This document shows, piece by piece, positions 1-64,000 of a DNA stretch of 64,000 bases. A program made the translations under genes and the position numbers. The notes under the pieces were generated by a model. The model searched no databases, was not told the origin of the DNA, and saw nothing but the letters and a program-made list of their open reading frames with translations. Source of the DNA: Asterochloris sp. CNOR1 (taxonomy: Eukaryota > Chlorophyta > Trebouxiophyceae > Trebouxiales > Trebouxiaceae); NCBI GenBank assembly GCA_963969365.1, contig OZ017753.1:2480001-2544000 (forward strand). Reading direction: 5' to 3'. Positions within the stretch are counted from its first letter, which is position 1. Each line of letters starts with the position of its first letter.

Positions 1-3000
1 GCTCTGTGCTGCTACAACTGTCTACTGCCACGCAACCAGAAGGAATATGCCACTCACTTGATAACCTGTGCAATCAACACATGCATACTGCAGGCTCCTG
101 ACAGGGGCACTTCTGTGCAGTGGGCTGCCGATTATCTCCGAGCTCCTTGAAGAAGCGCAAAGACAACAAAACCCTGTTTAGAGGAGCAGACTCACTTGGA
201 GATCTGGTGGTCCTGAAGGTTGGTCCATAACTTAAACTGGTACTTCCACTGGTCCACGCTCACACTGTTGGTTACCAGGCACAGCACGCTCTTCTTGATG
301 CGGGCAGCTGCGCTGATGCCCACCAGGGATTTGCCTGCCCCACAGGGCAGCACGATGATGCCTGCAGCAGGGCAGTACCGCATCTAGGACTGTGCAAGCA
401 ATGCAATGCATGTCTGACAGCGCCAGACTATTGCCAGCCCCGCAGGGCGGCACGGCCATGCCTGCAACAGGGCAGTGCTGAGTTCAGCACTGTAGCCAGA
501 AACATGTCTGTCAGCATCCAGGGCCTGCCCAGCCACAGGACAGCTTCATGATGCCTGGGCAAGGCAAGTGCTACCTATGGTGGCGAAGCAAGCAGTGCCT
601 GATCTGCAGTTGTGCAGTGTTCCATGGCAGAGACTTGAGCCAGTACAGCTCAGTGATGTGCCTCTTCAAGCCGGACTCGCCAGAACATGACTGACTTTTG
701 CAAAAGAACAGCCAATGCTGATGGCAGCCCAAGGGCATTGCAGACACTGAGCAGACACTGAGCGCTGTTTGAGCTCTACTCACCAGATCGTGCTCGCCCA
801 TTGCCAAACATCTTGCTAAGGCTCTTGGTCTGGTAGGGGCGGTGTGTGACGGTGGGCTTCAGATCTATGGCCAAGTTGGGGTTGACCGTGTCATTCCTGC
901 AGGCAAATGCAATGGCGTCTGTCCCTGGGTTGCAGCTTGGTAAGCTGCAGCCAGACTGCTTGGAAGGAGCGGCACATCACAGGCTTAGTGGAGCAAGGTA
1001 TCCAGAGCACTATCTCAGCAAGCCTGCATGCCCTGTACCTCGAGCAGCACTGCACACAGCTGCAACAGCCAGGTACAGAATGCTGCTGGCAGGGACACAA
1101 GACAGCAGGGCGGGGCCGGCCGCAACTCCCTGGGACACATTCCTCTGATTGCCCTGCGCTTACCAGTCCTGAACCACCTATTGATCACCACTTCTGACTT
1201 GGTAGTGTCATATTCCTCCAGCTTGGCACAACAATTGCTGCAGCCTCTACTTCATTCCAAGTTGATGGCCGCCTCAAGATCATGCTGATTGCTGTAGGCA
1301 AGCAGGGCAAGCCCCTGCGTGCCTGTCATCTCCAGCACAGAACATGAACAAATTCACCAGGCACAATCTGCTGCCAGCTTGTCCAGCGCCTGCATCTCTC
1401 TTGATAGAGGCACAAACCCAGCAGCAGCTGGTAACACGAGTGCGGACCTGAAGTCATACTCTTCCAGCATGGGGTAGTTGAGGCCGCCAGGGAGGCAGCG
1501 CTGCTTGACGTGCTCCACCTGGGACGCATCAATCTCAAAGCTATGCAGCTGGCGCTCTTCCTCTGTGGCAGCCACGATGGCGCGGGCAGCCTCCATGCCC
1601 GGGTCGGGGCGCACTCCGCCGGCTGCTGTTGCCCTGCCTGCAGGGCATGGTGGCTGCCTGTCAGGCTCAGCTGTGACTGATGTTACTGGTAAGAGTTTGT
1701 GTGCACGCTGCCTGCCGCAGCCCCGCCTGTAGGTGGGCTTGTTGGGCCTGTCAGGCTAGGGCACAGGCAACAGCGCTGGGAGCCCTCATGCCAGGGTTCG
1801 GCCACACGCCGTCTGCCCCTGCTGCCGTGAGAGCCTAGGTGCACGTCATGTGCATGAAGAGCAGCAGGAGCCTGGGTCTGGGTGCAACCTGCCAGCTATT
1901 TTTGGAAGTGTCCACAACCCGACTGCAGGCACTTCTCAGGCTGAAGAGCAGATGTGGGGGCCCGGCTGCACAGGCTACAGGAGGGTGCGTGCAGCAGCAG
2001 GATGAGCTGAGCCCTGCAAGATGAGACTTATTGAGTCCGGCTGGAGCCGGGAAACGCTGTGCATTGCCACTTCAGCATCCATGACATCACATGAATAGCT
2101 TGACAATCTGAACTATTGACCTGGTGGAGGGCTGCCTTGCATCTTCATCACGTGTTCCATTGCAGCCTCTATGTCAATCTCCCCCTCAGCAGCCGCAAGA
2201 AGCAGCCACCTCACAGACTTCCTATGCTCACACAGTATAGCCAAGTTTATCTGGCTATGCCTCCCTACCTGGCGGGGGAATGCCCTGCATCTCCATCTCA
2301 GCCTCCAGGGCAGCCTCCTCGTCAGCTGCCATCCCCTCATCGTCCATCAGGGCTGTGATCTCCTGGGCAGCCTGCTCCTTCAGCGCCTGGCTGACTGCAA
2401 ACTCGGCGTCCATGTCTGCATGCTGGATGCGCGCCCTGTTGATGACGTCGTCCTGCAGCACAGCCAGCTTGGATTTGGTGTGCCTTGCTGTGCATTGACA
2501 GCACCCCAGCGTCTATGCGAGTGAATGCTGCTTGCCCTGTTGATGACACTGTCTGTCTAAAAAGCAGCTTGAAGATCTGGTATGCCTTGCCTTGCATAGA
2601 CAGCAAGCTTGGCGGTCAGGTCTGAGCGCTGAATCTACTTCCATTGATGTGGACCGTGCTGCTCGGTCAGCAAGCATGACAACCCTTTCCTACTGCAAGT
2701 TGCAGACCCTGCTGTGCATCACACACAGTGCATAGTGAAGGGGTCTCCTGTTGGTGACAACAGGACAATGTGCGGTGTGCAGCACCTGCATGTCCTGTGT
2801 GCAGGGCAGTGTTGGTGACATAGGCCACTCATCTCACCCTGAGGAGCTGCGGCAGCACGGTGTGTTGGTCAAGCACCTCTGCTTGCTGTCGACACCATGC
2901 ACAGCCAAAATCAGTGAACACATGCTCAGTCTCACCCTGAGGAGCTCCCTCAGCACCTCAGGGTACCTGCTCTCAACGAAGAAGCTGTTGCGTTGCAGCA

Positions 3001-5741
3001 CCAGCTTGACCTTGCCATAGTTACTGGTACTTTTGCGGATGAAGTCCTTGATGTCCTTGGACAGCTGCACCTGCGTACACAAAGATGGCAGATCATGAGC
3101 AGGTGGCAGCAGAGGGTTGGATCACTGCACAAACAGGGCACGATGTGTACGACATATGGACTGCCAGGCTGGAAACCCACAGGTGGGGTCTACTATCACA
3201 CCCAGTAGGCCATTGCCACAAAGCTTTGCTTACATACTGAGCATCAGAGGCCTGCGATAACACTCCCTCAAGACAACTCAAACGGCACTGACTTGCACAA
3301 CTGCGGCAAGCAGAGTGCCTGCCTGCTTAGCCAGGACAGCTTTCCACACAGTGCGCTGCAGCGGGTCCAGCTGTGCTTTTGAGGCCGAAGGCACAGCTGC
3401 TGCAACAAAGCTTTAACAGTGAGCCTCACAGTTGAGCTGCAAAGTCAAAGCTTGCGGCAGAACAGGGCTTGGGCAGCAGCCTGGGCAGCTATCTCAAGGG
3501 TCTCCAGCACTTGTGCTGAGGCAATCTGGATACAGCCAGCCTTCAAATCTACTGACCTTGGACAGCACGCTGAGGTACTGGATGATTTTGTCGGTAGTGA
3601 GGCCCACAGACACAGCAGCGTACAGGCTGTGCGGGGTCAGCACATACTGATGCACCGTCTCAGGTCGGCAGACGGGCTCTGCAATCGCAATCATGAAGTC
3701 CTCAGCGTTCTTGTAGGCCGGGGAGAAGGTCTCCAGGAAGATGCGCCCATCTGGGCAGACCCAGATCGGCCTGCAGCATTGGCATATGCTCACAATGTCA
3801 CATTCTAATGCCATCTAGATTGTCCGGCCCAAATGTACACGAGACATCACATTTCAGAGCCCCAAGTTGGCCTGCAGCAAGAAGTGCACGGCCTTTGTCA
3901 GCAGCTGCCGGCCAATGAACGCAGTTCTCTATGCAGACTCAGACGGCCTGCACCATGAGATTAGCCCTGAGCTTATCAGCAGTAGCAGCTGCCTGCCACA
4001 AGACGAGGTGGGCAGCATGAAGGCCTGCCTTGTCCAAGCTTCATCATACCAGCGGTACCTGCAGCAGTCCACCTAGGATCTTGACTGAAGCATCCCCTGC
4101 GCCTACCCTTCCTGCCTGCCAACATCACAGACAGCCGCACCAGGCACCCACCCGGAGCACCAGGCCAATCCCAGGTGTTCTCGTTGTCCCCCTCAGCTGC
4201 AGCTGGGCGACATTGTGCATCGGCCTGCCTGTTGTTGTGGGCCAGCCAGAAGTTGCAGGCTCAGCCCACCTGTTCTGGTGGTCCCCCTTGAGCTGCAGCT
4301 TGGCAAAGTCTGCCTCATGCTCGTCCTGCGCCCCCAGGCGGAAGTATTCATCAGCATCTTCCCCCTCTTCCTCAAGGTCATCTGCTCCCTTGCCCACAGC
4401 CTCAGCTCCAATGGGCAGCTGCTGCAGACACAAAGACATAGGGGTTGGGAGAGACAGGTCAAGTGGGCAGCTGCTGCACTGCAGAAACTGGACACAAGTC
4501 AGAGGGACTTGCCCCAGGTGTTGTAATAAGGAGCTACTCATGTTGGCTTCAAGCTCTGCTCCAATGGGCAGCTGCTGGTGCCCAGACAAACCCCTGCCCT
4601 GCCGATGTGGCTGTAGATGCAGCTGCTGAGCTAGAGTGGGGCCCAGTGGTGAGCCGTGCTGTGGGTTGCTGCTTAACTACAATGCTTGTGACACCACTGA
4701 CGTCAGGAGCAGCTGGAGGCAGCGCACGCGTCAGTGCCCCGACGTGACGACGCCAGTGCAGGCTGCATTGTAGACTCAAGGCATCAGCCTGGCTTCAGCT
4801 GGGTCGGGGCAGGACTCCAGGTATTTTGCAGCGCAACCCTGATATGACACTTGCATTTCTGCAGGCTTATGTCTACCAGGGAGTGTCAGCATCTTCCATG
4901 CTGGGAGTGCTTCAGCAACTGTGTGAACCCGCCACCAGGTTGGACAGTCCTGCTTCAAGGGCTGCCCTGCAGCAGCCACACATTTGCCAGTTCTTCACTC
5001 CCTGGTGGTGTTCAAGATACAGGATCAGCCTATTCTGTGCTGAGAGCACTTCAACAATCGTCATGAACCCACCCCCAGCTTCAGGTCTGCCTCCATGGCG
5101 GCCCTGCTCCGCTTGCGCTCCCGCAGGCTCTTGCGCGCCTGGGCAGGCTCCGCCGCAGCCTTCTTGCCCTTGCCCTTCCCTTTGGCCCTGGCGGGCAGGC
5201 CCTCTGCAGGCACTGTACAGTCTGACAGGTGCCCTGTCTGTGGAGCCTTGCTGGTGCTGGTGCCAGTCAGGCAGCTTTCAGCAAAAGCAGTTGCAATTTT
5301 GACAGAAGCTGCACAGGGGGCGCTGGTGCACTACAAATTTTTGGAACAGGCTGACTGCCTCTCCGCTGGGATATGGCAGCAATGTCGGGGAGCTGCCTGG
5401 GACGGCCTCCTGAGTGAGCTGCTGATCGTCAGAGACAACAGTGCCGCCCACTGGGCACAGCTGACCTCCTGTGCGGGGAGCAACTTTCTGGTCGCTGCCT
5501 GGCTGGAAGTCGTCATCGTCATTGTCTGATATCACAACCTCTTCCGCTGTGCTTGCACCGCCAGGCGCAGCTGCAGCAATGATTGATGCAGGCACACCCT
5601 CGAGCTGTGCTTGAGGCAGGCGCACCTGCAGCACTAGAGGCTCAACAGTGGCCAAACACAGCACAGAGGTAGTTGCACCTGATGTGTCCTACCAGGGGCT
5701 GATTGCTACCCTGGTGTTCTCACCTTGAGCTTTGGAGCCAT
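1..5741 (-). CDS. XPB: XPB/ERCC3 DNA helicase of TFIIH (partial, C-terminus beyond left edge)
   Basis: ATP-dependent 3'-5' DNA translocase of TFIIH, needed for promoter opening and nucleotide excision repair. Start ATG at 5741 gives MAPKLK then a GTGAGA donor; the next exon begins VRLPQAQ and is acidic (SDNDDDDF), followed by a lysine-rich stretch near 5.1-5.2 kb. Clear exons on the minus strand: 4421-4270 (DEYFRLGAQ, ending DHQN), 3770-3557 ([29 protein letters not shown]), 3070-2936 ([20 protein letters not shown]), 2452-2269 (DDVINRARI then acidic), one ending at 1448 ([10 protein letters not shown]), 896-784 ([20 protein letters not shown]) and 361-196 with the Walker A P-loop [11 protein letters not shown] and QWKYQFKLW. 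Exon phases join correctly across the last three. The acidic insert after DDVINRARI differs from the animal and plant sequences I recall. The DEVH box and C-terminal helicase domain lie off the left edge. Several introns contain decayed copies of adjacent exon ends. Family assignment is firm; small exons between 4.5 and 5.1 kb are unsettled. Confidence 0.95.
319..580. repeat. Three tandem copies spanning the XPB P-loop exon acceptor
   Basis: The real exon start and acceptor (319-376) are followed on the plus strand by a copy at 419-479 and a weaker one at about 516-576, a period near 100 bp. Read on the minus strand, the second copy gives [11 protein letters not shown], so the P-loop lysine is replaced by asparagine. 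These copies sit in the intron upstream of the exon. Confidence 0.8.
1577..1828. repeat. Decayed copy of XPB exon segment
   Basis: Plus-strand sequence at 1577-1628 (exon encoding the stretch before EEERQLH) recurs imperfectly at 1774-1828 in the upstream intron, about 197 bp away. The shared core includes gcagcctccatgcc versus gagccctcatgcc and the following tcgg..cgc block. Confidence 0.55.
2119..2608. repeat. Copies of both ends of the [12 protein letters not shown] exon
   Basis: The exon 2452-2269 is flanked on both sides by decayed copies of its own ends. The 3' end with donor (plus strand from 2267) recurs from 2119, 148 bp away. The 5' end with acceptor and upstream intron (2429-2503) recurs at 2531-2608, about 101 bp away, sharing gccctgttgatgac and gtatgccttgc-like blocks. 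Confidence 0.7.
2829..2962. repeat. Copy of XPB exon 3' end with donor
   Basis: The donor-spanning string ctcaccctgaggagct occurs at 2931 (real exon end, donor at 2935) and again at 2833, 98 bp downstream in the gene's direction. Confidence 0.7.
4172..4315. repeat. Copy of XPB exon 3' end with donor (DHQN exon)
   Basis: The donor and end of the exon 4421-4270 (plus strand from 4267, cacctgttctggtgg) recur at about 4172 as caggtgttctcgttg followed by a matching ccccctcagctgcagct block, about 96 bp away within the downstream intron. Confidence 0.65.
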
Positions 5742-6232
5742 GCCAGCAGCTCCCACAGGTTTTGTCTTTGGGGGCAGAGGCCCCCAAGCACGGTGCAGGC
5801 TGGGGCAGCTTCAATCACATGTCAAAGCAGCTTGTCCGCCGGCTCTACTGTACGGGCAGACCAGCACTGTTGCAGTTTGAGGTCTGCAACCTGCGGCCGC
5901 AGCTAGCCATGGCCTCAGCAGCGGGGCCTCGCTGGCAGTAGCGTTCAAACCTCCGTTCAGCCAGGTAACTTTTGCTGCCGCTGCCATTGATCATGCTCAT
6001 GAGGGGCCTGACTCGATCTCACCTGTGTAGGCTGAACACAGAGGTCAGCAATTGTCCACGTCTCCGCCTAAGTTTCTCACCCACATCATCTCCGTTGCTT
6101 CATCGAGCCAGATCCTTTTCGTACAGCTTCCAAACATCAGCAACTGCAGTGGCTGAAGAGCTCATGGCAAGTCTGCATGACTTTTGGGCGTCATTGTGGT
6201 GCATCAGATGATAGCACTGACACCCTCTGTGC
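5742..6232. other. Intergenic region between divergent XPB and NTF2-like genes
   Basis: Spacer of 491 bp between the two predicted start codons. It should hold both promoters and 5' UTRs. I see no convincing exon; short open frames here lack family features. No TATA-like element stands out. Confidence 0.5.
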
Positions 6233-7828
6233 ATGTTGCAGGCAGGACACCACAGCACAGGCAAGCCGGGGGAGGTTGCCCCAGCCACATTGCCGGACAC
6301 CCCTCAGGTGAGTTGCAGGCTCTGCCTGACGAGTTCTCATGCAATCTGGGCCGTAAAGCCCATTGCCTTTGATGTTGCAGAACTTCCCCATCTCAGAGTC
6401 AAAGCTGATTGACATAGCCAAGAAGCTGTATGCGGAAGATACTGGCACCAAGAATCCCGATGCTCTGGCACCAGCCTTCAGATTTGAGTTCCCAATCGTC
6501 TCACTTGGCAAGAAGGTGAGTCTTGGCAGCAGCACCACAGAAGTTGGCTTGCTGTCACATCAGACGCAAGAATGCCCAGTCAACGACATGTAATGCTGGC
6601 CTGCAGGAGTATTTGAAAGCAGTGGGCACCTTCAACCTTGATGAGGCCTTTCCCAATATGGTGGGCCCAACATCGAGATTTTTAAAAGTGAAAGACCAGT
6701 CTTCAGAGCCAGTTGAGCTGTTCTCAAGGGTTGCGTTGAAACATTCTTTTGCCTTTGTGCATGCAGGCAAGCCACCCCTACCACTGGAGGGTGGACCCGT
6801 ATGAGCCCAACAGGTGGTCTGAGAAGCATCTGCACGATAGCCATTGCTGCTGTGTTGTGGCTGTTACACCGGCAATGGTCATGCTGCACCATTGCAAAGC
6901 ACCGTGGTGGCTCAAGATCAATCCAATATACCAGAGGCATGCTGCCTGCCAGCTCTGCCAGCAAGGCGCTAGCAGCACAGGGCAATGCTGTGGGGAAGGC
7001 GCAGCTGACTTGCCTGCGTTCCGCAGGGTGTGGTTCACGATCCGGAACACTGCAACTCACAGTGGGCCCCTGAAATTCTTTAGCAAAACCTTCAAGCCTA
7101 CAGGAAAGCAGGTTCTCGGCGCGCCAGGCAAGCAGGAGCCTGTTTATCTGGACACTGTGCACCGCCAAGCTGCGAAGCAGTTGACTGTCCATGTTGCACT
7201 CTCCTGCAGAGTGCTTGAGCTACACATTTGACGTTGAGGGCCGGTGCACCAGTTTCACGGGAGGCTACATCATGGACAGGAGGTGAGCTTGGAAGCCCTT
7301 CTGACTCTGGCAGGATGTTACCTGTGACGAAGACTGCATCAGCCTTGCAGGAATGGAGCTAAACAGTGCTGCATTACGCCCACAGCAAGGGCCTGCTGTG
7401 TTGTTTGCATGCTTGGTGCCTACTCCTTGCTTTTTATGCATTGTGGTGGCTGAGGGACTGCTTGTAAATGTCTGCAGTCATTGTTTTGTACAGCAAGATC
7501 TCCACTTAGTTGCAACAACTGTGTGCCGCTCCAGGGTGGGCAACACCAAGAAGATGGGTGCAATGTTTGGGATCCTTGCTGCCATTGGAGGCCCCATCCC
7601 AGAGCCCGAGACCATCCCATACGCCCTCTTCATCATCAGCAACAGGCTCTCGGCCTTATTCAAGGGTGAGGAGCCATGCTGTGTGTGTCTGCCTAATTCA
7701 GTCCCGATGTTACAGAAGCACAGCCAATGCTGTTTGGCCATCGCACACTGATCCTTCTCACCTCCTATGCAGCTGTTGTGAGAACTCTGACCCTTGGCGT
7801 TGTATTTGGCAAGCCCAAACAGCAATGA
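6233..7828 (+). CDS. NTF2/SnoaL-like fold protein, 223 aa
   Basis: Eight exons close in frame: 6233-6307, 6381-6515, 6607-6660, 6767-6813, 7027-7127, 7210-7282, 7535-7665, 7773-7828 (stop TGA 7826). Start ATG at 6233 reads MLQAGHHSTGKPGEV. Motifs resembling SnoaL/NTF2-like proteins of plants and algae: FRFEFPIVSLGKKEYL, HWRVDPYEPNRVWFTIR, SYTFDVEGRCTSFTGGYIMD and VGNTKKMGAMFGIL. This fold often forms a small cone with a ligand pocket, but no catalytic residues can be assigned, so substrate and role are unknown. The intron after 7127 appears to be GC-AG (CCAG|GCAAGC): joining there gives GAPECLSYTF in frame, while a GT donor does not. No clear transit peptide is visible. The gene lies 232 bp upstream of CTF4 on the same strand. 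The fold call is moderate; the exon model is good. Confidence 0.65.
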
Positions 7829-8060
7829 TGCAAACATTCAGTGATCACTCTCAGTCTCAGCTCTCTGCCACCCCCTTCCACCTCAGGCTAACCTTCTCAA
7901 TCTGATGCCATAGCTGCTTCTGATCTCAAGCTTCTCCTGCTGTTGATTTCAAGCTTTTCCTTCTGTACTCACAGATTGACATACTGCTAAATGGCACTGC
8001 ACTTCTTGCCGATCAACATGTTGTGGTTCTAGAGCCGTTTCCTGCTAAATCTTGGCCGGT

Positions 8061-11000
8061 ATGAGCATGGGCTGCATTAGCTTCACCAGGGAGCAGGGGG
8101 ACCCCTGGCATCTGTTGATCTGCTCAGGCTCTCAAGTTCACGTGAGGACGCTGGAAGCCCCTGATCAGGTGCATCACACAGTGCTGGATGCATCAACGTT
8201 GCTCTATGTGGCAGTGGCAGAGCCTGCTGGCCGCATAGTTTACACTGCAGTTGGCGCTGTAGCAAAGGTGAGCACTGAATGACTTAATGGGATCTGTGCT
8301 GCTGTGTTAGCTCTATGCTTGCCAGCTTCTGAACCTTGTGGGACCCTTACCATTTGTGCAGTACTGCAGAGATACATGCTGGCATCTGGCGAGGTGGAAT
8401 GCCATCATTTGACGAACCTGGGCAGTCAGGTGCCCATCCGGGGTCTGACATTCAGCCCTGGCGGGTCAAGCATTGCCATTTCAGGAGATGACAGCTGCAT
8501 CAAGCTGCTGGCTGTTGATACCAAGAAGGTGACGGTCCTGATGAGGCCAGCTGCTGCCCAAACTTAGTGCACTGCAGTCCAGCTACACAGTACATCAGCC
8601 TGCCAGCATTGCAATTAATGCCATGGCAGAGCTGGTTGTAGCGAGCCCTCCGTTGTCTTCAGGGTCACTGTTCAGCCACGAGCAGCCAGCCTAAGCATAA
8701 GGCCACCCTTCAGAGGAGGCCCAACAGGCCAGCTGTGACTGCTGGCTGGCAGCCCCGGTCAGCTGCGGTTTGCTGCTGCAATCCTTGCAAGACCTGTACA
8801 CAGAGGGGTGGCCATCAGATAGTTGAAGAGGCATGGCATGCTCCTGCTGCACTTCTTTTCAGGGCTGCAGGTGTTGGAGTCACTGCGGAGCCCTTCATGC
8901 TGAACCTGCATGTCTGAAGAGGCACTGAACTGTGCCTTTGCAGGCGTTCAAGGGCCTGCAGACAGAGCCCTTTGTGCGGTCGGTGGCATGGGACCCAGAG
9001 GGGCAGTTCCTCGTGGCAGTGACGGCCTCTGGGCTGCTGCAAATTTGGGACCTGAACAATGGCTTCAAGATGGTGTTCACCAAGAAGCAGGCAGCCCCAA
9101 AGGTAGGTAGTTTTCTTGTTCCGATGATGGATGCATTGCACAAAAGCAAAGGGTGCTCTTCTGGTCCTGTTCCTGGTGGGCGCCAGGGGGAGACTGTTGT
9201 GATGTCCTGACCATCTGGGCAAGGCATGCTGAGCAGGTGCAAACCCTGGCGGGCCATATGCAGGTGGGACTCTCACAGGCATTGCGAGCCATGTGCAGAT
9301 GCCTGGGCTGCTTTTGTGGCACAGCCGAGCCTGTGCTTGTTGGCACAACAGCTGCGCCTCTGTGCATGTGCAGCATGCTGTGCCCACCTGGCAGGCCATG
9401 TGATGAACCGTGAGCTGCCTTGCAGCACAGCACAAGCAGGCAATGCTGACCCGACTAGCCCCTCATGCAGATGCCTGTCCTGTGTCCAGGTAGACCCTGA
9501 TGCTCTTGTCTGAGCCGCACCGCAGACAGAGGGAGACATGCCTACCTGAGCTGGCATGTGCTCTTGTTTAGGGATCCTACAGCAAGGCATGCTGACGGGC
9601 GCCAGATGGCTGTCCCTGCTAGGCACCAGACACAGACCAGTGAGCTGCCTTACAGACGCACCAAGCCAGATCTGTTTCCTGCCTCCGCTGCAGATCGACT
9701 ACACAGGCCCCAGCAGGAATGGCGCTGCCTGGCATCCTGATGGTGGCACCCTGCTGGCCCTGCCTGGCAAGCACAAGAATGTGGTGCTGTATGAGCGCCT
9801 GTCGTGGAAGGTGGCCTGCAGCCTGGACGATGAGCACACTGAAGACATCAACACCCTGGCATTTTCTCCAAATGGTGAGCTGTGGCTGGCTCTGTTGTAG
9901 CTGCGGTTGGGAGATGACACCATTGCGTCCTCAAGGTGAAGTCTCCCAGTCTGAGTCCCCCCATTGGTCTGTGTACCTAGCCGGATTGAATGGCAATGTC
10001 GTTATGGACAAAGGACTGCACTTGGTCTTTGGCAGCAGCCAGCGAGGTGCCACTGAGATTTGGCGATGGGGTTTGCTGGCAGACAATCCTGTTTCACAGG
10101 AACAGCAACGAGGGAAAGGTCCACAGGCAGAACATTGCCTTGCTGCAGCTGGCCATGACAGGCAGGTGCTCTTTGTCTGACTGGCATCAGCGGCAGTAGG
10201 CACAAGGCACCCCGTGACATGTTATGCACAAACTTACAAAGCATATGCTGCAGGGCTCTACCTGGCCAGTGCCAGCCGTGACAGGCAAGTGCTGATCTGG
10301 GACCTGGGGGACAAAACGGTTGTGGCTCGCCACACAGCTGAGGACAATGTCTCAGACCTGGCCTGGCACCCAGAAGCCAACAGCCTGGCATATGTCACTG
10401 AGGATGGCAAGGTGGCTGTCTGGGCTGGGGCTGTGCCCCAGCAACTGGCAGATCCCTTTGGGGCAGTGGATGCTGCCATGCGCCTCATGAGCAAGAGCCC
10501 TGGCAGCAAGGAGGTTGCGGGCGACAACCTAGGTGCGGTGATAGGTTGCAAGGTTGGGTACAGGGCAAGTGGACGTTGCTATGCGCCTGCAGAGCAAAGG
10601 CTGTGGCAGCAGATCTCACAGTGTGAAACAGAGATGCATGCTCTGTGAGACGATGCACCGTTCTGCAACGTGGCTTCGTCTGAAGCTTGGGCTGCTCCTT
10701 GCAACTTAAATACCCAGTTTGGCCTTGACGACGTACAGGTGTACAGTGAACATGCAGCAATACAGGCATGTGTCCTTCAATGCTGTGCGCAACAGGCAGG
10801 CCAGTGGCACCAATTCAAGACATTGCAGCACTTCCGCACCTGAGGCAGCAACCTAGGGCTCCAAGTCAGCTCACAAAACCGTCCTGAAGACCCAGGTACC
10901 CAGTAATGTTGCCTGTGAGACGTACAGACATCTGATGCAGGTGGCAGCGGCCCGCAGGGTGATGACATGCACGGCTTCATTGACAACGACATGGAGGATG

Positions 11001-14000
11001 ATATGGTCAGTGGTGCCCAGCTGGGAGGGGCTCAGCTGGGGGCTGGGGCCTTTGCTGGCCGGCAACCACCCCTGGTGCAGCGGCAGGGACCCATACAGCC
11101 AGGCGCAACGCCTCCAGGTGGGCAAGTCTGAGTTGCGCGTAGCGGCAGACCCCCAGCACCTGACCTGACGGGCGCTGCCGAGAAATGAGATGTGCCCTGT
11201 GCACAAGCTTGCGGCCGCGGCCTAATTCTCTGCACGTGGCAGTCGCATACGGGGGTCAGAGACCGCCTGCTGCATGCTGGCAGCTGGACCACAGCTGGCA
11301 GCTGGTCTGCTGGTGGCTGGCTGCCGCTGTTGCAGCAGCAGGGGACCTTCACGGTGGGCACGGCGCAGCAGGTGGGCATGGTGGATGCTGGATTTTTTCC
11401 TAGCAGCTCGCCGGTGGTGGGCAGAGGACTAGCTTGCTGCTAGCGGTCTTGCAGTGGCACCCCTTCAATCTGCCTTTGCTTGTTGTGGCAGGCAGCGCCT
11501 CCTGGCCTACACCCCAGACTGCAACAATCCTGGTGGCCAAGTCGACCTCCAAGCATGAGAGGCTATTACACTGCCCTGCAGGCAGCAGCTCTGGCGGGCG
11601 CCACTTTCTGGCCTACACAAGAGTGGGCTGCATCGTGGCCCGCCAGGATGATGGGTTTCAGAGCTTAGAGGTCTCTTTCCATGACGTCAGGTGAGATCTT
11701 GTTCAAGTCACGTGCAAGTGCATCGGAAGACAAGGATCCTGTCGGCGTAATACCTAGATGCAGGTGAGCCGCGTTCTGCTGAGAGCAAGTGCAGCTTTTG
11801 TCTTGTGGCCTACATGCTGTTGGGAAATGCCAACATGGTGGTACTTACAGATGCGCGACTGCACTTGGGCTCCCGAGGGCTTGCTGTAATTGAGGAGCAC
11901 AGTGCGCTCACCAGGAATGCGGCTATGAGACCTTCCACATCTGCCAGTGGTTCCTCTGCAAAATTTTGGTCCTTGCTTGCTGCCAGGTGACTGACATTCG
12001 TCTGCTCCCACAGGCCTTGCTGTGGTGTGCACGTCTGGCTGCTGAATGAGTGCAAGATCTTGGCAAGATACATGCGACATAACAGTGGCTGCTGCAGTCA
12101 GCAGCGGCGGCGACGATCTACCTTCAAGGACTTCTTTGGCTTCACGCTGGCCTCCCTGGGTCCTAAGGTGGGTCATGCCTTTGTTGACATGATGCGGGCA
12201 TCCCAGAAGCCTTGAGTGGGCTGTCCTTGTGGTTCTGATGTTCAGCAGCAGCATGCTGGCCTCCTCAGTAGCGCTGTGCGTGCCTGCATTGCTGCAGATT
12301 GTCGCAAATCGCACAACAGCAGTAATCACCCTCACTACAAGCAGTGAACCATGGTTGTGGCAGACAGCCACCCTGACACTTAGCAGGCTGCAGGGTGTGC
12401 CAGCGCTCAGCTCACACCTGGACTGAAGTCTCTTCTGCAGACCTGAGTACAAATCATGCTGGCCCATCTGCCCTGCTGCTTGCGCTCTGCAGAACAGGCC
12501 TGTCCCACTAAAGGAGCCGCTCCAACATCACGCGCCATGTGGCTGAAGCCAAGCACAACCTCTGCAGAGAGGGCAACTAGGGTGCACCCCATGTCAAGCC
12601 CCTTTCTGCAAAGGGAAGCTCTCGAGCCGCATTAAGTCAGAGACTTGTTTCCTGCAGGGCGCAGCATATGCCAGCCAATCCAGCAAGGACGCCCCCAGCA
12701 TGCTGCACTACCGCCCCTTTGAGAGCTGGGTGCACGACTCAGAGTGGCAGGTGGAGCTGCCTGTTGGCGAGGAGGCAGAGGCGCTGGCAGCTGGGGAGCG
12801 TTTTGTGGCAGTGGCCACCTCGCAGCGCACCCTCAGAATCCTGTCTGAGACTGGTAAGTTGTGGGCAACTCAGTGCCTGCAGAAGTACATCATGCAGTGG
12901 TCTGATTCAGCGATGCAAGGCATGCCTTTCGCATGCAGATGTGGGCAGCACTAAAGCTGCCTGCCGGCACGCTTGTCTTCTGATGGCGGGAGCAATGCTG
13001 AGAGGCACAGGTGTTTGAAAAGCCTTGCCTGCTGGTGCTAAGCGTAGGCACTGTAGAGTTGTGGCTCAGACAGATGTGTGGATTTCCTGCTGGAACTGGA
13101 GTCGTGCCTGCCAGCCACAGTCCAGCCCAAAGTGGGCAGTCCTGCTGGCCCTGAAAGTGTGAAGTCGTGTGTGTGTGTGTGTCTGCAGGTGTGCAGAGTG
13201 CAGTAGTCACCCTCTCAGGGGCGCCTGTGGCTCTAGTGGCACAGGGGCACCAGCTGGCGCTCGCGTGGCATGCAGCGGACCCAGACAGTGCAGGCTGCCA
13301 GCGCCTGCAATGTGCAGTATACAATGTGGTGGAGCAGCAGAAGGTGACTTTCTCAGGCTGCAGACGTTGCGGTGCTTGCCCATGCCATTGTTGGTGGGTT
13401 CCAAGTCTTCCCAAATAATGTGCTGCCTGAATGCCCAGTGCACCCTGCACAGCAGCTGCAACCACAGCTGTGGGATCCCTGCATGCAACCCTGAACTGAG
13501 ACACTGGCAGGGACATGTGGAGGCTCTTCAGTCACTGATGTGCTGTGCAGATCATGGAGGGGTTCTTACCCACTAGCAACCAGGCGACATTGGCCTGGCT
13601 GGGCTTCAGCGATGAAGGTCTGCTGGCTGCATGGGACAGCGAGGTGCGCCTGCCCCGTTTGAGCTGCGCTGCAGCAGGCTTGCTTTTATGACACAGTGAG
13701 GTGCACTAGCTGCTTCCTGGCTGCACTTCAGCAAGTGAGGTCTGCAGGCTGCGTGGGACATTGAAGTGTGCTGGCTGCTATCTCGCTGTGTAACAGCAGC
13801 TGGCTGTGTGGTACAGCACTGTATGCTGGCTGATTTCAGCTCCTTCGCATACTTTTGACATCTGAGACACAATGTGTTGCCTGTCATCGTGCAGGGTGTC
13901 ATGCGATTGCACACTGACCAGTTTGATGGCAGCTGGACGCCTGTCTTCCATGCTGCCCAGCACCGCAAGAGCAGTGAAGAGTTTTGGCCTGTGGGCCTGT

Positions 14001-16347
14001 CCATGCGCCAGCTGTGCTGCGTGGTGTGCAAGGAGGTGCCCCAGGTCAGTTCATGGGCATACGCTGATGAAGAGGATTTTGGGCCCGCCATTCACCCGTG
14101 GCTGACGAGCTGCCGCAAGTCGCAGAAAACACCTTGGTCGCACTTACAGGGAGCTGAAAAAGGTTTGCCCACATGTCGAATCTTGCTTACGGCTGCGAGC
14201 CCTGGCTGCCTATTGCCTGGTCGGGCTGAAGGCAGCTGCCCTACCCCGCCTGCAGGTGCATCCCAGGCCAGTGCTGAGCCTGCTGGAGCTTCAAGTTCCT
14301 GCAGCCATCCCTGAGGGAATATCTGCCATGCTGGCAAATGAACATGTGCTGAACAGCCTGCAACTTAGGCATCTGCAGAACCAGCTGTCAGAGCAGGTGA
14401 GTGGGCCTGCACTGCTGTCCTGGGAAGTTGACCTGGCTGTGCTGCTGAACAGTCCCAGACGGTGGCCCCACGCTTGTATGCGCGGAAATGCTGCATGCAG
14501 GGCTGCCCAGTGCTTGCACATGCAGAGGCGGCTGCCTCACTTGGCTGCTTGTTGCATATCTGATGCATTGCCAGATTGCAGAAAAGATGTCGACTTGTGC
14601 AACTCCCTGGAAGCCTGTGTGGCAGTGCCGGAATGTCACATGCAGTAGGGCCTGTCCTGCCAATGGAGCCAGCTGCGTGCAGGTGCTGTTGCTCTGCATA
14701 CATCCAATGCTGGGTCTGGAACACGTAGTGCTGCTGGACTATTGCATGTGGCGCTGCACCATGTGAGGGACCCAGACTGTGTCCTGTTGCATGGCCAGAA
14801 CTGCCATGCCCCTCCAATTGCACATCAGGTGAGAATGTGTACCGCTTGTCATCCAGGTGGACACCAGTTTGGAGCGGCACTTTGCAGCTCAGGAGATGGC
14901 GGCTGACAGGACCCTGGTCAAGCTATTCCTGGAGGCTGTCAAGGTTCTGAAAAAAGGGCATGTGCTGTGCTTTGGGTTTGAAGGCTCCTTGGCTGGCATT
15001 GATGAGCTTGCCAGCAGAGACTTTTGGGGAATCTCAATTTGTTAGTGCAGAGCCTGAGCCACACATAGCAAGAGTCAGTAGGGCCAAGAAGCGCTGCCTG
15101 CAGGCCGCCAAGCTGCAGAGGGCACTGGAATATGCTGGCCAGATGCACACACTACCATCCCTAGAGGGTGCGCTGAGATTGTCTAAACACCACAGGTGCG
15201 AAGCCAGTGGTTGCATGGGTTTGCCAATGAATCTGGGTCACCTGCGAGACCGCTACAGTATCCATGATGAGAGCACTGAAACGATTGCCAACAGGATGGA
15301 CCTCAAGCCTCACTTATGTGCAGGTGCTGAAGAGCTCGAACAAACTCTCCTGCATTCCTGTGTGCTGGCGGCAAACACCAATGATGCTGGGTGCTGCATT
15401 TGCGTGTGGGCCTGCCTGAGCACCAGCGCCTCCGCGTGGGGCAGTCTGCCTTCCAGCCAGACGGCATCATCATCATACGGCCATATTGCAATGCAGTGCA
15501 ACAGCCCCTTATCGAGCAGTAGGACTTGTGCCCCTGGCCGGCAAGTCTGACAAGATACAGTGAACTGCTGCAGCGCAGTGGCCCTGAGCGAGCGCCTGAC
15601 AGACCTCATCCAGCTGCGTCTGCAGGCCGAAGCGGCTGCTGCTGCTGAGCCAGATGACCTCATGGTAAGTTGCCTGCAGATGCTGTAGAGAATCATTGCT
15701 TCTTGCTGAGCCAGCTGCTGCTGCCGAGTGTCCTGATGGTGAGCTTGCTGCACATGGACGGCACCATGTAGTCCTCCCTAGCACAGGGTATCAGCAGCAT
15801 GCCTTTGGCTTGCTACTAACGTGCAGGTTACCATAGTGCTCACACCCCTGCTCTGGATTGCCTGCACTGAGCTCCATATACATCTCCAGCTTGTTCCTTA
15901 ACAAATGGGCCAAACCTGTACCATACCTGTGACAGAGGCCAACAGACTGAGACTGGACATGGGCTGGGCCTTACAGGACACCAGCCCCCTGCCCTCCATT
16001 CGGCAGCGTGACGCATCTCTGGAGGTGGAAGATGTGCAGTCAGAGCCGCATGCTGCTGCTGAGCCTGCAGAGCGTCAGCCAGCCGAGATGCTTCTGAAGA
16101 CAGCATCTCACAAGACGACCAGCAGGTGAGCAGCCTTGGACATTGTCATTGCATGCCTTATTAACTGCAACATCTTGCTCCAAAACACAGCCAACCTTGC
16201 TTGCGGTGCAGGCCGCCGCTACTTGACTCAGAGATAGTCAACAAAGCTGCTGTCGGCAAGCCTGCCAGCGAGGGCAAAAGGAAGGCAAATGGCACTGCTG
16301 CCAATCCATTTGCAAGGGTCAAGAGCGCAAAAGTCAACAAAGTCTGA
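8061..16347 (+). CDS. CTF4: CTF4/AND-1/WDHD1 replisome adaptor
   Basis: Homotrimeric hub that links CMG helicase to DNA polymerase alpha at forks. N-terminal WD40 repeats: 8061-8267, 8370-8528 (LTFSPGGSSIAISGDD), 8944-9102 (SVAWDPEGQFL, LLQIWDLNNG), 9694-9874 (AAWHPDGGTLLALPG, LAFSPNG) and 10254 to about 10531 (LASASRDRQVLIWDLGDK). An acidic linker follows near 10.96 kb (DDMHGFIDNDMEDDM). The SepB beta-propeller exons are at 11582-11693 (FLAYTRVGCIVARQDDG), about 12.66-12.85 kb (LHYRPFESWVHDSEWQVELP), about 13.6 kb (WLGFSDEGLLAAWDSE) and 13.9 kb (GVMRLHTDQFDGSWTPVF). The helical region is at 14.86 and 15.1-15.66 kb (ALSERLTDLIQLRLQAEAA). The C-terminus (NPFARVKSAKVNKV) ends at TGA 16345. NPF near the C-terminus is typical of the family. 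Start ATG at 8061 is the best in-frame start; first-exon conservation is weak. A TGTAA, the usual green-algal polyadenylation signal, lies at 16593. Several exon joins are not resolved. Confidence 0.9.
11492..11622. repeat. Copy of CTF4 exon 5' end with acceptor
   Basis: The exon beginning near 11582 (gcagcagctct...tttctggcctacac) has a shorter decayed copy about 90 bp upstream (ggcaggcagcgcctcctggc then ctacacc), including an acceptor-like ggcag. Confidence 0.6.
13160..13185 (+). repeat. GT microsatellite before a CTF4 acceptor
   Basis: A run of GT dinucleotides immediately precedes a tctgcag acceptor-like sequence in a CTF4 intron. Confidence 0.8.
13594..13830. repeat. Tandem copies of CTF4 exon 3' end with donor
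   Basis: The exon end 13594-13650 (WLGFSDEGLLAAWDSE, donor GTGCGC at 13641) recurs at 13716-13772 about 122 bp downstream, sharing cctggctg, cttcagc, aggtctgc and gtgggaca blocks. Fragmentary further copies appear at about 13688-13712 and 13798-13830. Confidence 0.75.
15640..15760. repeat. Duplicated CTF4 exon end and donor
   Basis: The exon ends GATGACCTCATG at 15664 with donor GTAAGT. A copy ends tcctgatg at 15738 followed by gtgagcttgctgcacatgg, mirroring the first donor context gtaagttgcctgcagatg. Two usable-looking donors therefore lie 74 bp apart. Confidence 0.7.
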
Positions 16348-17274
16348 TACAATGCTTCAGTCATTCATGATCAGCATGGCCCTTTCGCCTGAGATCTAAT
16401 GACAGGCATGCTACAGCTTCCTGGCATGTTTTGTAGGCCTGACTTTCAATGATAGCTGTTCAGTCCACAAGCTCATTGCGCAGCAAAATGCCAGCAATGA
16501 TGTACCAGCCAGGCCAGCGCAACCCTCTGCCCCACATAAATTCCCTTATGCCATCCTGACCAGCCTCCTTTCGCATGCCCAAAGTTATGTACTGTAATGC
16601 ATAGCAATCGTCAGTCACAGCAACAGAGTGCACAGGGCCACGGCAACCAATTTCTATGCTCTGCGGGATGGCTCACTGCATCGCGCCGTCCTAGCAATGC
16701 CTTCATGCACAGAGAGTACCCAGCCCAGGGTTCAGAATCTAAGGGAGCGGTGGTGAGGACATGAGAGAATGCAGACACTGCTTCTGCAGGCACAGGAAAG
16801 CCTTCAAAACACTCTGACAAGATACAGGCATGACCCTTGCTGCGCAAACCTTTGGCATTGCCATCTGCCAGCAGCCTTCTGCCTTTTGTCAGTGAAGCCT
16901 GGGCTTCATTATAACTGTGCATGGCTGGCAGCTGCTTGGGGGCTGCCCAAAGGTCACAGGCTGCCCCGAAGCCAACTGCAAGGCTGCCCTTCAGGAGGCC
17001 CCTTCTCACGCGCTGTGCTGCAACAGTCAAACCACCATTGAAGTGGCTAGTCACCAGTGCTGATCATGACTTCACAAAGGCCTACCTCTAGATAATGGCA
17101 GCATGCACTGTGTGACAGCATGACGGCCATGAAGAGGAGGCTTTACACTTGCCATGCTAGGGGTGACTTCCTTTCTACAAGCAGCGGTGCCCACTGCCAG
17201 CAGAACGCTGCGTGCTGAGGCACCTCAGTAGCCAGGAACTGGCTTAAGATTGACACCGATCTGGTAGGCAGAAT
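16348..17274. other. Intergenic region between CTF4 and the AIR-like gene
   Basis: Spacer of 927 bp holding the CTF4 3' region (TGTAA at 16593-16597) and, presumably, the promoter of the AIR-like gene. A 147-codon open frame on the minus strand (17054-16611) has no recognisable motif and is not called as a gene. Confidence 0.5.
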
Positions 17275-20200
17275 ATGGTGCCAATGGCCAGAGCTGAGCT
17301 CACGACTTGTGACTCCTATGCCAAGGCCTTCCAGGCCCACAACATAATCAGCCTGAACTCCAGCGATGACGAGAGGCCCCCTCAGGACGAAGTCATTAGG
17401 AAGAGTTTGCAGAGGCAGCAGCATGGCCTGAAAGGTGAGGGCTGTGTAGCAGATTGTGTATCTCTTATTCATGGCCTGAAGGGCTGAGTGCCGTGCATGA
17501 GGTGGGTCAAGACTTCTGGGGCGGCCCAACTAACCACCCCTGCCTTGGCTCCTGCCTTATGCTGCGCCCGCCTGCCAGCAAGCTTGTATGCCTCATTGAA
17601 AGTGTGGAGAGACACAGAAGCATACAGAGCCAAAAGCACATCTGTATGTGTCTAGCAAAGCCCCCAGACGTCATGCACACCATCAGGTAAAGTTAGTGCC
17701 TCAACCCTGCTGTCAAAGGAACTGCTAAGTCTAAGACCCCTTGCCTTGGCACCAGACAGCATAGCAGTGTGTCTGAGTGTCCATGTGCTTCTCTCCAGGG
17801 AACGGCAGGAAGCGCAAGGCGCCCTCGTCAGACTCCCCAGACGTCATTCAGCTCTCAGCCAGCAGCTCGGATGCAGGCAAGGCCAGCCATGGAGAGGGCA
17901 GCGATAGCGACATGTCATTTGGCAGCGATGCACAGGATGGGGCAGCCTCCCCGCAGCAGCAGTCGCTCCGGGGGCCCGGCTCGCCACGAACGGTCGTGTT
18001 TTCTGCGGGGGCAGGGGGCAGGAAGCAGAGGTCGGGGCACCCTAAGGGCGTCATTGTGGTGGAGGAGGGCGCCCTGCCAGAGCGCAACTCAGAGGTCAAG
18101 CGCCTGCTGCGAGGGTCCAGGTAAGTGCACCAGCAGCCACGACCTGCAGCTTGCACATGGGCAAGCACGATGGAAGGGGCCCAGCGCCTGTCGCACGCCG
18201 CAGGCTGCAGCTGCATCTGAGCCCACAGAATGGCAGAGGGTTGAGCACCTGCTCCAGCTGGGCTCTGACACTCTGTGTTTATCAGGCTGCAGCTCTGGGC
18301 GGTACGCACCAACTGTGAAGCAATGGCCTGCTGTGGGAACAGGGGCGGCGAGTATCGTCAGCTGCAGGTGTCCGATGGCTTGCAGCGTCATGGTAGACAG
18401 CGCGCTGCATGTGCCTGGGGCACCAATGGGCGGCACCCCGTCAGCGTGCCTCCCAGCCAGGGCCTGCAAATGCAGTGTGGTGTGAGCCTGCTCACAGTGT
18501 CTGGGCGCCCTTGCACAGCGGATGATGCCATGCTCTTGAACTATTCGGTACCAAACGAAGTTGGGACAAAAACAGCTCATGGCATATTGATATGAGTTTG
18601 ACAAGGGACAATCCGGTGAAAACTTCAGCAGCAGAACAAGTTGCAAGGCACACAGTCAAAGGGTGGGGATGCCATGCACTGCGTAATGCACCATGGCTGT
18701 ACTTCAGGACACTGCGCAACTGCTTGTGACAGTTGTCTCCCCTGTTCACTGAACAGGGGAGTACATTACCTAGCAGTACCATTCTATGAAAAGGAAAGCA
18801 AAGAGTGCAATGTGTGAGGCCCTCTTGCTCACCTCTGGTAGCAGTGGCTGCTCGTGCCTGCATGCAACTCGTAAGCTGCAACACATGCCTGCACCAACTG
18901 CTGCGCCTGGCGGCTGCTTATGCCCTACCAGTGACTCGTGCACAGCGTAGCAGACCCAGTCAGCACCTGGTTCAGGACTGTCCCAGCACCTGCCCCTGCT
19001 GATGCTGACTACCAGCTCACCCACTCATGCAACCCTGCATTGCACAGAGCAGACATGCCACTCTGCACCACACAGGTGGCACAGCCTGCATTCATCCCAT
19101 GCCTGCCCCAGCACCTGTCCACTGCTCATGCCGCTCGCCCAGCCTTGCTGCAGGTACTTTGACGACGACTTGGGCGAGATCGGATCTGGTCCACGATGCT
19201 ATCGCTGTGGCCAGCGTGGGCACCTGGCGGCTGCCTGCAGCAACGAGCCCAAGCAGGTCCCGTGCCCTCTGTGCGCCCAGTTTGGGCACAACAAAGCCAA
19301 CTGCCCAAGCTGTGAGTATTTTCAAGCAGTGCTGCTTTGACTTGCCGGCCTGCCAACCACAGAGGCTTGTGAGCAGAACTTTCTGGTAGCTGTGAGATCC
19401 GGATGTAAAGTTGCTGGACCTTCCTTGCCATGGATGCAGCAGCACAAGCCCTCACCTGTGATTCTGCGCATGCTGAGCCTGCAGATGTGAAGTGACCAGA
19501 CAGCTCATGACTTCCTATAACAGGGCAGGGTTGCCCTGTCTCATGTGATGTCTTGAGGGGTTGCTGCCACCATCTCATGAGCTGCATGAGCCAGCCAGCA
19601 GCTCATCACCAACATCTGGGCCCCCATGTGCACTTGCTGCTATATGTCATGTCAGCAGTGCGCCTCCTGCTCTGCTGTTGCGCTCACACTACGCTGGTCC
19701 CTACCATGTGCAGTGTTATGCTACCGTTGCAACCGGCCAGGCCACATAGCGCGGGAGTGCCCTAATGCCGCAGCTGCAAAAGGGCACGTCTGCCTGCGAT
19801 GCGGGCGGTGGGACTGTGCCTCTGCGGGGTCAGGGGACTACCTCAGGTGAGCAGCCTTGCTGTCCAGCACCACTTCTGCCCAGTCCTGCACTGTGGGCGG
19901 CACGACTGCAGGTCTGCACGCTTCAGGGGGGCTGCTTCAGGGGAGCAGCCTGCACTCATTCTAGGCAGATCAAGGTAGGGTACGCTGCAGAAGGCTGCCA
20001 TGCAGGCTGCCATGCAGGCTGCCATGCTGTGCTGCGCTGTGGTCAAAGCCCCACTGCTTTGTCTGATTCTCACTGGGACTGCACTTTGCGTCTAAAAAGT
20101 ACGTCAGGAGTGTAGCCCTGCTGCGCAACGCGACCTCTGCCAAGTGACTTGCAGCAGGGCTGAGGGTGGCCGCACAAGCAACACATTCCAGCTGTTCGCC

Positions 20201-22359
20201 AGCCGTCTAGCTGTTGCTGCAAGGTGTTCACCTGCTGTGTCCACCAGGCAGATCTTCTGCACCCCACGCCATCTGAGGGGAGTTGATGCTGCAGAGCTGA
20301 GGGCAATTGCACCAACGAATACGATCCAGAGGATCTGCAGTATGTGCGCTGCTATGTGTGCAACCAGTGGGGTCACGTCTGCTGCAAGGGCGCGCCCACA
20401 GAGGCCCCTGTGCTGTCCTGCCACAACTGCGGGGAGCAGGGGCACCTGGCTGAGGAGTGTTGGATGACGCGACCCACGCAGGTGGGCGCTGCTGAGGGCT
20501 GTTGCTGTAGGCTGACAGAGCTTCCAGTATGCTGATCTGCGACTGCGGGGAGCAGGGTGCCTGGCTGAGGAGTGTCGAATGAGCTGACCCACTCTGGTGG
20601 GGGTGCTGCTGGGGTCTGCACCTTCTGGGCTGCCAGTATTCCCAGCGTACTGTCCTGCTCATGGCTGGGGGAAGCAGGGCCACCAGGCCAAGTCCTGGAT
20701 TTGCCGTGCCAGTGGGGCGCTTTACCTAACAGCTTTGACTTCATTGCTGGCTGCGCAAGGAGCAGCTTGTTGAAATACAAACATGTCAACAAAGACCAGC
20801 CACTAGGAGGATCCGCAGTGCCTAGTGCAGCCAGCACTTCAAGTAAGCCTGTCAGGGATTGCGTACCCTGCTGATCTGTAGGTTCATTGTTGTGTCTGTG
20901 GGTGCTGGGGAGACACACAGAGGCCAGCTGCTGTTGTCATGACGGTCTGTCTTGTTTTGGCTCTGGCAGCTGCGTTGCAAAGCTTGATCTCACACTTGCA
21001 GAATTTATGCAGGAGTGCGCATCAGATTCGACTGTGATGCGCTGGTCTATTGCAATGCCCATGCATGCTTGTCTTTGCGCTGAATCACAGCTTCTTGCAA
21101 GTGTGACCGCTCATGCTACTCTTATTCACAGCTGTGCTCTCCGGCTGCTTTAGCAAGGCTTCACGGCCCATGGCTTTGCACTGAGCATGCTTGGCTGAGG
21201 CATTACCGCGTCACAGCTTTGCCCTAAGCTCGCCTGAGGATGCAGGTGGGCATGGAGCGCCAGGCAGACTACTCACGGGGCAGTGGCTCCCGTTATACCC
21301 CGTGAGTTGCTTGCCGTTGTGTGGCTGCCACATATGGCGGTGGCCAGGTTCCATTGCCCACGTAGCTCAGGGCTGCTCTGGTCTACACTGTATAGCAGCT
21401 GCCTCCCGCCCAGCCTTAAGCAAGGCCCTGAACATAGGCTGCCGTGCTCTGCTTCAAATTTTCAGCCTGTTGCCTGCACCAGCCAGGCTGCTGCGGACCC
21501 CTCTGACTTCAGCGCCACTTCCAGGCTGTCTGCCTCTGGTTCCACTGAGTGCTCGGCACTCTCCTGCAGGCCGCAGCCCTATGACCGGTACCAGTCTGGA
21601 TCTTATAACTCTCATCACACAGGTGGGCACTGCTTGCGATATCAGCACTGCATGACTACCGCAGGACCCTGCCCCCTGCAACATCTGCTCATCCCTGGCT
21701 GCCCTCGTATCTGCATGGCCAATGTGCAGCTTGTAGACAACCAACCTACTCTCACCTCGCCTGCCTCACCCTGGTCACCTCACCTTGTCATGTCACCCGC
21801 GCTTGATGCCTCTGCATCCTGCCTCCCAAGGTTATTGGGATGGACGCTGCCAATCTAGGGACTCGCTGTGTCTGTGCATGAGGCCTTGCTGTTTCTGCCT
21901 CTGCCCTCCTTCAAGGGGATGATGCCCCTGCATCAGCATGATATGCTTCTTGCGGGCTCTCAGGCCCCTCTTAGGGGCAGCTTCCTTTTTGGGATGGCGC
22001 TGCACTTATTAGCAGCTTGTACTGTGCCATCTCACAGGGCAGCCACATCAATGAGCATTGCTTAGAGTGCTGGAGCATCAGGCCTGAAGGGGCAAGTCTG
22101 CTATATGATGCATTGGGAAGCCAGGCTGAGGGGACTGCAATTTGTTCCGCACGCTTTTTGTGTGAAGGTGCGAATTTGTGTAAGCCTGCCTGCAGGTAGC
22201 GGCGGCAGGTATGCAGACCGTGTCCAGGCTTTTGCCAACGGGACGCGTGCTGGGGGTTTTGACAGGCAACCCTACAGCCGGGGCTGGGGCAGGGAAAACT
22301 ACAATGCTGTGCCCTATGACTACCAGGAACCTGCAGGCGGGCGATACAGGCGTTATTGA
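17275..22359 (+). CDS. AIR1/2-like (ZCCHC7-like) zinc-knuckle protein of the TRAMP complex, 410 aa
   Basis: Predicted RNA-binding subunit that guides poly(A)-polymerase TRAMP and the nuclear exosome. Eight exons close in frame: 17275-17434, 17799-18120, 19154-19311, 19714-19846, 20295-20481, 21246-21301, 21570-21622, 22196-22359. The N-terminal third is acidic and Ser-rich (LNSSDDERPP, basic GRKRKAP) and ends VKRLLRGSRYFDD, as in plant homologues. CCHC knuckles follow: CYRCGQRGHLAAAC, CPLCAQFGHNKANC, CYRCNRPGHIAREC, an aberrant CLRCGRWDC, CYVCNQWGHVCC and CHNCGEQGHLAEEC. The C-terminus is Arg/Gly/Tyr-rich (SRGSGSRYTP, GGRYRRY), likely for RNA or arginine methylation. Spacing of knuckles and the LLRGSRYFD lead-in match plant AIR-like proteins rather than a retroelement Gag. 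The fourth knuckle lacks the usual Gly-His pair. Introns after exons 4 and 5 hold decayed copies of these exons. Confidence 0.85.
19800..19955. repeat. Copy of AIR-like exon 4 end with donor
   Basis: The exon 4 end and donor (about 19800-19860) is matched roughly by 19885-19955: gggcggtgggactg versus gggcggcacgactg, and ctcaggtgagcagcc versus ttcaggggagcagcc. The copy sits just inside the downstream intron. Confidence 0.6.
19996..20032 (+). repeat. Short tandem repeat gctgccatgcag x3
   Basis: Three head-to-tail copies of a 12-bp unit gctgccatgcag, the last truncated, in the intron after exon 4 of the AIR-like gene. Confidence 0.8.
20413..20715. repeat. Three copies of a zinc-knuckle exon end with donor
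   Basis: The end of exon 5 (20413-20500, CHNCGEQGHLAEEC and donor GTGGGC) recurs at 20538-20618 and more weakly at 20650-20715, periods 116 and about 120 bp. The second copy keeps actgcggggagcaggg and ctggctgaggagtgt but has a stop and loses the knuckle histidine, so it is not a functional exon. Confidence 0.85.
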
Positions 22360-22984
22360 GCAGCGCTGTCTGCTGTTGTCATTGTCTGCGTGCAGCTGCA
22401 GATTAATTGAATGAACACTGTCTTGACGTCTGCCTGTATGGGTATGGCAAATGCTTTTCTGCTACCCAGTATGCTTCTGTGCTGCTTGGCCTCCGTGCAA
22501 ATGCATGCCTCTGACTTCCAGTGCAATTGATTTAGCTTTCAGTTTGAGCTTACCCGCTTTCACATCACCACACATCTCTTGCAAACATAGATGATCATGA
22601 CTACACATGGCTGAAACAATCTGGGGAGATGGTCTATGCTAAAGCTCTCAGAATTTTTGTCTTCAGTGATACAATGGCTTACATGCGCACTCATGGAATA
22701 TAACAGCATTTAGCAGCTCAGACTGCTGGATGGGGAGGAGGCGTCCAAAGTAAGGAACCCTGTTTGACGTTGCAGGGTGTTCACAGTTGCTGTTGGCAGC
22801 CACATCATGGGTGCATGGTCAAAATTGTTCCTTGCTGAGTGGTTGGCAGGGTCGCTGGTCACTGCTATACTAGTGCCTTAGCTACAGGCCAGGTGGCCAT
22901 GCGGTGCTGCTGCAGCGCACAGGCTGCCTTCGTCATCACACAACGTCAGTGCCGTGAGCACCTGCTCCACGATTGTTGACAGAG
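22360..22984. other. Convergent 3' intergenic region
   Basis: Spacer of 625 bp between the stops of the AIR-like gene and DAK. A TGTAA on the minus strand (22683-22679) could serve DAK polyadenylation. No exon is apparent. Confidence 0.5.
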
Positions 22985-25900
22985 TTACTGCTGCAGAGCC
23001 TTGGCCACCGCTGCCAGCCAGACAGCCACGCCCTGAGCTCCAGGGTCAGGAGTGTTCTTCAACTCTTCCTGTGGCACATATGCACTCCTCCCAGCCGCAG
23101 CCAACATGCCCTTGGTCTTGTCTGCCCCCTTCTGAGCCGCCTCAGCTGCCGCGTGTGCCAGCTCTGCAGGCCCAGAGCCTGAGGCCTCCTGCAGGGCTTC
23201 GGCTGCTGGGACAAGGGCGTCCAGCATCGTGCGGTCCCCGGGCTTTGCACCCCCATACTTTGCAATAGCGTCCACACCTGCCTGGAAGGCCCGAGCAACA
23301 CTCTGAGGGGACAGGGCCCCCTCATTCACAACGCCTGCAGGTAGCAGCCACGGTCAGAGGCAGCATGAGGGCCATACAGGAAGACATGCACAAAGGTTTT
23401 GAAGGGACAGGATGCCTGCCTAGAGGAGGCAAATGCAGGGCTCTGCAACCGGCAGCCTGATGTGCATGCTTGTGTCCTGCACAGCAGACAAGGATGCAGC
23501 TCAGGCAAGGCTCTGCAGCAACACAGCAACAGCAGGCCTGTAGACAACAGTCAACTCCCGAGGCTTTGCATTATCATCACAGAGCCACAGCTGCTGACTT
23601 CGCCCACCTGCCACTGCTGTAAAAAAGATGTGGTACAGAGCTCCACTGCTGCCGCCCATGCCATTGCTGACGCTGTGACCCAGGGCTGTGGCCGTCTCAG
23701 GTAGGCTGTTCAGGGGATACCTATACACATTGGGTGCAGCGCCTCAGGCCAGGCGTCCAGGGAGACGCTGGCATCGATCCACATGCAGGGTTTTGAGCCA
23801 TGGTGCACTGCAAAGGATGCACTGCAAAGGATGCATGTTCAGCCTAGCAGAGGCAGCTTAGCATCACTGCCAATGGTGCACATGCAGCCTTTCTGGAGAT
23901 TGTAAGAGGGGCAGGCAGTGATGCACATGTTGCCAGTCAAAAGCTTGTGAGACGCAGAGGCTGTCCTGGCAATTTGCAGCTGTCAGGGCTGCCTGTCACA
24001 GTGGTCTGCCTGACAAACAGGAGTGACTGCGGGGATAGCAGAACGCCCCAGCCCACTGTGCAAAGCCTCAGCTTCAGCATAGCCATGCACTGACAGCCCA
24101 ACCTGCTGGTCAAGTCGGAGCGGATGACCTCGGCCCCCTTGCGTAGAGTTGTGCCGCAGTCGCCATCCCCCACCCTGCAAACAGGCCATTGATGTCGTGC
24201 CACAGATAGGCCTGGATCTAGTAGGGACCACCTGAGGCTTCCCTGCTGCCGACTGTACAAGCAGTGGTTAGCCACAGGCACACAGAGCCCTGCTGGGCCT
24301 GCACATGACAGCAGGACAACAGGCAGGAAGGCTGAGCAAGTCCAAACATAGGAAGCTTCCCCCTTCATGCTGGCTCAAAGTGCTTTGCAGGTGCATCACC
24401 AGCCCACAGCTGTGTGACGTCTGCCTTGCAAGAAGCGTGCCCCAGGGAGATACTGCCACAGTCCAAGGTGCTGAGACCAGACCCCGCAAGGCCTTCTGGC
24501 AGGCAGCAGCGCCTAAACACCCTGGCATTCCACTAATCCAGCTGCTGCGTAGAGCCAGTTGGCATGACCGTGGATGTAAAGCCGCATGTGCTGGTGCCAC
24601 AGGCAGCACATAATGCTCTATCTATCCTCATGCAGCCTCCAAGCAGAGCTCATCTCACCTCGAGTCCCACTCATCCAGCTGCTGTGCAGCGCCAATGAGG
24701 GCATCTGCTGCTGCCTGGATGGCTGCCTCTGTCTGCCTGCCCAGCTCTGAAAGGGATTCAGGCCGTGCTGAGGCGCCCTCTGAGTGCTTGCGCTTGGGTA
24801 GCGGCACCTTCTGCTTATGCAGCTTGGCCTTGCAGAGGTGGCTGGGCCAGCCTGGCGCCTGCAGATTTCAAGGCAGATCTCAGTCCACAGAACTTGAGTT
24901 CCGGAGGCCAGGCAGCAGGCCACCTATGAAAGAGCAAGGCGCACATGCAATATCAAGAGTTTGAGACCTGGACGATGACACCCGTCGAGCACTGGCAGCT
25001 CACCACACCTGTGAGGGGGCATCGAGGCGCTCCAGCTGCTTGTGGTTGACAGGCCAGAGGGTGATGGACACGCCTGCCATGTCCAGGCTGGTCATGAATG
25101 TCCCCACCAGCAGCCGCACAATATTGACCTGTGCAGCAAACAATGGAACTGGCGTCAGCACACAGCAGGCTGTCTGGTTCCAGTCCCACCTGTAAGCGTG
25201 GCACCTTGCTCTACACAGCGCGCGCAAGGACTGCTGGTGAAAGCGCCGTAGGCTTTGCTGAGCTGCGCAGAGCTGGCCATGCAGAGCCAGGCAGAGACTG
25301 ATAGTGTACCAAGAGATGTCACAACAACCCAGCACTGTGCAGTGAGCCAATATCTATCGGACCTCCACAGACCACTTGACCAACAGGTTGCCCGTTTTGG
25401 TGCAGGCTGAAGCACGACCTCAGACACAAGCCAATGCAGAGATGCAGCAGTGCTTCCCAGGTTCACCCCACCTTGATGTGGCCGCTTGTACTATCCCACG
25501 GTCTCAATCACAGGTGTTGAACCCATTGGCCATCTTCCAAGCCCGGTTTCAAGCACCTCCAGCCCTATTGCAAGCGCGTCACATCCAGAATTGTCTCCTG
25601 GCTAACCCGCCTTTGCCACAAGGGGCCCTGATTTGTGTGCCAAGAAGTAGCACAGTCTCCTCAGCATGCTTCTTCGCAAGCTGGGCCAGCACACACAGCA
25701 GCGGGCACGACACTGCCCCGCATGATCCAAAGCCATGGAGCTCTGGGAGCTCGTCACACCTTGAGTGTCTCTTCTGCGTACTTCTGAGCGGCCTGGGCCA
25801 CAACGTACAGCTCCAGGGGCGGTGTGGACCCCATGTTGTTGATCAGCAGGACCACCTCCTGCCCATTACTCAGCTCTGCTCGTCCCTCAAATCTCACAAT

Positions 25901-28879
25901 CTTGTCCATCATCTGCAGCCCATCATTGACAGGCTTACAAGCTCTGGAGGCTTCAGGGGGGCTGTCCAGTTTGTGTGCAAGAGCACAGGAGAGGCCATGC
26001 AGGACGTAATCTTCTTGTCCATGATGACTGTCAGAGGCAGATATTGACGGACAAGGGTTGCACATGTGTGGTGGAGCGTCCCCAATGTTGAGACGGATTC
26101 AATGGGTATTGCGGGTGAGCTAGCCTGCCCACATCTTCATAAGTCCTCAGGCATGTCTGGAGACATGCTCCTCAGGAGGTCCTGCACCACCACTGCGATC
26201 TGCCCCCAGCTGTTCAGCACCAGTTTCAAAGGTGAGGCTACCTCCACCCCGTCTCACCAGGGGTACCAGCTTGTCAACCGGTACCAGCTTGGTGCGCTCT
26301 GCCCCTGGCTCGCCATGGATGCCCAGCCCCACCTCCATCTCATCTGCCCCCAGCCTGCAGGGCGCCAGTGCTGTCAGCAGGTGCAGGGTCTGGAGGAGGC
26401 TCATGCAGTCTCTGTCAGCAGTGCTGGCAGGATGCAGGCCCTGCCAATTTGTGCAGGTCGCTGCTGCTGGCACACCCTCTTCTGCGCTTCCAGCCTGCTG
26501 GGCACAGTCGCTGTGAGATGATGCACAGTTTGGAGGTAGCCAGTTGGCTTCCAGGGACTGAAGCAGCCCAGTCCTCTGGCTGGTGCGTGCATATGTTGCT
26601 TGTTGCTTGCCGGAGTCTGCATAAGCGGCCCATCTGGGCATTGATATCTGCCTTGAGCCCAAGGCTAGCATCAATTGAGCATGGCAGTTGAGCCCGCGCA
26701 GCAGCGTGAGCCAGGCAGGCTGCTTTTCTGCCCTGCTTTCAATCTTTCAACAGGAGGCCGGTGTTGAAGGCCAGCCCACTGCAGCCAGAGTCCAGACCAA
26801 GCACTTGCTGCTGTCTACAGACTGCTCACCGCTCCCTGACAGGCGCTCCCGGCAGCCTGCAGATGTCTGTGGCCATGCCCACAGTGCCCACCCCCGAGAT
26901 GACAGCCTCAGCCTCTGCCTTCACCTCCTCTAGGGAGGCACCTGCTGCAGCTGCTGCCCCTGCCACCTGCGTTGCCCATACACTGATCGTCAGTACTGGG
27001 ATCCATTGAAGGTGTGAGGTGGCTCTGTCGCGCGCACAGCTGGTGACCTGTTGGACACAATGTTGCGCCACAGCTTTCAGCGGTGACATGCAGCACAGAG
27101 TGCCCTGCAGCATCATCCTCAGCAGCAGCTTTCATCAGCTTGCAGGAGTTCTGTAACAAGACGGCATCCCTGGACTGCCTGAAAGAATTTTGACGCTGGT
27201 GTACAGAACCATGCCTTGGGGAAGAGGGCTGATTCCACACCGCTGCGGCGCATAATCAAACTGCAGACTGGCCACAACATGACCCTGCACACTGGCAACA
27301 AGACTGCAGCAGCCCCTGCCCCCAAAGCTGACCATGCAGGCCGGCAGTGCCCAGCGCGGTTTTGCAGTGCCCCTGGGAGCTTGCCTTCACGCGCAAGCAG
27401 CGCCAGTGATGCCTGACTAGCTCACAGGCAACATTTGTAGTATGTCCCACAGAGTCTGGCAGGGAGCATAACCAGCAGACTGCAGCAGACCCGACCTGGT
27501 GCTTGCAGGCAGGCTTCTGCCCCTGCAGCAGTGCTCAAGGCCTTGTCCTGGGCCTGAGCCACACGAAGCTTATTTCAACCACCAGAACATCTACCTTGCT
27601 GTGGGCTGCCATGCTGTAAGGAGCACCAGCAGCATCTTGCTGGCTCCACCCCTGCAGCTGAAGGGACAAGTGCAGAGCCAGCCATGCCTGACCCGCTTAG
27701 CACGCACAGCTGCAGCTCCTCCCAGCAAGTCTGGTAGGCACGCATGTCAGCTTGTCCTGAAGTCAACTGCAGCAACAAACATGCCTGAGCATGTCAGCAA
27801 GAACTGCTGTAGTTCTGCTCCCACAAAACCTGGCAAGGAGGTGCCCACCCCAGCTTACCTTGAGGACGAGGACTGTGCCAGCAACTCCACGGCGGCCCAC
27901 CAGGTCCTTGCTGGCCAGGGCGCAGTCGTCACCCACCACCAGCATGTCCACCTTAAGCCCCTCAGCCTTGGCCTGCTCCACAGCCAGCCCAAAGTGCAGG
28001 CGGTCCCCTGCAGCCAGAAGGTAGCACACTATGTGAGTGGAGGCAAGGATCTGGCCACTGACACATATCACTGCGTCCAGCATGCCCCTGCTGTGGTCAT
28101 TCTCGGCCAATTAGCGAGGCACATATGCGCTCAGCTCAGATGGGTACAGTTGTGCTTAAATGCTGCCGTGATGCTGCAGAAACTTGCCTGCGCAGGCCCT
28201 GCACATCCGCAGCAGACCTGCTGTTGGCAGCTGAGAGCAGCTGGGGGGTGAATGCATGCTCTTCCTGGGCCTGCCTGTGCAGGCATGCAGGGGATGCATG
28301 TGCACAAGCCGGGCTGTCTGCACAGGCACTGCATATCTGCAGAGATGCACTCATTCACACCTCAGGCAGGGGTGCATATAGGCACGCTTGAGGCTTGCCT
28401 GTGTAATTCATAACCACCACCAAGCAGCCCCGGGGGCCAGCCACAGCCCTGATGGCAGCGGCAACTGCCTCTGCAGAGGGTGAGGCAAAGATCTCTCCTG
28501 AAACTGCGGCTGAGAGGTGGCCTCTGCCCACATAGCCAGCCATGGCAGGCTCATGGCCTGCCCCGCCACCTGAACACAAGACAGCGCCTGAGTATGTGCT
28601 GGACAGTGAAGGCTTGCCTGAAGTGTGAGAGGGTCTTGCCTGCTATGACTGTCACCTGATTGGCGCTTTTGGCGCCAGATTGCAGGACGACCTTGATCTG
28701 CAGGCAAATCATTGGAGCTGAGCTAACATACTTTGCAGATGCAGACTTCTGATAAATGCGCTGCTTACATCTGGAAGGCCATCCAGGAGCTGTAGGTCAG
28801 GACTGGAGGCCACCAGTCCCTCCAGGGCTTCTGTGACCGCCTTGTCAGTAGCATTAAGCAACTTTTTGGGCTCAGTCAT
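22985..28879 (-). CDS. DAK: ATP-dependent dihydroxyacetone kinase (DhaK + DhaL domains)
   Basis: Phosphorylates dihydroxyacetone (and glyceraldehyde in homologues) using ATP; homologues also make cyclic FMN. Start ATG at 28879 gives MTEPKKLLN followed by [20 protein letters not shown], the usual N-terminus. DhaK exons: about 28.4 kb ([14 protein letters not shown]), 27.9-28.0 kb ([27 protein letters not shown]), 26.2-26.4 kb ([15 protein letters not shown], whose His is the substrate-binding residue), 25.8-25.9 kb ([19 protein letters not shown]) and about 25.1 kb ([20 protein letters not shown]). DhaL exons: 24.7 kb ([16 protein letters not shown]), 24.1-24.2 kb ([17 protein letters not shown], the metal-nucleotide aspartate loop) and 22985-23329 ([26 protein letters not shown]) ending at TAA 22985. 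Both catalytic halves look intact. Some internal exon joins are not resolved. It starts 134 bp from the divergent CCDC174-like gene. Confidence 0.93.
24527..24700. repeat. Copy of DAK exon 3' end
   Basis: The exon end encoding [11 protein letters not shown] (plus strand 24663-24700, tcatccagctgctgtg) recurs at 24527-24562 as taatccagctgctgcg, about 136 bp further into the downstream intron. Confidence 0.65.
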
Positions 28880-29013
28880 ACTATGCTGCTCTGTATCTCT
28901 TCAGATATTCAGTTTCGCCTAAGCTCAGAATGATTTCCCTGGAGATCTGCCAAGCTTCAGGACCCCATCTGATAGGTACTTTCCGTCTGGCCTCTGTTTC
29001 CCAATAGAAACAC
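28880..29013. promoter_or_regulatory. Probable bidirectional promoter, DAK / CCDC174-like
   Basis: Only 134 bp separate the divergent start codons, so both 5' UTRs and core promoters must fit here or overlap. Inferred from gene layout; no specific element is recognised. Confidence 0.5.
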
Positions 29014-31408
29014 ATGTCACAGCAGGAGATGGAGCAAGAGGAGCACCGCAAAAGACTCAGAGAAGCAGAAAGTGGTCTTGGATGGCTGGCCAGTAGCACC
29101 ACTGGCACGAAGAGGCAGAAGGTCATTGGAGGTGCAGACAGGCTAAAGCACGCAGCTGTTGCTTTCCTGCTGATCTAGCTTTGCCTACCTGAGACATACA
29201 AGCGCTGGCCCATATTGTCATACTCACTGCAAAGCCATGAGCCTAACCAGGCTGCCCTCCACGCCGTAGCAATGCCAAGCTTCTGATGCAAGCGTTGCGC
29301 AAAGAGTCCATGATTGTGAGCTGTCCCTTCCTCAATGCCCGACTGATGTGGTCTTTGCTGCAGGCGTGAGCAATGCCAGGCTGCTGGACCTGCAAGCAGA
29401 GGTGTACCGCCAGCAGGAGCATGTCCGCCTGGTGGCAGAGGGCGTTCTCCCTGCTGAGCTGCGTGATCGGCGCAAGGCTGGCACGGACGTCAGCAGTATG
29501 TTTGACAGGCAGAATGCTGGCGTGGCCAACCGCCAGGCCAGGGATCAGCTCCATGTCAAGGCAGGGCTACATGCATGAGCCTGGCACACCTGAAGCTGAT
29601 GCAGCATGGATGAGCAACAAGGAGCATGCAAGCGCTGCTCTTACCTTGATGCTGCCGTCGCTGGGGCTTAGCAGCAGCGCTGCAGGCTGAAGCCACTCTC
29701 TGAGGCTTGGTGTCTGGAGTGCTGGCGTCACTATATGCCAGGAAGCAAGCACTGAATGGCCACAGCAACATGGCTTGCTCAAGTGCACTTTGCCAGGCTG
29801 TGTGGCTTGTGCCATATCAGAAGGCAGGTGCTGGACCCACAGCTATGCGCAGCTCAGCGTGCTGTGCCTGACACAGCTCCTGTGCTGTCTTAGCAGTGGC
29901 CTGGCATGCTGCTTCTCATGCCAAGCATGCCTCAGCTGAGAGGCCTGGTGCCCATTGGCAGGAAAAGGTCTGCAAGCCTTGGACGCAGTGCCCTGCATCC
30001 TGTGGCTGCATTTGAAAGCAGCCTCTCGACCACTCCCTGACTGCCCTGCTGCCGCCCGCAAGCCTTGTCTTGCCAGGTTCTGTGCAATCGGCTCTTCTCA
30101 AGACCCAGAACCCCTGTCTGTCTTGCTGCAGACTACCGATGACAAGCTGGCAGACTCATACGCAGCCCTAGAGCGCAAGGCTGAGCTATACGAGCGCCTG
30201 AAAGCGGGGGAGGCAGGCGTTGATGACGAGGAGCGATACAATGTGGACTTCCTGAGAAAGGGGTTCCTGGAGGATGACACGGCGCCCAGCAGTGGGCGGC
30301 GGCTGCCAGTGGTGGAAGACAGGCATGGGTCGCCCCGGAGAGGAGGTAAGCTTGGGGCGCCAGCTGGGAACGCATGATTCAGAGGCAAGAACTGGATAAT
30401 ACGCAGAAGCTGTCCTGGAGAGCCGCTGCTTGGGGCGCCAGGCGGACAGCAGCTCTGGGTGCAGGCTTGCGAAGGGGTTTTGAGCATGTTAGGAGAAGTG
30501 TGTCTCTCAGAGCACAAGTCTGCATCTGTGTGCATGAGCAGCACTGGACCTTGGGGCGGTCCCCTGGCATGCTGCTGGCCTGCCAGCAGTCTGTCAAGTT
30601 CAGTGCACCAGGCCACAGCTGGCAATAGGGGTAGGTGTGCACTTCATGCCTAACCCACGCAGTCATGATTGGTCCTGCTGGATCCCATCCAGGGGTTTTT
30701 TCTGTGCAGGCATGCTTTGCTGATGAGCATGATCTACACTCAACTTACTGGTGTCGTGTGGCGGCTGCAGAGCTTAGTGGCTTCATTTCCTGACAGCCTA
30801 GATGCCTCTTTTTGGTGGCATAGGTGGCCAGAATGATGTCATGTTGCTGGAGGTCACAATGCATTGTTTTTGCCTGACCTGGCCCTATATTGGTGCAGCC
30901 ATGATGTCAGCAGACATGGAAAGGGAAGAGCAGCGTCGCAGGTGGGAGCAAAATGAGTCGTCTGGAGTGGAGCGCATGGAGCAACAGGAAGAAGCCCGGC
31001 AGGAAAAGATGCAGGTGGGGTGGTTCTGCCAGACTGGAACAGGCCATGCCCAGCATGTCACTGCACAATAATGACCCACAATTTGCAAGGGTCCAGATGA
31101 TACATGGCGCACAACTTCACGACTACAGAGACACTGTCTCTTGCAGCAAGCAAGAACAAGCCGAATGTGTGGTGTGATGTGGCATGCGCATCATCAGACG
31201 CAGTGTGCGCCTTGACGCCGCTGTAAATGACATGTTTGCACCTGGCCTGCAGAGGGTGGAGCAAGTTCAGCGAGAAACAGAGGCTGCCAGGCAGCGAGCT
31301 GAGCAATCCAAGCTGGCCAAGGCAGAGACAGAAGCCCAGAAACGTGCTAGGTTGAAGGCAACCTTTTTGAAAAAGCAGCTGCAGGCTGGCAAGGCACACA
31401 AACAGTGA
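29014..31408 (+). CDS. CCDC174-like coiled-coil protein, 266 aa
   Basis: Five exons close in frame: 29014-29131, 29364-29560, 30132-30345, 30899-31014, 31253-31408. The start exon reads MSQQEMEQEEHRKR. The match to CCDC174 rests on LLDLQAEVYRQQEHVR (family LVDLKAELFRKQEE), FDRQNAGVANRQARD (family KQNVGVSNRAEKD), ALERKAELYERLKAGE and ERYNVDFLRKGF (family MYLVDFTQK), with a charged C-terminal helix ending KKQLQAGKAHKQ. CCDC174 is nuclear and linked to the exon-junction complex and pre-mRNA handling. It is much shorter than the human protein (about 467 aa), lacking most of the middle. The intron after 29560 seems to be GC-AG (AAG|GCAGGG), though an upstream GTCAAG donor one codon earlier would also stay in frame. 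Confidence 0.7.
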
Positions 31409-31897
31409 TTAGAACTTCATGCGTCCAACGAATCCAGCAGATTCCATCCCTTCCTTAATTCATTCCTCTCGCCCTCCGCGCAAGCCAGCAGGCGGCATGC
31501 AGGGTCCTTGCATTGAGGTAAGGCATGTTTTGGGCATCATGACAACCAAACATTAGCTGAGTCTCTCTCCATCCTTTCATGACAGGTTACTGAATTACTA
31601 TGCTAGCAGTAACGCTGCAGCAGAGGGTGCCAGTGCAGTTGCGTGCCTGCCCAGATGGCGACAAATGGGTGTGGACCTGCTGGAGCAAGTCATGGCAGCT
31701 CGTGGCTGCAGTAAATTTGAGCTTTGATTGGAGAGGACAAGATGACTGATAGACAAATGCCTGCCAGGGCCTCGCCCTTACATGAATATAGATTGATTGC
31801 ATGCATCTGAAGCAGGTGGCCCCACATTATATCAGGAAAGAGGAGTATAGCTGACTTCTGCAGAGACTTATCTTACCCTGTCATACTGCAAGGAATG
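31409..31897. other. Convergent 3' region between CCDC174-like and SPICE1-like genes
   Basis: Spacer of 489 bp between two stop codons facing each other. It should contain both 3' UTRs; no exon or structured RNA is evident. Confidence 0.5.
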
Positions 31898-34800
31898 CTA
31901 GGATTGTTGTCGGCGGCAGGCCTGTGCAAGGGACAAGGACTCCACTGCTGGAGGACCACGGCTCAAAGCAGCCACGGGAGGGCTGGCCATGGGCCTGTGA
32001 AAGTTGCTGATCGTGTTGACAATGGGGGAGGCCTGCAGCGGCTGTGCATGATGGTGTAGCACTGGCATGCCCAACGCCTTCAGACGAGGTGCAAGTGGGC
32101 CTGCTCTTGCCTCATTCTCCTGCATCCACGCTGTGACCCTATTTGAATGTGCCCAGCAGGCCTCATGATCACACCACAGGCCTTCAGCATACTGGCAGAG
32201 ACTGCTGGCAGGACAGCTTGGACATGGGCCCCACCTGGCTGGTACCCTCCTGAAACCAGCTGGCGGGCCTTCCATGGGAGGACCCTGTGGCATCCCTGGA
32301 CCTGCATGCATGAGACACAACAGGTCCTGGCTGAAGGCAGGCATTCGTAAGAAGGACTCTGATCTATGATCTGCTCACCTGACACGGGGCTCAAAGGGAC
32401 TGTTGGGGCTGCGCGGCAGCAGGGCTGAGAAGGAGGGCAGCCCAGCCTCCTCAGCCAGGGTGCCTGCTGCCACGCTGCCCATGTCTGCCTTGCTCCCGCC
32501 GCTTGCTGACAGGCTGTCCACCTGCAGCTGCGGGCCAGTCACAGGCGCCAAGGCCCCACCAGGTCCGCCTGCCAAGCGGCCGCCAGGTTGCAGCCCAGAC
32601 AGGCTGACAGCTGCAAACCCAGGGCCCAGAGGCAGCGATGCAGGCTGGCCAGGACTGTCACGCGGCGGCCTGGGCCAGCTGCGCTGCCGCAGCGCTGAGG
32701 GCCCCAGCAGCTCTAGGGGCGCGCCATCACCTGAACGGCACAGGAGACTGCCAGAAGGCCTCGAATGTGCATCAAGCTGGCGGCTGATCTGAAAACACTG
32801 TCAGGCCAGCAGCAGTGGCCATAGTGCCCACACAGTCAGGTGGCAGCGTAGCAAAGCCACAAAAAACATCCTCACTGCAGGGCAGGGGCAGGCCATAAGG
32901 AGAGTACAAACAGGTGCATGGAGAAGTGGTGCCAGCACTCCCGCAAGCAGCAGTCGTCTGGGCACACAGGCAGTTTCAAGTCAGCAATGCACACGTCCTA
33001 TCTGCTCACCATCAAGGGTGGCTTTGTCTGCCACGCTGCCAGCCTTGGCATGCTCCAAGGTGGAACCTGACAGCGGCTGAGGGCTGGCGGCACCCCCACC
33101 ACCGGAACCTGCCGGCGGCTCACCAGCGGCACCCCTGCCACCACATCCTGCCAGCGGCTCAGTGCTGGCAGCAGCCTCTCCACCCAGGACCTCAGGGCTG
33201 GCACCACCCTCACGCCTGAAGCCCGCCAGTGGATCATGGCTGGCAGCAGACCTTCTGCTGAAGCCCCCAGGTGGCTCAGGGCTGCCAGCACCCCCGCCTG
33301 CACCTGTGCCCCTGCCTGTGGCGACTGCCTCCCCAGCCCCGACACCGCTGGTGACTGTTGCCTGTGACAGGCCGCGCGAGGCTGGCAGCTGGAGCTGGCT
33401 AGCTGCCGGCCCGGGCAGCAAGCTGGCGCTGCCAGCAAGGACCTCCCCAGCCGCCTCACTCAGCGCCGAGGCTGCCGAGGCCATGCTGTGCGCGGCTGCG
33501 CCAACGTCCTGGGCCAAGATCAGGCGGGACCACTGCGCCTGCAGCCGGCAGTGAGGGATCCCTCAAAGCTGCCGCAACTGCTGCAGACAATTGCCTGCTG
33601 GGCCTCCTCTGTTCTATGAGGCTACAGCACACAGGCTGGCCCCCCTAAAAGCACATCTGCTTCCCCGTTCTGGGCGAGGCAGGGCAGAAATGGGGCGATG
33701 CCCCTCTCATGAGCATCAACTACATCATCTGCCAGCAGACGTGGCAAGGTATCCACAGGTCAGGCAGCTGCCTGCTGCAGTTGTTAACATATCTGGCAGG
33801 CGTGCTAGAGAGGTCAAAAGGCGCCGGCGGAGAGCTCACCTGCAGCGTGGTCAGGACGCTGGTGGTGTGGTCCACAAAGGCACGCAGCTCACTGCGGACA
33901 GCAGCCTCACTGGCTCGCAGCTCTGCCAGCTGCCCCTGCAGCCCCTGCAGGCAAGCAGCATCAAGCAGACGTCACTGTCAGCCCGGAGGTAGATTTGAAA
34001 AGCAGTGGGCAGCATGTCATGCTTTGGTTCAGGTAGCAGAGTTAGGTCTTGCATGCACTTCAGGCAGCTTTTCATGCTGTGTTGGGCCGCTGTCCAGCAA
34101 ACCCCAGACGCTCTATGGCTCAAGAAACACGATCAGGGCAAGCCTTTCACCTGAGTCCCCCAGGCAGCCAGGCGGCACACGCTTGACAAGGCCCGCACAG
34201 TCGGCTGGGCAGTGGCGGTCACATAACCAGAATAAGCTACAGCATCTGACCTCCCAACCCCTGACACGCTCATGGCAATATGCAGCACCTAGTCCATCAG
34301 CCAGATCAGCTTGAGTGGTGTGGTGGCTCACCTGCACTTGGCTGGCAGCTGCCTCAGCCCTGGATAGACGCTGGCCCAGCTGCTCTACCTGACCCTGCAG
34401 AGCTCGCTCACGCTCAAGCCACCCTTCCAACGTGAGGCCTGCAGCCAGCAGATGCACAGCTCCGGTGGCTGCAGTGTTTGGCACGTCTGGCAGTGTCCCT
34501 CTGCTCCTGGCTGGGCTGCACAGTGACCCCACATGCCAGCAGGTGCTTGCTGCATGTTGACAGCAGACGGGCTGTGCATTGGCCAGCTACCCCTGCCAGC
34601 CTTCAGGCATGGCGGTGGTGAGCACAGGTGCACACCGAGCGACTTCAGAGCTCACAGTCCATGCACACCTTGTGAGCCGCACTCTGGTGCAGGACTGGAC
34701 TCCCTGTGGCTGCCTGAGGCGTGAGCCCCAGCATCAGGCTGCCCACTTGTGGCCGTGTCCTCCTCAGCAGCAGGGCTGGCCTCTGGCCCCGTCTGGCGCG

Positions 34801-36794
34801 AGCTGGCCGCGGCTGGTGTGACTTCAGCCTCTGCCCGCCGCCTGCTGGGGCGCTGCGGCTGTGCTGGCTCCCCCTCGGGCCCTGCAGGCACCACGATGTG
34901 TTGATGCTCAACTGGAATTCCAGTAGAAGCTGCAAAGCTGGCGATTTTGCTGAAGGTGTTGCTGCTGCGCCACCTCTTTGCCAGGCCCAGGAGGCAGCGT
35001 GGTGGGCTGATGCATGTGGACAGAATGCGTCCTGCAAGAGGCGCTGCAGCTGCATCGAGTTCCCTCTGCCTCAGGCCCGCCTCCGCACCCCTGACGTCAC
35101 AAGACGTCCTGCATCCCTGCCTGCACCACCATTGCGCAGGAGGTGCCTTGGGCTGCGCTCAGCACACAGTGCTGCTGCTGCTGGGGCAGTCACCCAAATG
35201 CGAGGCAGTCCTGCACCAGCGCAGCAGGGAGCAGGGTGCCATGCATCAGGAGCCACGTGCCGAGCGGCTGCTGCAGGGTAGGGCTGTCTCAAGGGCAGGG
35301 GCGCCAGCACCTACACTCTGCACCACCTGCAGGTCCTAGCTTGGCACTCCCTCCGATCGCTCTGCCCCCTACTTGAGTCTAGAACTCTGCTCAGCAACCA
35401 GGTCCCCACACTGTAGCTATGGCTGCTGGGTGCCCACTTAGCCTGCCCGCGCTGCAGCTCACCTGACACCCTCTCCTGGTGCCTCGTCCCCTGGCCGTTT
35501 ACGAAGCAGTGACTGGCAGACAGCCCCGCCTTGCTTGTGAGCCTGCCATGCTGCAGCTCACCTGGCGGGCGCCTCTGCTGCTTGGCTCCTTGGCCTTTTG
35601 TGGAGCCAGAGCTGGGGCCCGCCCCCGCGCTGCTGGGACGCTGGCGGCTGGCCAGCAGGTGCAGGGGCTGCGAAGCCCCCTCTGCTGCCCAGTCCCACCC
35701 CTTGCGCTGCGGCTTTGGGTCGCCCTCTGTGTGCCTGGAGCCCTTGCTGCTGGCCTGCTGGCCACGGCCTGAGGAGCCCTCCCAGGCAGGCTCCTTTCCC
35801 TTGCTGGACTGCCCTGCACAGGCTGGGCAAGCACCTTAGTGACACCCTGGTGACGTCATCAGCACCAGGGTGGGCTGCTTCTCTGTGCTGTGCTTGCACA
35901 GAGTGGACTTGAGATGTGACACTTGCTTGGCAGACATCTGGGTCAGCAGGACTGCATGATGGCACTGCGAGGCATGCGCCTGAGAGGTCTCCATCAGGCA
36001 GTTGAAGGCAGTGCGGCGGAGGCTGCAGCTCTGCAAAGTAACGTGGGGACTGACCAACACGTCTGCGCACCAGACCTTGAGACATGTCATAGCGCCTTTG
36101 AATGCTGCTGGGCCGGACAGGGCTCAGAGCTGCTGATGTCCTGCCCTCCTCTGCCTGCAGCTCGGCCGGCTCAGGGGCCCGGCCACTGCTGCTGGCATCT
36201 TCCTGTCGCGGCTCTGCCTGCACACAGCTGGGAAGCTGCATCAGTACAGCTACATCAGGTCATCTGTGTTTTGCTGAGGTCTGCAAGGGCCTGCCGCACT
36301 GTGCTGCTGTGTGTACCTTCTGCAAAGCCGGCATCTCTGTCTGCTGGTCTGCCCATAGCTCCTGAGCAATGGTCGAGAGATTGATTTCATCTATTGCCCT
36401 TGCTGATGTAGGGCGGTCTGCACCTGCAATGGCACGCACTGCATGAGATGACATTGACTCGGCTATGTGGATGAATATAAAGACAAGCAAGTGCTCAGGG
36501 CACTGTCTGCAGTCTGCGATCACCTGGCGCAATTCTGTTCTTAGACTTGAAAGCCTCATGCCGCTTTGCCTGCTCCTTTGGTGACAATCTGAGAATGTTC
36601 AAGTCGTGAATTGTGCCCTGCGGCAATGCAGATGGTTGCATCAATCTGTCCTGATGCAAGGCAGTGCTCAGACCTGCTGTCCTCACATCCCAGTCAGGCT
36701 TGTGCTGGGAAGTACTTCTGGTATGGCGTTGCTTGCCATCCTGACCAGCAACGTTTCGACCTTTTCTTGATGAGGCAGATCGACTGGAGTGCAT
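31898..36794 (-). CDS. SPICE1-like spindle/centriole-associated protein
   Basis: Start ATG at 36794. The first exon contains KPDWDVRTAGL and, further on, DLNILRLSPKE followed by RHEAFKSKNR. Human SPICE1 has QEWDNTV, DLTVHRATPED and RHEMHKSKNR in the same order and near the N-terminus, which is the basis of the call. Later exons: about 36.3-36.4 kb (AIDEINLSTIAQELW), 36.2 kb (Glu/Pro/Ala-rich), 34.3-34.5 kb (a coiled coil, LERERALQGQVEQLGQRLSR), 33.8-33.95 kb (LRASEAAVRSELRAF) and 33.0-33.5 kb, a Gly/Ala/Ser/Pro-rich stretch of imperfect repeats. The last exon ends at TAG 31898. In animals SPICE1 is needed for centriole duplication and spindle assembly. The low-complexity two-thirds is not conserved with anything I recognise, and exon borders there are uncertain. 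It starts 106 bp from the divergent DJ-1 gene. Confidence 0.5.
33040..33290 (-). repeat. Imperfect coding repeats in the SPICE1-like gene
   Basis: On the minus strand this exon encodes repeated short units of the kind SPEPPGGFSRR, SHDPLAGFRRE, STEPLAGCGGR, GEPPAGSGGG and SPQPLSGS. The unit is roughly 14 residues and is degenerate in both length and sequence, as in a decaying minisatellite kept in frame. Confidence 0.7.
35440..35605. repeat. Junction-spanning duplication in the SPICE1-like gene
   Basis: gctgcagctcacctg occurs at 35451 and again at about 35550, each preceded by a gcctgcc block and followed by a ctcctgg/cttggct...ctggcc/ttggcc block. On the minus strand both give an exon end with a CAGGTGAGC-type donor; period near 100 bp. 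Confidence 0.65.
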
Positions 36795-36900
36795 GCAGAC
36801 AGATGTGCAGTAACATGCAAGAGCATCGACTATCAGACAGGGTGGTCAATATTCGTGCATCTTGTGCACAGTGGCCCAGAAGCCCTTGACATACAGCATC
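36795..36900. promoter_or_regulatory. Probable bidirectional promoter, SPICE1-like / DJ-1
   Basis: Divergent start codons are separated by 106 bp. No individual promoter element is recognised. Confidence 0.5.
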
Positions 36901-38159
36901 ATGGGCAAGAAGGTGGTGCTGCTAGTGGGTGATGCTGTGGAGGACTATGAGGTGCCCCTCTACCCTGTACTGCAGTGCCATGTCAGCAGGAGTTCCTAGC
37001 TGACAATGCTGAGTGTACCTGCCTGCAGGCAATGGTCCCCTTCCAGGCTCTGCAGATGGTGGGCATTGAAGTAGCTGCAGTGTGCCCAGGTACAGCTGGG
37101 GCATGGCAATCACTTGTGCCCCATCTTTGTCTCTTGCCTGCGTGCTGTTGCCGTCCCACTTCTGAGCTGAAGCTCAATTGGAGGCAGTCAACATTCTGCT
37201 GACTCTGTGTCTGTGGACGCAGACAAGACTGCTGGCGACACTGTTCAGGCAGTGGTCCATGACTTGGAGGTGCAGCCCTGTGCAACACAGTACACATTGG
37301 CAGCGCGCTGCTGACATATACATGGCCGGTGTGTGCTGATCAATTTTGCGGCTGGATCTGCAGGACCTGCAGACATACACTGAGAAGCCTGGCCACAAGT
37401 TCCAGCTTACTGCTGACTTCTCCAATGTCCATGCACAGGACTATGATGGGCTGGCCATCTCAGGGTACGCTTTGGCCATGCAATGCTGCTTGCGATGCTG
37501 CACCTCAAAGGCTGTGGACTGCTCTGGTCCCGTGTCGACTGGATGCTTGCTGCAGCACTGCATTGGGTCTAGGTTGCCGGCACGGCACCCAAAGGCTCTG
37601 TGTGCTGCTTTGAGCTGTGCCTCCGGCTGCACTTTCCAGGCAGCTTGGCTTCAGATGCCCATGATGTTTGTCTTGCATGCTGCAGCGGGCGAGCACCTGA
37701 GTACCTGAGGCTCAAACAGCCGGTGCTGGACCTGGTGCGCAGCTTTGTTGAGTCTGGCAAGCCAGTGGCAGCCGTCTGCCACGGACCCCAGATCCTGGCG
37801 GCAGCTGGCGTGCTGGAGGGGCGCAAGTGCACAGCTTACCCAGCAACAGGTGAGCTCGAGGGCCGAGCTGCTCCTGGCAATGTGTGTGTTTTGTGTGTAA
37901 TCGCGTGTGTGTGTGCGCGTGTCCTGTGTAGCTGCCCCGCAGCACTGTCAGGCGGGCTTCAGCTGTCTGCTGACTGTAGGCATGCACACCAACTGCTGGT
38001 GGGTCCATATATGCAGGTCCTGCAAGGCCTGCTTGCCAAGGCCACCTTGTGGCAGCATTGCTGTGAGGCCCACGCATTGATGCAGGACCTGAGGTCAAGC
38101 TGGCAGGCGGCAACTACGTTGAGAAGGAGCTGACAGAGGTGGTGGTCGATGGCAACCTG
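36901..38159 (+). CDS. DJ-1/PfpI family protein (last exon not placed)
   Basis: Glutamine-amidotransferase-like fold, related to plant DJ-1D/YLS5 proteins with glyoxalase III or redox-protective roles. In-frame exons: 36901-36951 ([17 protein letters not shown]), 37029-37089 ([20 protein letters not shown]), 37223-37269 ([16 protein letters not shown]), 37364-37464 ([24 protein letters not shown]), 37686-37849 ([37 protein letters not shown]) and 38086-38159 ([21 protein letters not shown]). AVCHGP contains the nucleophilic cysteine at the elbow, and the glutamate of VEDYE is in the conserved place. The family ends with a short VTAxxxxHP..LG segment. I could not find an exon for it with correct phase in 38160-38900, so the true end is open. 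A single domain is seen here, whereas plant DJ-1 proteins often have two. Confidence 0.85.
37880..37921 (+). repeat. GT-rich microsatellite in a DJ-1 intron
   Basis: Runs of GTGTGT interrupted by a few bases, shortly after a GTGAGC donor. Confidence 0.75.
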
Positions 38160-38765
38160 GTGAGCTTGGCTTGCCTGGCATTGAAAATGCTGCCGTGACG
38201 TTGCTGTGATGCAGCTGGGTGGTGTAGCTGCTTGCTTTGAATCTGTTGCATCTCTGAGCTTCAACATCTGGCTAACACAGCTACATCCTGCGCATTTAGC
38301 AGTGAGGTTGGCTTGCCTAGCTACCAACTCACTGCCAAGGCATTGCTGTGGTGCGGCCGGGTGATCCAGCTGCTAGCTCTGAAAGTTCATATGATCCCTT
38401 CCATTCCTAAGCTTTGGCACCTGGCCAACACAGCTACCTCCTGTGCAGTTAACTTGAGTGTGCTGCAGTCAGAGCTGCTGGAACCTCATGGTATGATGCA
38501 GCTGGCTGAGGCAGCTGCTGGCACTGCAGATAACATCGCCTGCCTGGCCAGGACATCCAGCTTGGCTGGCTCAGTTCATCAAAGCTCTTGGAGTCAGAAT
38601 CTCAATCAATTGAGGGCAAACAGCCACCAGAAGCTTGTACTCTACACCGCAGACTGAGACTTATGATCCACAATCTGGGCAATGATTTCCAGGCCTTCAG
38701 ATCCATCAAGCATTCTGGCCAATCAGGCCTCCCCTTCCATGCAGTGCATGGCCCCCATTGCCCTC
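38160..38765. other. Unresolved 3' region of the DJ-1 gene
   Basis: The region should contain the last intron and last exon of DJ-1. It contains a related pair, ctggctaacacagctacatcctg near 38268 and a similar string near 38421, about 154 bp apart, again suggesting local tandem duplication. No terminal exon with proper phase was identified. Confidence 0.4.
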
Positions 38766-39002
38766 TCAGACTGCATTGGTGTGCCTGGTCCAGTCAAAGC
38801 TCCTATAGCCCTGCTGTGAGTCGCGATGCAATGCAGACTCTGTGTAACAGGTTACCCATCCCCCACAGCTGCCAGCACCTGCATCCGCAAGTCCTGTGGC
38901 TGTCAAGTCTGTCAGAAGATGTACTTGGCTGGTGCCTGGGAGAGCTTTGCCCCCCTTGCACTGCTGCCACAAGTACAACATCACCTGGTCAGTGAAAGCC
39001 TT

Positions 39003-40274
39003 GAAATTTGCGTTGCCAAGCGCCTCTTGGAGCGCCTACAGGGAAGCACATGAGCTGCCTCAAGTCTGCACTGCGGGTGCTTGTGTGGAGGGAAAATGCA
39101 GGAGCTAAAGATTTCACCCTTCATGGAGCAGTCTCGACATGGGCACACCTTCTCCCTGTTTGGTGCTGCGTCGATCTTCCTGATCTGCTCCTGGAGGCGT
39201 GTGTCCTTCAGGATGTCATGCACCTCATGATTTTCAGCTGCAGCGCCACAAATGGACTCAATGCCTCAAGCAGGCAGGAAGCTGACAACAGTGGCCCAGA
39301 GAACAACATGCTGCAGCCAGCAGCACTGCTGCTGCTGCACTGCATGTCACTCAGACCTGGTTCAAGCCACTCCGCGGCTCACAGTGCAGCACGCACAAAT
39401 GCACCTGGGCGTCGAAGCAAAGTGGCATACCGAGTTCTCCAAGCTTTGTCTGCTGCAGCCTAGTTGTGCCCTCCAGCTCCTCAATCTGATCTGCTGGCTT
39501 GCCCATGGAGCCTGCACATGCAAAACGCCTCGGCTACATACAGTGCCTGTAAGCCTGCTGCACACGGACATACTGGGCTGGCCCCAGAGCGCTGTGACAA
39601 CCATTAGCAGCGCTGACGCATGCGCAAACAGAATTGGGCCCCTGAGAGCTCTGGCAGCTTTGTGCAGGTGTCCTCCAAGAGCGTTGCCAGCTTTGTGTTG
39701 CTGTGGAGACAGCAAGCGCCTTTGCTGCTGCAGGTGCTGACAGGACTCTCTGTGGCAAGATTCTTGCATGCCCACCAGAAGCAGCACAGCCTGCGAGAGT
39801 ATGCGATACCTGGCAATGCCGTCACTGGCCCTGCGCCTAAGTCATGGTGCTGTGGCCCACATGGTCACCTCAAGACTGACACCTGACCTGCAGCCCACCT
39901 CCAAGCTGTGCTGCATCCTGCATCCCGGGGACGTAGCGCAGCAGCAGGTTTTGCACTTGGCCATCCGCCCTCTTCACGGAGCGCACAGTAATTGAGTGCC
40001 CTGACATCCCTGGGTTGGCATGCGCGATCTCCTGGGGAACCACCCCAAGCTGCTGGCCAGCTGCATCCAGCACCTGCACCTCTGTATCACAGCAGCCACC
40101 TCTAAGATTGCTTACCCCTCATGGCAACAATCACAAGCACTGGTTGCTGGGCTGCTCACCTACTGAGTTTGCAGGGCTCTGCAGGGTCAGCTTGTCGCCA
40201 GCCTTCAAAGAGTGGATGGCCTGATGGGTGGCCACCATGCCTCTCATCTCAAAATCCACCCTAGCTGCTGTCAT
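39003..40274 (-). CDS. Unresolved gene: beta-rich N-terminal region, ZNHIT3-like C-terminal segment
   Basis: Two N-terminal exons join in frame: 40274-40160 (MTAARVDFEMRGMVATHQ, then KAGDKLTLQSPANS) and 40081-39888 (EVQVLDAAGQQLGVVPQEIA, then SITVRSVKRADGQ). The first region loosely recalls HIRAN-type beta domains (GDKLTL, VLDxxGxxLGVVP), but this is weak. Downstream exons near 39.5-39.44 kb (ADQIEELEGTTRLQQTKLGE), 39.23-39.14 kb (AENHEVHDILKDTRL, QIRKIDAAPNREK) and 39037-39003 (ALQEALGNANFKAFTDQ) resemble the C-terminal helical segment that follows the HIT zinc finger in ZNHIT3 proteins (snoRNP assembly). I found no HIT-type Cys/His finger in between, so either an exon was missed, two genes abut, or the resemblance is superficial. 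The last exon may extend to a stop at 38766. It starts 110 bp from divergent DcpS. Confidence 0.35.
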
Positions 40275-40384
40275 GCTGTCTGCACACTAAGAGAAGCGTG
40301 CATGGGCTACCCTGACCTCTTACGCCTACCTGATCACAGTTCCTCGTACTTGGCTTGCAATTGCAGATCTTCTTGGTTCCCGCA
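40275..40384. promoter_or_regulatory. Probable bidirectional promoter upstream of DcpS
   Basis: Divergent ATGs at 40274 (minus) and 40385 (plus) leave 110 bp. Inferred from layout only. Confidence 0.45.
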
Positions 40385-42501
40385 ATGCATGATCTGACTG
40401 GTTTTCAGGTCGAACGAGTGCTGCACCAGGATGAGAGGACAAAGATAATCTGCCTGCTTGGGAGGTGAGAGGTTTGCAGGAAGCAAAAACAACAATCTGG
40501 GGAGATCTGCTCCTTTTGAGAATGCTTTGAACCCTGCAGTGCCACGCAGGTGGCCAGACAAGGAAGGCCTGGCAATCATCAAGCTTGCCCGTCAGCATTT
40601 CAACACAGAGCAGATGCCAGCATTGCTGGGCAAGGGCAGCATACGCCTTGGGCAGCGGCACTTCCAGAACGATGTATACTCCAAGGCAGGCTCTCTTCAA
40701 TGTGCTGTCCATACACTGCAGAGCAGGTGGCACTTCCTCATGCAAACCTCTCTTGTTGCAGTTCAGCGCTCAGATGCCAGAGGGCTCAGCTGATATCACC
40801 GTGGATCTGACGTTCCCAGCCACTCAAAAGCACATCGACAAGAATGAAGTCCAGGAGGTTTTCATGGTGACCCAGCAACGAGACGATGTGGCTCTTTCAC
40901 TGGTGTTGCATCAACCGTGAGGAGGTCGTGGCCTGGGGTTTGCTGTGCACCTGCCCTGCTGCGGGTCCCACAGACCTTGTCTGTGGTGAACATCGCAATC
41001 CCCAGAGTTGCTAATGCTCTCTGTTGGTGTATCGTTGCAGGGCGGGCGGGCAGCACACAGCCCAGCATGTGCTCTGATTGCAGGTCAACCCATCAGCAAC
41101 TCTGATGTTGCACGATGCACACACGGCAGGCAGCTCCCAGCATCTCTGCCATGTGTGCAGGTGCAGGAGACACCAGAGCTGTACAAGGCAGTGGTCTTGC
41201 CTCACATTGAGTCTTTCCCTGCCTCCCGCCTGCAATGGGTGTACAATATTCTGGAGAAGATGGTGAGAGAAAGTCATCTCAAAGCAGGTAGAGACAGCAG
41301 CTTACTGTCTCAAAATGCTGAATGGCACTTTGAGGCACCTGTGCCATGACAGCCACTTTGGCACAATTTGGAATCTGCCAGTCTGCCTCGCCAGACGCAG
41401 CAAGGCTGAACTTCATTGCACAGACATGTGCGGCATCCATCCGGGCCCGCTATGATGTGCAGCAAGGGACTGTTGTCCTGCCGCATGCAGGCTGAAGTTG
41501 AGCGGCTGCTGTTTGAGGACCCTGATCCTGCAACAGGCTTCATGCTGCACCCAGATCTCAAGTGGGACCAGGCACAGGTCACCGGCCTCTACTGTGTGGC
41601 CATTTGCCACAGGTCAGCCTGCACAGCGCTCAATGCTTCTTGAGTCTCCTCCATACTCACTGGGTGCTTCAACCAGCTAGCAGTGCACTCAAGGGCGCTG
41701 CTGGCTGACTTGTTGCGCGCCTGCTGCTGGTTCAGCATCACATCTCTGGCAAGGGCATGCACAGCATCAAGCAGCTCTGCTGTGCACTGCAGGAGAGATG
41801 TGCGCTCCCTGAGGGACCTGCGTGCAGAGCACCTGCCGCTGCTACTCAACATCAGGCAGAAGGGTGCACAGGTAAGCACTCCTGTTCCAAGCTGAACAGG
41901 TCACTGACAAGCTGGGGAACACCCTGCGCCACAGCAAAGTTCCTCTGCGGCAGCATCCCCACTGCGTTGCAACAGACGTGTCCCTGCCGCAAGTTATCAT
42001 GTCATCTTGGCTTATACTGCTGACTGCAGGTCATCCTCAACAGATTCCAGGTCCCAGACGACAGGTTGCGCATCTACCTTCATTATCAGCCGTCATACTA
42101 CCACCTGCACGTGCACTTTGCGCACCTGCAGCTGGACTTGGGTGGTGGGGCAGCTGTGGGCAAAGCCTACCTGCTGGATGATGTCATTGGTGAGAGCCTC
42201 TGCGCTGCACGCCAGCTGTGGCCCTGCGCTCAGCTGGCAGTGGGCCTGGGTTCTGCCAGCTGTTGCCTTGCACTGCCAGCGTCTATAGTGCAGACCCAGC
42301 TTTGCTGAGGCTGCATTGCATGAGCCTGAATGCCAGCTGCACATGCTCTTGCACCTGTGCTAATGTCATACTCCTTGCTTAACCCTTCTTGCAGACAACA
42401 TCAGAATGACACCAGCCTTCTACAGCCACAAGACTCTCACTTACACGCTGGGCCAGAAGGATCAGTTACTCTCAAAATTAAGGTCACAGGCAGGCAATTG
42501 A
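40385..42501 (+). CDS. DCPS: Scavenger mRNA decapping enzyme DcpS, 296 aa
   Basis: Hydrolyses residual m7GpppN cap after 3'-5' mRNA decay, releasing m7GMP. Eight exons sum to 891 nt in frame: 40385-40464, 40550-40685, 40762-40866, 41161-41262, 41491-41612, 41793-41871, 42030-42189, 42395-42501. The start ATG at 40385 gives MHDLTGFQVERVLHQDERT, aligned with plant DcpS N-termini. The swapped N-terminal domain has HFQNDVYSK and LTFPATQKHIDK; the hinge and catalytic core have LPHIESFPASRLQWVYNIL, GFMLHPDLKWDQ, VAICHRRDVRSLRDL and YLHYQPSYYHLHVHF. HLHVH is the HIT motif whose central histidine is the nucleophile. The C-terminus reads KTLTYTLGQKDQLLSKL. The intron after 40685 is best explained as GC-AG (AAG|GCAGGC). 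Intron 1 is short, 85 bp. The family's length is normal. Confidence 0.95.
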
Positions 42502-42639
42502 GAAGCAAACAGTCTTGCATTTTTCACAGGTTACGGTTCAACCATCGATTCCTGCTGTGGCACAGCATGATGAGCAGGGAGGCCCCTTCGGCTCCCTGCT
42601 CATCTGGCTGTGTTCAGTATGCTGCCCAAGCAGGCACTG
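42502..42639. terminator. Convergent 3' ends of DcpS and PANK2
   Basis: Only 138 bp lie between facing stop codons (TGA 42499 plus, TGA 42640 minus), so the 3' UTRs probably overlap. No TGTAA signal is evident in this short stretch. Confidence 0.4.
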
Positions 42640-45600
42640 TCACCGGTGCAGCGTCTGTCTTGCCATCTCAAATTTGCAGACGCAATCATAGACATTGCCA
42701 CCAAAAAGCTTGGCAGCCAAGTGCTGGTTCTTGATCATTGCGATCTTGAGACAGTCACACCTGCGTGAAAGGTGAGCAGACAGGCTACTGGACGCAGTGA
42801 AGACATCATACACAGCCTGCCTGCTTCTCAACAGGAGCATCAGAGGTGCTTCTCCGCAGCAGTCCATGCTTGAGTCCCAGCAGCAGCACTGAAGCAGTGT
42901 ACACCTGGTCATCAGCAGCAGCATCAAGAACCCACTTGAAGCGGATGTTGAGGTTTGTGTGGATGGCGCGCCCCATCCCCTCAATCACCACCAGGTCAGC
43001 GCCCACTGTGGCATCTGCCAGCGTGTCGGGAATGCGTCTCAGGTCCAGAGTTGGGCTGCCCTGGCCGTTGCTGACCACATACAGCTTGGCCTCCCTGGGA
43101 GCAGCAGAGTCAGGCTGCTCAGCAACACTTTCATGGATGTGCATCCAGGTAGACTGATGCACCAGCTCCTTGCATATGTCCAAACTCCAGTACATCCAAC
43201 AGCTCCCATTCAGGCAGCTACACGTGTCAGACATACAGCTGCATTCACCTCCAGCCTCAAGAGACTGTCTGCTTCCATCCCATGTACTGAGGTGCACAGG
43301 CACACCCCCAGCGCCTCTTCCCCGAGCACTGCAAGGCCTCACCCCAGGACATTGCTGCGCAGGGCAGACGGCGTCTGCTTCTCCCCCAGCCTGCTTGCCT
43401 CTGCCGCAGGCCCCGCCCCTGGCTGTCGCAGCTTGTCCAGCTCTGTACTGCTGTGCTCTCTGGTCATTCCCTGCCACAAAACTGATGGACTGATGAACCG
43501 CTGGAAGATTGATAGCTGTGGGCAAGCTGGCGGTGGGCTCAGACACAGACTTTTTGGATGCAGCAGTGCCTGCTGCCACAGAGTCTGCTCAGCAGCAGCT
43601 TGGGACACCTGTCAGAGATTAGCATGTTGGGTCAAGGAGCAGATGCAGAGGTGCAGCAGCACCCGATACCAATACCCCTGCACAGCAGCACCTGCCTGTA
43701 AGAAAGCCAGTTGTTGGGCAGACATGCAGCGCATCGGCGCCTCAGGCTGCTGCTCAGCAGCACAATGCCAGATCTCTCAGTAGGAGAGTTTTTGTGTGTT
43801 TTGACGCTGACCCTGTCAATCCCTGATGAGCAGCAGCCAGCCAGCAGGCAGTATCTCTTGATTGAGATACAGACCTGCAGGTGCAGCAGCGACCCCTGCC
43901 GCCCTGCGCTGAGCAGCAGTGTGCCCAGGCTGTCAGCAAGCAGCGTGTCGCGCTGGGGACTTGCTGATGCAGTGGTGAATTCTGCAGCCCCTCCTGCTGA
44001 TCACCAAGCTGCCCAGCCTGTCAGCAAGCAGCACGTTGAACCAGGCAGCACACCTGCTGGTGCAGCAGCGATCCCTGCGGGCCCCCCTGCTGCAGCTCCG
44101 CAGTGCCAGCCATGGGATGCCCGTCTTCCGAGAGGCCAGAGCTGCGGCGCAGCCGCGAGGCAGGAGCAGGCTGCCCTCTGGCATCGCCTCCTGCGGTCAT
44201 GCCAGAGGTGCCTGGGCTGCCCACAACTGAGCTTCCCATCTCTGACAGGCGAGTGCTGCTGGGGATGCGCTGGCGCAGTCCGGGGAAGGGCGGGATGCGC
44301 CCACCGTTGCTGTTTGTGGCTTCCAGAGCAGCCGCACGAGCACCCTGCACGCAATAACTGGACTGTCTTTTCTGGCAGCACAGCCATGTAGAAGTGTGTG
44401 CACCGCAGACATTATGGCCCCTAGCCCTGCCGCCTGAGCAAGCTGCACATGAGTAGGCAAAGGACATCTGTTGCAGCACCGCCAGCTTTGCTGACCATGC
44501 TTTGTGGCCTCTGCTCCCAAAGGTCTGAATGCCTTGCCCTGTTGAGCTGTAGGTGCCTCAATTGCAGGCCTGGGAGGTCCAAAGCACAAGGCATCGCCCC
44601 ATGCGATTGCTGCATGCCCCTGGCAGGATGATCTTTCCAGCAAGAGAGCATCAGCACAATACCTTACAAGACTGCTTCCCTGCAGCGTTGGACAGGCAGA
44701 CAAGACTTGCTGCCAGCCAAGCAGGTTTGCTGAGCTTGAGCATCTTGTGCCCAGTTGCACAATGTTGCTGCATTGGTCGGCCAAGCAGGCAAGGCCTGCT
44801 GCCACACAAGCAGGTCCATGATAGTGCTAGCTCAGCAGCTTTGGCAGCTCACCTTGATGACTGGACAGAGTTCAGACAGCTGGGTGATGATCTGCTGCAG
44901 CTCCATGGCAGTGATGTCGTTGATGGCGGGCAGCGCATTGCCCACCAGGATCACCTCTGCACCCATGCGCAGCAGCTCCCTGCACAGTGAGCAATCACTT
45001 GAACAAAAATCGGCACTGTTTTACTGAGTGCCCGGAGTGCAGGCATGCAGGGGTATGCAGGCAGCATGGTGGCAGGATTTAGGACACAATCTACAAATCC
45101 TGCAGCCTGCAGAAATGGCTCCTACAAAGCTGGCAGCATGTCAGGCTGGCTGCACACCATGTCAGCGTGGCGCCCACAACTGAGAATGATGACAGACTCG
45201 GGAACCAGGCAGTCAGTACTCGACTGCTGCCACCGACTGGCAGCTGGGCTGCTCTGCCAGGCCGGCGCGGCAGGACAGCATGCAGCCGAGCAGTGGCCAC
45301 CAGCATGGCAGCCCACTGCAGGGGCTGTGTGTCTAGCCAGCCATCCAGGGCAAGTGCTGACCTTGCCAGGGGCAGCATGCCGAGCATGATGTCTGCGCCT
45401 GCGTTGTCCACAAACATGATGACGCGCTTCCACGGCGACTTGGGAACCCCTGCAGAGACATGCGGCGTGTGATGAACAACTCAACGTCAGCAGCATCAGC
45501 AGCAGCAGCAGAGAAAAGCCTCACGGTGGCGCTGCACAGAACAAGCTTGCGCCCTTTTTGCAAAGCTTCTGAGAGCCAGCTCAGCCTCAGTTCCAACCTG

Positions 45601-48600
45601 TTTCAAGCACAGGGCATCCTGCACTTCCCTGACCAAAGGCAGCTGAACATGGCTTGCGCCCCTCACCTGTGCCCGTCTGCCCAGTGAGGCCTGCGTGGCT
45701 GAACCAGCGGCCGGCCAGGGCATCCAGGTCGTCCACGCGCCATGGGCGCTTGCTCAGCTGAGCTCTTGACTTCCTGCAGGGGATGGATGCATGATGTAGG
45801 GCCTTTGCATCTGATAAACTCATGCAGCACGTTATCGGCCGTTCCCCAGATGTGGGCTTCAGGATTGTGTATCACCCACAAGCACATATTCTTCAAGTGG
45901 GTGCGTCTCAAATGCTTAGACAGCTTGCTGCACGCCCATGCTGCAGCCCCAACTTGGCTGCAACTCAAGCACAGCAGCCATGCCATGGCCTGCTGTCAAA
46001 TGCACAGCAGGGCCCAGCTGCAGATTGCCGCACCACTGCCATACATTAGGGACTTGGCCAAACCTGCAGGTCCTGTACAAGCAGGCATGCCAGCTGTTGC
46101 CTGAGTATACAAAAGCAAGGCATCGCTGGGATGATGGGTTTCTTGAAAAGAAGCATTGTGGCGTTCTGGAGAGCCTCATGCATTGAAAGGTCTATATCTC
46201 CCAGGTGCTGCCATCACGAAAGACAAAACCAGTGGTGCAGGGGTCCCATCCCAAGAGAGGGGCTTGAAGCAAGGTAAAGGACTGCAACATCTGGGTAAGC
46301 CCCAGCAGGCTCGCCTGTAAATCTCCAGGATTGTCCCATCATGGTACAGGTCCACGGTTGCACGAGCCCCCCAGTCAAAGATGTTTCCTGCCAGGGCGCC
46401 CTGGATGAGGGAGGTCAGCCGAGCCTTAGGCTCCAAGGCGTCCAGCTCCTGCAATGTCAGCTTGTTTCAGATGCTCCTGCTTGTCCCAGGGCCGACGTCA
46501 ACAACACGCAACGTCGCCCAGCTTGTGGTGGGCTGCTGGCAGGTCGCGTCCAGCCCTCGCAGCGGAAACATCGCTCGGTCCCAATGCAGTCCTGCGGGGG
46601 GGCTCGAGGGGTGGCCCAATGTCCACGAACAGACATCATCACACAGAGGAGTCCTCATTGCTTGATGGCAGCAAGTGGACCTGGTTGTGCCTCCAGGAAC
46701 CTGTGACACTGGCCACAACATACTCAAAGCGAGGTCCACACTGCAGCAGGCCCTTGCCCACCTTCAGCAAGTCAGGCAGCACCTCCAGGGCTGCAGCGTT
46801 CTCACGGTCCTTGTCCAGCCTGCAGACAGGCAGCACTGCTTCCGGGGTTGACAGACTTCTGAATGGGCTTGCTTGTGCTTACTGTACTTACGGCAGAGGC
46901 CCATAAGTGTGGCTGCCCTGTGTCTAGACTGAACATGTCTCTGTCCCTGGGTGCAGTTGCAGGCAGGCAGCACATTCTGAGGCTGGGAGCCTTCTGGGAA
47001 AGTGTCTTCTGAATGCTGCTGCTGCTTGCAGAGTACTAAAGCCACACAGAGGGAGTCCACTCAGAGACCCAAGCTGCATGGGTGTCACAAGTGTTGGGGA
47101 GGCAGGCAGGCCTCCAGCCTGACGATCAAGGTGAATTTGCCCAGAATGCTGGCACGTAGCTTAAGGAGAGCATTCACAGCAGAGACGAGTGCTGCGTCAG
47201 CCCTCCGGTGGAGCTTCAGGTGTCACAGCTCTGCTCAGGAGCAGCGCAGGCGCATTGCCCACCCGGCAGGCTGACCTGTAAACATCAGCAAAGCCAAACT
47301 CCCGCAGGCACTCCTCGCGCATCTCAAACAATTCCGCCAGGCCAACCTGCCCATAGGCATTGGGCTCCGCCCGCAGCTTGCTGAAGTGGGCTGCCATCGC
47401 CCGTCCATAGGCCGCAGCCCGTCTGGAGGTGTCTGCAGGGCAACACATGGCCATCTGCATTGTTGCTACCTGCTAAAAGCCTGGAGTCACATGAATGGGC
47501 GCAGGGTTAGAATCTACTTGGCGCCGCCAACTAGGCATGACATTTTAACATTAGCAAGGATATCCTATCATGCCCTGGCACACAGCAACTCCAAAGGCGC
47601 AGCAGCCCACAGCAGCTCTGTCGCCTACAGCAGCCCTCAAAAGCACAGTTTCCTCACAACAGCGCTGCAGCCTCAGCCTTCAGCTGCAGTGTACCTCGTC
47701 ATCTCCGCACTGCTTACAACCACCTTCACAGAACCAGCAAGCGGCCAGTGGTTCAGCTGCACAGCATGCTGCCAGCACAGTACCTCTGGAGCCGTCTGAG
47801 CTGCTGATGGCCTTCTCCACAGCTGTGCGTATCTGGTCCTCTAGCACCCCCAGCCAGTAGTCCAGCTCAGCCATGTCCTCGTGGATGTTCAAGGTGTTGT
47901 CCTGATAGTTCAGAGGGTCTGCAGGCAAACAACAGCATTCGCACCACCTGCTGCGGCACACGGTAGCCTGCCTGATGTTGGGGATTTGATGCCCCAGCAG
48001 CAAGCTGTAGCAAGCTCTGGTAGAAGATGCAGTCAGCATGCCACACTGACAGGAACACAAGGCTAGCCAGGTGAAAGACAGCTCTTGAGTTGTTTGTGCA
48101 TGCTGCACAGACTGGGTCAGCACATATGCTGGCATGGTGACCCCACCCCTCCAGCCTTCACGAGGGTAACAGGGACGAGCAGCCCTGCCATCAACCGGGA
48201 AAGGCAATCACAAGACCTGTCAAGATGCGGCATGGCCTACCATTCTGTGGGTGGAGGGACACCTTAAACATCATATGCTTCATTGGGGCAACAAACCTGG
48301 GGTAACTTTGTCGCAACAAGCCCACTGATGGCAAGCCAACACACCCGCCCACCTTCCAGCAGGGGGAAGGGCTCGTAGGAGGGGTTGAAGTGCAGCACGC
48401 CCACATGCAGGTTCATGCGCAACGAGGTGGGCGACATGGGCATGTCCACCCCCTCCAGGCTGGCTGTGCGCCCCAAGGACTGTGCGCGCTGCTGCAGTGT
48501 GTGGGGCATCGTCTGGGTGGCCCTGCAGAGCATCAGCCATTCAATGGTCAGCTTTCGAGAAACAAGGCGGCACAGCACATTGTGTGACCCTCCGGGTCGC

Positions 48601-51600
48601 CCCCAGGGACTGTGCACACTGCTGGAGGATTTGGGCCTTGTCTGGGCGGCCTTGCGGGAAGTGTGTGCCTTGGCTGTGCAGGCAAGGAGCGGGGGACCGC
48701 TGCAGGGTGGGGGGCACTGTCTGGGCGGCACTGTAGGTAGAGTGCGGTTACATGTGTGCATTCATGGAGAGCAAGGCTGTTGCAGGGTGTGGGGCATGAG
48801 TTGGGTGGCCTGCAGGTGGCCTTTGCCTTGAGCATGCACAAGTAAGGGAGAGGGGCTGCTGCAGGGTTGCTGAGTTTATCTGCATGACTCTGCAGGCATG
48901 CAAACTGCTCTACAACACACAGATACAAATTCGATGAGGCAGTGCAAGTTCACTACAGACTGAAGCGCTGCGAGTCCCCTGCATGGCCAACAGTTCAGCA
49001 GGCAGCCTGTATTTCCAAATAAGGAGCAGATTTGTCGAGCAAGCTGCAACAAAGAAAGCCAGCACAAAGACCTGCAGGGGAGTCTTTGAACGAGCCCCTG
49101 ACAAGCTTGAGACGGTGCACAATGTCATCAGCACTGGAGCGGTCGTACCACACCAGAGTGCACCGGCACCCCGGGTGGATCTGTTGCAGCAAGGCATGCA
49201 GCTGAGGCTGCCTTTCTGTTGCAGAGCATCTCATGCTGGCATGCTGGCGACCAGGGGTACAGATACACACCAGCCGCAGACTGCTTGGGTGAAGCAGCAA
49301 CTTACTTATCATGCTCGTTGCGGGCAGCCTCTGTGGCCTTGGTCCCTACGCGCACGAACTTCTCCACCCAATCCACCTTCTCTGCAGCAAACATGACAGT
49401 CACTGCTGTGCATACCTTTCAATACTGTATAGGTGCTGCATCATGTGAACTTGTCAGCAGCTGTGGATGGATGCATGCAGGTTCCCACACCATCTCATGC
49501 TGCCCTTGTTCTGTCCCCCCACCACAGATTAGGTGTGCATGCTAGCTTCTTTCACTCTTCAGCTGGTTATGGTGTCAAAGACTCCTGCCTTTATTAACGT
49601 CAGCTGTGGCTGTGATAATCAAATCAGCAGCTGCTGCAATGAGTAAGCAGTCAAGATGGCGGCACAAGCTGCACCCACCTGCCATATCGTTGAAGGCTGG
49701 GCCACGCACCTCCCCTCCCGAGAAGGGGGCGCCCATGGCAAAGCGCTCCACAAATCTAGCCCTCACCTGCAGCCTCCATACGGCACTGTGTCCTGCTTTG
49801 CCTTGCCTTCAAGGGCTGCTGCTGCGGGCAGGGCATGCATCCCAATGGGCAGGCACATATGCCTGCCCTGCTTTTGCAGCTGCCTCAGCATCTTTGGAAT
49901 CTGCAAAGGCTGTATTGCAGTACGAGCAGGCACAGATGGAACACGAAGGTGGCCTGTTGTTGGCACTCTGATGCAGGAGTGTTGTGCACAGGCAAGATCA
50001 CAAAGGGAAGTGAGCAGGAAGCTGACGGCATGCAGGCCAGCAGCACCTTGCGGGGCTCCTTGGATGTATGGTTCTGGAGGGCTGCAGGCGATAAGGGGTG
50101 GACCTTGAGGAAGGCGCCTACTGCCCCCAGGAAGCCCTCATGGCGTAGGAACATGGCAGACATCTCGCCCTGCATGACAGCACGGCCAGGCCAGCTGCAG
50201 CCAGGGTGCGCAGGCACGGTGCTGCAGCACTGCTCCAGCAGCAGAAACCCTCATCGTGCAGCGAGGCCAGCCAGATTGTGCAGCCAGGGGTCACGAGCTC
50301 TGTGCTGCAGCGCAGCCCACGCAGCAGACGCAGGTCAGCCGGAGTAGCTGTGAGGCAGAACCTATCATCAGCACGTGCCAGCTTAGAAGTGTCTGGATGC
50401 TGAGCCAGGAGCTCCACAGCAGACATTCCATGTATGCAACAAGAACCTGACCGTAGCAGTCAGCAATCAGGTGACAAACCAGATTGCAGCTTTGAAGCCC
50501 AGGTGTCACATCATCACTGCAATACCTTGGACCAGAATTTGATGGCAAAGGAAATGGTTTCCATCGTGTAGGGGTGCCCTCGAATGAAGAAGCCGCCAAA
50601 GAAGACGCGCTGCAGGCCATAGCGCTTGGCATTCAGGTAGGCCAGGTGCCCAATGTTGTAGGACACCATCCTGCAGGAGCCAATGGTGTCAGGGGGCGTC
50701 ACATCTCTGGACAACATTCACTGAATCGTCTTGCCTTGCAGCTCCATCCATTAAACCTCTCAAAGCATGTGCCAGGCCACCCCAAGGCAGCCTTTCTTGT
50801 TGTCTCAGTGCTCAACAACCACCACACCACCCTGCCCTGCCCCAACCTGCTTTGCCCCTGCACCACCCACAGTGCCAAAGGCTGCAGTGCCAAGTTAAGC
50901 CAGACTATTCAATGGCGCATTGCGCTGGCTTGCACAGCGCCAGCTTGAGGCACTGCGGGGTTCCCCCTGCCGGCATGGGTGCACTCCTGCACAGGGCGAG
51001 CACTTCCCTTCCCCACCTCACTCGACCCATCCCGGCCGCACACCTAGCCCTGCCTGCACAGGCCCAGACCTCCTGGAAAGCAACAAACCCTACCGCAACC
51101 CTGCCCACCTACACAGCAACCGGTGAGGCACCACATCTTTCAGGTCTGCTCCTGCTTGAGTTCAAGGCAGCAATTCTCTCAGGTGGCAGGAAGCCCCTGC
51201 TGACTCCACAGGATCAGCGCAAGGCCCTCTTCAACATGCATGACCCGCTTATTAAGTCTCCTGGCCCCACCATAGTATTCAGCCAAGAGATCCCACCTGC
51301 ACAGTGCCAGCGCAAGGTCTGCAGGGTCCAGATCCTCCAGGTCTTTGCCCTCAGCCACTACCTTGCCGAAGCTGCTGGCAATGGTAGTGGCAGACAGGCC
51401 AATGTTGGAGTAGTCGCGGTCCTTGCCATATATGTCACCCACCAGCATGTCTACCTGCAGGCATGGAGCGCCGTGGTGGATGAGTGCAGATACAGACGCC
51501 TTGATATAAATGTTGGTACCACATGTCAATCTGCAGGCATGCTGGCCTGACGTTCAGTGTCTGCAGACATGGAAGCCTTGCTGCACCTCTTGCTCAACAA

Positions 51601-54155
51601 GGTTGCCCGCAAGCTTGTCCATCTGCAAGGTGCCAGGGGTGCCTCTGCTTTGTGTGCAGCCTCACAGCACCTGATGTGTCAATTGCATGAGTCTGCTGGG
51701 CATGCTGCAGCACATGCTGCAAGCTTTGGCAAACCTACAGACGCTGCCCAGCCGTGGACACATCCAGCACACCTTAGCATTGTCCCCGCGCATGCTGAGC
51801 TCCAGCATCTCGTCAAACCCACGACACCGCGTCAGCAGGCGGCACAGGCCCCAGAAGGTGCCGCCCCCCAGGCTGCTGCCGCTGACGCGCTCGTACTGAC
51901 CGTCCCCAGCCACCTGAAGCATGCTGACGCCAGAGCCAATGTTGACCAGAAGGTAGGGGAACAGGTCGGAAGCCGCTGCAGAGGGAAAGGCCTGTGTCAG
52001 CACAGCAGGTGCAGCCGCAAGCAGGGATACGGGATGGCCCCCGACTGGGGGCAGGGCACCTGAGTTCATGTCAGCCATGCAAAGCCGTGTACAGTCAGCA
52101 GGTTGAAAGGGCGCCCTGCAAAGCACAATCAGCAGCATCAATCACCACCGGTGGTGGCTTGAGGGTCACTGAGCGTTGCAGTCAACCTGGCTGCCATTGA
52201 GAAGCTGGACAAGAGCTGCAGCACATTCCTGGGCTCTGCAGCAGCCCCTGGCAGAGAATGCTCGCCGTCACCACCGGCTGCACTGACATCAGTGGTCAAT
52301 CAGCACAATCAGTGCCTGAGAAGTGCGGTCTGCTGTTAGCCTGGCAGCCATCTCAATCCAGGGGGGTGAATCGCTGCAGGGTGGTCAGTTGCACAGCAGC
52401 CCCTGCCACTCACCATTGGCTGCAATGAAGTTGGTGGTATTGTTGATGTAAGTAAAGGCCTCGTGGCGGATGGCCTTGAGCAGGAAGTTGCAGCCCCCTA
52501 CCAAGCAGTCCATCTCATCCTCCTTCTCCAGGAGCAGGCCCAGCTTTTGCTGCAGCCAGAGACACATCACGCGACTTCAGCAGGAACGTACAGTGACACT
52601 GCTGCCTGCTGTCTATTTCACCTTCCTTCCCCAACAGCACGCTCAGCTTTTGCTGCAGCCAGAGAGACATCAGATAGAAGGTAGGGACACCAAGGCAGCT
52701 TGCTTCAGCTTCTGGGGGGTAGGAGCTTCACGTCTTCCATCTTCTCCAGCAGGCCCACAGGGCGAGAAAATGATGTGTGGCTGTCTGACAGATTCAGCAG
52801 CAGACTGAGCCATCTGATGGCTGCATGCTGAACACTGCGTCCAGCATCAGGCCCGCCGAATTCCTAGGGTAGTTGGTCGGGCAGGCTGTGCCAGCATCTT
52901 GAGCAGGCTGTGGCCACTGCTGCAGGTGCACTGGGAGATGCTGCCCCAGGGAGCAGCCTGCAGTGATGAGAGCAGTGCGAAGCACCCCAGCACCAAGCTC
53001 TGCTGCTGAGGTCGCATCATTTACCTCAAAGAGCTCAGCATATTTGAAGGCGCCGCCGCCTGTGGCCTTGACTCGTGTGGGCCGTGGAGAGGCATCGGAG
53101 TGCGGGGCCCAGTGATGGTGCAGCCCCTTGGCCTGGATGAAGTCGATGCACTGCTGTACCTGTGACGTCTCAAACTTGACAAAGTGCAGCTTCCCTGCAC
53201 AGGCAAGGCAGCTCTCTGTCGGCAGCCATCACATGCACAAACACATGACAGAGCAACACTCCCTGTACTGCTGCATCTAGGACGCCTTGCACTTGACATT
53301 GTGCAGCATCTGCCACAGGGGCCGCCAGCCTCCTTCTTGGATGCTCCAGTGCTCTTCATGTGTGTGAGCTCAGCCTGGCCCCATTCTGCAAACATTCCTC
53401 AGGCTGCTGCCCTTCCCCTGTGAGACCGCTACAAGCATGCAAGCGCCAAGAGCCCTCCCAGAGCACCAAGCTTGCCTGCAATGATCCTAATATCGCCTCA
53501 AGGGGCACAATGGTCATTGTTGCCGGTCTACAAAGGATACCCAGCTTGCTGTCCCCTCCTCAAGGCAGACACGTAACTGCCAAGGAGCATCACAGAACAT
53601 AGTGCTTGCCTCCCGTGCTCCTGGTCTGGCTGGGCTGTGCATGGTGGCCATTGTCGCCATTCTGCACAGGCTCCTCTGGCGAGAAGTAGATCAGTTTGAT
53701 CAGAGAGCCACCAATGTCCAGGGCAATGTGGCTGATGTAGTTGGCGTCCTGGTGGGGCAGCACAATGCTGGGGGCGTCCCTGGATCTAGTGCCTGTGGGC
53801 AGAAGAAGGCTTATATGAGCTTTACATGCTGCCTTGGACAGTGCTGTCTTGACAAAGCAATGACAGTGTACCCATATGGGCACAAGCTGGCTGGGCTGTG
53901 CTTTGGTGGGAGCTCAGCATAAGCACCCAATGGATTACACCTGTGCTCACCGTCCCCTGCTTGGCTAATATACGCTGCCTGCAGGTCCAAGGAGCTGCCT
54001 GCTGAATGCCTTTCATCTAGAAGAGGGTCCTCAGCTGCCTGCTCTGGTTGGTGATCTCCTTTGTCATCCAGGTTGGCCATTGTCTCCCCTGCTGGTATTC
54101 CAAATGGACAGTAGGGGGTGCCTGACTCGTCCAGTATGATGCTACCTCCCATCAT
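42640..54155 (-). CDS. PANK2: Pantothenate kinase type II fused to DUF89 phosphatase (plant PANK2 type)
   Basis: Catalyses the first step of CoA synthesis; the fused DUF89 domain of plant and animal homologues dephosphorylates damaged 4'-phosphopantetheine. Start ATG 54155 gives [12 protein letters not shown]. Kinase exons, right to left: 53.7 kb ([18 protein letters not shown], nucleotide loop), 53.1 kb ([12 protein letters not shown]), 52.5 kb ([16 protein letters not shown]), 51.9 kb ([28 protein letters not shown]), 51.4 kb ([20 protein letters not shown]), 50.6 kb ([20 protein letters not shown]), 50.1 kb ([15 protein letters not shown]), 49.7 kb and 49.35 kb ([20 protein letters not shown]). 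Linker: 48.4 kb ([17 protein letters not shown]) and 47.9 kb ([11 protein letters not shown]). DUF89: 47.35 kb ([13 protein letters not shown]), 46.4 kb ([19 protein letters not shown]), 45.7 kb ([15 protein letters not shown]), 45.4 kb ([19 protein letters not shown]), 44.9 kb ([17 protein letters not shown]), 43.0 kb ([17 protein letters not shown]) and 42.7 kb ([12 protein letters not shown]), ending TGA 42640. Metal-binding Asp/Asn of DUF89 (VDN, GMGR) are intact. It is the largest gene here because of intron expansion. Confidence 0.94.
48455..48822. repeat. Four copies of one PANK2 acceptor plus exon start
   Basis: The exon starting at 48522 (minus) begins [11 protein letters not shown] after CTGCAG. 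Copies lie upstream at 48592-48665, 48700-48736 and 48779-48815. On the minus strand the third begins CTACAG and encodes [11 protein letters not shown]; the fourth begins CTGCAG and encodes [11 protein letters not shown]. All keep a plausible acceptor. Confidence 0.85.
52520..52760. repeat. Copies of the 5' end of a PANK2 exon
   Basis: cagcttttgctgcagccagaga occurs, within a longer match, at 52541-52562 and again about 94 bp later at 52634-52670. A third partial copy near 52732-52762 matches the cttctccaggagcaggccca part. All lie in or at the intron upstream of the exon at 52.42-52.56 kb. Confidence 0.75.
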
Positions 54156-54298
54156 GCCGGGTGAGCTTCAGCATATTGCTAATGTCAAGTCCTGCTTCAC
54201 TTGCTTTCTATCAAATTAGCCTAGGAGAAGCAGAGGGGGTGCTTGCAGTCGCCTGTCTCAGATCAGGGGCTTTCAGATCTGTCTTGGCTGTTCCCCTG
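54156..54298. promoter_or_regulatory. Probable bidirectional promoter, PANK2 / PBA1
   Basis: Divergent ATGs at 54155 (minus) and 54299 (plus) are 143 bp apart. No specific motif is assigned. Confidence 0.5.
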
Positions 54299-56085
54299 AT
54301 GGCAGACCTGGCAAACGCTTCTGACATCAATCTGCCTGTTCAACTAGGGGTAGGCCTACACATTGCAGATATCTTTGAGCTGTTTCAAGGCAGCTGCTGT
54401 GGCTCCTGGGCTATTACCATCTTGTCATGGGCGTGCTGTTTTCTGTTGAAGCAATGCTGCAGGTGTGCTCTGCTCTGCTGAGGCTCCTGGTCCCTGATGC
54501 AGACCACCATTATGGCAGCTGCCTTTGATGGCGGTGTGGTGATGGGTGCAGACAGCAGGACATCCACAGGGAGCTACGTGGCCAACAGGACGACAGACAA
54601 GATCACGCCCTTGGCTGAGAGGATCTATATCTGCAGGTCAGCTGCACTGCACAGGCCACTCTGGCCCAGGACTGGTGCTGTGCCTTGCACTCCAGCGCAG
54701 CAGCAACTGAAGCGTCTTCATGCCAGGGCTGAGTCTTGCTGTTTTGTTCTTATCTACACGCTGATGGTGCTGCACATGCAATATAAGTCAGAGCCCCCGG
54801 TGGCCAGCGTGTTGAGATGCTCAAGGGTCCCCACAGAGGTGTCCAAAGCGTGCTGCTACAAGTCTCTCTCCAGAGATTGACTCAGGGATACCACCTCCAA
54901 AGTGCCACTCCAGCGTATGTTTATGGCTGCGCCTTGCTGCTCAGCCCCTGACAGTGCAGCACATGCTGCAGGTCACTGCTGATTAGCCTATCAGGCCCCT
55001 TTGCAGCGGTGCACATGTTGCTTGTCGACATGTGCAGCAGTCACGCTGATGCTGACAGCTTGCTTTCAGTGCCCTCTGACAACGATGCCCCTGCTTCAGG
55101 TCAGGGTCAGCAGCCGACACGCAGAACCTCTCGGCCTACGTGCAGTGGTTCCTGCAGCAGCACAGCCTGGAGCTGGGGGACGAGGCCAATGTCAAGACAG
55201 CTGCGATGCTGGCAAAGCAGATGGCATACCAGAATAAAGTGAGCAGGACCACCTTCCTGCAGATGCTGCCACACAAGCTGTGGGCCAAGCAGCACAGAGG
55301 AGTGGCTCAGCTGGCGATGTTTGACTTCAGTCAGCATCAGGGTGTTGCTTGAAGTGTTAGCTGAGTGCCGTGCTTGCTGTAAAGCTGGATGCTGGGCCTG
55401 ACTGCCTGCTTCCGCTGCCCTGCAGAACATGTTGCAAGCAGGGCTGATTGTGGCAGGCTGGGACAAGCATGAGGGTGGAGCGGTGTATGCAATCCCCCTG
55501 GGCGGCACCCTCATCAAAGTGCCCTTCACAATTGGTGAGCTGCTAGTCTACACAGTGAATAAGATCAGGCATCCCTGTTACTTGCCTGAATCTGCAGGCC
55601 TGCTGATGGGTGGGGACTCTGCCTGCACCCCTCAAGATACCCCTCGGAGTGATTCACGCACCCAAGGCCTGCAGCCTGCCAGAAACTCATTGATCTGCTG
55701 TTGCCATGCAGTGATGGCAAGCGTGCATAGAACACCTCCCTCGGCTGTGCAGGCGGCTCTGGTTCGGCATACATCATGGGGCTGTGTGACAAGCTGTGGC
55801 GGGCCAACATGACGGAGCAGGAGTGCCAAGCCTTTGTGCACAAGGCTGTTACCCACGCCATGGCAAGAGATGGCTCGTCTGGTGTGTTTTGCCTCATGCT
55901 GCAAATCTGCATGTCCCAGCATCACAGTCAATAGGACAGGATTACATCTCATACCTGCAGGGGGCTGTGTAAGGACGGTGACCATCACAGAGCAAGGAGT
56001 CAAACGTACATTTACACCAAACAATCAGCTGCCACCCTATCATGGAGAGCTCAAGCCCCCAGCACCGACTGCTGTGCTCGCCTGA
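54299..56085 (+). CDS. PBA1: 20S proteasome subunit beta-1 (PBA1/PSMB6), 228 aa
   Basis: Catalytic caspase-like subunit of the 20S core. Six exons close in frame: 54299-54349, 54503-54636, 55100-55238, 55426-55534, 55753-55881, 55961-56085. Exon 1 encodes a 17-residue propeptide [17 protein letters not shown], and exon 2 begins exactly at [19 protein letters not shown], so autocatalytic cleavage between Gly and Thr coincides with the exon junction. Thr1, Asp17 (GADSR) and the lysine of DKITPL (Lys33 region) are present. Other motifs: [56 protein letters not shown] and a C-terminus ending PPAPTAVLA. The first intron interrupts propeptide and mature chain, so mis-splicing would remove the nucleophile context. 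The closest relatives I recall are plant PBA1 sequences, with a similarly short propeptide. Confidence 0.96.
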
Positions 56086-56205
56086 GCTTTATTTGTCAGA
56101 TTTGAGCATTGGCTACATTATCACGATTGCTAGTGTATACAGACACAAATGCATGCAGGCTTGTGACCGGAGCACATCGGGGTTTAGACTAGGTGGGACT
56201 TGGGC

Positions 56206-56605
56206 TGGGTGGGGTTTATTTGTACTGGCATTCAGTGCTGCAGCATCACAAAAGCTGCAACTCAAGTCTTTGATGCCATTGCGTCTGATCGAAGTGCACA
56301 GCACATCCAAAATAAGTGACAAGCAGAGGCTGGTTGCTGCACAACTGCTTATTGGGGGAGTGCATGGCAAGCTCAGCCATACAGAGGAGTACTTGTCCAT
56401 GGCATCCCTAGCTATGCCAGAAAAAAATGCAGAGGCCAATGAATACGCCCTGCAACGTCTGTTAGGTGTCCCAGGTGATACTGACAATACCAGGAGACAA
56501 GAGTCTGATGCTCTGAGTGAGGCCTGGCAGCGGTTGTTTGCTGCAGCCATCAATAGGATTCCTGCAGGCAGACAGGCAGCTCACAGTGAAGCACAGCAGG
56601 GCTGA
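56206..56605 (+). CDS. Possible small unrecognised gene downstream of PBA1
   Basis: A long open plus-strand frame ends at 56605 and encodes a charged, helix-prone sequence (ISDKQRLVAAQLLIGG, HTEEYLSMASLAMPEK, NAEANEYALQRLLGV, ESDALSEAWQRLFAAAINR). Its composition looks more protein-like than the opposite-strand frame, which is Ser/Cys/Pro-rich. No family is recognised. It may be a separate gene, an exon of one, or chance. The start is undefined. Confidence 0.25.
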
Positions 56606-56782
56606 AAGGGAGCTATGCATGCAGAGGACGGCCTCAGCACAAGTTGGACTGCCAGAAGACACGATGGGCACCACTGTGCCACAGACACAGTGCCAGAAAA
56701 GGCCAAGCAGCAGCTGCAACTCCCTTTCTTGTCCAGCAAGCTCAGGGCAGCAATGTGCCAATCAGCTTCTGCTGCATCAGAA

Positions 56783-57172
56783 GGCAAGCGAGCGCTCTCA
56801 TTGCTGTGCTTGAGCAGCTCTACACCTGTTTCCAGCCCTTACTAGCAGCCTGCTTGGTCCTTTTACAAGCCTTCACCATGACGGCACATTGTTTCTGGCC
56901 ATGCAAGCGCTCTTCTTGCTGGGTCTATGCAGTTTTCCCACCCCAGTCTCTGCACTTGACAGGAGCCCTCATGTGCCCTGTCAGGCTCGCCCCGTCCCCC
57001 ACCTTGAGGGCTCGCCTGGGGGGCCACGTACATTGCTGTGCTTGACGCTCATTGCTGTCCGAGACCCTTGACAACAGCCCTCTCGTGCCAATCTCACCCT
57101 CACCTTGAGGGCGTACAGCTGGAATGTGCGCATGCAAGCACTCTCGTTGCTGTACTTGAGTAGATCCAGCTT
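56783..57172. repeat. Copies of the coiled-coil exon segment LLKYSNESACM
   Basis: The exon segment at 57135-57172 (plus strand aagcactctcgttgctg then tacttgag) recurs at 56783-56822 (gagcgctctcattgctg then tgcttgag), giving LLKHSNESAR on the minus strand. Fragments lie at about 56898-56915 and 57030-57060. Confidence 0.65.
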
Positions 57173-60100
57173 CTCCAGGAGGCAGATGCGCCGCCGTAGC
57201 TCTTGATTTTCCACCTTCAAGTTGCCATTGCGCTCCTTCAGATACGCCATCAGCTGTTTCTGCTGGGTGCGCTCCTCTTCAACCTACAGGGTGGCTCAGA
57301 ATGGTGCTTGCATGTCAGATTGGCTGCTGACCCTGTGCCTCCCTTTCCCACCTGATGCAGGCTCTTCTGGGCCTTGACAACAAGATCTCTTGGCAGAGCT
57401 TGTGTCAGGCTCCCATCCAGAACTGGTGAGCGGTCAGTTCGCTGTGTGCAACTGTATCACCTGTTACAGCCTCAGCAAGGGTGAAATAACTCGGCGGCCT
57501 CGCCTTGCCCTGCCCCACCAGTGCCTTTCTCACATGCACTGGAGCTGTCACCTGGTGCAGCAGCTTCTGCGCCTTGACGGCCTCAGCCGCACATGGTTCC
57601 CACAACTCTGCCGTCATGCACACGGGGAACAGATTCCCTGGTGCAGACCCTAGCCCCTTGCATAATCTGCTCACCTGGCGCAAGCTCTTCTGCGCCTTGG
57701 CCGCCTTAACAACATTCTCCTTGGAGACTGTGCGCGACAGGTCAGCCACCCTTGCCACGCGCATGTAATCATGGCGCAGCTCGGCCAGCTGCTCTGCTAG
57801 GTTGGTCTTGACGCACACCAGCTTGCTGCGCGAATCAGTGAGCTCCCGCACGACCTCCATCAGGTTGCTGCACTCTTGTTGCTGCATGTCAGGCAGCCGC
57901 AGCATTAGACAGCACATCAGCTTGCTGCACAAGTTGATAAGCTTGCACGTGACAGCCAGGTTGCTGCACTCGTCTTGGGTGCATGGCAACGGGGCATGGG
58001 CACCAGCCAGCTGGCTGCTGCACAACACAACCTGCAGGGAGAGCTGCCAATGCTGCCCAAGGCACACGAGCGTTGCGAAGCGCGCCACACCCCCAAACCC
58101 CTTCACCTCCCGCATCCTGGTTGTGCCTTGTAATAGTCGGTCCTTGACAAAGAAAGTTCCTTACCTTGCGCAATAGTGCCTCAGCAACAGCGGTGCACTT
58201 CATGTCCTTCGAGATGCTTTCCCGCTCCAGACGCTCTGCAGGCGACAGGCACTCTGCACTCTCAGGCAGGGCTGCGCCTAAGCACATTGTGGCAGGAAAC
58301 AGGCAGCAGGACAATGCCAACAAAGGTTCCAACAACAACCAACAACCGCCAGGACCTTGGCAGGGAGTACAGCAGAACACGGCAGTGGGGCTGAGGCATG
58401 TTGCTTTGCTATCCCATTGCAGTCCTGAGAGTGCCACGAGGTAAAGCCTGTACACCCAGCAGAGTATGCGCTCTGGGGAGGGGCTGTGCGATGAGACTAG
58501 TAGGGTACGCCTTCCGCTCACCAATGGCATTCAGCAGTGCCTGCTCATGGCCCTGCTCCTGCAGCTCAATGGCCGCATCTGGCTCACAGGAAGAGGTGTG
58601 AGTGGACACTGCCGTCAGAGGCCACTGCTCATTGCCCATCGCGGGGTCTGAACCATCTGCGCTGCGCATGGGAGAGGTGCTGATTTGCCTATGCGCACAA
58701 CTTGCTGTGGCCACTCCACCGCTGCAACACAACTGCGGGGGCGCCTGAAACGCTGCCTGGGTTGCTGGGCCGCTGCTCTGCCGGCGCAACTGAGAGGTCC
58801 ACCCCTGCACAGCAATGTGGGGGTCAGTGAACTTCTGAGAAGGGTGACCAGCACCAGCAACCCAAGAGAGAAGGCCGCACTCAGTTGCAGAAGAGCGAGA
58901 GGATTGGCCTCTGCAGCCACAAGCAGGACAACATGCATGGTCTGCAAGCCACTTAGGAATAACATGTAGCAGCAGTAGGCCCCGAGAGTGCTGACCTGCT
59001 GGGGTTGACCTGCTTGCTGGGCTGGATCCACCTCAACCAGCTCCACCTCCAAAGACTCTGGGGAGGAAGCAGGGCCACTGCTGCCCAGGACAGCCTGTGC
59101 AACTGCGTCCATGGGGCTCTGCATCAGGTGCCTAACAGATGTGAGGCAGGAATGAGGCAGCATATGCATTCAAGAGGCTACAACAACATGGCATACAGGC
59201 ATGGCGGCAGGGGAGGCTTGCAAAGGGCTAGATGCCTCGCTAGCCTTGCACTGCAGTGAGATCATTTGCACAGGCCAGCAGGGTCATGCCCAAGCCAACA
59301 GGAGCCGGCAGAAGCAGATGGCAGTCCCGTGACTACAGCGATGGCAGTGTACAGGTTGGCAGAGGCAACTGTGAGGAGGCAGCCATCAGATGCAGCTGGC
59401 AGGGCTACAGGCCCCAGGCAGCTCACCAGGCAGGGCTGCGGCGGTGTGCCTGAGGCAAGGGCCTCGAAGAAAGCAGCCTTCCTTTGCACAGCTGAGGTTG
59501 GCGACAGCACTGTGCCACCGGCATCAAAGCTCGGCCCTGGAGGGACCTTCGGCTTGATTGAGCCCTTGCAGCGATCCTGCCTGACCAGCAGAGCCGGCCC
59601 AGGGGGGCAGGCCTGCTCTGGCTTATCACATGCTGCATGCACAGCAGCCTGGGTGCTATCGATGATGTCCTCAGGTTGGCAGCGGCTGACTGAACCTGAC
59701 TCCTGCCTGATTGCAGGACAGCAGTGTTCAGCTGCATGTGTCTGCCTGCAGGAACAGATCCCAGCGCAGCTGCAGGCCACGGTGCTCAACTCGATCGCGC
59801 AGCCGCTGGGTATTGCCTTGGCCCCGTTGCGCCCTGGCATGGCAGCACGCCCGCTCGGAGGGGACGCAGCAGGTGACCCGCTTTCATTGGCCTCCCTGCT
59901 TTCGCTGGCCTCCCCGCTGTGCTCTGCCACGCTGCTGAGTCGCGCCTGCCGCTGACGGCCTGCTGCAGGCGAACACCTCGCACTGTGACCCTGGTTAGCA
60001 CCAACGCCTGATGCTGTCTGAATCCATGGAGGACGTGCTGCCTGCTGTGCAATGCCTGGCTGGCCAGGCGAGCTGGGCCTGGAGCACGGTGGCGTGGGCA

Positions 60101-60206
60101 TCTGGCGGGATGCTCCCTGCCTGGCAAGGTACTGTTTCAGCTGCTGTCGCTGCTCCTGCTGTTGCTGCTCCGGCGTCTTGGGGGGTCCACCAGGACAGCC
60201 AGCCAT
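57107..60206 (-). CDS. Unrecognised coiled-coil protein (3' end not placed)
   Basis: Start ATG 60206 gives MAGCPGGPPKTPEQQQQEQ, then a Gln-rich, Ser/Pro/Ala-rich disordered region and, near 59.5 kb, PPGPSFDAGGTVL followed by SAVQRKAAFFEALASGTPP. Charged segments near 59.0-59.1 kb (SPESLEVELVEVDPA), 58.5-58.6 kb (EPDAAIELQEQGHEQALLNA) and 58.2 kb (LSPAERLERESISKDMK) lead to a long coiled coil: 57.7-57.9 kb (NLMEVVRELTDSRSKLV, NLAEQLAELRHDYMRV) and 57.28-57.11 kb (VEEERTQQKQLMAYLKERN, VENQELRRRICLLEKLDLLK, SNESACMRTFQLYALK). After a GTGAGG donor at 57106 I cannot place the last exon. The heptads and disordered head suggest a cytoskeletal or scaffold protein, but I do not recognise the family. 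Several introns hold copies of the flanking exon ends. Confidence 0.55.
57349..57990. repeat. Copies of two exon ends in the coiled-coil gene
   Basis: The donor-spanning exon end at 57672-57720 (cacctggcgcaagctcttc) recurs at 57549-57590 (cacctggtgcagcagcttc) and 57349-57392 (cacctgatgcaggctcttc), each followed by tgcgccttg or tgggccttg. On the minus strand all read KAQK..L.Q followed by a GTG donor. Separately, caggttgctgcactc occurs at 57861 and 57957. Confidence 0.75.
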
Positions 60207-61928
60207 TGGGCTGGATGCAACTGTGTGCGCCACGGGGGGCCACCTGCAGCATCAAGGTTGACACGTGTCAACCTGCTTCAGCTTGGAGGTACTGGAGATA
60301 AAGAAAGCCTGGTCAGCCAAGCAAATGAATGCATCAGGGTGGTGGGATGCCAGCCTTGTAGGGCTTCAACATGTGAGGTACAATCTCAGTTGGGACTGCC
60401 TGGAAAGGCTTTGGACTCTGCTGCGCAAGCCCAGCCATTGCAACAGCTGCTGAAGCAGTCTGTTTGGTTGGGAGGGAGCACCTGAAGTGGCCAGAACCAG
60501 TGCGCTTCAGGGACCCGCGGCGGTCCAGCTGCGCAGTGCGGCCATCAGACATGGCTCAGCGATGGCTGCCTCTGCCCTGCAGAAACAGTAGCTGGTCATC
60601 AGACGTGCATGTGAGGCTGCTGCAGCGTGCTCTTGAACAACCCAGCAAGAACTGTACAACTCCGTCGCTTTGTATTGCTCATGTGGCAAGCTCTATCACT
60701 AGGCTTGCCTCTTTGCAGGTGAGGCCTGATCCGTGCAGTCTTGTGGCTGCGCAGGGCAAGCCTGAGCGGGGGACGCAGCTGCTTGCTCGGTGAGCATGCG
60801 GGCCAGTCACCAGGCCACCTCAGCAAGGTCTGTGTTCCTTGCGTGGGCAGCAGCTGTGCCGTACTTCTCTGCAGTCTGGTGTTTTGCAGGGCAGCGAGCC
60901 TCTGAACTCCCTCCTGGTGTGAAAAAGCAGGAAAATGGGAATGGATCAGCTGGGCGAAAACAATCCATCATTCCTGCTGCTGGCCTGCGCTTGCAGTATA
61001 CTTTTCAGCCCGGAAGGAGGTGTGGTGTGTTTTGGTCAGCTCCTGTCCGCACAAGTCGTCAAGGCAAGCTTGGTGCAGCTGCATGCAGGTGCATGGAACA
61101 GGGGAAACGTATGCTGGAATCACAGCCAGCAGAGGCGACCTGGAAGAAAGACAGCTCTGGGTGAACACCTGCCCCGAGGTGCCAGAGGAGGGCCTCGGCA
61201 ATGCTGTTGTGGGCTCATAGGAGGGAATCTGCTCAGCTGTGGTGTGCTGCACCAATGCAGCAGCAGGAGGGCACCTGGCGGTGATGCAGTGGTCATGCCG
61301 GATGGGCTGCTTGAGGACTGCAAGGACTTGCTCAGATGTAGCCTGTGAGGGGTGCCTGGCGGTGCAGTGGGCACACCAGAGAAGAGAGCTTCTTTGGGAC
61401 CATTAGACATGCAATGAGGCAGCAAGCGTGCCATGCTAAGGTGTCTGGCTTATGCCTGCTGACACGGCTGTCCATGGCTGCCCTGGGCTTCTATGGCTGC
61501 AAGACGCCATGACAGAGATCCATCGCACCCTCAGGACTCCACATCTGCCGCCAGACATGCTCATCAAGTGTGCTCACGATCCGATACGAAATCTATTCTG
61601 GTACTTGCGCAAGCTGCACCCCTGCAGGTTGTAGCGTCCTTCTGCACACTGGGGTGGCCTCTCATTACATGATCATGCAGATGGGCCCATCGTCCATGTT
61701 TCATGTTGGAAAGTTCAGTGTGGCCTGCTGCGAACCTTCGTCACCCTCGACCCTCATCCAGAACCACGGCCCTGTTGAATGAAGCTGCCAGACCAGCAAT
61801 GCTGCCAGGACCAAGAACAACTAAGATTTAGATTTAAGGGTTGGCCAGGGCAGATCTTCTCTCAGTTGCCACGCCACTGCGTCCAGTGCTCATAACGCTG
61901 TGATTATGCTGACGTTCTGCATCACTTC
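60207..61928 (+). other. Probable uncharacterised plus-strand gene, exons unresolved
   Basis: The stretch lies between the divergent coiled-coil gene and the START-like gene. Several plus-strand frames bounded by plausible splice sites are seen: around 60.48 kb (HLKWPEPVRFRDPRR), 60720-60790 (VRPDPCSLVAAQGKPERG, donor GTGAGC), 60.9-61.02 kb (ELPPGVKKQENGNGSAGRKQ, LRLQYTFQPGRR) and about 61.5-61.63 kb (DAMTEIHRTLRTPHLPPD, DPIRNLFWYLRKLHP). A possible final exon ends at TGA 61780. These could be one multi-exon gene, but phases were not reconciled and no family is recognised. Confidence 0.3.
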
Positions 61929-64000
61929 ATGAGCCTAGCTTTGAAGTGGCATACTGTGCCCTGCTCGGTGTCTATCGCCTGCTCTGTCCGTCTGTTCTCA
62001 TCCCAATCCTTGCTGCAGCACATCGGAGCATCTTCCTTCAAATCAGGCCAGCAGCTGTTTTGCAGCAAACATCGCAGACCTGTTAAGAGGCACAGAAGCT
62101 CTTGCCCTGGCTCTGTGCCTCGCGCTGTAGCTGCAGGATGGGAAGGTGAGGCCTTTGCTTTTCCTGGGGCAGGGAATGCCACCGATTGCAGATCTACTTT
62201 GTGCTAATCTAGTGCTTACACCCACACTGCTGACCCCTGCAGCATGTGTGGACTCAGGCCCCGGCGGCGTGAGAGTGCTGCAGCACGACATGGTACACAG
62301 CAGGAGCATCCTGGCCGAGGTCTCGGTGCAGGCCAGTGTCGACCAGGTACTGCTCTGTGTCAATCCCTGAAACAGGAGAGAACGGTGCTGTCGTGGGTTT
62401 GTCTGCATCATGCTGTGCTGCCTGGCATGCTTCTTGCTGTAGTCTGAGCGGCTCTGCACAGATCTTGACGACCACGGCCAACTTAGCTCAACCATGCGTC
62501 CCTGCATGATTGCTGCCTGCAAGTATGGCAGGTCGACCAAGATCTTGCTAGCCAGCAGGCAGGACGTTGTCCTGGTTGCAATTTCTTCAAGCAGCTTGCC
62601 AGCAGCCTCTCGTTGTGCTTTGCAGCACCTGACGGCATTCCCTTGCCTGCCTGCCTGCGTGCCTGCAGATATGGCATCTCCTCAGGCACCTTGCAGTTGC
62701 TCGGCTGCAGATTTGGCAGGCATGTCAGATCGTGACTGATCTGCAGACATACACTCCTTCACTTGCAACATTGCTGTGCTGCCCGCAATGTCGCGGACAG
62801 ACCTTGTGGCAGGCTTACACACGGCCTGCAGTCGTGTTGCGCTGCCTGCACCAGGCACCTTATGCCATATGCTGTTTGACACAGCAATGCATCGCTGCAG
62901 GTGTGGCGTGTCCTGACGGACTATGACAAGCTGGCCGACTTTGTGCCCAACCTGCTGGCCTGCGAGCGCATGTCGTGCCCCAACTCTGGGCGCATACGCC
63001 TGCGCCAGCGTGGCTGCAGTCAGTCAGTGTTCCTGCGCCTGGAGGCGCAAGCTGTGCTGGAGCTGCAGGAGGTGCACAAGCCCATGAACCGGCGGGAGCT
63101 GCGTTTTGTGGCCGTGGAAGGCGACTTTGAGGTGTGGGGTCCTGCCTGCTGCCCATGGAAACATACACATGGCTGCAGCTTCTCTGACATCATGCTTTGC
63201 AGCTGTGTCCAGCGGTGCACCAGCCTGGTGCCCATTTACAACAATGGTGCTCCTGTGTTGCATCTGCATCCTTCAGGCTATGTGGCGTCACTGAACCCCC
63301 AGCCAGCAAGTTTCGAGCCTGACAAGCTGGCTTCTTTTGCATGTGCCGCTCAAGTTCACATGATCAGCACAGTGCTGCGCTGTGAGGTGCTGTGATTGGG
63401 TGCCCGCATTGCGCAGAGCACTGGCACCAGCTGACACTTGCCTGCACTTGGCTCCACCTCCCTTCCTCAATCAGAATGCTCAACAGGCGTGCCACCACCC
63501 GCAGAGATGTGTGTCCTGCGACATGTTTCTTGCTTCATCACGCAAGCGAGGTCCTTGTGCAGGAGTACTCTGGCAAGTGGACTGTGGAGGCAGACCCCAT
63601 GGCCTCCCTGAGCACTCTGCTGCGATACGAGATCACCATCGTGCCCAAGCTGTCCATTCCTTCAGCGCTTGTGTCCTGCATCGTCAAGGCTGGGCTCCCT
63701 GCCAACATCATGGCCTTGGCCAAAAGAGCAGAGCAGGTGAGGCGAAGGCTTGACACCCTTGAGTCATGCCCCATATCAGTGATGCAGGCAGCCTTGAGCT
63801 GGGCCTTGCCAACTTCTGAGTTCTGGTCATCCTGCGCCTCATGTCTGGTGGCTCAGAGCCCCTGCTTGTCAGGCTGTGACACCTGCTGTGTCGGCACAGA
63901 ACTGCCAAGCATGCAGTCCAGTGGCAGCACCCTGTGCCTGAAATACCCGTCTAAGCCCTTCAGGTTGGCACTGTCTGGTCAGTGCAGGCTGTCTGCAGCA
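61929..64000 (+). CDS. Organelle-targeted START/COQ10-like (polyketide cyclase) lipid-binding protein, 3' partial
   Basis: Helix-grip hydrophobic-ligand protein of the Polyketide_cyc/COQ10 group. Exons in frame: 61929-62145, 62243-62346, 62901-63131, 63563-63736, then a GTGAGG donor; the end is to the right or beyond the window. Exon 1 (MSLALKWHTVPCSVSIACSV, then Ser/Lys/Arg-rich and nearly free of acidic residues) looks like a chloroplast or mitochondrial transit peptide. Core: GGVRVLQHDMVHSRS, SVQASVDQVWRVLTDYDKLA, DFVPNLLACERM, LELQEVHKPMNRRELRF, GDFE, YSGKWTVEADP, LRYEITIVPKLSIPSALV and LPANIMALAKRAEQ. The family motif VWxVLTDYxxLADFxPN is clear, and the C-terminal helix is present. Plant homologues are plastid proteins of uncertain ligand; a quinone or other isoprenoid is possible but not shown. 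Confidence 0.8.

What the first reader, a model, noticed from the sequence alone, without database searches (positions are those of the whole stretch)
319..57990. Introns filled with decayed tandem copies of exon-intron junctions ('ghost exons')
Seen directly: in XPB, CTF4, the AIR-like gene, DAK, the SPICE1-like gene, PANK2 and the coiled-coil gene, one to three imperfect copies of an exon end together with its own donor or acceptor lie 74-200 bp away inside the adjoining intron. Copies of 5' ends lie upstream and copies of 3' ends lie downstream, always the same orientation. Most periods are near 100-150 bp. Known biology: introns can arise or lengthen by tandem duplication (AGGT duplication models), but a genome where most introns appear to grow this way would be unusual. 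Inference: an ongoing local duplication process feeds introns with spare splice sites, so they may serve as a reservoir of alternative exons.
Basis: partly seen in the sequence, partly recalled or inferred. Interest (0 to 1): 0.88.

Follow-up and report, generated by a model that had tools for sequence, protein, structure and literature searches.

The report
Decayed junction duplicates in algal introns
In this lichen alga many introns carry worn-out head-to-tail copies of the neighbouring exon's end with its splice site, which suggests that its introns grew by small local DNA duplications, mostly long ago rather than now.

Summary
In 300 kb of it (window, 18 scattered 10-kb samples, 10 stretches with TCP1 chaperonin genes), 57 of 322 acceptor and 62 of 322 donor junctions match their own adjoining intron better than the 99th percentile of matches to other genes' introns (about 3 expected each). 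Reverse complements, exon middles and wrong exon ends stay at or near chance overall. The best copies are head-to-tail, mostly 75-200 bp away, and neutrally decayed. Junctions with a copy lie in introns about 100 bp longer. So intron lengthening by local tandem duplication is supported. Three extensions are not. Copies are detected in 109 of 397 introns, not most (55% of those of 400 bp or more). Copies of 90% identity or more are about ten times too rare for a constant, ongoing rate. Nothing suggests usable spare exons. Junction targeting is not required by the counts, since exon constraint makes junction copies easier to see, though low counts at gene ends leave it open. Short tandem duplication by repair is known in plants; the extent and apparent pulse are new. 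No comparison genome was available.

The parts
431..491 (-). ghost of acceptor junction 331-391 (helicase/XPB-like gene), lag 100
   Evidence: score 165, 77% id; no second match reported in the genome
1773..1829 (-). ghost of acceptor-side exon 1580-1636, lag 193
   Evidence: score 125, 72% id
2119..2176 (-). ghost of donor junction 2267-2324, lag 148
   Evidence: score 130, 72% id
2497..2584 (-). ghost of acceptor junction 2393-2482, lag 103
   Evidence: score 100, 66% id
2828..2858 (-). ghost of donor junction 2925-2956, lag 98
   Evidence: score 109, 88% id
3928..3956 (-). ghost of acceptor junction 3750-3779, lag 178
   Evidence: score 89, 83% id
4161..4221 (-). ghost of donor junction 4256-4316, lag 95
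   Evidence: score 138, 76% id
4543..4577 (-). ghost of acceptor junction 4390-4424, lag 153
   Evidence: score 115, 83% id
4905..4970 (-). ghost of donor junction 5044-5107, lag 138
   Evidence: score 125, 72% id
10127..10170 (+). ghost of acceptor junction 10250-10293 (CTF4/WDHD1 gene), lag 123
   Evidence: score 80, 68% id
10577..10611 (+). ghost of donor-side exon end 10474-10508, lag 103
   Evidence: score 95, 77% id; also
11486..11512 (+). weak ghost of acceptor-side exon 11592-11618, lag 106
   Evidence: score 75
11324..11378 (+). ghost of donor junction 11069-11124, lag 254
   Evidence: score 89, 68% id
13716..13771 (+). ghost of exon 3' end and following bases 13594-13649 (CTF4 exon missed by the HMM, present in P0001), lag 122
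   Evidence: 79% id over 56 bp; exon 13548-13643 shown by tblastn with P0001
15705..15756 (+). ghost of donor junction 15626-15682, lag 76
   Evidence: score 108, 70% id
17470..17495 (+). weak ghost of donor junction 17422-17446, lag 48
   Evidence: score 79
20542..20679 (+). head-to-tail copy of 20426-20557 (read here as the end of a zinc-knuckle, AIR-like exon with its donor), lag 116
   Evidence: 81% id over 47 bp; 73% id over the longer stretch, no match elsewhere reported; the HMM did not predict this gene, so the junction is inference
24505..24557 (-). ghost of donor junction 24642-24694 (beside the Dak1 gene), lag 137
   Evidence: score 108, 74% id;
26477..26524 (-). ghost of acceptor junction 26339-26384 (Dak1 gene), lag 139
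   Evidence: score 93
27306..27338 (-). weak ghost of acceptor junction 26950-26982, lag 356
   Evidence: score 75
29257..29293 (+). ghost of acceptor junction 29358-29397, lag 102
   Evidence: score 81
30393..30441 (+). ghost of donor junction 30313-30363, lag 79
   Evidence: score 85
34948..35013 (-). ghost of acceptor junction 34843-34907, lag 106
   Evidence: score 89
35440..35507 (-). ghost of donor junction 35540-35606, lag 100
   Evidence: score 129, 71% id
38302..38525 (+). two further copies of the segment that starts at 38160 (DJ-1/PfpI gene exon end with GTGAGC), lags 142 and 145
   Evidence: no match elsewhere reported; that 38160 is the real donor is inference, the HMM put a stop at 38198
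43870..43921 (-). ghost of donor junction 44049-44105 (ARMT1-like gene), lag 182
   Evidence: score 136, 77% id
44412..44448 (-). weak ghost of acceptor junction 44314-44350, lag 98
   Evidence: score 75
48601..48655 (-). ghost of acceptor junction 48471-48526, lag 130
   Evidence: score 149, 79% id
51499..51541 (-). ghost of acceptor junction 51421-51465 (pantothenate kinase exon), lag 77
   Evidence: score 93; exon is Fumble
52268..52296 (-). weak ghost of donor junction 52410-52438, lag 142
   Evidence: score 75
52608..52672 (-). best ghost in the window: acceptor junction 52505-52569 (pantothenate kinase), lag 103
   Evidence: score 215, 83% id over 65 bp; similarity runs on to cover 97% of the lag; no match elsewhere reported
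53264..53319 (-). ghost of acceptor junction 53147-53203 (pantothenate kinase), lag 116
   Evidence: score 119, 74% id; sequence read
53446..53535 (-). ghost of donor junction 53580-53669, lag 134
   Evidence: score 110, 62% id
54997..55069 (+). weak ghost of acceptor junction 55072-55145 (proteasome subunit gene), lag 76
   Evidence: score 79, 62% id
56784..56817 (-). ghost of donor-side exon 57130-57163, lag 346
   Evidence: score 110, 82% id
   Evidence: score 110, 81% id
57348..57383 (-). third copy of the same segment, 200 bp further on
   Evidence: D2 family, 72% id
57921..57988 (-). ghost of acceptor junction 57822-57891, lag 98
   Evidence: score 115, 69% id

Best explanation
Non-coding DNA of this alga went through many small head-to-tail tandem duplications, mostly 75-200 bp long. 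Where the duplicated unit crossed a splice junction, splicing went on at the junction joined to the intact exon, because use of the other copy would add intron sequence to the mRNA. The spare exon end with its splice site was left inside the intron, the intron grew by one unit, and the spare copy decayed neutrally. This explains why 3'-end copies lie downstream and 5'-end copies upstream. Junction copies stand out because the exon copy is held by selection, so the pair diverges more slowly than a pair lying wholly in non-coding DNA. Shown: excess, orientation, head-to-tail structure in the best copies, neutral decay, longer introns. Inferred: a repair origin of the kind described in rice (paired nicks, patch repair), from unit size and layout alone. 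Also inferred: activity was much higher in the past (bulk of the datable ghosts at about 0.1-0.3 substitutions per site) than recently.
For: Own-intron excess at both junction types in all three data sets, highest in the TCP1 stretches (19/69 and 18/69 above null q99). Near-equal at donors and acceptors; reverse complement 0.9% and 1.2%; exon middles 0 of 98 and wrong ends 2.3% and 1.6% above q99. Flank similarity continues beyond the anchors (mean extension score 18.2 vs 11.0 for swapped flanks; 19% above null q95), and seven of the eight best hits (score >=165) cover 0.87-1.01 of the lag; the eighth gives 1.51, an over-extension. One unit is head-to-tail in a genome search. Identity by codon position 0.781/0.780/0.707, ordinary transition-rich spectrum; 14 stops in 1352 ghost codons and none in the exon codons opposite, and 119 of 136 gaps not a multiple of 3. 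With equal 170-bp targets, 96 junctions with a copy lie in introns of median 490 bp, 383 without in introns of 389 (p = 7e-5). Detection model: interior/junction ratio predicted 0.33, observed about 0.24 after taking off 1% chance (12 of 181 vs 58 of 239). Rice tandem duplications enriched at 50-200 bp and attributed to patch repair (PMC7971508, passages).
Against: Total aligned length correlates only weakly with lag (r = 0.21 for lags below 260) and the median of 81 hits covers half the lag, so head-to-tail structure is firm only for the best-preserved copies. Predicted gene ends show fewer copies than splice junctions (stop ends 2 of 25, start ends 4 of 43 above q99, versus 58 of 239 donor junctions), which hints at some link with splicing or at gene ends being less tolerant; those ends are poorly predicted. 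The lack of young copies means no fresh breakpoint could be read, so the repair mechanism is untested. Three of the four genome searches for units did not report even the local copy, so diverged copies elsewhere are not excluded. No second eukaryote was available as a yardstick.
Confidence: 0.78

Rival explanations
1. Junction-targeted process: duplication is coupled to splicing or transcription (for example R-loops or RNA-templated repair at exon ends), so that junction copies arise more often than other copies.
For: Junction copies are more frequent than interior intron copies (58 of 239 vs 12 of 181 above q99 with 170-bp targets) and than copies of predicted gene ends (6 of 68).
Against: Slower divergence of exon-containing pairs alone predicts an interior/junction ratio of 0.33, near the observed 0.24. 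With 300-bp targets interiors reach 11 of 95. Donor and acceptor rates are nearly equal. Local direct pairs also occur in stretches labelled intergenic (58 of 195 pairs).
Confidence: 0.13
2. Copies are born diverged, or diverge very fast while still similar (error-prone copying or repeat-induced mutation), so that no young copies are seen although the process is ongoing.
For: Near absence of copies at 90% identity or more.
Against: Third codon positions have diverged more than first and second (0.293 vs 0.22), as expected if the real exon has also had time to change; the spectrum is ordinary, not C-to-T skewed.
Confidence: 0.08
3. Functional duplicated exons (mutually exclusive or alternative exons) kept by selection.
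For: Most ghosts that span the junction keep GT/GC or AG at about the right place (41 of 52 donors, 35 of 52 acceptors, with a small positional tolerance); stops are fewer than a simple expectation (14 vs 23-25).
Against: One exon end is copied, not the other (wrong-end tests near chance); 119 of 136 gaps break the frame; similarity at ghost splice sites is little above its surroundings; the stop shortfall is expected in part because some differences arose on the exon side.
Confidence: 0.04
4. Artefact: local base composition, low complexity, wrong gene models or dispersed repeats.
For: Gene models are from a home-made HMM; in CTF4, 13 of 21 tblastn pieces of P0001 are covered 80% or more by predicted exons and 8 are not. 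In the window alone the reverse-complement control is above chance (5.7% and 4.3% of 70). The unit searches in the genome have limited sensitivity.
Against: Wrong-end and exon-middle controls against the same introns are near chance, reverse complement at chance overall; the excess is present without any annotation and in TCP1 stretches whose exons are confirmed by Pfam.
Confidence: 0.02

Closest known systems
Short tandem duplications by patch repair (rice, 50-200 bp; PMC7971508, passages read; Vaughn & Bennetzen 2014 and Schiml 2016 seen as its references only)
   Same: Local, direct, head-to-tail; similar unit size range, falling off above about 125-200 bp in rice
   Different: In rice the events are recent insertions between varieties; here nearly all are old, and breakpoints cannot be read
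Intron gain by tandem genomic duplication (AGGT model; PMC3443670, passages read)
   Same: Tandem duplication of exonic sequence near splice sites
   Different: Predicts that the upstream exon end resembles the intron's own 3' end; tested and at chance. Here existing introns lengthen
Tandem exon duplication / internal gene duplication (Gao & Lynch 2009, recalled, and seen as a reference in PMC3443670; not held)
   Same: Copies of exon sequence beside the original
   Different: Whole exons or gene parts, often functional (recalled); here one exon end with its splice site, non-functional by sequence
Introners / introner-like elements (recalled; one abstract start seen)
   Same: Repeated sequences linked to introns
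   Different: Introners are dispersed families; for four units tested no match outside the locus was reported, with limited sensitivity
Tandem repeats near intron ends in Chlamydomonas and Volvox (PMC3887541, passages read)
   Same: Tandem repeats in green-algal introns, denser near exon junctions
   Different: That study covers units of 1-50 bp; here mostly two or three diverged copies of 75-200 bp that include exon sequence

Membership tests
Short tandem duplication by patch repair | Local direct copies, no matching excess of inverted ones | tested here: met
Short tandem duplication by patch repair | Copies adjoin head-to-tail, duplicated length equals lag | tested here: inconclusive
   met for seven of the eight best-preserved copies and one genome-search unit; median of 81 hits covers half the lag
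Short tandem duplication by patch repair | Unit size about 50-200 bp | tested here: met
   lag median 136, quartiles 103-194, 5-95% 70-331 among 125 hits; short lags (below about 50) are hard to detect by the design
Short tandem duplication by patch repair | Breakpoint signature of paired nicks (little or no microhomology) | not testable with these tools
   copies too old; only 3 pairs of >=90% identity outside L015 at lag 60-400
AGGT tandem-duplication intron gain | Upstream exon end resembles intron 3' end and downstream exon start resembles intron 5' end | tested here: not met
   1 of 217 and 0 of 220 with score >=80; fractions above q99 0.5% and 1.8%
Introner elements | Same sequence in many introns | tested here: not met
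   four units searched in the whole genome, no match outside the locus reported; diverged copies could be missed
Functional tandem exon duplication | Whole exon with both splice sites and open frame | tested here: not met
   wrong-end tests near chance; frame-breaking gaps
Functional tandem exon duplication | Copy is spliced into mRNA | not testable with these tools
   no RNA data

The most novel reading that the evidence does not exclude
Introns of this lineage grew in a pulse. During a limited past period a transient mutational state made tandem duplications of about 100 bp across the genome at ten or more times the later rate, lengthened a large part of all introns and left fossil junctions in them, and then largely stopped.
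Probability: 0.35. Interest if true: 0.78.

Novelty: new variant of a known kind. Interest (0 to 1): 0.6.

Why it matters
In six Chlamydomonas relatives introns are conspicuously long (median 198-343 bp) and lack the 60-110 bp peak of other compact genomes; the authors write that the advantage of this is unknown and that whatever drives it is likely ancient (PMC8226300, passages read). The introns here are of like length (median 315 bp). Fossil junctions give a readable record of how single introns lengthened, with the exon as a built-in reference for dating. That makes the question testable genome by genome: how much intron is duplication, when it was added, and whether rates come in pulses. 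It also warns gene finders, since an intron may hold copies of its own splice sites.

Tried and rejected
First merge of TCP1 loci assumed the wrong orientation and gave conflicts, redone without conflicts. The HMM check used 48 of the 51 Pfam matches that lie inside the fetched stretches, because I left three out by oversight; one search checks all 51. The extension part used too lenient a scoring and gave ratios above 1; it is discarded and replaced. Same-lag flank match rates were too blunt because of indels. AGGT intron creation, introners, whole-exon duplication and RIP-like decay were considered and rejected as told above. ABC, AAA and mitochondrial carrier searches gave exon places but no DNA, and were not used. 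Rfam and tRNA scans of the window were empty. Two papers were not held. Literature searches for this pattern; none of the titles and abstract starts listed (capped lists) describes it in an alga, and most subscription papers are not in that library.

Rows dropped: low-complexity pairs; exons shorter than the probe needs (40-60 bp) and introns too short for probe and target (364 of 397 introns are 120 bp or longer); junction hits with lag outside 60-300 in the age test (112 of 125 kept); junction hits below score 90 or with a spacer below 15 (81 of 125 kept); one window hit (13743-13805) left out of the parts list because one search shows a missed exon in that 'intron'.


Full report
WHAT WAS CHECKED. 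The window is G000:C8:2480001-2544000 of a 56.4-Mb genome in 21 contigs, 18 of them 2.0-4.5 Mb long. A CTF4/WDHD1 protein predicted from the window finds a JGI Asterochloris model (P0001) as best hit at E = 0. Of the tblastn pieces of P0001 on the plus strand, the 21 above my 80% filter match the window at 87-100% amino-acid identity. The published A. glomerata genome is 56 Mb with 9 introns per gene, gene length 4240 and mRNA length 1400 (PMC6652019, passages). So the window is from Asterochloris glomerata or a near relative (inference). The term 'tandem' has 0 occurrences in the main text of that paper.

WITHOUT GENE MODELS. Every lag was scanned for ungapped direct matches, and inverted matches were scanned at the same distances. 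With score >=80 the window has 32 direct pairs at lags 75-150 and no inverted ones; at lags 1000-10,000 it has 11 direct pairs in all. Eighteen 10-kb samples from 18 contigs give 50 direct and no inverted pairs at lags 75-150. At longer distances the samples do hold some inverted pairs (for example 6 at 250-300); sample L006 holds 39 of the direct pairs below lag 400 and 9 inverted ones and is a repeat-rich exception. Direct pairs are found in every sample (1 to 39 each below lag 400), and the pattern is directional.

GENE MODELS. No annotation was at hand, so a small hidden Markov gene finder was trained on the sequence itself. It learned GT(G/A)AG donors (8% GC in the first training) and CTGCAG acceptors. 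Of the 67 Pfam TCP1 matches in the genome, 51 lie inside the fetched stretches; all 51 are covered by half or more on the right strand, 47 by 80% or more, mean 91%. Spliced window proteins give continuous domains: Fumble 97-312 of 334, Dak1 94-268 of 313, DJ-1 2-148 of 165, ARMT1-like 13-219 of 311, Helicase_C_3 1-123 of 125; a sixth protein has no family. In CTF4 the finder is weaker: 13 of 21 pieces are covered at 80% or more; two of the eight others lie inside the opposite-strand helicase gene and look like an error of the JGI model.

For each junction, 60 exon plus 30 intron bases were aligned, with gaps, to up to 300 bases of the same intron, and to the same part of introns of other genes. 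Above the null 99th percentile are 57 of 322 acceptors and 62 of 322 donors; above the 99.9th, 42 and 43. Reverse complements reach 0.9% and 1.2%. Window alone: 18 and 16 of 70 (reverse complement 5.7% and 4.3%, above chance); scattered samples: 22 and 33 of 183 (0% and 1.6%); TCP1 stretches: 19 and 18 of 69 (0% and 0%). In an ungapped version, exon middles (0 of 98 above q99), the wrong exon end (2.3% and 1.6%) and the AGGT-model comparisons (0.5% and 1.8%) are at or near chance. Because these controls use the same introns, local composition does not explain the excess.

ANATOMY. Of 125 junction hits (score >=75; 35 window, 56 samples, 34 TCP1 stretches), 97 cross the junction by more than 3 bases on both sides; lag median 136, 5-95% range 70-331; identity median 0.74. 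Lags are not confined to multiples of three (35/38/52 by remainder 0/1/2). Copies occur in 109 of 397 introns; 45 acceptor only, 48 donor only, 16 both. In the pantothenate kinase gene the segment TGATGTGTCTCTGGCTGCAG|CAAAAGCTGG lies in a copy 103 bp upstream with its acceptor. Beyond the anchor, flanks still resemble each other (18.2 vs 11.0). The eight best hits cover 0.98, 0.97, 1.01, 1.51, 0.98, 0.87, 0.91 and 0.96 of the lag, where 1.51 is an over-extension. Over all 81 hits used the median is 0.5 and the correlation of aligned length with lag (below 260) is 0.21, so the older copies do not prove the point by themselves.

LOCALITY. Four units were searched in the whole genome; none has a reported match outside its own locus. 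Only the zinc-knuckle unit returned its own neighbouring copy (116 bp on, 73% identity); for the other three even the local copy was not reported, so the search excludes close dispersed copies but not diverged ones.

INTRON LENGTH. Copies are found in 2% of introns of 120-200 bp, 14% of 200-300, 26% of 300-400 and 55% of those of 400-600 and of 600 or more. Longer introns offer more target, so a fixed 170-bp target was also used: 96 junctions with a copy lie in introns of median 490 bp, 383 without in introns of 389 bp (p = 7e-5). The difference is close to one unit. Detected local duplicates make up 9.0% of intron bases, against 0.1% for matches to another intron; that null counts the probe side only, so a like-for-like figure would be up to about twice as large.

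DECAY. Identity of exon and ghost by codon position is 0.781, 0.780 and 0.707; changes are transition-rich with no C-to-T skew. Of 1352 aligned ghost codons 14 are stops (23-25 expected if all changes fell on the ghost; part fell on the exon), and 119 of 136 gaps are not multiples of three. Ghost splice-site columns are only slightly better kept than neighbours. This fits neutral decay with the exon changing mainly at third positions.

AGE. Copies planted in a simulation are found with certainty at low divergence. A constant rate would give about 21 of 112 copies at 90% identity or more; 2 are seen. Without annotation, over 300 kb and lags 60-400, pairs of >=30 bp number 6 at >=0.90 (3 of them in sample L015), 7 at 0.85-0.90, 41 at 0.80-0.85, 54 at 0.75-0.80 and 44 at 0.70-0.75. 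In a steady process numbers should not rise with age, so either the rate has fallen or copies pass quickly through the early range (inference). The bulk of datable ghosts fits about 0.1-0.3 substitutions per site on the ghost; the fit also puts weight on an older class that is barely detectable and not resolved.

IS IT AIMED AT JUNCTIONS? With 170-bp targets 58 of 239 donor junctions but 12 of 181 intron interiors exceed q99; with 300-bp targets interiors reach 11 of 95, and intergenic probes 5 of 83. A model in which all kinds arise at one rate, but interior pairs diverge on both sides, predicts an interior/junction ratio of 0.33 against about 0.24 observed for 170-bp targets, so aiming is not needed. 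Against this, stop ends (2 of 25) and start ends (4 of 43) are low; these ends are poorly predicted, and the point stays open.

WHAT IT WORKS LIKE. Size and head-to-tail layout resemble tandem duplications described in rice as the commonest insertions, enriched at 50-200 bp and attributed to repair of adjacent nicks (PMC7971508, passages). Whether the same repair acted here is inference. It does not fit AGGT intron creation, introners or functional exon duplication (membership table).

VERDICT. The main gap is a yardstick: no other eukaryotic genome could be run, so 'unusual' is not shown.

Noticed in passing
window 33064-33184: Period-39 tandem repeats, mostly within predicted coding exons; most likely a protein repeat and unrelated to the junction copies.
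   Followed up: no
window 3915-4376 versus P0001: The JGI Asterochloris CTF4 model begins with pieces that lie antisense inside the helicase gene; probably a fused or wrong public gene model.
   Followed up: partly
window 43339-53700: A pantothenate kinase (Fumble) part and an ARMT1-like phosphatase part follow each other on one strand, as in the fused plant PANK2 (fusion recalled); my HMM split them.
   Followed up: partly
L015:4454-7108: High-identity direct repeats (lags 58, 67, 213, 226; 93-97%) in a GC-poorer sample (0.52); they include the only pair with score 250 or more at lag 60-400.
   Followed up: no
L006: Repeat-rich sample with 39 direct and 9 inverted short-range pairs.
   Followed up: no
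window and L001-L018: About 8% of predicted introns begin with GC instead of GT in the first training.
   Followed up: no
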